Part shown: in pieces, positions 1 through 24,992 of the stretch
Position numbering within the stretch: position 1 is the stretch's first letter
Layout: each line of letters starts with the position of its first letter
Program-made: the position numbers and the translations under genes
The notes under the pieces: generated by a model
Told to the model about the DNA's origin: nothing
What the model saw: the letters and a program-made list of their open reading frames with translations, nothing else
Databases searched by the model: none
IMG/VR virus record: IMGVR_UViG_3300003324_000461
Location: 1 to 24,992 of that record
Direction: 5' to 3' (one strand)
Length of the DNA: 24,992 nucleotides
Origin: a virus

Positions 1-1329
1 GAGAGCCACGGCCGCATCTACCAGGCGATCCTCGACCTCCACGCCCGCCAGGAGCCCACCGAGGCCCCCGCCGTCGTGCACGAGCTCAGCCGCAGCCACC
101 AGCTCGAGAACGCCGGCGGCAAGACCCGGATCTACGAGCTCGCCTCGATCGTCCCGGCCTGGAAGAACGCCGCCCACTACGCCAGGATCGTCCGCGCCTG
201 CGCCCGCAACCGCCAGCTCGAACGCTACGCGATCCGGCTCCTCGACGCCTCCCGCAACGGCGGCCTCAGCCCAGACCTCCGCGACCAGCTCGCCCAGGCG
301 CTCGACCAGCCGCTTGAGCAGGGGCCGCCGCCGGAGGCGATCCACGGCGGCGCCTTCGTGTTCGACCAGCCAACCGACCCCGACGGAATCCGCCTCTGGG
401 GCGACGACACCGCCATCGCCTGGTCAGCAGGCGAAGCCCTGATGCTGCTCGGCCCCGACGGCGTCGGCAAAACCACCCTCGGCCAGCAGCTCGCCCTCGC
501 CCGCGCCGGCCTCCGCACCACCCTCCTCGGCATGCCCGTCACCCCCGACGAACGGCGCGTCCTCTACATCGCCGCCGACCGGCCCCGCCAGGCAGCCCGC
601 TCGATGCGGCGGATGCTCCACCCCGACCAGCGCGCACACCTCGACGAACGCCTCACCGTCTGGCGCGGCCCGCTCCCCCACATGCTGAACGAGGACCGCA
701 CCATCCTCACCCGCCTCGCCAAACAATTCGACGCCGGCACCATCGTCATCGACAGCCTCAAAGACGTCGCCGTCGACGTCGCGAAAGACGAAGCCGGCGG
801 CCGCATCGCCACCTGCATCCAGCACCTGATCGCGAGCGGCGTAGAGCTCCTCGTCCTCCACCACCCACGCAAACCCGAAGTCGGAATGAGCCGCCCACCC
901 CGAGAACTAACCGACAGCTACGGCAGCCGCCTAATCTACGGCGTAATGGGCAGCGTAATCCTCCTCTGGGGAAACCCCGGCGACCCCATCGTCGAACTAC
1001 GCCACCTCAAACAGCCCCTAGACGAAATCGGACCCTGGAACATCCGCCACGACCACCCGACCGGCACCAGCGAAATCGAACACGGCACCGACCTCGTCGA
1101 CATCGTCCTCCGCTCCGGCTCAGCCGGCCTTACCGCCCAGGCGGCAGCCGGAACCGTCTACAACAAGCCCGACCCCACCCGAAACGAAGTCGAACGCGTC
1201 CGCTACCGCCTCGACCAGCTCGTCCGAACAGACCGCCTGATCAAGCTCCCAGGACGCCCCGGAGGCCGCGGCGGCGCCACCGACCAGGCCGTCTACATCT
1301 ACAACGGCCCCTCACTCACCCTCACATGA
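1..1329 (+). CDS. Replicative DNA helicase, DnaB-N plus RecA/RepA-type ATPase (5' end missing)
   Basis: The reading frame is open from base 1, so the true start lies before the window; GTG at 76 is internal. Bases 1-190 encode a DnaB N-terminal-type helical domain (HGRIYQAILDL, then a GGKTRIYELA stretch and a NAAHYARIVR stretch). A RecA-fold ATPase follows: Walker A GPDGVGKTT at about 451-477, Walker B TIVIDS at about 739-756, and an HHPRK sensor-like motif at 859-873. The stretch GNPGDPIVELRHLKQP (about 970-1020) is typical of RepA-like AAA_25 ATPases of actinobacterial phages and plasmids. The C-terminal 80 residues look like a winged helix. The role should be unwinding DNA for phage replication. 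No primase domain is visible in the part seen. It is followed by a repeat-rich non-coding gap. Confidence 0.85.
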   Translation, partial: ESHGRIYQAILDLHARQEPTEAPAVVHELSRSHQLENAGGKTRIYELASIVPAWKNAAHYARIVRACARNRQLERYAIRLLDASRNGGLSPDLRDQLAQALDQPLEQGPPPEAIHGGAFVFDQPTDPDGIRLWGDDTAIAWSAGEALMLLGPDGVGKTTLGQQLALARAGLRTTLLGMPVTPDERRVLYIAADRPRQAARSMRRMLHPDQRAHLDERLTVWRGPLPHMLNEDRTILTRLAKQFDAGTIVIDSLKDVAVDVAKDEAGGRIATCIQHLIASGVELLVLHHPRKPEVGMSRPPRELTDSYGSRLIYGVMGSVILLWGNPGDPIVELRHLKQPLDEIGPWNIRHDHPTGTSEIEHGTDLVDIVLRSGSAGLTAQAAAGTVYNKPDPTRNEVERVRYRLDQLVRTDRLIKLPGRPGGRGGATDQAVYIYNGPSLTLT

Positions 1330-1330
1330 C

Positions 1331-1499
1331 CCTTGCACGCCTCCTTGCACGCTTTTCCGCTCAACCATGCGACCGTGCAAGGAGCCAACCCACCCCTTGC
1401 ACGCCCCTTGCACGCTTTTCTGAGACCGTACAAGGGACCGTACAAGGACCGAAACCGATTTCTGAAACCCCTGCAAATGCGTACAAGGGACCGTACCCG
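1331..1499. repeat. Array of 10-bp repeats CCTTGCACGC and CGTACAAGG (iteron- or pac-like)
   Basis: CCTTGCACGC occurs at 1331-1340, 1343-1352, 1395-1404 and 1406-1415, with one inverted copy CGTGCAAGG at 1374-1382. The related CGTACAAGG occurs at 1427-1435, 1439-1447 and 1480-1488, with a half site at 1491-1496. The general unit is CCTTGYACG. Copies come in pairs 11-12 bp apart, about one helical turn, and two of the pairs are both followed by TTTTC. The array lies in the gap between the helicase gene and an HTH gene. It could be a replication origin, an operator, or the packaging site bound by the small terminase subunit; the sequence alone does not decide. Confidence 0.75.
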
Positions 1500-1500
1500 A

Positions 1501-1524
1501 AGGGGGGCTTTTAAAAGCCCCCCT
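1501..1524. terminator. Perfect 24-bp palindrome, possible terminator or operator
   Basis: The sequence reads AGGGGGGCTT, TTAA, AAGCCCCCCT: a 10-bp stem around TTAA with no mismatch. It sits 15 bp before the ATG at 1540 and directly after the repeat array. A hairpin here could end helicase transcription, but there is no T tract after the stem. A dimeric repressor site is the main alternative. Confidence 0.45.
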
Positions 1525-1539
1525 CGGCCCCAGCCGACC

Positions 1540-2082
1540 ATGAGCCGCCACGACTTCGACCACGCCGCAGCCTTCGAGATCTTCGCCAACCTGCAACCCC
1601 CGAACCGCACCTACGCCGAAGTCGCGCGCAGAGTCGGGGCGAGCGAGACGAGCGTGAGGCGCTGGGCGAAGGTGTACGAGTGGGAGCGCCGGATCCGTGA
1701 GGCGCAGGAGCGGGCGATGCGTCGTGCGGAGAAGACGGTGGAGCAGCGGACGGCGCAGCTGCTCCGGATTTTCGATGCGGCGGCGGATCGGGTGGAGCTG
1801 AGCATCGACGAGTTGCCGCCGGAGTTGGTGTTCGCGAAGTTCCCTGAGATCCACCGGATCTACCGGTTGGAGACGGATCAGGCGACGGATCAGCTGGCGC
1901 TTGCGGAGGTGCAGGCCGGGTTCCGGACCGCGATGGAGGTCGCTGTCCGGGTGGTGGATGATGTGGCGGTGGAGCTGCTCGGGAATGAAATGCGGTCGAG
2001 TTTCGTGCGTGTGTTCCGGTCGCGGTTTCTGCCGGCGGTGAATGAGGCGCTCGCTATCGGGGAGGGGAATCAGGGGCCGTGA
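1540..2082 (+). CDS. Helix-turn-helix DNA-binding protein, probable terminase small subunit
   Basis: This is a 180-aa protein. Residues 24-47 form a clear helix-turn-helix (TYAEVARRVGASETSVRRWA), followed by a basic helix and a long, probably coiled-coil, helical body. That architecture (N-terminal HTH, central helical oligomerisation region) is typical of phage small terminase subunits, which recognise the packaging site. The frame is open upstream through the repeat array, but ATG at 1540 is chosen because the upstream translation is just translated repeats; no Shine-Dalgarno sequence is visible. From about 1640 the codons end mostly in G rather than C, unlike the helicase gene before it. 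Its stop overlaps the next GTG (GTGA at 2079-2082). A transcription regulator is the alternative. Confidence 0.6.
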   Translation: MSRHDFDHAAAFEIFANLQPPNRTYAEVARRVGASETSVRRWAKVYEWERRIREAQERAMRRAEKTVEQRTAQLLRIFDAAADRVELSIDELPPELVFAKFPEIHRIYRLETDQATDQLALAEVQAGFRTAMEVAVRVVDDVAVELLGNEMRSSFVRVFRSRFLPAVNEALAIGEGNQGP

Positions 2083-2849
2083 CGATGCTGGCCGGCGGGT
2101 TGGAGTTCTGCGAGTGCGGCCATGTTCGTGGCGAGCACCGGCCGGGCCGCGGCTGCTGGCATGTGAACCAGCCGAGCCGGCGGCATCCGGAGCGGGCGCG
2201 CTGCCACTGTCCGAGGTTCCGCCGTGACGAGCGTGTCGACGGGGAGGCGTTCGTGCGGAAGGTGCTGGAGAAGGTGTTGCGCCGGGACCCGATCGACGTG
2301 GAGCCGTGCGAGCGGGAGGAGGCGGTCGCGTTCCTGCTGGCGCAGCTGTGGATCGTGAGCGAGCACTACGACTCGCGGTCGCATATCCGGTTCGGCGTGT
2401 TCGCGTATACGAGCCTGTGGCAGGACGCGTACGACCATTTCCGTAAAGTGAGGGGGAGGCATGGCCAGCACCGGGTCGTCGACACGCGAGGTTTCGTTGA
2501 CGGGGATCTTGGAGTGGATCCCGTGGCAGACCGCGCCAGCGGAGATCCGGGAGACGATCCGGACGGTTGGGGCGCTGATGGGGGAGGGCTGCTCGCGGTC
2601 GGAGATCGCCCGGCGGCTCGGCTGTTCGGAGGCGGAGGTGGCTCGCCGGTCGGACCGGATGCGCCGGTGGCTGGTGGGGGAGGCGCTGGCGAGGGCGGAC
2701 GAGCTGGAGGGCCGGTTGCGGGAGCGGCTGTTGGAGCTTGGTTCGTCGACTGTGCGGGGTGCGGCTGGCGGAGCTACCTCGAGCCGCCGAACGGGCTCCC
2801 GGGCTGGCACCGGCCGGCGAGCTGCGTGAGCTGCGGGGCGCCGCTGTGA
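2079..2849 (+). CDS. Zinc-binding, sigma-70 region-2-like protein (coding signal switches frame inside)
   Basis: The start is a GTGA overlap with the HTH gene, and the stop (TGA 2847-2849) again overlaps a GTG, which supports both ends. Residues 11-44 hold a Cys/His cluster (CECGH, a single Cys at 26, CHC). Residues about 85-128 resemble sigma-70 region 2, with the RFGVFAYTSLWQDAYDHFRK stretch in the place of the usual 'FSTYAYWRIRGAILDYLR' helix. The end carries a zinc ribbon (CAGC, then CVSC, 2750-2849). Between about 2461 and 2735 this frame has poor third-position G+C and reads as Gly/Asp-rich filler, while the frame one base later has near-perfect third-position G+C and an HTH. Restoring one protein needs +1 near 2452-2495 and -1 near 2735-2745. 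That could be sequencing error, decay, recoding or overlapping genes. Confidence 0.55.
   Translation: MTMLAGGLEFCECGHVRGEHRPGRGCWHVNQPSRRHPERARCHCPRFRRDERVDGEAFVRKVLEKVLRRDPIDVEPCEREEAVAFLLAQLWIVSEHYDSRSHIRFGVFAYTSLWQDAYDHFRKVRGRHGQHRVVDTRGFVDGDLGVDPVADRASGDPGDDPDGWGADGGGLLAVGDRPAARLFGGGGGSPVGPDAPVAGGGGAGEGGRAGGPVAGAAVGAWFVDCAGCGWRSYLEPPNGLPGWHRPASCVSCGAPL
2451..2459 (+). promoter_or_regulatory. Strong purine-rich ribosome-binding-like tract
   Basis: AGGGGGAGG ends only one base before ATG 2461, which is closer than usual for a Shine-Dalgarno site. The same G run lies where the coding frame appears to change, so it could also be a slip site or a homopolymer length error. Confidence 0.35.
2461..2829 (+). 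CDS. HTH (sigma region-4-like) reading frame inside the sigma-like gene
   Basis: This 122-aa frame starts at ATG 2461, one base after a strong purine tract (AGGGGGAGG, 2451-2459). Residues 38-70 (GCSRSEIARRLGCSEAEVAR and neighbours) are a convincing HTH of the kind found in sigma region 4. Codons to about 2735 end almost always in G or C, as in true genes of this window. After that the frame turns into a Ser/Arg/Ala-rich tail while the zinc ribbon appears in the frame of the 2079 gene. It is either a separate overlapping gene or the middle exon-like section of one sigma-like protein split by two compensating frame changes. I favour the latter. Confidence 0.5.
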   Translation: MASTGSSTREVSLTGILEWIPWQTAPAEIRETIRTVGALMGEGCSRSEIARRLGCSEAEVARRSDRMRRWLVGEALARADELEGRLRERLLELGSSTVRGAAGGATSSRRTGSRAGTGRRAA

Positions 2850-2986
2850 CCGGGCGCGCCGTCGTCGTCACCGTCGCCGCCGAGCTGCGGCCCGGCGACA
2901 CGATCTTCGCCCACGACGCGGGCGGCCTCGCCCCCTGGGAGATCCTCAGCACCGACGGCCGGGTGGTGGGTCAGTCTGAAATCTGA
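2846..2986 (+). CDS. Small hypothetical protein, 46 aa
   Basis: It starts at the GTG of a GTGA overlap with the sigma-like gene, the same arrangement as several other gene junctions here. The product is beta-rich with no Cys pair or membrane segment: a VVVTVAAEL strand, then RPGDTIFAHD and an EILSTDGRVVG stretch. I do not recognise a family. Third-position G+C is high, and the overlap argues for a real gene. It may originally have continued into the next reading frame, where a zinc-ribbon sequence lacks a normal start codon. Confidence 0.5.
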   Translation: MTGRAVVVTVAAELRPGDTIFAHDAGGLAPWEILSTDGRVVGQSEI

Positions 2987-3074
2987 TCCGCTTACGCTTC
3001 TGCGCCGAGCCGACTACCGGCTTCGTCCCCGGCTTCGCAGGGAAACGTGTAAGCGGTGCTGGCGCGAGAACCCC

Positions 3075-3308
3075 GTGGGGTTTGCGGTCCCGGACGAGGT
3101 GTGGCGCGCCGTGGTTCCGGCGCGCCACCGAGAGAGCGTGCTTTGCCTGTTCTGCTTTGATCGCTATGCGGCGCGGAGCGGCATCGACTGGGCCGCTTGC
3201 GGTTGCGCGTTCTTTCCGGCTCCGTCTACGAGCAGCGGTTCTCGCGGTCCTTCGCGAGGCACTCGTCGCACTCTTCGCCGGTGGTCGGGTCGTGCTCGAC
3301 GACGGTAG
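3075..3308 (+). CDS. Zinc-ribbon small protein, start unclear
   Basis: The frame encodes NPVGFAVPDEVWRAVVP followed by ESVLCLFCFDRYA, a pattern I associate with small zinc-binding phage proteins. The first Cys pair (CKRC, 3048-3059) lies upstream of the first usable start, GTG 3075, and the same frame reads sensibly back to about 2988 (LLRRADYRLRPRLRRETC), yet it holds no ATG, GTG or TTG there. Either a rare start such as CTG 2976 is used, or a frame change joins it to the gene at 2846. Third positions are richer in A/T than in neighbouring genes. After about 3215 the frame loses coding character, so the annotated end is doubtful. Confidence 0.4.
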   Translation: MGFAVPDEVWRAVVPARHRESVLCLFCFDRYAARSGIDWAACGCAFFPAPSTSSGSRGPSRGTRRTLRRWSGRARRR

Positions 3309-3357
3309 CGCGTTCGAGCTCGACCCCGCCGACCAGGTGCTCACCCTCCGAGCGTGA
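3082..3357 (+). CDS. Possible small protein; only the last 50 residues look coding
   Basis: This frame overlaps the zinc-ribbon frame. Its first half is an Arg/Ala/Cys-rich shadow. Its second half looks real: an alpha-helical AAVLAVLREALVALFAGG stretch, then a beta segment RVVLDDGSAFELDPADQVL with high third-position G+C. It ends in a GTGA overlap with the following gene. No start codon is placed sensibly for that half, so it may be the 3' part of the zinc-ribbon gene after a frame change near 3200. The codon-aligned antisense frame also looks coding here, so confidence is low. Confidence 0.3.
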   Translation: MRSRTRCGAPWFRRATERACFACSALIAMRRGAASTGPLAVARSFRLRLRAAVLAVLREALVALFAGGRVVLDDGSAFELDPADQVLTLRA

Positions 3358-3560
3358 TGCGCAGGCCGCCCGTGCCTCGTCGTCGCGCGGAGCCGGTCTG
3401 GCTCTGGCTTTGGCGGCGAGATCGGAAGTGGGGCGATCCCTCGCCGCTCTGGGTCTACCTGCCGGGCGTCCGCACGCATGACGATCCGGTGTGGGCATGG
3501 GCGGTAGAGATCCCGCTCCCGTTCGGTCTGACGGTCCGTGTCGGCAAGTGTCGACGCTAG
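3357..3560 (+). CDS. Small basic Trp-rich hypothetical protein, 67 aa
   Basis: It starts at ATG 3357, or GTG 3354 one codon earlier; either start overlaps the preceding TGA. The N-terminus is Arg/Pro-rich, followed by a Trp-rich segment (PVWLWLWRRDRKWGD) and a likely beta-sandwich tail. There is no Cys pair and no convincing membrane span. I do not recognise a family. The tight upstream overlap and ordinary codon use support a real gene. It is followed by a CCGAACCTA element and a new start. Confidence 0.5.
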   Translation: MRRPPVPRRRAEPVWLWLWRRDRKWGDPSPLWVYLPGVRTHDDPVWAWAVEIPLPFGLTVRVGKCRR

Positions 3561-3569
3561 GCCCGCCCG

Positions 3570-3578
3570 CCGAACCTA
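3570..3578 (+). promoter_or_regulatory. CCGAAYCTA start-associated element, copy 1
   Basis: CCGAACCTA lies 4 bases (ACGT) before GTG 3583, in the short gap after the stop of the 3357 gene. It is the first of seven copies that all sit 4-5 bases before a start codon. It does not match the usual Shine-Dalgarno sequence. Confidence 0.7.
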
Positions 3579-3582
3579 ACGT

Positions 3583-3771
3583 GTGCGTGCTCGTCACCGC
3601 CGCCGGATCCACCTCACCGTAGCGCTGCTCTGGCTCGGCCCCGGCGCCGCCGCCAGCATCGTCTGGGCCCGGTCGGTCGCCTGGGTCGTCGCCATGTCCT
3701 GGTTCGCCTGCTGGTACGCGGCGATCAGCGCCTGGGCGGCGGAGACGCCGGTCGAGGAAGAAGACGGCTGA
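3583..3771 (+). CDS. Small membrane protein, two predicted transmembrane helices
   Basis: This 62-aa protein starts with a basic stretch (MRARHRRRIH), followed by two hydrophobic segments (residues about 11-30, including TVALLWLGPGAAASIVWA, and about 32-52, including VAWVVAMSWFACWYAA) and an acidic tail (VEEEDG). A positive N-terminus with two spans fits a small inner-membrane protein; a holin is possible because a peptidase gene is two genes on, but nothing proves it. GTG 3583 is chosen over GTG 3581, whose frame stops after 13 codons. It follows the first CCGAACCTA element, and its stop overlaps the next ATG (TGATG). Confidence 0.6.
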   Translation: MRARHRRRIHLTVALLWLGPGAAASIVWARSVAWVVAMSWFACWYAAISAWAAETPVEEEDG

Positions 3772-4100
3772 TGGTGTTCGGCCCCTACCCGGGGATCGTC
3801 GACAAGGTCGTCGACGGCGACACGATCCACGCCCGGCTGGACCTCGGGTTCGACCTGACCGTCTACGCCCGCTGCCGCGTGTTCGGGATCAACGCGCCCG
3901 AGCTCTCAACGGACGCGGGCAAGCAGGCCCGCATGTACGCGGAATCGCTCGTCCCGCCCGGCACGGAGGTGCGGGTGCTGTCGCACGGGTGGGACAAGTA
4001 CGGCGGCCGCGTCGACGCGCAGATCGCGTTCGGGGCCGGCTACGCCAGGGACCTCGCGACCGAGATGCTCGTCGCCGGGCAGGCGGTCGTGTACCCGTGA
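3771..4100 (+). CDS. Staphylococcal nuclease-like (SNase) protein
   Basis: This 109-aa protein has the thermonuclease core: VVDGDTIHA (residues 13-21), CRVFGINAPE (35-44) and WDKYGGRVDA (74-83). These match the metal-binding DGDT, the catalytic Arg-(x)n-Glu and the second Arg of S. aureus nuclease. The residue in the place of Asp40 is Asn41 (INAPE instead of IDTPE), so metal binding may be altered, although the two Arg (36, 80) and Glu44 are kept. There is no signal peptide. A role in host DNA breakdown or recombination is inferred from the family. It overlaps the genes on both sides (TGATG at the start, GTGA at the end). Confidence 0.85.
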   Translation: MVFGPYPGIVDKVVDGDTIHARLDLGFDLTVYARCRVFGINAPELSTDAGKQARMYAESLVPPGTEVRVLSHGWDKYGGRVDAQIAFGAGYARDLATEMLVAGQAVVYP

Positions 4101-4810
4101 AGCAGCTCCGGCGGATCGGGGAGCACGACCCGAAGGCGGGCGGGGCGGGCCGTCTCGGCCGCCACGTCGAGCACGACCAGCGCAGCCGCCGCTACGCGGC
4201 CGCCGTCTCGGACGCCCCGCTGCAGCGGATCCGGCACAAGCGTCACGGCCACGTCTTCGACCAGGGCAGCGTCGGCTCGTGCACCGGCAACGCGGTCGCC
4301 GGCGCCTGCAACACCGAGCCGCTCCACCGACGCTACGGGCGGCTGCTCCTGGAGCGCGACGCGGTCGCCGTCTACGCGATGGCAACCAAGCTGGACGGGT
4401 TCCCCGGCGAATGGCCGCCCGACGACACCGGCTCGTCAGGGCTCGCCGCCTGCAAGGCCGCCGTAGAGCTCGGGTTCCTCACCGGCTACCAGCACGCGTT
4501 CGGCGTCGACCACGCGTTGCAAGCGCTGCAGCTCGGCCCGGTCGTGACCGGGATCGACTGGTACGACGGTTTCGACCGGCCCGACCATCACGGCAAGGTC
4601 GAGATCGCCGGCGAGGTCCGCGGCGGCCACGAGGTGCTCGTCGTCGGCTACCACCCCGCCCCGTCGGGGGCTCCGCTCGACGCGCTGGTCGAGTGCTGGA
4701 ACAGCTGGGGGCCGGGCTGGGGCCGGTTCGGCCGGTTCACGTTCACCGTCCGCACCTGGGGGTCGCTGCTCGAACGTGACGGCGACGTGACGGTGCCGAT
4801 CCGCGCGTGA
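4097..4810 (+). CDS. Papain-like (C1A) cysteine peptidase
   Basis: This 237-aa protein has all four catalytic elements of C1 peptidases: oxyanion Gln56 and catalytic Cys62 in FDQGSVGSCTGNA, catalytic His178 in GGHEVLVVGY, and Asn202 in CWNSWGPGWG. The PPDDTGSSGLAACKAA stretch and the GPVVTGIDWYDGF stretch belong to a family I know from actinobacterial phages. There is no secretion signal and no obvious pro-peptide, so it probably acts in the host cytoplasm or is carried in the virion. Its place next to a small membrane protein allows a role in lysis, but cleavage of phage or host proteins fits equally well. The start is GTG 4097 in a GTGA overlap; an in-frame extension further upstream is rejected because it overlaps the nuclease gene. 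Confidence 0.9.
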   Translation: MKQLRRIGEHDPKAGGAGRLGRHVEHDQRSRRYAAAVSDAPLQRIRHKRHGHVFDQGSVGSCTGNAVAGACNTEPLHRRYGRLLLERDAVAVYAMATKLDGFPGEWPPDDTGSSGLAACKAAVELGFLTGYQHAFGVDHALQALQLGPVVTGIDWYDGFDRPDHHGKVEIAGEVRGGHEVLVVGYHPAPSGAPLDALVECWNSWGPGWGRFGRFTFTVRTWGSLLERDGDVTVPIRA

Positions 4811-5019
4811 CGATGGCGACGGTGCGGGAGGAGGCGCTCCGGATCAGCCGGCTCCCGATCCCGGAGGGGGCGGCCGAGTGGGAGCGGCTCCGTGACGAGA
4901 CGCTCGCGCTCCCCGACGGCGACGAGAAGACGAGCCGGCTGGCGTTCAACGCGCTGCTCGCGACCGAGCTGCGGCGGCTGGCGATGCCGATGCTCAAGGC
5001 GCGCCCGCCCGGCTGCTGA
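4807..5019 (+). CDS. Small helical protein just before the large terminase gene
   Basis: This 70-aa, all-helical, charged protein starts at GTG 4807 in a GTGA overlap and ends in a TGATG overlap with the large terminase gene. Key stretches are REEALRISRLPIPEGAAEW and DEKTSRLAFNALLATELRRL. There is no HTH or Cys motif. Its position directly before the terminase gene suggests a packaging accessory protein or even a reduced small terminase subunit, but I do not recognise a family. Confidence 0.6.
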   Translation: MTMATVREEALRISRLPIPEGAAEWERLRDETLALPDGDEKTSRLAFNALLATELRRLAMPMLKARPPGC

Positions 5020-6773
5020 TGGCCGGCCTCGCCGAGGCGGCGGCGGCGGCCGCGCGCGAGCTCGAGCTCCGGTTCGCGGCCGAGGAGCAGCGCCAGATCG
5101 AGCTGACCGCACAGGAGCGGTGGGCGCGCGACCCGGTCGGCTGGATCAACCAGCACGTGTGGATCGCGAGCGTGTTCGCCGACGACGGCATCCGCCGCCG
5201 CGTCAGGCCGATCCGGATGCGCCTGTTCCCCGATCAGGAGCGCACGATCGGCGCCTGGATCGACCTCGACCAGCTCGCCGCAGCGGGGGAGCTGCGGTTC
5301 CGGAACGTGGTGATCGAGAAGTCGCGCCAGATCGGGGAGACGTGGCTGTTCGCCGCCGTCATCTGCTGGATCCTGCTCCACCATCGCGTCGTCGGCGGCG
5401 CGCTTCACACGAACGGGAACGAGATCGACGATGGCGGCGAGCGGAACACACTCAAGAGCCTGTTCGGGAAGGTCCGCTACATCGCCGACCGCGTCGACCG
5501 TGATCGCGCGCCCGGCCTCGGCCGGCTGCGGTTCTGGCCGCTGTCGAACCAGGGGCCGGCGAAGATCGAGAACCTGCAGACCGGGTCGATCGTCTACGGG
5601 GAGGGGCAGAAGGATTCGCCGTTCCGCGGCTCCACGCTCGACTACGCGCTGATCGACGAGGCGGCGTTCGTCCGGCACGGCGAGCTCGTCCACGGCGCGA
5701 TCGACGACGCCTGCCCGGCCGGGAAGGCGTACCTGTCGACCGTGAACGGCGACGACAACGTGCACGCCCGCCTCGCCGACCAGGAGCCCGAGGGGTGGAC
5801 GTATCTGCGGCTGCACTGGTCGACGCACCCGGTGTACGGGCAAGGCGTCCACGTCGCCGGCGACGACCCCGGCTGCGCGCTCTGCGCCGGCGTCCTCGCC
5901 GGGCTCGACTGGACGCCGCGCGCGCCGGTCGCGCACCGCTACCCCGGCAAGCTCACCTCCCCCTGGTACGACCAGGCGGTGATCGGCAAGACCGACGAGC
6001 AGGTCGCCCGCGAGCTCGACATCGACCGTGAAGCAGCGCTCACCGCCCGCGTCTACAGCGAGTTCCAGACCGAACGCCACGTCGTCCCCGAGGGGATCAG
6101 GTACGACCCGGCGCTGCCGGTCGAGTTCGCCTGGGACTTCGGCCTCGACGTCACCGCGGTGGTCGTGCTGCAGGACGCGCCGCGCGAGCTGAACGCGATC
6201 GGGCTGCTCGAGGTCGGCGACCGTGTCGGCACGACCGCCACCCCCGAGCTCGTGGCGGCCGCGCTCCGCGAGCTGCTGCTCCGCCTCGGCGTCCCGGCCC
6301 GCGAGACGACACCGTTTTGGACGTTGAAGATGCAGGGCTACGGTGACCCGTCGGGCGAGTACGGGCGCACCACGGGACCCTCCGAGTTCATCGCGTACCG
6401 CCGGCAGGGGTTCTCGATCATCGGGCCGCCGCGACACCTGCAGCGCGTCGAGACGACGATCGCGGCGGTGAAGCGGCTGCTGCTCGGCACCCCTAAGCCG
6501 CTCCGGATCTGCGGCGTGAACGCCGCCGAGCTCGCCCGCCACTTCCGAAACAACCGTTGGCCCGTCGACCCGTACTCGGGGAACCGGCGGAAGGGTTCGA
6601 CCAGGCCGGAGGACGACATCCACAACCACGCGCTGCGGGCGCTCGCCTACTACGCGGTCGCGAAGTTCCCGCCGCCGGTCGAGCACGACCCGGAGTTCGA
6701 CGGTGCCGCCGGCCGGTCGCCGCACCGCCGCCGTGACGGGGTCGGCGACGTCCGCTACGACATGCCGCTCTAG
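5019..6773 (+). CDS. terL: Terminase large subunit (Mu gp28-like packaging ATPase and nuclease)
   Basis: This 584-aa protein starts at ATG 5019 in a TGATG overlap. The ATPase domain has the terminase-type P-loop EKSRQIGETW (residues about 100-109, Lys101) and a Walker B LIDEAAF with Asp213 and Glu214. The C-terminal RNase H-like nuclease shows FAWDFGLDVTAVVVL (first acidic residue), YGDPSGEYG, and DDIHNHALRALAYYA with the last acidic pair. It pumps DNA into the prohead through the portal encoded next and cuts the concatemer. Its length is normal for the family. After the stop there is a 20-bp gap holding the second CCGAACCTA element. Confidence 0.93.
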   Translation: MAGLAEAAAAAARELELRFAAEEQRQIELTAQERWARDPVGWINQHVWIASVFADDGIRRRVRPIRMRLFPDQERTIGAWIDLDQLAAAGELRFRNVVIEKSRQIGETWLFAAVICWILLHHRVVGGALHTNGNEIDDGGERNTLKSLFGKVRYIADRVDRDRAPGLGRLRFWPLSNQGPAKIENLQTGSIVYGEGQKDSPFRGSTLDYALIDEAAFVRHGELVHGAIDDACPAGKAYLSTVNGDDNVHARLADQEPEGWTYLRLHWSTHPVYGQGVHVAGDDPGCALCAGVLAGLDWTPRAPVAHRYPGKLTSPWYDQAVIGKTDEQVARELDIDREAALTARVYSEFQTERHVVPEGIRYDPALPVEFAWDFGLDVTAVVVLQDAPRELNAIGLLEVGDRVGTTATPELVAAALRELLLRLGVPARETTPFWTLKMQGYGDPSGEYGRTTGPSEFIAYRRQGFSIIGPPRHLQRVETTIAAVKRLLLGTPKPLRICGVNAAELARHFRNNRWPVDPYSGNRRKGSTRPEDDIHNHALRALAYYAVAKFPPPVEHDPEFDGAAGRSPHRRRDGVGDVRYDMPL

Positions 6774-6779
6774 GCGGAG

Positions 6780-6788
6780 CCGAACCTA
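6780..6788 (+). promoter_or_regulatory. CCGAAYCTA start-associated element, copy 2
   Basis: CCGAACCTA lies 5 bases (GGATC) before GTG 6794 of the portal gene, in the gap after the terminase stop. There is no Shine-Dalgarno sequence in this gap. Confidence 0.75.
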
Positions 6789-6793
6789 GGATC

Positions 6794-8161
6794 GTGCGCC
6801 TGCTCGGCCTCGACATCACACGCCGCAACGCCACCGCCACCGCGCCGCCGCGCGGCGAGTACGGCACCGACCGGGAATGGTGGGCCGCCCAGTACGAGGC
6901 GGGCGGCCCCGACATCAACCCCGTCCTCTCCGGGCAGGCGAAGTACGACGTCTACGACGAGATGGCGCTCACAGACAGCGTGGTCAAGAGCCTGCTGTGG
7001 ATGCAGAGGCTGCCGATCCGGGGCGCCACCTGGGAGCTCGACCCCGCCTCGGAGGACGGGCAGGATCTCCTCGTCCGGGACGTGGTCGCCCGCAACCTCG
7101 GCGTCGGCGACTGGGAAGGCGACGGGCACCTCGCGGCCCCGTGGCCGCGGCAGCTCGACCAGGCGCTGCTCGCGCTGCGGTGGGGGTCGATGCTGGAGGA
7201 GCTCGTCTGGGACGACCCCGTCCGCTGGGACTTCGACGGCACCAGTCGGCTCGTCAGGCCGCTCGCCCGGCTCGCGCCCCGGCCGCCGCGCACCGTCAGG
7301 AAGATCGAGTTCGACCAAGGGCGGATCCGCCGGGTCGAGCAGAACCTCTCCCAGACCAGGCCGATCCCGGGGGACAAGCTCGCGTTCACGGTGCTCGACG
7401 AGGAGCCGGGCCGCTGGGAGGGCGTGTCCCTGCTCCGGGCCGCCTGGGGGCCGTGGGCGTTGAAGAAGCAGCTGATGATCGCGGCCGGGATCGCCTGGGA
7501 CCGGTGGGCGGCCGGGATCCCGGTCGTCCGCTACCCGACCAACGGCAGCGCCGCCGACCTCGAGAAGGCGGAGGAGATCGGCCGGTCGATCCGCACGCAT
7601 GAGCGCGCCTACGTCGCGTTCGAGGGGCCGGAGCCGACCCCTGACAACCCGAACGGGTGGAGCCTCCAGATCGAGGGCGGCGCGAGCGTGCTCCCCGACC
7701 CGGTCAATCTGCTGCAACGCTACGACCTCTACGTCCTCGCCGCCGGGCTGCAGCAGTTCATGGCGCTCGGCTCGACCCAGTCCGGTTCCAGGGCGGTGGC
7801 GGAGGTGCAGGACGAGCCGTTCTACATGGCGGTCGAGGCGATCGCCGGCGACCTCGCCGCCCAACGGCAGCAGCAGGTGATCCGCCGCATCGTCGACGTC
7901 AACTTCGGCACCGAGTACGAGGCGCCGAAGCTGCGGGTCGCGAAGATCCAGTCGGAGGACGTCGAGAAGCTCGCCCGCATCCTCGCCGACCTGCAGCAGG
8001 CCGGCTTCACGTTCAGCGACCGCGACGTCCAGAACTACGTGCGCGGGCTGAACCGGCTGCCGGAGCTGCCCGAGGCGCCGCTGCCGCCGGAGACGGTCGT
8101 GCAGCCGGAAGGCGGGGGTCTGCCGCCGGCGCCACCCGACCAGGGAGCGGCAGCGGCATGA
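6794..8161 (+). CDS. Portal protein (Mu gp29 / DUF935-like)
   Basis: This 455-aa protein has features of the DUF935/Mu gp29 portal family: ALTDSVVKSLLWMQRLPIRG near the N-terminus, the crown/stem region around GDKLAFTVLDEEPGRWEG and SLLRAAWGPWALKKQ, and a C-terminal helix with AGLQQFMALGSTQSGSRA and QQQVIRRIVDVNFG. It should form the dodecameric ring at the head vertex. Its position straight after the large terminase is the classic order. The last 30 residues are Pro/Gly-rich and probably disordered. GTG 6794 is the only sensible start, five bases after a CCGAACCTA element. Its stop overlaps the next ATG (ATGA). Confidence 0.9.
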   Translation: MRLLGLDITRRNATATAPPRGEYGTDREWWAAQYEAGGPDINPVLSGQAKYDVYDEMALTDSVVKSLLWMQRLPIRGATWELDPASEDGQDLLVRDVVARNLGVGDWEGDGHLAAPWPRQLDQALLALRWGSMLEELVWDDPVRWDFDGTSRLVRPLARLAPRPPRTVRKIEFDQGRIRRVEQNLSQTRPIPGDKLAFTVLDEEPGRWEGVSLLRAAWGPWALKKQLMIAAGIAWDRWAAGIPVVRYPTNGSAADLEKAEEIGRSIRTHERAYVAFEGPEPTPDNPNGWSLQIEGGASVLPDPVNLLQRYDLYVLAAGLQQFMALGSTQSGSRAVAEVQDEPFYMAVEAIAGDLAAQRQQQVIRRIVDVNFGTEYEAPKLRVAKIQSEDVEKLARILADLQQAGFTFSDRDVQNYVRGLNRLPELPEAPLPPETVVQPEGGGLPPAPPDQGAAAA

Positions 8162-8388
8162 CCGAGAGGCGCGACGACCGCGCCGACCGGATCCGCCGGT
8201 GGCGCGAGCTGCACGAGCAGGGCCGCGCCGCCGAGGCAGCCGACGTCGTCCGCGAGCTCGAGGGCGACGAGATCCCGGCGGCGCTGCTCTCCGACATCGC
8301 AGATGCGCCCGTGCTCGACGAGCGAGCGATCCGGAGCGGCGCCCGCACCTGGAAGCCGCACTCCTGGCGCGCGCACCGGCCGTCGTGA
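8158..8388 (+). CDS. Small charged hypothetical protein, 76 aa
   Basis: The start is ATG 8158 in an ATGA overlap with the portal gene; in-frame upstream extension lies wholly inside the portal gene and is rejected. The protein is helical and rich in Arg, Glu and Asp (RRWRELHEQGRAAEAADVV), with a short C-terminal Trp/His segment. No known motif is visible. An 8-codon frame, GTG 8385 to TGA 8411, overlaps its stop and bridges toward the next gene. Confidence 0.5.
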   Translation: MTERRDDRADRIRRWRELHEQGRAAEAADVVRELEGDEIPAALLSDIADAPVLDERAIRSGARTWKPHSWRAHRPS

Positions 8389-8414
8389 ACGGGAGCCAGG
8401 CAGCCGGCTGAGCG

Positions 8415-9002
8415 ATGGCGCACTGGGGGTTCCGCGACGGCGAGGTGCCCGCCTATGCGCGCTGCCCGGACTGCCGCCAGCTGCTGCGCGTAGACCGCCT
8501 CGACCTCGTGGCCGAGCATCGGGCGGCGCGACATGGGCGGCCGCTGCCGAATCTGGAGGCGACGATGCTGCACCTGGTCAAGCACGCCGACAAGACCGGC
8601 CCCGAACCGGCCCGCAACCACCCCGACAAGACCGGCGCCCTCCCCAGCGACGAGCTCCCGGCCGGGGCGCTGCTCGAGCCGTGGCCGCTCGACCGGGTCG
8701 AGCTCGTCGGCGACCCGCCGGCGGAGCACAACTTCTCCGACAGCTTCGTCGCCCGGGCCCTCGCCGACGGCTACCTCGAGTTCACGAACCCGCGCGCCGC
8801 CAGCAGCCCCGTCCCGCCCGGCGTCTCCGCCTACCCCAGGGACCCGGTGATCACCGGCGACGAGATCGTGCTCCACCTCCACGGCGGCCCGCTCCGCTAC
8901 ACGATCCTCGAGCCGCCCGGCAAGTACCCCGACGACACGGAGCCGTCCGGGTGGCGCGTCTCGCACGAGTACCGCTGCCGGCTCGCCAAGGCGAAGGGCT
9001 GA
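8415..9002 (+). CDS. Hypothetical protein with N-terminal zinc-finger-like motif
   Basis: This 195-aa protein has CPDC (residues 17-20) followed by EHRAARH (about 34-40), a C2H2-like spacing that could bind one zinc. A short repeat follows (HADKTGPEPARNH and HPDKTGALP). The C-terminal half is mixed alpha/beta with no recognised fold. It lies among head genes, so a virion or assembly role is likely but not shown. A second in-frame ATG at 8565 follows a GGAGG and a near match to the start element (CCGAATCTG), so a shorter product lacking the finger is possible. It lies 26 bp after the previous CDS. Confidence 0.55.
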   Translation: MAHWGFRDGEVPAYARCPDCRQLLRVDRLDLVAEHRAARHGRPLPNLEATMLHLVKHADKTGPEPARNHPDKTGALPSDELPAGALLEPWPLDRVELVGDPPAEHNFSDSFVARALADGYLEFTNPRAASSPVPPGVSAYPRDPVITGDEIVLHLHGGPLRYTILEPPGKYPDDTEPSGWRVSHEYRCRLAKAKG

Positions 9003-9011
9003 GAGCCCGCG

Positions 9012-9452
9012 GTGGCCGACTTCACCTACAACATCGCCAAGGGCTCGATCGCAGAGAAGATCCGGGACGGCGCGAACATCCAGGTGCTCGCGCTCGCCAC
9101 CGCCGGCATCGAGACCGACGCGGTGCTGATCGACAAGACCACCGTCTCCGCCGTCGTCGCCGGGACCACGAACGAGGTCACGAACACCGGCTACGCGCGG
9201 AAGTCGATCGCGAACGCGTCCGTCACGCTCACGGTCGACAACACGAACGACCGGGTCGACGTCGACATCGCCGACCAGACCTGGACGGCGGTCGCCGCGG
9301 GGGACGGCTGGAACGATCTGGTCGTCTGCGAGGACGTCGGCGGCGCCGACACCTCCCGGGTGCCGCTCACCCAGCACGACTTCGTATTGACGCCCGACGG
9401 CAGCGATATCACCGCCCAGATCGCGACCGCCGGCTTCTTCCGCGCCTCGTAG
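9012..9452 (+). CDS. Phage structural protein (beta-rich, head or minor virion protein)
   Basis: This 146-aa protein is almost wholly beta-strand (SVTLTVDNTNDRVDVDIADQ, then LVVCEDVGGAD, then LTQHDFVLTPDGSDIT). This pattern, including a YARK/NDRVDVD core and an LTxHDF motif, is common in small structural proteins near the portal in actinobacterial phages. It has no signal peptide or Cys pairs. It begins at GTG 9012, 9 bp after the preceding stop. Whether it decorates the head or belongs to the neck cannot be told from sequence. Confidence 0.6.
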   Translation: MADFTYNIAKGSIAEKIRDGANIQVLALATAGIETDAVLIDKTTVSAVVAGTTNEVTNTGYARKSIANASVTLTVDNTNDRVDVDIADQTWTAVAAGDGWNDLVVCEDVGGADTSRVPLTQHDFVLTPDGSDITAQIATAGFFRAS

Positions 9453-9458
9453 GCGCCG

Positions 9459-9701
9459 ATGCGGTTCGGCTCCTGGTGGGCCGTCCAGCCGGGCCGCGAA
9501 CGGCTCCTAGAGCTCGGCGTGCACGTGGAGCCGCGGCGGCGGCGCACAAACAAGGGCGTCCGGTACGGCCCCTACCTAGACCTGCACCTGCCGGGGGTGT
9601 GCATGAGCGTCGGCCGCAACCCGATCTACGCGGGCGAGGCCGACTTGAAGGCGAGCACGAGCCGAGGGGGTGTCAGTGGCGACGCTGACGCAGGCTGCTG
9701 A
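9459..9701 (+). CDS. Small hypothetical protein, 80 aa
   Basis: The protein begins MRFGSWWAVQPGRERLLELG and has an Arg-rich turn (EPRRRRTNKGVRYGPY). Third-position G+C is high up to about 9665. The last 10 residues read out of frame through the start of the next gene, giving an overlap of about 32 bp, so the gene end may be fortuitous. No family is recognised. It sits between two beta-rich virion-type genes and may be co-translated with them. Confidence 0.5.
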   Translation: MRFGSWWAVQPGRERLLELGVHVEPRRRRTNKGVRYGPYLDLHLPGVCMSVGRNPIYAGEADLKASTSRGGVSGDADAGC

Positions 9702-11946
9702 CCGGCACACGGCGGTCACGACCGGCTGGACGAACCCGGGCAACGCGTTCGCGGCGGCGGGCGACAACGTCTACGCGACGGCCGCCCCCGCCAAGAACGC
9801 GACCGTCAACGGCGACTTCGGGTTCCCCGCCTTGAGCCTGCCTCCGGGCTCGACGATCCAGGCGGTCCGGCTGGTCGTCGAGTGGGGGATGACGGCCGCC
9901 GTCAACGGCGGCACCCTAGGCGTGCAGGGGCGCAACAACAACGTCGCCGACTCAGCGGCTGAGGTGACGCAGACCTCGACCGCGGAGGCCCAGTCCACGT
10001 TCGCGTTCGGCACGCTCCCGTCGCTCGCGGACCTGAAGACGGCGGGTCGTGTCGTCGGCCGGGTCCGCTGCTCGAAGGGCAACACGAACACGGCGATGAC
10101 CGGCCAGCTCGACTTCGTCCGGCTCGAGGTCGACTACACGCCGCCGACCGCCAACCAGGCGCTCGAAACCGACCTGGCGCAGCCGATCACGAGGGCGAAG
10201 TCGAAGCAGATCGGGCAGGCGAGCGAGCAAGACGCCGCGCGCCCCGTAGCGCGCCTCCTCCCCCCGGTCAGCGCGAACTTCGAGGCGGGCACCCTGGGCG
10301 CCACGATCGCGACGACCGACCCGGGCGGCGCCACCCCGTTCGACGTCGTCACCGTCGGCGTCGGCCAGGCGCTCGTCTACGGTGGCGAGCACCCGGCACG
10401 CGGCAGCCTCTCCGCGAAAGTGACACAGACCGGCTCCGGCGCCGTCTCCCGTGCCGGATGGACAACAAGGTTCGGGCGCCGGTTGGAGCACACCGGCCGC
10501 GTCTACCTGTACCTGACGGCGCTCCCGACGGGTGACAGCATCCGGTTCGCCCAGATCACCTCCGGCGGCGTGCTCGTCGTCGAGCTGCAGATCCTCACGA
10601 CCGGCGTGGTCCGTGCGATCCGTTCCGGCGCGTTCGTCGACACCAGCTCTACGGTCGCGACCGGCCAGCTGATCCGGATCGAGTACCGGATCGTCCACGA
10701 CACCGTCAACGGCCAGGTCGAGATCAAGCTGTTCAACAGCCCGGACAGCACGACACCGACCGAGACGGCGACGAGCCCGGCGAACAAGGACACCGGCGCC
10801 TACGCGGACGCCGTCTACTTCGGCAACAACGGTGGCGCCGCCGCCGCGACCTGGTGGCTCGACGAGGTCTACGCCGGCGGCACCTCCTACCCGGGCCCGG
10901 CGCCCGCTACCACGGTCGGGCAGGCGCTCGAAACCGACGCGGCGCAGCCGGTCAGCCGGTCGAAGCTACGCACGATCGGCCAGGCCACCGAGACAAGCCT
11001 CGCCCAGACGATCACGAAAGCCTCAGGCCACACCGTCACCGTCGGACAAGCGGCCGAGACCGACGTGGCGGAGCCGTTCACGGCACGGAAGACCCGCACC
11101 ATCGGCCAGCCGGCGGAAGCCTCGACCGCGCAGCCGGCCGGCCGTGTGAAGGCACGCACCATCGGCCAGACGGCCGAGACGAGCAGCTCGCAGCCGGTCA
11201 CGCGCTCGAAGCGTCGCACCCTCGGACAGCCGCTGGAGACGTCGACGAGCCAGCCCGCCACGAGACGCAAGACCCGCGCGGTCGGCCAGCCAGTGGAGAC
11301 CGACACAGCCCAGCAGGTGAGGCCGGCGCACGCGCGCACGATCGGCCAGGCCACCGAGACCGACAGCGCGCTCGCGGCCACCCACCGGAAGGCCCGCACG
11401 CTCGGCCAGGCGCTCGAGACGAGCCTCGCCCGCCTCACCGGCCGCATCAAGACCCGCCCCGCAGGGCAGGCCGCGGAGACGGACACGTCGCAGCCTGTGA
11501 GCTCGAGCGGCCACATCCTCACCGTCGGCCAGACCGTCGACACCCAGACCGCCCAGCCGGTCGGCCGGTCGAAGACCCACGCCGCCGGGCAGGCCGCCGA
11601 GACGGACACCGGCCAGCCGATCCGTCCCGCCCACTCGAAGACGATCGGCCAGGCCGCCGAGACGCAGCTCGCCACCGCGCTGGGCCGGGCGAAGCGGCTG
11701 CTCGTCGGCCTCGCCACCGAAACCTCAGCCGCCCTCACGGCCGTCGCCGCGAAGCTCCGCCCCGCAGGGCAGGCCACGGAGACCGACCTGGCGCAGACCG
11801 TCACCGTCGCCGGGCTCGTCGTCCCCGGCACCGTCACCCTCGCAAGCCGCGCCCGCACCGAGCTGACGCTCTCGACCCGCGCCGCCACCGTCACCCTCGG
11901 AACCCGTCCCCTGGCCGAGCTGGGGCTCGGCAGCCGCCGAACCTAG
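9670..11946 (+). CDS. Large virion protein with LamG-like domain and 20-residue tandem repeats
   Basis: This 758-aa protein starts at GTG 9670 (GTG 9676 is equally possible), just after GAGGGGG. Residues 1-156 form a beta-sandwich ending LDFVRLEVDYTPP. Two copies of a GQAxETDxAQP repeat follow. Residues about 200-408 look like a LamG/concanavalin-type jelly roll (RVYLYLTALPTGDSIRFAQI, ending TWWLDEVYAGG). From about 10909 to 11815 there are some 15 more copies of a 20-residue unit, consensus RTIGQAxETDxAQPVxRxKx. The tail is a short hydrophobic/Thr-rich beta segment. Likely roles are a head fibre, capsid decoration or host-binding protein, given its place between portal and capsid genes. Its TAG stop lies within a CCGAACCTA element. 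Confidence 0.7.
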   Translation: MSVATLTQAADRHTAVTTGWTNPGNAFAAAGDNVYATAAPAKNATVNGDFGFPALSLPPGSTIQAVRLVVEWGMTAAVNGGTLGVQGRNNNVADSAAEVTQTSTAEAQSTFAFGTLPSLADLKTAGRVVGRVRCSKGNTNTAMTGQLDFVRLEVDYTPPTANQALETDLAQPITRAKSKQIGQASEQDAARPVARLLPPVSANFEAGTLGATIATTDPGGATPFDVVTVGVGQALVYGGEHPARGSLSAKVTQTGSGAVSRAGWTTRFGRRLEHTGRVYLYLTALPTGDSIRFAQITSGGVLVVELQILTTGVVRAIRSGAFVDTSSTVATGQLIRIEYRIVHDTVNGQVEIKLFNSPDSTTPTETATSPANKDTGAYADAVYFGNNGGAAAATWWLDEVYAGGTSYPGPAPATTVGQALETDAAQPVSRSKLRTIGQATETSLAQTITKASGHTVTVGQAAETDVAEPFTARKTRTIGQPAEASTAQPAGRVKARTIGQTAETSSSQPVTRSKRRTLGQPLETSTSQPATRRKTRAVGQPVETDTAQQVRPAHARTIGQATETDSALAATHRKARTLGQALETSLARLTGRIKTRPAGQAAETDTSQPVSSSGHILTVGQTVDTQTAQPVGRSKTHAAGQAAETDTGQPIRPAHSKTIGQAAETQLATALGRAKRLLVGLATETSAALTAVAAKLRPAGQATETDLAQTVTVAGLVVPGTVTLASRARTELTLSTRAATVTLGTRPLAELGLGSRRT
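10909..11815 (+). repeat. About 15 tandem copies of a 60-bp (20-aa) coding repeat
   Basis: Successive units read GQALETDAAQPV, GQATETSLAQTI, GQAAETDVAEPF and so on, mostly spaced by 20 codons, with some units carrying 2-3 extra residues. The copies have diverged in sequence but keep GQ, ET/ED and the basic linker. Two further copies lie near 10150-10250, before the LamG-like domain. Confidence 0.85.
11937..11945 (+). promoter_or_regulatory. CCGAAYCTA start-associated element, copy 3
   Basis: CCGAACCTA lies 4 bases (GACC) before GTG 11950. The TAG stop of the repeat protein is formed by the element's last two bases plus the next G, so the element was kept even where it overlaps coding sequence. 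Confidence 0.75.
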
Positions 11947-11949
11947 ACC

Positions 11950-12228
11950 GTGCCAGGCAGCTACGACATCGGCGACGTCATCGTCCTCACCCTCACCTTC
12001 AAGGTCTCCGGTGTCCTCACCGACCCCGACGCGGCGACCGCCTACGTCGAGGAGCCCAACGGCACCGTGACCACGATCCCCGCCGCCCGCGTCACGACCG
12101 GCGTCTGGGAAGCGAGCTTCACGCCCGTCCAGGCGGGCGAGCACTGGTGGCGCGGCCAAGGCACCGGCGCAGCCCAGGCAGCCGGCGAGGACTACTTCAC
12201 CGTCCGCGAGCAGCGCGTCACCCCGTGA
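11950..12228 (+). CDS. Small Ig-like beta-sandwich structural protein
   Basis: This 92-aa protein has a typical small phage beta-sandwich layout: YDIGDVIVLTLTFKVSG, then TAYVEEPNGTVTTI, then GVWEASFTPVQAGEHWWRG and a YFTVRE end. Such proteins lie in head-gene clusters of many actinobacterial phages and are usually annotated as structural or head-fibre-like. It has no Cys and no signal peptide. GTG 11950 follows the third CCGAACCTA element. Its stop overlaps the next GTG (GTGA). Confidence 0.65.
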   Translation: MPGSYDIGDVIVLTLTFKVSGVLTDPDAATAYVEEPNGTVTTIPAARVTTGVWEASFTPVQAGEHWWRGQGTGAAQAAGEDYFTVREQRVTP

Positions 12229-12941
12229 CCGCCGTGGCGGGCTGGTCCCGGCTGGAGCTGCGGATCGGCCGGCGGCTCACCGCCGCCGAGCAGCACATCG
12301 CAGTGGAAGAGATCGACCGCCTGCTCAACACGGCGAAGGACGAGCTCGAGCAGGAGATCCAGGCGGAGCAGGCGCGTGTCGCCCGCGCGATCGCCCGCCG
12401 CCAAGGCGGCCGCGCCGTCCTGCAGGCGACTCCGGAGATGCGCCGGATCCTCCGCGACCTCCGGGCCGCCGGGCGCGCGCACGCGCTCGCCGAGCTCAGC
12501 TCGATGGGCTACCCGGTGCCCGGTCGCGCCTACGAGCAGCCGCCCGACTGGTGGGCCGGCATCCTCGACTCACGGCTCGCCGACGTCACCGTCCGCGTGC
12601 ACGCGGAGGCGGTCGGGTTGGACTTCGGCACGATCGCCCAGCAGGCGATCATCCGGGCTCTCCGCCGCGTCAAGGGCGCCCGGTTCGCCGCCGCCGACCT
12701 CGTCTCGCCGGTGTTCGTGTCCGGCCTCGCCGACACGTTCGAGCAGCACGCAGATCTCGTCACGGCCTGGCAGTACACGGCGGTGAACGACTCCGGCCTC
12801 TGCGACGTGTGCGCGCCCTGGGACGGCCACGTCTTCGCCTCCCTCGACGCGCTGTTCGAGGTGCTGCCGGACTTCGGGCCGAATCCTGAGTGTCTCGGTG
12901 GCCGCCGCTGCCGCTGCCGCGCCGTCCCCGTCCCGGCATGA
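12225..12941 (+). CDS. Minor head protein (Mu gpF / SPP1 gp7-like morphogenesis protein)
   Basis: This 238-aa protein has an N-terminal long helical region (residues 15-75) and a C-terminal head-morphogenesis domain: TAWQYTAVNDSGLCDVCAPW, then DGHVF, then PNPECLGGRRCRCRAV. The Cys pairs and the 'D..C..C...G' layout are those of SPP1 gp7/Mu gpF-type proteins, which bind the portal and act early in head assembly. The start is GTG 12225 in a GTGA overlap; the longer upstream open frame is a shadow of the repeat protein. Its stop overlaps the next ATG (ATGA). Confidence 0.8.
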   Translation: MTAVAGWSRLELRIGRRLTAAEQHIAVEEIDRLLNTAKDELEQEIQAEQARVARAIARRQGGRAVLQATPEMRRILRDLRAAGRAHALAELSSMGYPVPGRAYEQPPDWWAGILDSRLADVTVRVHAEAVGLDFGTIAQQAIIRALRRVKGARFAAADLVSPVFVSGLADTFEQHADLVTAWQYTAVNDSGLCDVCAPWDGHVFASLDALFEVLPDFGPNPECLGGRRCRCRAVPVPA

Positions 12942-13408
12942 GCGACTACATCACGATCAGGCTGACCGGCGACGACGAGCTCGACCGGAAGCTCCGGCAG
13001 CTCGAGTTGTTCCTCAACGATCTGCGCCCGTTCTGGCCGCTGCTGCTGCCGGTGTTCATCGGCTGGATGCGCGTCCAGTTCGAGACGGAGGGCGGCTGGG
13101 GCGGCCACACGTGGGCGCCGCTCTCCCCCACCTATGCGGCGTGGAAGGCCACCCGCTATCCGGGCCGGACGATCCTGATCCGGGAGGGTGTGCTGCGACG
13201 GGCGGCGAGCGAGCCGCGCCGCGAGGCGACACCACGGACGCTCACCCTCTGGATCGACGACCCGAAGGTCGCCTACCACCAGGACGGCACCGAGCGGATG
13301 CCGGCCAGGCCGCTGATCCCGGAGCGGCTCCCGGCCGGGGCGCGCCGCGACGTCGAGGAGACCGCGACCGAGTACGCGAACGAGCTGATCCGCCGGCTCC
13401 GCCTCTGA
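12938..13408 (+). CDS. Virion morphogenesis / tail completion protein (Mu gpG-like)
   Basis: This 156-aa protein resembles the phage virion morphogenesis family (PF05069): a helical N-terminus (DELDRKLRQLELFL), then the diagnostic GGWGGHTWAPLSPTYAAWK stretch, then RTILIREGVLRRAAS, a short beta region and MPARPLIPERLP. Members act at the head-tail joint or in tail completion. ATG 12938 is chosen because it forms an ATGA overlap; a GTG at 12890 would run inside the minor head gene. After its stop comes a 15-bp gap with the fourth start element. Confidence 0.8.
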   Translation: MSDYITIRLTGDDELDRKLRQLELFLNDLRPFWPLLLPVFIGWMRVQFETEGGWGGHTWAPLSPTYAAWKATRYPGRTILIREGVLRRAASEPRREATPRTLTLWIDDPKVAYHQDGTERMPARPLIPERLPAGARRDVEETATEYANELIRRLRL

Positions 13409-13410
13409 GG

Positions 13411-13419
13411 CCGAACCTA
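13411..13419 (+). promoter_or_regulatory. CCGAAYCTA start-associated element, copy 4
   Basis: CCGAACCTA lies 4 bases (ACGC) before GTG 13424. It occupies most of the gap between two head-tail genes, with no Shine-Dalgarno sequence. Confidence 0.75.
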
Positions 13420-13423
13420 ACGC

Positions 13424-13957
13424 GTGGATCTCTTCGCGCCGCGGATCCGGACGACGATCGCGAGCCTCCGCGACCAGCTGCCTGCCCGGGTCGCCGCGTT
13501 CAACGCGGAGGGCGGCGTCCAGCTCGACCCGGTCGCAGACGACGGCGGCGACCTCGAGCCGCCCCGGCCTGGCCTCGGCTACGTGTTCGGCGGCCTGCCC
13601 CGCTACGGCGGCGGCGAGTTCCCGGTGGTCGAGGTCGCGATCCCCGACGCGGTGCTCGAGAACCTGACGATCGACCAGTACGACGGAGACCTCGGCTCCA
13701 GCCTCGTCGTCGCGGTCTGGGCGGGCCGCACCGCCGGCGAGGACTTCCCTGTCCTCTACGAGAAGGTGCTCGGCTACGCGCGCTGCCTCACCGAGGTGCT
13801 CTTGGTGCCGGACGCGGTGTTCCCGTCTGAGGAGGTGCAGCGGGTGCGGTTCGCGTTCGCCGCGAACCCGGACCAGCGGGACCGGTCGGAGATGGAGACG
13901 TTCACGTTCGGCGGCTACTTGTTCCTCACCGTCGCCGGGGTGGAGCAGCGCCCCTGA
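13424..13957 (+). CDS. Head-tail connector or tail terminator-like protein
   Basis: This 177-aa mixed alpha/beta protein begins with a helix (RIRTTIASLRDQLPARVAAF). Central strands follow (EFPVVEVAIPDAVLENLTID, then SSLVVAVWAGR), and it ends YLFLTVAGVEQRP. The fold order and position after the virion morphogenesis gene fit the tail terminator / minor capsid connector that joins head and tail in siphoviruses. Sequence motifs are weak, so this rests partly on context. GTG 13424 follows the fourth CCGAACCTA element. Confidence 0.55.
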   Translation: MDLFAPRIRTTIASLRDQLPARVAAFNAEGGVQLDPVADDGGDLEPPRPGLGYVFGGLPRYGGGEFPVVEVAIPDAVLENLTIDQYDGDLGSSLVVAVWAGRTAGEDFPVLYEKVLGYARCLTEVLLVPDAVFPSEEVQRVRFAFAANPDQRDRSEMETFTFGGYLFLTVAGVEQRP

Positions 13958-13958
13958 T

Positions 13959-13967
13959 CCGAATCTA
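13959..13967 (+). promoter_or_regulatory. CCGAAYCTA start-associated element, copy 5
   Basis: CCGAATCTA lies 4 bases (GACC) before GTG 13972 of the protease gene. The spacer GACC is the same as at copy 3. Confidence 0.75.
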
Positions 13968-13971
13968 GACC

Positions 13972-15357
13972 GTGCCTGAGCTCGAGACGGTGGATATGCC
14001 CGACGTCGAGGTGCTCTCGACCGGCGGTCCCGTGCACGGCGTCGGCTCTCCGCCGGAGGGGGACTTCTGGACGCGAGAGCAGCTGGAGGCGATCGCCGCC
14101 GCCAACCGGGCGCTCGCCGCCGAGATCAAGGCGCCGAACAAGATCGGCCACTCGGACGCGCAGACTCTGGTGAAGAACAGCGCCCTCGCGGTACCCACGC
14201 CGGGGGAGATGCCGGCGGTCGGCTGGCTCGACGGTGCCACCGCGCGCGTCGTCGACGACCCCGACACGGGCGGCGCGAAGCTGGTCATGGACGCGAGGGC
14301 TGTCCCGAAGAAGTTCGCGCAACTCGTCAAGGTGGGCGCCTACCGCACGCGGTCGGCCGAGCTGTCCCGCGTCACCTCTCAGGTGACGCAGAAAGCGTAC
14401 GACTGGGTCGTCACCGGGCTTGCGTGGCTCGGAGCGAAGCTGCCTGCCGTCCAGACGCTCGACGACGTCGTCGCGCTGTACGAGCGCGCCGAGCTTCCCC
14501 GGCCGCCGGACGTTCGCGCGTTCGTCGTCTACGCCGCCGAGGGGCAACTCGTGTGGGAACCGGGCGAGAGCTTCGGGTCGCTCAGAGACGCGGTCGCGCG
14601 GGCATTGAACGGGCCGCCGACCGGCGGCATGAACGAGCCGCGGTTCTGGGTGTCGGACGTGAACGTCGCCGGCGACAAGGCGCTCGCCATGGACTACTAC
14701 GACGAGAGTCGCACCGCCTACGTGATCCCCTTCGCCCGCGACGCGAACGGCGAGGTCACGCTCTCGCCGTCGAGCGACTGGACGCGCGCCGAGGAAGGCT
14801 GGATCGCAGTCGCGAAGGAGTACGCACGCGTTTTCGCGGCTGCTGCCGAATCTACCCCGATGCCACGGTTCGAGTTCACCGACGAGCAGCTCGCGGCGCT
14901 CCGCGAGAAGCTCGGCGTCGAGGGCGACCTGACCGAGGACGCGATCACGGCGGCCGTCGACGCCCGCGCGAACGAGCTCGCCGAGGCCACCCGGAAGGCC
15001 GAGGAGGCGGAGACCCGCAAGAACGAGGCCGACGAGCAGCGCCGCGAGTTCGAGCAGGTGAAGGCGAAGGCCGAAGCCGCCGAGCAGCGCCTGTTCGAGA
15101 TGGCGCGGGACACCGACATCGAGAAGGCGACCCGGGAGGGGCGCCTCGACCCGGCAGACGTCGAGAAGTGGGAGAAGCGGTACGAGACCCTCGGCCCCGA
15201 CCAGGCGCGCGAGCTGCTGTTCGAGCTGCCGGTCGTCGAGGAGCGCGTCCGCGAGCTCGGCCGCGAAGGCGACCCGGGCGAGGCGGACGAGGTCACGAAG
15301 AGCTACGAGGCCGAGATCGCCCGCAACACGGGCGTCCCGGTGGAGGAGCTGATCTAG
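13972..15357 (+). CDS. Prohead protease with C-terminal scaffold (Mu protein I-like)
   Basis: This 461-aa protein matches the Mu I-protease pattern: FWTREQLEAIAAANRALAAE, then APNKIGHSD (His60), PAVGWLDG, YRTRSAELSR and a GLAWLGAKLPAV stretch. Residues about 180-290 form an inserted beta-rich domain (RAFVVYAAEGQLVWEP, then WIAVAKEYA). From residue 297 the protein becomes a charged coiled-coil, typical of an internal scaffold that is cut away as the capsid matures. The second part can also be made alone (see 14860). It precedes the decoration and capsid genes in the expected order. GTG 13972 follows the fifth start element. Confidence 0.85.
   Translation: MPELETVDMPDVEVLSTGGPVHGVGSPPEGDFWTREQLEAIAAANRALAAEIKAPNKIGHSDAQTLVKNSALAVPTPGEMPAVGWLDGATARVVDDPDTGGAKLVMDARAVPKKFAQLVKVGAYRTRSAELSRVTSQVTQKAYDWVVTGLAWLGAKLPAVQTLDDVVALYERAELPRPPDVRAFVVYAAEGQLVWEPGESFGSLRDAVARALNGPPTGGMNEPRFWVSDVNVAGDKALAMDYYDESRTAYVIPFARDANGEVTLSPSSDWTRAEEGWIAVAKEYARVFAAAAESTPMPRFEFTDEQLAALREKLGVEGDLTEDAITAAVDARANELAEATRKAEEAETRKNEADEQRREFEQVKAKAEAAEQRLFEMARDTDIEKATREGRLDPADVEKWEKRYETLGPDQARELLFELPVVEERVRELGREGDPGEADEVTKSYEAEIARNTGVPVEELI
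14846..14854 (+). promoter_or_regulatory. CCGAAYCTA start-associated element, copy 6 (inside the protease gene)
   Basis: CCGAATCTA lies 5 bases (CCCCG) before an ATG that is in frame with the surrounding protease gene. It is the only copy found inside a coding region, and it marks the exact border between protease and coiled-coil scaffold. Confidence 0.75.
14860..15357 (+). CDS. Nested scaffold protein, internal in-frame start
   Basis: ATG 14860 is codon 297 of the protease gene and would give a 165-aa protein starting MPRFEFTDEQLAALREKLG. It is highly charged and helical, with a coiled-coil between about residues 40 and 90 (EATRKAEEAETRKNEADEQR and on), then a C-terminal VEKWEKRYETLGPDQ region. 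Nested scaffolds made from the 3' part of the protease gene are known in phage Mu (I/Z) and lambda (C/Nu3). Here the internal start is marked by the same CCGAATCTA element used before other genes, which is strong evidence for real use. Confidence 0.7.
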   Translation: MPRFEFTDEQLAALREKLGVEGDLTEDAITAAVDARANELAEATRKAEEAETRKNEADEQRREFEQVKAKAEAAEQRLFEMARDTDIEKATREGRLDPADVEKWEKRYETLGPDQARELLFELPVVEERVRELGREGDPGEADEVTKSYEAEIARNTGVPVEELI

Positions 15358-15358
15358 C

Positions 15359-15769
15359 GTGGCGATCACCGGCTCCCAGCAGCCCGTCTACTACCCCGGC
15401 TCGAAGCTCAGCTTCAAGAGCGCCGCCGCGATCACGAAGGGCCGCCTCGTCGAGATCACCGCCGCGAACACCGTCGGCCAGGCGGCCGCGAAGAGCCAGA
15501 AGGTCGTCGGCGTCGCGATGCAGAGCTGCGACGCGGCCGGCGACATCGTCGAGGTGCAGGTGCTCGGCTACGTCTTCAAGCTCACCGCCTCCGGCGCCAT
15601 CAGCGCCGGAGACGAGCTCGTCGCCGCGGCCAACGGGACGGTGCAGACGCAGGCCGCCGCCGCCGGCGCCACCGCCACCGACATCAACAACGCCCGCGCC
15701 GTCGTCGGGATCGCGCTCGAGGCGATCGCCGACACCGCCTCCGGGCGCGTCCTGGTGGGGAGGGCATAA
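15359..15769 (+). CDS. Capsid decoration protein (DUF2190-like)
   Basis: This 136-aa protein has a beta-barrel pattern with YYPGSKLSFKSAAAITKGRL near the start, then VVGVAMQSCDAAGDIVEVQV, SAGDELVAAANGTVQ and RAVVGIALEAIADTASGRVL. This is the layout of DUF2190/capsid cement proteins, which bind the outside of HK97-fold capsids as trimers. It starts at GTG 15359, one base after the protease stop, and lies directly before the major capsid gene, as in many phages with Mu-type head genes. Confidence 0.8.
   Translation: MAITGSQQPVYYPGSKLSFKSAAAITKGRLVEITAANTVGQAAAKSQKVVGVAMQSCDAAGDIVEVQVLGYVFKLTASGAISAGDELVAAANGTVQTQAAAAGATATDINNARAVVGIALEAIADTASGRVLVGRA
15757..15764 (+). promoter_or_regulatory. 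Strong Shine-Dalgarno site for the major capsid gene
   Basis: GGGGAGGG ends 8 bases before ATG 15773. It is the best conventional ribosome-binding site I see in the window, placed before the protein needed in most copies. It contrasts with the genes that use the CCGAAYCTA element. Confidence 0.7.
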
Positions 15770-15772
15770 GGG

Positions 15773-16714
15773 ATGCCGCAGGCAGGCGGATCGCCGACGC
15801 TGACCGTCCAGGCGCTGCTGAACCAGCCGACCCTGCTGTCGCGGGAGCTGGTCAACCTCGTCTACAAGCGGCTGATCGCCGACCAGCTGTTCGTGCGCGG
15901 CTCCGCCGACCAGGTCGCCGGCGGCGCGATGCGCTACCAGCAGTCCGAGTCGATCTTCGTCGACGACGACCCGGACGAGATCGCCGAGGGCGCCGACTTC
16001 CCGCTCACCGACTGGACGGAGGCGCTCAAGGTCGAGCCGGTCCGCCAGTACGGGTTCGGTGTCCGGATCACGAACCTCGCGATCCGCCGGAACCAGCGCG
16101 ACATGGTCGCCCGCGGCCAGCGGAAGCTCGCGAACAGGCTCGTGAAGTTCGTCGACACGAAGGCGATGGCCGTCCTCGAGGACGCGGGCGCCACCGCCGG
16201 GGTGCAGACGATGAACGCCTCCGCGGTCTGGACGACCGCGGGCACCGACATCATCGCCGACGTCGGCGCCGCCCAGGAGAAGATCGAGACCCAGGACAAC
16301 GGCTACAACGGGTTCGAGGGCGCGACGCTGGTGCTGCACACGAACATGCGGGACGCGCTGCTCAACAACACGGCGCTCCGCTCCGCGCTCCCCCGCGAGA
16401 CGCAGAACGGGCAGATCCAGACGGGGATGATGGCCCCGTTCCTCGGCCTCTCCCGGATCCTGTTCACGCCGCAGATCACCTCGACGAAGGCGCTGCTGCT
16501 CGACACGTCGATCGCCGGCACGATCGCCGACGAGCGGCCGGACGCCTCCGAGCGGTGGGTCAGCTACGACCCGGGCCCGAACTTCGCCCCGATCTACGTG
16601 AAGGTCGAGGACGACGGACGGCCGGCCGTGCACAAGCGGATCTACGCGGGCCGCTGGCCGGCGATCGCGCTGGTCGAGCCGAAGGCTGTCGTCCGGATCG
16701 ACGGGGTCGCGTGA
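15773..16714 (+). CDS. Major capsid protein (HK97-fold)
   Basis: This 313-aa protein has a capsid-type sequence: VQALLNQPTLLSRELVNLVY, then an E-loop-like region (SESIFVDDDPDEIAEGADF), a spine helix region (RNQRDMVARGQRKLANRLVK), NGYNGFEGATLVLHTNMRDA, and a P-domain end (RWPAIALVEPKAVVRIDGV). Position after protease, scaffold and decoration genes, normal length and a strong ribosome-binding site all agree. Because the scaffold is encoded separately, no N-terminal delta domain is needed and none is evident. It ends in a GTGATG overlap. Confidence 0.9.
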   Translation: MPQAGGSPTLTVQALLNQPTLLSRELVNLVYKRLIADQLFVRGSADQVAGGAMRYQQSESIFVDDDPDEIAEGADFPLTDWTEALKVEPVRQYGFGVRITNLAIRRNQRDMVARGQRKLANRLVKFVDTKAMAVLEDAGATAGVQTMNASAVWTTAGTDIIADVGAAQEKIETQDNGYNGFEGATLVLHTNMRDALLNNTALRSALPRETQNGQIQTGMMAPFLGLSRILFTPQITSTKALLLDTSIAGTIADERPDASERWVSYDPGPNFAPIYVKVEDDGRPAVHKRIYAGRWPAIALVEPKAVVRIDGVA

Positions 16715-17055
16715 TGAGCGAGACCGTGAAGGCTGTCGTCGTCGGCGTCGATACCTACCGGTGGGTCGACGAGAACGGAGCGATCCGGGAGGCGCAGCGG
16801 GGCGAGGAGATCCAGGTCTCCCAGGAGGAGTTCGACCGTGGCGGCGCTGCGCTCGAGAAGGCCGGGTCGAAGCGGGCGAAGGCCGCCGCCGGCGACCAGG
16901 ATGCCGAGCAGGCGGATGAGACGCCGACCGGGTATCCGCGCAGCCACGACGAGCTCGACAAGCTCGCCGAGAAGAACGACTTCTCGTTCGCCCAGCACGT
17001 GCGGACGCCGGACGAGAAGATCAAGGCGCTCGAGCAGGCCGGCATCCGGCCCTAG
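16714..17055 (+). CDS. Small acidic protein with C-terminal SAP/LEM-like helical motif
   Basis: This 113-aa protein starts at ATG 16714 (GTG 16711 is possible) overlapping the capsid stop. Residues 1-50 have a beta character (VKAVVVGVDTYRWVDENG), residues 50-78 are a charged linker (RAKAAAGDQDAEQADE), and the last 35 residues form a two-helix motif SHDELDKLAEKNDFSF with EKIKALEQAG. A similar motif occurs near the end of the 17588 protein. Proteins of this type often follow the capsid gene in actinobacterial phages and are thought to be head-associated; the exact role is unknown. Confidence 0.6.
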   Translation: MSETVKAVVVGVDTYRWVDENGAIREAQRGEEIQVSQEEFDRGGAALEKAGSKRAKAAAGDQDAEQADETPTGYPRSHDELDKLAEKNDFSFAQHVRTPDEKIKALEQAGIRP

Positions 17056-17070
17056 CCGCGGGGCGCCCTC

Positions 17071-17559
17071 GTGGCGTACGCGAACCTCTCGGCTGTCACC
17101 GCCCGCGCCGGCGCACTCGCACGCGCGTGGACGGCGGAGTCGGCGCCGTCGTTCAGCGATATCGAGGGGTTCCTCGACGACGTCGCCGCCGAGATCGACG
17201 CGCTCGTCGCCGCACGCGGCCTCACACCACCGCTGGCGGGGTCGGCGGCCGCGAACGCGCTCCGCGGCGTCAACGCCGACGGGGCGCTCGTGCTCGCGCT
17301 GGAGGCGACCTACCCGGAGACGTCGGGCCCGTCGTCGGCGGCGAAGACGCTCGACGATGCACGTCGCCGCTACGAGCAGGCGGTGGAGGCGCTCACCACC
17401 GGCACCCATCCGGCGGTGGCGGTGCTCGAAGCCTCGGCTGATGCGCCGTCGGCGACGTCGTTCTGGCAGCAGGAGCCCGGCTACGGGCAGCAGACACCGA
17501 CGACCGACGACCTCAACCCGTACACGGCGCCGGCGTTCGCCCGCGGCCAGCCGCTCTAA
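17071..17559 (+). CDS. Head-tail adaptor (gp6-like connector)
   Basis: This 162-aa helical protein contains the pattern of head-completion adaptors: SFSDIEGFLDDVAAEIDALV, AARGLTPPLAG, then a helix ending ALVLALEATYP and DDARRRYEQAVEALTTG. The last 35 residues are Pro/Gly/Gln-rich. These proteins bind beneath the portal to close the head. Position between capsid and tail genes supports this. GTG 17071 is 15 bp after the previous stop, with no evident ribosome-binding site. Confidence 0.65.
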   Translation: MAYANLSAVTARAGALARAWTAESAPSFSDIEGFLDDVAAEIDALVAARGLTPPLAGSAAANALRGVNADGALVLALEATYPETSGPSSAAKTLDDARRRYEQAVEALTTGTHPAVAVLEASADAPSATSFWQQEPGYGQQTPTTDDLNPYTAPAFARGQPL

Positions 17560-17573
17560 ACCGACGGCTGGTG

Positions 17574-17582
17574 CCGAATCTA
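17574..17582 (+). promoter_or_regulatory. CCGAAYCTA start-associated element, copy 7
   Basis: CCGAATCTA lies 5 bases (CAGCG) before ATG 17588, in a 28-bp gap after the adaptor gene. Confidence 0.75.
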
Positions 17583-17587
17583 CAGCG

Positions 17588-18088
17588 ATGGCGTCCGAGA
17601 CCGCGCTCGTCCTGACCCGTGAGGCCGCCGAGGCTGCCGGCCTCACCGGCGAGGGGCCGTTCCTGTTCCCCGGCTTCCCCGGCGTCTGGCAGGTCGGCCG
17701 GCCGCTCGCGATCCGCCACCTCGACCTCCCCACCGAGCACGAGGCCCGCGTACGGATGGCCGAGGTGTTCGGCGACCAGCAGCTGCTCGCCGTAACGAGC
17801 GCCGCCCCCGGGGACGCCGACCCGGAGGGGCTGCGCGGCGACAACCACGCGCCCTCCCAGGCCGAGCTCGACGCCGCGCGCGTCGACGACGCGGTCGACG
17901 CGAAGGCCGGCGGCCGCGTCTCCACCCACGCGGAGGCTGACAAGGTCGCCGCCGAGCTCGGGTTCGAGTTCCCGGCGGAGCCGCGGCCGAAGCTCGAGGC
18001 GAAAGTCGCCGTCATCGACCAGGTGCGCGCCGGCGCCGACCCCGGCCAGGCGCTCGCCCAGCTCACCGCCGAGGACGGGGAGGCGTAA
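17588..18088 (+). CDS. Hypothetical head-tail region protein, 166 aa
   Basis: ATG 17588 follows the seventh start element; the longer open frame upstream is a shadow of other genes. The N-terminal third has FLFPGFPGVWQVGRPLAI and a short beta region. The last 60 residues are helical and include THAEADKVAAELGFEFPAE, similar to the C-terminal motif of the 16714 protein. No enzyme motif is visible. Its place between the adaptor and the tail tube suggests a neck or connector role, inferred from context only. Confidence 0.55.
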   Translation: MASETALVLTREAAEAAGLTGEGPFLFPGFPGVWQVGRPLAIRHLDLPTEHEARVRMAEVFGDQQLLAVTSAAPGDADPEGLRGDNHAPSQAELDAARVDDAVDAKAGGRVSTHAEADKVAAELGFEFPAEPRPKLEAKVAVIDQVRAGADPGQALAQLTAEDGEA

Positions 18089-19141
18089 GTGGCTGCCGTC
18101 GACTTCGTCGAGATCGCGCTCGAGGAGTCGCCGAACACCGAGGCGACCTACTCGAGCAGCGCCACCCCGAACCGGAAGAGCACGAACCTCCACTACCCGC
18201 GCGCCCGCGCCGTCCGGCTGTCGCCGGCGCCGACGCCGCTGTCGCGGGCGGACGAGCTGACCGGCCTTCTCGGCGAGCCCGCACGGCTCGCGGACGACTA
18301 CGCCCCCGCCGGGTCGCTGTCGACGCGCGCCTACGGGGACCTGATGACGTGGCTGCTCGCGATCAACGGCTGGGCCGGCGTCCACACCGCCGGCGACGGC
18401 ATCATCACCGACCCGGACGGCGCGACGATCCCCGCCGGCGCGCACAAGTGGGTCTTCACCAAGCAAACGGGGATCACCCCGCAGACCGCCAGGATCAGGA
18501 CGAACTACAGCCGCGAGAACGTCGAGCTCGACGGCTACGGGTACGCGCTCGCGTCGCTGAACCTGAACGCCGCCGGCGAGATCACCGGCGACCTCGTCGG
18601 CCTGTTCATCAAGCGCCTCGCCGCGGACGCGACGACGGTGCCGGCGGTGATCGCGTCGACGAAGTGGCCGTTCCGGCGCGGCGACCTCGTCGTCACCGGC
18701 CTCGGCGGCGGCTCCCCGGCCCTCTCGGACTTCACGATCGCGATCGCCAACTCGCTCGAGCGCGACAAGTCGTTCACGCTCGCGACCCCGTCGCTCTGGC
18801 CGGACCAGCTGCTGTTCGGGGAGGAGCAGGTGCAGGTGTCCGGGACGATCCCGAAGCGGCTCCTCTCCTCGACCGACTACGACGCGATGGTCGCCGGCAC
18901 CACGTTCGCGCTGACGGCGAAGTGGATCAGCCCCGCCGTGATCGGGGCGACCGCGAAGAAGTACGGGATGTGGTTCGAGATGCCGGCCGCCCAGTACGTG
19001 GGCGGCGATCCGGCGGAGCTGACGAACAGCCGCCGCCGCGGCCTCGACCTCAACTGGTTCGCCGCCATCGACGACGTCGCCGGATACGACTGCAAGATCA
19101 CTTTGGTGAACGGGATCTCGGCGGTCGCGACGTACACCTGA
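18089..19141 (+). CDS. Major tail tube protein
   Basis: This 350-aa protein begins VDFVEIALEESPNTEATYSS and carries PLSRADELTGLLGEPARLAD, YAPAGSLSTRAYGDLMTWLL, and repeated beta segments consistent with a stacked tail-tube fold. It ends CKITLVNGISAVATYT. The length and the following chaperone and tape-measure genes fit a siphovirus tube protein with two similar beta domains. GTG 18089 starts immediately after the preceding TAA with no gap. Confidence 0.8.
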   Translation: MAAVDFVEIALEESPNTEATYSSSATPNRKSTNLHYPRARAVRLSPAPTPLSRADELTGLLGEPARLADDYAPAGSLSTRAYGDLMTWLLAINGWAGVHTAGDGIITDPDGATIPAGAHKWVFTKQTGITPQTARIRTNYSRENVELDGYGYALASLNLNAAGEITGDLVGLFIKRLAADATTVPAVIASTKWPFRRGDLVVTGLGGGSPALSDFTIAIANSLERDKSFTLATPSLWPDQLLFGEEQVQVSGTIPKRLLSSTDYDAMVAGTTFALTAKWISPAVIGATAKKYGMWFEMPAAQYVGGDPAELTNSRRRGLDLNWFAAIDDVAGYDCKITLVNGISAVATYT

Positions 19142-19145
19142 GCCG

Positions 19146-19721
19146 GTGGCGGATCTCAACCTCGACCTGATCGCGGCACCCGACCGGACGCTCACCGTCG
19201 GCGGCCGCGGCTACCCGATCCGGGGCGCCGTCTCGGTGCCGACGATGCTCACGATGCTCCAGCTGGAGCAGGACCTCTCGCACGCCTACGAGTCCGAGGA
19301 CAGGGCGGCGCTCGCAGCAGCGATGCGTTCGGCGCTCGAGCTCGTCACCGGACTGATCCGGGAGAAGAGCCCGGATGCGCCGGGGCTCGACGACCTGGAG
19401 CCGCAGCAGCTCGCCGCGCTGCTCGGCTGGCTCGCCGGTGCGGACACGGTCACGGGGGCGGTCACGGACGCGCTCGCCGGTGACGGCGCCGATACCGACA
19501 CCGCAGGCGACGACGAGCAGGGCGCGGGCGCGGGCGAAGGGTCCGGCGACCCTTTAGCGTCGGGGAGCTCGTCGTCCTCACCCTCGTCGAGCTCGGCAAC
19601 GCCCGCGGCTGGGGGCCAGGCTACTGGCTCACCCCCTGTGGCGCCCCCGACGGGCTCGCCTGGGGGATCTTCGTCGCCTACCTCGAAGCCGCCCGCCGAG
19701 ACACCCGCAGCGGCCGCGTAA
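19146..19721 (+). CDS. Tail assembly chaperone, short (G-type) product
   Basis: This 191-aa product begins MADLNLDLIAAPDRTLTVGG, followed by a helical core (TMLTMLQLEQDLSHAYESED, then LEPQQLAALLGWLAGADTVT). From about residue 136 it becomes a Ser/Pro/Gly-rich tail that is a shadow of the real sequence in the -1 frame. It follows the tube gene and precedes the tape measure, the fixed place of tail chaperones in siphoviruses. Ribosomes that do not slip at 19550-19556 make this form, ending at TAA 19719-19721. Confidence 0.8.
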   Translation: MADLNLDLIAAPDRTLTVGGRGYPIRGAVSVPTMLTMLQLEQDLSHAYESEDRAALAAAMRSALELVTGLIREKSPDAPGLDDLEPQQLAALLGWLAGADTVTGAVTDALAGDGADTDTAGDDEQGAGAGEGSGDPLASGSSSSSPSSSSATPAAGGQATGSPPVAPPTGSPGGSSSPTSKPPAETPAAAA

Positions 19722-19834
19722 GCGATGCCGGCGGCGACGCCGACCGCGGCCTCGACCCGCCCAGCAAGCGGGAGCTGCGTCTCGTGCCGTGGGGCGGCGA
19801 CGGGCCGGACCCGCTCGCGGAGGAGGGCGGTTAG
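19146..19834 (+). CDS. Tail assembly chaperone, frameshifted (GT-type) product
   Basis: A -1 shift at CCCTTTA (19550-19556) joins the first 137 residues to 92 residues in the -1 frame: SVGELVVLTLVELGNARGWG, YWLTPCGAPDGLAWGIFVAY and KRELRLVPWGGDGPD. It stops at TAG 19832-19834, directly before the tape measure GTG at 19835. The second part has high third-position G+C and no start of its own. G/GT frameshift pairs are conserved in tailed phages and guide tube assembly around the tape measure. Total length is about 229 aa. Confidence 0.8.
19550..19556 (+). promoter_or_regulatory. Canonical -1 ribosomal frameshift heptamer CCCTTTA
   Basis: The zero frame reads GAC CCT TTA, which fits X XXY YYZ exactly. 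After slipping back, the ribosome continues at AGC GTC GGG into a 92-codon frame. A strong G+C-rich sequence downstream could form a stimulating structure, but I have not folded it. Confidence 0.8.
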
Positions 19835-22800
19835 GTGAACCGGGTCGGGATCGAGTTCGACGGCGCCTCCCGCGGCGCCGTCACTGCTGCCAAGCAGACG
19901 CAGGAGGCGCTCCAGGCGGTCGGCAGGACCGCCAGCCGCGAGGGCCGCAACATGGCCGTGTTCGGTGGCGGCGTCCGTGACGCCGAGCGCGACGTCGGCA
20001 AGCTCAGCCGCGGCGCCCTCGCCGGCTCCGGCATCTTCCGCAGCTTCGGCCGCTCGCTCGCGTTCGCCTCCGCAGGCTTCATCGGCGGCTACGGGATCAC
20101 CGCCGCCGTCCGCGGCGCCGCCAACGAGCTGTCCGAATCCGTCCGGGTCGCCGCCCAGACCAGGCAGGCGCTCCGCTCCACCGGCGGCCAGGCGAACGTG
20201 ACCGCCCGCCAGATCGACCAGCTCGCCAACAGCCTCCTCCAGAAGACCGGCGTCGACGATGAGGCGATCAAGTCCGGCGAGAACCTCCTCCTCACCTTCA
20301 CCCGCGTCCGCAACGAGGCCGGCAAGGGCAACGACGTCTTCAACCAGACCACGAGGGCCGCCCTCGACATGTCGGCGGTGCTCGGCCAGGACCTCCAGTC
20401 CTCGGTGCTGCAGCTGGGGAAGGCGCTGAACGACCCGGTCACGGGGATGACCGCCCTGCGCCGCGTCGGGGTGCTGCTGACGAAGGACACCCAGGAGCAG
20501 ATCAAGACGCTCGTCCAGCACGGGAAGCTGCTCGAGGCGCAGAAGATCATCCTCCGGGAGGTCACGACCGAGTTCGGCGGCCAGGCGGCGGCGCAGGAGC
20601 GGGCGAAGGGCGGCATCGACGTCCTCCGCGAGAGCGTCAGGAACCTGTCGGCCGACTTCCTCCGTGGCCTGTTGCCGTCGGTGCGGCAGCTGATCGGGTC
20701 GTTGCAGCGCTCCGTGAACGAGTTCGCGTCGAACAAGCAGGCGCAGGCCCGCTTCCGGGACACGGTGATCGGGGTCGCGAAGGCGATCGGCCAGGTGATC
20801 GGCGTCATTCGCACGGTCGTCGGGCTGCTCGGCGGGTTGAAGAACACGCTGGTCGTGCTGGTCGGCGCCTGGGCCGGCTTCAAGGCCGCCGGGATCGCGT
20901 CCGCGCTCGCGGTTCGGGCGGCGAACATCGCCGCCGCGTTCGGCGTCTCCACCGCCTGGAAAGCCGCCCTCGTCTCCACCGGCTGGGGGGCGCTCGCGAT
21001 CGCGGCCGGGATCGCTGCCAGCTACATCATCACGCACTGGTCGAAGGTGAAGGGCTGGTTCGCCACCTTCTGGGACTATCTGAAGCGGACCGGGAACGCC
21101 GCCTTCGCCGCGCTGAAGGAGATCGCCCGCGCCGCCGTCTACGCGATCCTCCAGTACGCCACCGCCGCCATCCGCGGCCTCCTCAAAGCCGCCTCGTACC
21201 TGCCCGTCGTGGGCGGCAAGGCCAAGGCCGCCCTCAACGAGATCAACGACTACCTGCGCAAATGGAAGCCGGACTTCGCGAACGTCCGTGACGCGTTCGC
21301 CGCCGGCGGCGCCAGCGCGGGCCGGGCGTTCAACACCGCCGCCCAGCAGGCGATGACCAGCTACGCGTACACCGCCCAGCAGCATGGCGCGACCGTGCTG
21401 CGCCGCTCCGGCACCGTCATCCCCGCCACCGGCGGCCAGACCACGAGGGGCAGCACGGGCCCGATCACCCCCGGCCTCGCCGCCGTCGAAAGGCTCACCG
21501 GGGCGCGCGTCAACGACGACTTCGCCACCAGCGGCCACGCCAAGCACAGCTACCACTACCGCGGCCAGGCCGCCGACCTCGCCGTCGACCGCGGCGTCTG
21601 GAACAAGCTGTTCGCGCACCGGCAGCTCTTCGCCGAGCTGTTCGGGCCGTGGGGCCTCTACCACTACGGCGTCCGCTTCTTCGACGCCACCCTGCAACGC
21701 CAGCACATGGACCACATCCACGTCGCCTATACGGGCGGCCCGGAGGCGGTCACGAAAGCCCTGTCGGGCCGTGGCGGTGGCGCGGGGCCTCGTCTGGTCA
21801 TCCCCGGCGGCGGCGGGGCCGGAGGCAGCGTTCCAACGGCCCCTGCTGCGGCTGTGGCGGGGGCGGCGGCCGGGGCGGGCTCGTCGGCGGCCAGGACGGC
21901 GGGCGGGTCGCTGGCGCCGGTCTTCGGCGCGATCACCAGCGGCCTCTCGAAGGGCGTGAACCAGATCTCGCAGGCGACGCGCACCCAGATCGGGAAGTGG
22001 AAGAAGACGCTCACCAGCCAGATCGAGCAGGCGAACGAGGAGGCGAAGCGCGCATTCGAGCGCACCTTCTCCGCCGCCACCACGACGGTGTTCCGCCAGT
22101 TCGACCGGGTCACGGAGCTGCACGTCCGCGACTTCAACCGGCAGACCGAGCAGGCGCTCACGCAGATGCGGCGCGGGTTCGAGCAGCAGCTCGCCGCCTT
22201 CGACGCCGAGACCCAGCGGGGCCTCGCCCGCCTCGCCGCCCCGGCGGAGACGCCGGCGGAGCGGGCGCTGCGCCAGTTCCGGGAGGCCCGGGACGCGGAG
22301 CAGCGGGCGAAGGAGCGGGCGGACGCGATCGCAGCCGGCGACACCGAACGCCTCCGCCAGCTCGACCTCGACGACCAGGAGCGCGCCCTCCAGCAGGCCG
22401 CCGACGCGTCCCGGAAGGCGGCGGACGAGCAGGCGGCCGCACGCCAGGCCGCCTACCAGCAGCAGCGCGACCAGCTCCGGCAGGCGTTGGAGGATCAGGA
22501 GGCGCTCCGGGAGCAGGCGTTCCAGGACCAGCGGGACGCCGAGTTGCAGGCGTGGCAGGAGCACCGCGACGACCAGCGCACCCAGCTCCAGAACGACCTC
22601 GACGACTGGCAGGCGTGGATCGACGCGAAGAAGAAGAGCTGGGCCGAGTTCATCGCCTGGCTGCTCGCCCAGGGGTTCACCGGGATCTCGGCGCCGAGCG
22701 TGCAACGGCACGCGCCCACCCAGATCTTCCCGCCGTCGGTCGCCCCGGGGGCGGCGGGTCAGATCCCGATCCGCGGCCCGTTCCAGGCCGGCGGGAAGGT

Positions 22801-23041
22801 CGGCGGCGCCTACATCGGCCGTGAGGACACGGTGCTCGCCCAGCTCACACCCGGCGAATACGTGATCGACCGGCGGCTCACGCGGGCGCTCGAGGACGTG
22901 ATCGTGAACGGCAGCCGGACGGGCGGCGACAGGCCGATCGTGGTGGAGATCAACCTCGACGGCCGCCGGTTCGCCAGGGCGGTCGCCCGGCCGATGGACG
23001 AGCAGCTCGACCGGCGAATCTCCTACCAGGTCGAGCGCTGA
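19835..23041 (+). CDS. Tape measure protein with embedded M15-like peptidase
   Basis: This 1068-aa protein starts at GTG 19835, immediately after the chaperone stop. Helical and hydrophobic segments fill residues about 75-460, including VGLLGGLKNTLVVLVGAWAG and WGALAIAAGIAASYIITHW. Residues about 555-635 hold an M15-type zinc peptidase: YHYRGQAADLAVD (His574, Asp581) and QHMDHIHVAY (His627 and His629), like D-Ala-D-Ala carboxypeptidases. This would help cut peptidoglycan during DNA entry. A long Gln/Asp/Arg/Ala-rich coiled coil covers about 700-930. The end has the usual GREDTVLAQLTPGEYVIDRR tape-measure motif. Tail length should scale with this protein, so a long tail is expected. Confidence 0.9.
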   Translation: MNRVGIEFDGASRGAVTAAKQTQEALQAVGRTASREGRNMAVFGGGVRDAERDVGKLSRGALAGSGIFRSFGRSLAFASAGFIGGYGITAAVRGAANELSESVRVAAQTRQALRSTGGQANVTARQIDQLANSLLQKTGVDDEAIKSGENLLLTFTRVRNEAGKGNDVFNQTTRAALDMSAVLGQDLQSSVLQLGKALNDPVTGMTALRRVGVLLTKDTQEQIKTLVQHGKLLEAQKIILREVTTEFGGQAAAQERAKGGIDVLRESVRNLSADFLRGLLPSVRQLIGSLQRSVNEFASNKQAQARFRDTVIGVAKAIGQVIGVIRTVVGLLGGLKNTLVVLVGAWAGFKAAGIASALAVRAANIAAAFGVSTAWKAALVSTGWGALAIAAGIAASYIITHWSKVKGWFATFWDYLKRTGNAAFAALKEIARAAVYAILQYATAAIRGLLKAASYLPVVGGKAKAALNEINDYLRKWKPDFANVRDAFAAGGASAGRAFNTAAQQAMTSYAYTAQQHGATVLRRSGTVIPATGGQTTRGSTGPITPGLAAVERLTGARVNDDFATSGHAKHSYHYRGQAADLAVDRGVWNKLFAHRQLFAELFGPWGLYHYGVRFFDATLQRQHMDHIHVAYTGGPEAVTKALSGRGGGAGPRLVIPGGGGAGGSVPTAPAAAVAGAAAGAGSSAARTAGGSLAPVFGAITSGLSKGVNQISQATRTQIGKWKKTLTSQIEQANEEAKRAFERTFSAATTTVFRQFDRVTELHVRDFNRQTEQALTQMRRGFEQQLAAFDAETQRGLARLAAPAETPAERALRQFREARDAEQRAKERADAIAAGDTERLRQLDLDDQERALQQAADASRKAADEQAAARQAAYQQQRDQLRQALEDQEALREQAFQDQRDAELQAWQEHRDDQRTQLQNDLDDWQAWIDAKKKSWAEFIAWLLAQGFTGISAPSVQRHAPTQIFPPSVAPGAAGQIPIRGPFQAGGKVGGAYIGREDTVLAQLTPGEYVIDRRLTRALEDVIVNGSRTGGDRPIVVEINLDGRRFARAVARPMDEQLDRRISYQVER

Positions 23042-24900
23042 TGGCCGACTACCCCTCGAGCATCCCCGCGATCGCCGCCAACAAGACGAACGCCACCCCG
23101 GCGGCGACGACCGGCCACGAGACGAACCCCGCCTACACCGAGGACCACGCCGCCCACCACAACAAGCTCGCCGCCGAGCTGATCGCCGCGCTCACCGAGC
23201 TCGGCGTCAACCCGTCCGGCACCTACGCCGACGTCGCCGCCCGCCTCGACGCGCTCGCCGGCGCCGGCGCCGGCGGCAACCCCTCACCAATCTGGAAGCT
23301 GAACGGGGCGACGCTCGCGAACGCGACCACCGTCACGCTCGACCGTGCGCCCGGCTGGTTGAGCGGCCAACGGGTCATCCTCGCGATCGAGGCGTACAGC
23401 GGCGCCTGCGAGATCCGCACCGCCACCAGCTACGCGGGCACCACCGTGACGCTCAGCTCCGCGCTGACCAGGGCGCACCCGAACGCTGCGACCGTCACGG
23501 TGGTCACAGATTCGGTGTCGCTGCTCCTGTTCGGCGCCTACGGCGACGGGTCCGCCGACGACACCGTCTCGATCCAGGCCGCGATCGACGAAGTCGTTCG
23601 CAACGCGAGCGGCGTCTGGATCGAAGGGCACGGCAAGACGTACAACGTCACAGCCCCCCTGTACGCGGCCACCGGCACGAGGCTCCGCGCCGGCATCCAG
23701 CGGGCGGCCGCCGGCTACGGCCCCGACGACACCACCAACGCGATGCTCGTCTCCTGCCAGGACCTGCCGGTCGCGTTCACCGCCGACGCGGCCACGGACA
23801 CCTTCACGACCAGCTCGCCGCACGGGATCGGCCAGGTCGGAAACAAGATCGCGTTCAAGGGGACGAGCCTCCCCGGTGGGATCACCGCCGGCCGCGTCTA
23901 CTACGTGAAGACGCTCCCCAACTCGACGACGTTCACGATCAGCGCCACCAGCGGCGGCGCCACCCTCGACGTGACCGCGAACGGGTCCGGCACCGCCTAC
24001 CCGGACATCAACGCGACCGAGCGGCTCTACCTGTTCGACTGGACGCTGCTCACGCAGGGGCTCGTGAAGAAGGGGATCCTCACGAACCTGCAGCAGCCGG
24101 CGATCTGGTGGAAGGCCAGGGTCGACAACGCCACCGACACCGGCGTCACGATGGGCGGCCAGGAGGCGTGGATCTTCGGGCTCCAATGCCTCACCTGCAC
24201 GGTCGGCCTGCAGCTCGGCGTCGTGGGCGACGCCACCATGACCTGCTCGCTCGTCAAGTTCTTCGGCCTCGACGTCGAGACCAGCACCACCGCCGGCGTC
24301 AAGTACGGCTACGCGACCGACATCCTGATCGACGGCTACCACGGGGAGGCCCAGCCGATCCACCACCTCCTCGACACCGGCGGCACGATGCTGAACGTCA
24401 CCTTCGTCCAACCGCACATCACCTACCGGGGAACCGACATCGGCTGGAAGATCAACGCGGGCGGCGGCTCCAACAGCAGCTACCAGATCATCGGTGCACG
24501 CGCCTACGGTGCCGGGGCGGGCGACAAGATCATCAACGACGTCGACCGGTCCCGCGACCTCGTCCTCTCCCAGCTCGACCAGCAGGGCGTCTTGCACATG
24601 CTCGTGCAGCCGGCCGGGAACGTCATCTGGCGACGGCTCGAAGGTGTCGGCGCCCGCGCCGTGCTCTCGTTCGGAACGATCCCCGCGAACAGCGTCGCAA
24701 CCCAGACGATCAGCGTCCCCGGCGCGACGAGCGCCATGGCCGCCCAGGCAAGCCCCGAAGGGAACATCGGCACCGGCCTGATCTGGTCCGCCCGCGTCAG
24801 CGCCGCCGACACCGTCACCGTCCTCGTCGGCAACGTCACCACCGGCGCCGTCGCCAGCTTCGACCAGAACTGGCGGGTAGCGGTCACGCCGGCGGCATGA
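23041..24900 (+). CDS. Tail fibre or spike with pectate-lyase-like beta-helix
   Basis: This 619-aa protein starts at ATG 23041 in a TGATG overlap with the tape measure. The N-terminus is an Ala/Thr/His-rich helical segment (TNPAYTEDHAAHHNKLAAEL) of the kind that attaches fibres or forms trimers. FGAYGDGSADDTVSIQAAID (about 168-187) is the entry motif of phage pectate-lyase-like beta-helices. The rest is Thr/Gly/Asn-rich beta. An inserted PHGIGQVGNKIAFKG domain appears near 260-310. It probably binds, and perhaps degrades, a surface polysaccharide; no catalytic residues can be named with confidence. It follows the tape measure directly, without a recognisable distal-tail protein. Confidence 0.8.
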   Translation: MADYPSSIPAIAANKTNATPAATTGHETNPAYTEDHAAHHNKLAAELIAALTELGVNPSGTYADVAARLDALAGAGAGGNPSPIWKLNGATLANATTVTLDRAPGWLSGQRVILAIEAYSGACEIRTATSYAGTTVTLSSALTRAHPNAATVTVVTDSVSLLLFGAYGDGSADDTVSIQAAIDEVVRNASGVWIEGHGKTYNVTAPLYAATGTRLRAGIQRAAAGYGPDDTTNAMLVSCQDLPVAFTADAATDTFTTSSPHGIGQVGNKIAFKGTSLPGGITAGRVYYVKTLPNSTTFTISATSGGATLDVTANGSGTAYPDINATERLYLFDWTLLTQGLVKKGILTNLQQPAIWWKARVDNATDTGVTMGGQEAWIFGLQCLTCTVGLQLGVVGDATMTCSLVKFFGLDVETSTTAGVKYGYATDILIDGYHGEAQPIHHLLDTGGTMLNVTFVQPHITYRGTDIGWKINAGGGSNSSYQIIGARAYGAGAGDKIINDVDRSRDLVLSQLDQQGVLHMLVQPAGNVIWRRLEGVGARAVLSFGTIPANSVATQTISVPGATSAMAAQASPEGNIGTGLIWSARVSAADTVTVLVGNVTTGAVASFDQNWRVAVTPAA

Positions 24901-24901
24901 C

Positions 24902-24976
24902 GTGAGCAGCACCTACGGCGAGGGCAGCTACGGCACCGGCAGCTACGGCAGCGGCTCGGGCTTCAGCGGCAAATGA
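24902..24976 (+). CDS. Tiny Gly/Tyr/Ser-rich peptide, 24 aa
   Basis: The frame GTG 24902 to TGA 24976 encodes MSSTYGEGSYGTGSYGSGSG plus four residues, a YGxGS unit repeated three times. The start is one base after the fibre stop, and its stop overlaps ATG 24973 (ATGA), the coupling used by genes throughout this window. Third positions are all G or C except the final AAA codon. The composition resembles the Gly/Tyr-rich ends of some tail proteins, so it could be a separate micro-protein or a remnant of one. No function can be assigned. Confidence 0.5.
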   Translation: MSSTYGEGSYGTGSYGSGSGFSGK

Positions 24977-24992
24977 TCCGGCGCGTGGGGCC
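24973..24992 (+). CDS. Start of a further gene, cut by the window end
   Basis: ATG 24973 overlaps the preceding TGA (ATGA) and reads MIRRVG before the sequence ends. Only the start context supports it; nothing can be said about the product. Confidence 0.4.

Follow-up and report, generated by a model that had tools for sequence, protein, structure and literature searches.

Among the closest described systems is that of phage T4, in which gp55 (with gp33) is a phage-encoded sigma-like protein with a region-2 fold, and in which late promoters consist of a −10 element only. These promoters use TATAAATA, and the mRNAs they produce are leadered and carry Shine–Dalgarno (SD) sites. The gp55 protein is essential (PMC9429907). 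A sigma factor divided over two polypeptides is known from SigO and RsoA, where region 4 and region 2 belong to different proteins working as a pair (PMC8103513). Middle and late promoters of the Thermus phage P23-45 belong to an extended −10 class and show no dependence on a −35 element (PMC7403470). For mycobacterial leaderless genes, the RNA start falls on the ATG or GTG, the −10 element sits at its normal distance and no SD site is present; moreover, translation of leaderless RTG starts is efficient in these bacteria (PMC4633059). Finally, Cluster K mycobacteriophages carry Start-Associated Sequences (SAS), a short asymmetric word found just upstream of many start codons (PMC3203893), with the consensus GGGATAGGAGCCC and a location mostly outside the structural module (PMC12699233).

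The sequence analysed here is a linear IMG/VR record of 24,992 bases (the window; about 71 % GC), in which a DnaB-type helicase gene at the left end is followed by packaging, head and tail genes on the + strand. A first-pass annotation had drawn attention to the 9-base word CCGAAYCTA shortly before seven start codons, and had expected fewer than one copy by chance. An exact search returned these seven copies and no others, all on the + strand, compared with a mean of 0.09 and a largest count of 2 in 100 dinucleotide shuffles of the window. The spacing of 4–5 nt that had been read by eye was likewise correct, the gap to the ATG or GTG being, in site order, 4, 5, 4, 4, 4, 5 and 5 nt (7/7 sites); as an RTG at either spacing has a chance of 0.035 per random + strand position, the probability for all seven is about 7 × 10−11. 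The first copy, CCGAACCTA at 3570..3578, lies 4 nt before GTG 3583 of a small ORF (3583–3771), and the second (CCGAACCTA, 6780..6788) lies 5 nt before GTG 6794 of the portal gene (6794–8161). The third (CCGAACCTA, 11937..11945), which overlaps the stop codon of ORF 9670–11946, is found 4 nt before GTG 11950 of ORF 11950–12228, and the fourth (CCGAACCTA, 13411..13419) 4 nt before GTG 13424 of ORF 13424–13957. The remaining three read CCGAATCTA and are located at 13959..13967, 4 nt before GTG 13972 of the head maturation protease gene (13972–15357); at 14846..14854, within that same gene, with the in-frame ATG 14860 following after 5 nt; and at 17574..17582, 5 nt before ATG 17588 of ORF 17588–18088. 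The sites at 6780, 13411, 13959 and 17574 are kept in relatives. Six copies do indeed stand in front of genes that have no overlap with their upstream neighbour, whilst the seventh, at 14846, belongs to an internal start of the protease ORF, the in-frame nature of which the first reading had left unspelled. From this start a nested scaffold-like protein would be read (14860–15357, + strand). The protein encoded by 13972–15357 matches head maturation proteases, with a Mu-like I match just above the cut-off, and ATG 14860 stands where genes of the Mu I/Z type have their nested scaffold start. The core of the word in the window is CGAAYCTA, with the first base of the 9-mer varying in relatives.

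Capsid searches yielded L005 (81 % identity) and L006 to L012, as well as L013, which is a fragment within an Actinomycetota MAG. Searching with the terminase brought in L125, L126, L127, L129 and L133, and the longer relative contigs were taken in full length. The pattern was found at the same genes in 13 related IMG/VR contigs, giving 14 with the window, although these represent about 12 distinct phages and contig counts are not all independent (the sites of L006 and L007 are identical, as are those of L009 and L129 where they overlap). By counting words at a fixed distance before RTG, we identified the spelling used in each lineage: CGAAYCTA in the window, L005 and L125–L127; CGATACTC in L006, L007, L009, L012 and L129; CGATAGTA in L008 and L133; and CGACATTCG in L010 and L011. 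All lineage words share the invariant core CGANNNT. At orthologous places the word thus changes from lineage to lineage but is uniform within a genome, which fits a single trans-acting reader per phage. The signal had originally been called phage-specific, and rightly so; it is in fact specific to each phage lineage, and in this lineage-specific spelling it is kept before the same genes throughout the 14 contigs.

Across these contigs we counted 108 copies of the word. The late-gene strand carries 107 of them, and 91 of the 108 are followed by an ORF of ≥ 45 aa that starts 12–15 nt downstream (counted from the C of CGA). The word is therefore not common inside genes, and it is conserved at the same genes in related phages; the first-pass annotation would have given up its proposal had either been otherwise. 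Genes preceded by a copy in relatives include those for portal, neck and protease, together with the homologues of ORFs 13424 and 17588, and the internal scaffold start inside the capsid-protease gene is preceded by one in 14/14 contigs. More generally, copies precede packaging, head, tail and later genes, and all lie downstream of the sigma-like gene described below in 10/10 phages covering that region. By gene position, then, the word is restricted to late genes, with late being read from gene content. A megablast of the window against known phages gave no match, and this is a family without a close cultured relative in the collection searched. A search of 395 genomes of the class of the Actinomycetota MAG added one distant capsid. 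When IMG/VR was scanned for CGATACTCGGCCRTG, mostly single matches were returned besides these phages, and given the size of the collection these have the appearance of chance hits.

Over 57 sites, information is concentrated in the start codon and in the all-lineage consensus G-C-C-G-A-w-a-c-T-m-G. Columns further upstream were all at or below 0.2 bits, in keeping with the earlier remark that no −35-like block is visible, and the arrangement at these 57 sites is that of T4-type promoters, namely a conserved −10 element without a −35 element. In the three 8-nt word classes, base 12 (counted from the C of CGA) is a purine in 67 of 75 sites (62 G and 5 A). The start codon itself begins at base 12 in 52 cases and an ATG begins at base 13 in 15, every one of which (15/15) is preceded by G. 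As G before ATG is common anyway in these genomes (109 of 219 long ORFs), this purine pattern is supportive rather than decisive; it fits an RNA start at base 12, and the spacing together with the purine would be consistent with a 5′ end on the start codon. Words of the CGACATT class lie about 2 nt further from the start. SD-like 4-mers were found at 9 of 81 motif starts, which is below the background of 15 %, and at 8 of the 17 other starts in the window, some of which are uncertain. The absence of SD sites that characterizes leaderless genes is hence seen here (9/81 versus 15 %). An SD reading was rejected, in agreement with the first-pass annotation, by which the word is not an SD sequence.

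Upstream of every copy, in all 10 phages covering the region, lies a pair of overlapping sigma-like genes. In the window, a sigma region-2-like ORF (2079–2849, + strand; domain at about 2241–2495) is suggested by a Pfam Sigma70_r2 match below the cut-off, an AlphaFold2 model and PDB fold matches; overlapping it in the +1 frame is an ORF for a region-4-like helix-turn-helix (HTH) protein (2497–2829, + strand), with a possible start at TTG 2497 and an ATG at 2461 that is likewise in frame. Weak Pfam matches to sigma-70 regions 2 and 4 were obtained for several of these phages. Those to Sigma70_r2 reached 15.2 bits for the window and 19.0 bits for the L006-type protein, below the curated cut-off of 24, whilst Sigma70_r4_2 scored 19.0 bits relative to a cut-off of 25.7, with other HTH families scoring alike. 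With a profile built on five phages, the region-2 protein was recovered from 5/5 further phages (E-values of 2.4 × 10−15 to 2.5 × 10−28). A PDB sequence search with the region-2 profile gave no sigma factor, and a search of 50,697 phage records gave no match to the region-2 protein. When the window's region-2 part was modelled with AlphaFold2, a three-helix core was predicted with confidence, and the fold matches of the model are mostly to sigma domain 2 (SigE, WhiG, sigma-28, SigA and T4 gp55), with superposition at an rmsd of about 2 Å over 65–72 residues. These matches are weak (Foldseek E-value of 0.47 at best, Z at most 7.3), and the region-4 model, although of good quality (pLDDT 87), matches generic HTH folds as well as ECF sigma-4. 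Given such modest values, the assignment to sigma rests on the consistency of the match list, the sub-threshold Pfam matches and the conserved partner.

Alignment of ten phages over both sigma-like parts placed the region-4-like part in the +1 frame in 10/10, and codon-position GC supports coding of region 2 in frame A and of region 4 in frame B. An ATG, GTG, TTG or CTG is present at the conserved first residue of the region-4 part in 8 of the 10, which favours two separate proteins rather than one; as G006 and G012 have no such codon, production of the region-4 part by a +1 frameshift is possible. In five phages, a conserved zinc-ribbon-like stretch follows the region-4 ORF and is again in the frame of region 2; in the window this C-terminal stretch occupies 2739–2843, in the frame of 2079–2849, and follows the pattern DCxxCGWR.Y..PNG.PGW. 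Located between the helicase and the sigma-like genes, 1333–2082 encodes an HTH protein resembling small terminase subunits (phrog_6299, E-value 1.5 × 10−6).

Our preferred reading, to which we assign a probability of roughly 70 %, is that the words are −10-only late promoters yielding leaderless or 1-nt-leader mRNAs and are read by a split sigma factor of the phage. The word, C followed by G-A-N-N-N-T, would constitute the −10 element of a late promoter that has no −35 element, and transcription would begin on a purine about 6 nt downstream of the final T. That purine would be the initial base of the start codon, or else the G immediately preceding an ATG. The resulting mRNAs would have no leader, or one of a single nucleotide, and would be translated without an SD site; the mRNA for the nested scaffold would begin within the protease gene, at a promoter of this kind, and some relatives would also transcribe a tRNA-Met from the same type of promoter. 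The reader would most likely be a phage sigma factor split into region-2 and region-4-like proteins from overlapping genes, produced ahead of the late genes and working with the host core RNA polymerase; in the window, the sigma-like genes carry no word of their own. Whilst the case for promoters as such is strong, it is from sequence that we infer an RNA start at the sites, recognition of the word by the sigma-like pair and joint action of its two proteins.

With T4 gp55/gp33 this system would share a phage-encoded region-2-like protein, gp55 being among the fold matches, and −10-only late promoters; it differs in having a word that changes from lineage to lineage, an RNA start presumed to be at the start codon and, as second part, an HTH protein from an overlapping reading frame. 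SigO–RsoA is a cellular pair, whereas the pair proposed here is phage-encoded, overlaps in the +1 frame and may act jointly. Phage P23-45 relies on host sigma-A with gp39 and gp76, in place of the phage sigma-like pair proposed here, whilst mycobacterial leaderless genes use the host −10 rather than a different, lineage-specific word. The likeness to the Cluster K SAS is that both are conserved across related phages and lie mostly on one strand (PMC3203893); in contrast, the words here occur in the structural module and also before tRNA genes, and the SAS consensus GGGATAGGAGCCC was absent from them with up to 2 mismatches. None of the known systems that we found combines a phage late sigma factor, leaderless −10-only promoters and a lineage-specific word.

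Recognition of the −10 element by the host is an unlikely but coherent alternative: an alternative sigma factor (e.g. sigma-28/WhiG-like), or a host polymerase remodelled by the phage, would read the word, and the phage sigma-like genes would be otherwise employed. The −10 of sigma-28/WhiG-like factors is GCCGATAA, which the consensus GCCGATAc resembles, and phages such as P23-45 steer the polymerase of the host towards promoters of the extended −10 class (PMC7403470). Nevertheless, a word that differs by lineage and is uniform in each genome is hard to reconcile with a host sigma factor, no TAAA-like −35 is present, and the phage sigma-like pair is always there.

Improbable, by comparison, is the second of the two options that the first-pass annotation had left side by side, a translation-initiation element replacing the SD site and recognized by the ribosome or a phage factor. 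It would account for the tight spacing to start codons and for motif starts devoid of SD sites, and Cluster K phages possess a start-associated sequence whose role is unknown (PMC3203893). However, four copies lie directly 5′ of tRNA-Met genes (the distance from the C of CGA to the first tRNA base being 11 nt in L005, 16 nt in L008 and 12 nt in both L127 and L133), and as tRNAs are not translated this argues against a translation signal. Rfam confirms three of these four genes, and in L005 the 5′ end of the tRNA would fall one base short of the usual +1. In addition, base 12 is a purine even where the start codon is at 13, and the words vary by lineage, as the host ribosome should not. It is consequently the other option, a −10-like promoter for near-leaderless mRNAs, that is strongly favoured, on the strength of the tRNA-Met copies, the −10-like core, the lack of a −35, a presumed +1 that is mostly a purine and the sigma-like pair upstream. 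An RNA-processing site, at which a nuclease would cut a long transcript, would likewise put 5′ ends at start codons and near tRNA 5′ ends, but it leaves unexplained both the sigma-like pair in all ten covered phages and a −10-like core with invariant A and T, and is very improbable.

A more far-reaching picture, for which the chances seem about even, is of a two-protein sigma factor from genes that overlap in different frames, start-codon-locked −10-only promoters that also lie near tRNA 5′ ends, and a joint change of word by sigma factor and promoters on at least three occasions within the family. If the promoter and split-sigma reading is right, these phages would form a natural series, the specificity of a sigma factor having shifted along with that of about ten promoters per genome, and the residues that read the −10 element could be mapped by comparing lineages. 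Late expression would proceed with neither SD sites nor −35 elements, and a nested capsid scaffold would be expressed from a promoter of its own within the protease gene.

A number of smaller observations were made in the relatives. A tRNA-Met-like, CAT-bearing stretch begins 11 nt after the word in L125 (from 9353) and L126 (from 9194), with no tRNA-Met called there by ARAGORN or Rfam. In the 13424 homologue of L126, at 9438, an ATC occupies the usual place of the start, 12 nt after CGA, and is possibly a non-RTG leaderless start. Reverse-strand TAGAAT/TACAAT boxes are located upstream of the word in L005 (about 3200–3260), L008 (about 8230–8262) and L011 (about 4540–4570); they resemble ordinary host −10 elements, perhaps serving a reverse-strand gene. 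Tyrosine integrase genes are present on the contigs of L006, L127 and L133, and some of these phages are thus probably temperate.

Follow-up and report, generated by a model that had tools for sequence, protein, structure and literature searches.

The stretch of DNA analysed here, referred to below as the window, comes from IMG/VR, where it is a virus record of 24,992 bases. Around a gene that codes for a long repeat protein, PHROG profiles identify genes for terminase, portal, head maturation protease, major head, tail and tape measure proteins. The features needed for what follows are these:

6794..8161, + strand: portal protein, given as context (phrog_113, E 4e-48)
8415..9002, + strand: p195, a small protein without PHROG match, whose relatives lie directly upstream of p146
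9012..9452, + strand: p146, conserved partner of the repeat gene and a homologue of gp31, the tail wing arm of Bxb1; proposed as arm or adaptor for the fibre (phrog_26662, E 1e-28; phrog_644, E 3.6e-7)
9670..11946, + strand: repeat protein of 758 residues with a GTG start, an open reading frame (ORF) with 17 units (phrog_14065, E 6.1e-18); its layout is two globular regions, 2+15 GQAxETDxAQ units and a short C-terminal tail
9670..10149, + strand: N-terminal region, residues 1-160, beta-rich and possibly a jelly roll (low-confidence AlphaFold2 model)
10147..10266, + strand: two repeat units between the globular regions, residues 160-199 (regular expression and unit HMM)
10267..10911, + strand: middle domain, residues 200-414, called 'LamG-like' in a preliminary description (match to the array protein of locus L066)
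10912..11820, + strand: main array, residues 415-717, 15 units of 20 (21, 22) residues (regular expression and unit HMM)
11821..11943, + strand: C-terminal tail of about 41 residues (from the sequence)
11950..12228, + strand: 92-residue protein, possibly Ig-like as judged from its sequence (phrog_17896, E 0.002)
15773..16714, + strand: major head protein, given as context (phrog_1650, E 1e-60)
23041..24900, + strand: tail spike- or fibre-like protein after the tape measure gene, given as context (weak matches to PHROG tail families, the best named one at E 4e-5)

The repeat gene thus lies between portal and capsid genes, as the preliminary description had it, with the portal match at 6794-8161 and that of the major head protein from 15773. 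An 80-residue ORF at 9459-9701 has no PHROG match and no relative among the loci collected. The family of the 92-residue protein, phrog_17896, is that of Hiyaa gp14 (E 4e-59), a protein which also shows a head-tail adaptor match; relatives of the 92-residue protein follow the array within 400 bases in 7 of 88 loci.

The repeat protein is built on the pattern [VIL]GQAxETDxAQ[AP][IVL]TxxKx[RK], which a regular expression finds 17 times: at residues 162 and 182, ahead of the middle domain, and then fifteen times with starts from residue 417 to residue 700; of the 14 spacings in this main array, twelve are of 20 residues, one of 22 and one of 21. An HMM made from the units of the window recovers the identical 17, a result that is circular on its own. 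PHROG 14065, the array protein family of Hiyaa-type phages, matches residues 414-612 (E 6.1e-18), which makes the protein a member of that family, and a refined unit HMM scored none of 21,191 shuffled six-frame ORFs at E<=0.01. The earlier count of about 17 copies some 20 residues apart, two before and fifteen after the middle domain, is therefore retained. At the DNA level Tandem Repeats Finder reported no array at the repeat gene, because the DNA copies of the unit have diverged. The C-terminal tail is itself faintly repetitive by eye, along the lines of [TE]xxLxxR.

No match was returned when phages were searched by tblastn with the whole repeat protein, or viral contigs with a peptide pattern of the unit; relatives were found with a degenerate pattern for the DNA of the unit, which occurs once in the window where none is expected, and with a consensus query. 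The DNA pattern marked 56 stretches of viral contigs, most of which hold arrays, and 14 stretches of genome contigs. With the final unit HMM, 98 distinct array ORFs were collected, having 3-35 units; the 77 that are uncut have a median of 13 units (range 3-35), and among their 982 successive unit spacings 376 are of 20 residues, 215 of 21 and 126 of 19. The consensus of 984 unique units reads [VIL]-G-Q-A-x-E-T-D-x-A-Q-[AP]-[IVL]-T-x-x-K-x-[RK], with Glu7 conserved in 97% of them, Ala11 in 88%, Gln4 in 85% and Asp9 in 83% (an acid of either kind stands at position 9 in 89%), and with a hydrophobic residue at position 2 in 91% and at position 14 in 89%. Mean identity of units is 44% within one protein and 37% between proteins. 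The arrays are C-terminal, with a median of 150 residues from the start of the ORF to the array and of 49 from its end to the C-terminus (interquartile range of the tails after the last unit, 38-68 residues over the 98 ORFs), and the domains that change are therefore N-terminal. Arrays are split by at least 80 residues in 12 of the 98 ORFs. The expectation that unit number would vary between relatives is borne out by two loci whose p146 proteins are 91.7% identical, one with 6 units (L130), the other with 15 (L100). The pair made of p146 and an array is also present in bacterial genome records, from Actinomadura (L062), Sinosporangium (L066) and a Chloroflexi genome (L070).

The GQAxETD arrays apparently constitute a widespread phage repeat family without earlier description. 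A literal search of the open-licence literature with four unit peptides returned no paper; searches of the same literature for the tail wing and for Hiyaa gave nothing about a repeat family with an arm partner, and nothing on p146 or array proteins was found among the matches listed for Pam4 and Hiyaa. One 1290-residue protein, Pam4_36, which carries a PG_binding_1 domain (E 1.8e-6), has GQA-like stretches by eye, but the unit HMMs give it no score and it is therefore not counted as an array.

Sequence searches of solved structures with the N-terminal region and with the middle region found no significant match. In a low-confidence AlphaFold2 model, residues 28-159 match many unrelated beta-sandwiches at Z 5-7 with VIA-align, including the Pam1 capsid chain 7eel_H (Z 5.7), the T1 tail tip (Z 5.9) and the lambda tail tip (Z 5.7), a set that is not decisive. 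As for the middle domain, the label 'LamG-like' is not upheld by the window protein itself, which has no Pfam family at E<=1 and whose middle domain is modelled at a block pLDDT of about 26-62 only. That domain matches the array protein of Sinosporangium album (L066) with 29% identity over 228 columns (E 5e-8). Laminin_G_3 is found in some array proteins of relatives (L091, E 1e-21, and L100, E 1e-7, both exceeding the curated cut-off; L017, E 6e-6), and through this kinship it is plausible that the middle domain is LamG-like as well.

The recurrence of p146 upstream of many arrays was first seen in iterative searches with the window proteins, and it was counted from both sides. Loci selected by p146 were the best 80 of at least 413 relatives, so that the pairing pertains to the closest p146 subfamily. 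Where at least 6 kb were available downstream, 32 of 33 such loci have a same-strand array of at least three units, at a median distance of 2.1 kb, the sole exception being L140; an array is found upstream of p146 in 1 of the 47 with at least 6 kb on that side. Conversely, 70 loci were selected by the repeat, of which 12 had no array of three units and 35 too little sequence upstream; in all 23 left for counting (at least 4.5 kb upstream), p146 is present on the same strand. These counts include some non-independent loci: L055/L062 and L046/L069, pairs with contigs of equal length, are probably the same records, L021, L031 and L056 carry an identical p146, and some p146-selected contigs were also found by the repeat pattern. 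Relatives of p195 are located within 1.5 kb upstream of p146, usually abutting it, in 48 of the 74 p146-selected loci with at least 1.5 kb on that side. In two prophage regions (L167, L168) p146 is followed by proteins of 876 and 617 residues in which no array was scored, and the same holds for L169, where p146 comes right after a 1002-residue gene in tape-measure position.

What, then, is p146? Its AlphaFold2 model (pLDDT 86.9) aligns by VIA-align with chain 9d93_Ra of the Bxb1 tail tip, 'Tail wing arm, gp31', a name that the PDB record gives to a chain present six times in the entry (Z 9.2, 2.3 A, 101 of 105 residues, 23% identical). It also aligns with 8jou_a, the fibre-tail adaptor of phage GP4 (Z 8.2, 114 aligned of 136, 10% identity), and with a T4 baseplate chain (5iv5_BJ, which we take to be gp7; Z 10.4). 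The twelve best VIA-align rows are all tail, baseplate or connector chains of phages or archaeal viruses, with unrelated enzymes coming after them; a connector (neck) chain of phage Bas63 is among the better matches (Z 6.8). The phrog_644 profile matches Bxb1 gp31 (1.5e-42), p146 (3.6e-7), Hiyaa gp12 (1.4e-8) and Pam4_34 (6.4e-6). Foldseek alone gives p146 no match at E<=0.001 (best 0.16), and for this reason our reading relies on VIA-align together with phrog_644; compared directly, p146 and gp31 are weakly related (hhalign probability 60, E 8.5e-5, 47 columns; hmmsearch E 0.29). Both the profile and the fold match to 9d93_Ra agree, and p146 is, judging from its sequence and modelled fold, a member of the wing-arm family, which would place it at the tail.

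We may now understand the repeat gene, with somewhat better than even confidence, as coding for an adsorption fibre in which variable N-terminal lectin-like domains are set on a C-terminal repeat shaft held by p146 as a tail arm or adaptor. The changing beta-sandwich domains would sit on the shaft of 20-residue units and touch glycans of the host surface, p146 would attach the fibre to the virion, with the tail as the most likely site, and the number of units would set its reach and flexibility; p146 would thus be the constant joint and the fibre the exchanged part. The fibre would probably help the virus to hold bacteria from the tail rather than from the head. The family link of p146 does not by itself extend to the fibre, because the stretch of Bxb1 tail genes that was read yielded no scored array.

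The position of the cassette bears directly on this question. It comes after tape measure and Dit genes in L062/L170 (the order in the Actinomadura prophage being tape measure, Dit, p146, array), and after the tape measure gene in L013 and probably in L169, where, as in L171, the tape measure label was judged from gene length and place. In L100 it is downstream of the major head gene and upstream of the tape measure gene, in L086 and Hiyaa between major head and head-tail adaptor genes, in L034 after portal and major head genes, in L077 between terminase and portal, and in L033 before the terminase. In Pam4 the p146 homologue follows tape measure and baseplate genes and precedes a 'polysaccharide lyase' gene, and the array gene of Hiyaa is annotated 'minor tail protein'. 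With a place so variable among relatives, gene order does not support the head or capsid-surface fibre suggested in the preliminary description, which was drawn from gene order alone and which also sits ill with a partner homologous to the tail-tip arm of Bxb1. In a rival reading, the repeat protein is a whisker of capsid or neck, for which p146 serves as adaptor at a vertex or collar; we hold this to be unlikely. It would account for the cassette being placed, in the window, Hiyaa, L034 and L086, between genes for portal or capsid and those for adaptors, and for the Bas63 connector among the matches of p146. The top Foldseek match of the repeat protein is likewise a Pam1 capsid-shell chain (E 0.024), but this match, the only one that bears on a head fibre or capsid decoration protein, is tied by VIA-align (Z 5.7) with tail tips and dozens of other, unrelated beta-sandwiches; moreover, cassettes of the identical type come after tape measure or Dit genes elsewhere, and p146 has a family member whose structure was solved as part of a tail tip. 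A tail or neck location is more likely than a head one. Some observations run against a tail fibre: the cassette is among head and neck genes rather than tail-tip genes in the four cases just named, the Bas63 and Pam1 matches and the weak direct comparison of p146 with gp31 go the same way, and a spike-like gene (23041..24900), possibly for a second adsorption protein, already follows the tape measure gene of this phage.

The preliminary description had proposed a fibrous stalk or a beta-solenoid. Of this, a repeat shaft that adjoins domains of a binding type is supported; the beta-solenoid is not established, for all that AlphaFold2 draws the array as a beta-solenoid, with block pLDDT 70-84 over most of residues 431-600 and mostly two strands of about six residues per unit. 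The drawing superposes by VIA-align on curli CsgA (8c50, Z 19.7, rmsd 9.9) and on PL6 lyases, which are right-handed beta-helices (Z about 19), with no match in sequence; against solved structures, the array alignment gave only a chance antibody match. We do not accept it as evidence for a solenoid because AlphaFold2 is reported to draw unrealistic beta-solenoids for tandem or perfect repeats (PMC11795689), and the likeness to CsgA and PL6 is probably this bias of the program. A parallel solenoid would, besides, stack like charges, in ladders of the conserved Glu7 and of the acid at position 9, and such ladders, read from the sequence, argue against it. The array could just as likely be a shaft of the trimeric beta type or a flexible tether. 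That the array is a charged tether or brush, flexible and largely unfolded, instead of a stiff stalk, is a tentative alternative that we would not put first: the unit is small, polar and of low complexity, the two acidic positions and the doubtful solenoid models are in keeping with it, and in Bxb1 the end of the wing is gp33, a 'brush' quite unlike the unit in sequence, so that an arm can carry a non-globular appendage. The strong consensus with its alternating conserved positions, the hydrophobic residues at 2 and 14, and the two strands modelled per unit resemble, on the other hand, a selected beta structure.

Known systems help to delineate what is new. In Bxb1 the tail wing (PDB 9D93) comprises the gp31 arm, the gp33 brush and a wing base with a carboxypeptidase domain, the names of arm and brush being those of the PDB record and of two articles (PMC13243192, PMC13148394). 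The p146 of the window belongs to the gp31 family and, as gp31 does in Bxb1, lies in a small group of likely adsorption genes. The systems differ in that the Bxb1 tail region read contains no scored GQAxETD array, in that gp33, the appendage there, falls in a different family, phrog_754, and is reported to be a polyproline-II bundle (PMC13243192), and in that the cassette of the window sits among head genes. With phage GP4 of Ralstonia (PDB 8JOU) the likeness, limited to the adaptor that was compared, is one of fold, despite the low identity given above. The Streptomyces phages of Hiyaavirus (Hiyaa, Keanu, Galactica, Spocter) have gp12-gp13-gp14 arranged as in the window, gp12 being of the p146 family, gp13 of phrog_14065 (E 2e-254) and gp14 of the phrog_17896 family; the difference is that the units of gp13 are too diverged for the unit HMMs and were found by tblastn of the consensus. 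Hence the kind of part, an adsorption fibre or arm, is known, and what is apparently new is a repeat family paired with a conserved arm.

It might be asked whether the unit is instead a recognition motif for p146 or another protein of the cassette, the array being a docking ladder by which fused domains are clipped to the virion. We regard this as rather doubtful. Within the cassette, nothing else was seen to be as conserved as the unit and p146; the N-terminal regions to which units are attached differ, and units come between domains too, as in the split arrays. There is, as a rule, one array gene per cassette, two being present in 2 of 103 loci, one of which (L026) consists of overlapping ORFs at a contig end. 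A broader proposal, to which we give similarly little weight, is that the cassette is a clip-on device of unrelated head and tail lineages, with the arm p146 docking a GQAxETD ladder whose unit number would tune both length and avidity; if true, any binding domain fused to units could be mounted on any virion that has the arm.

The adsorption fibre held by a p146 arm, which we prefer, has its own bearing on the way these genomes are read. About 87% of the families in the PHROGs library are reportedly described without known function, and the link from p146 to a tail arm makes hundreds of contigs easier to interpret, one scan having found at least 413 p146 relatives. It flags the genes that follow p146 as likely to serve host recognition, and is also a warning that a head fibre should not be read from gene order. 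If repeat shafts of naturally varied length are indeed carried on one conserved joint, they would make a good system to relate fibre length to adsorption. Over 14-16 kb, the p146 gene is the only blastn match between L100 and L130 (79.7%, 469 bases), loci whose major head proteins are in different PHROGs, 371 and 10; among L100, L081 and L092, which are closer to one another, p146 is 87-90% identical vs 66-73% for a tail protein about 2 kb upstream (an ORF of 314-315 residues). The pattern is consistent with a joint that stays constant while the fibre is swapped, for which gene transfer or strong constraint may be the cause. In bacterial genomes, p146 is present in 7 of 296 genomes of the class of the Actinomadura genome and in 1 of 201 of the phylum of the Chloroflexi genome, the centre genome being included in each count.

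Between two of the related phages, L100 and L130, whose major head protein families differ, the sole match at the DNA level is the one that covers p146 (L100 5494-5962 against L130 8002-8470), a protein of the Bxb1 gp31 wing-arm family encoded upstream of the array gene; among closer relatives, the neighbours are less conserved than p146 itself. Of the 74 loci that had been selected by p146 and that carried at least 1.5 kb of upstream sequence, 48 have, immediately before p146, a relative of p195, the small protein encoded at 8415-9002 of the window. The window's p195, which has no match in the PHROG phage protein family library, displays a CxxC pair near its N-terminus.

Two further genes lie near p146 in relatives:
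phage Pam4 locus (L075), 13552-17424: Pam4_36, a protein of 1290 aa encoded close to the p146 homologue; it carries a peptidoglycan-binding domain and, judged by eye, GQA-like stretches
L100, 5979-7388: gene between p146 and the array; its match to Polysaccharide lyase 14 falls below the threshold

Pam4_36 is perhaps a degenerate array fused to a tail protein. The lyase match would fit the presence of depolymerases in the p146-array cassette.

In the window, two small reading frames, which could be tiny real genes, have in common a stretch resembling LP[GF]xxxxVG[RK], recognized by eye:
9459-9701, + strand: 80 aa, LPGVCMSVGR
3354-3560, + strand: 68 aa, LPFGLTVRVGK

The first has neither a PHROG match nor a relative among the loci collected.

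C-terminal to its array (11821-11943), the array protein closes with another repeat, whose unit is shorter, some 9-10 residues long, and reads [TE]xxLxxR when judged by eye; different short repeats close other array proteins, such as those of L120 and L091.
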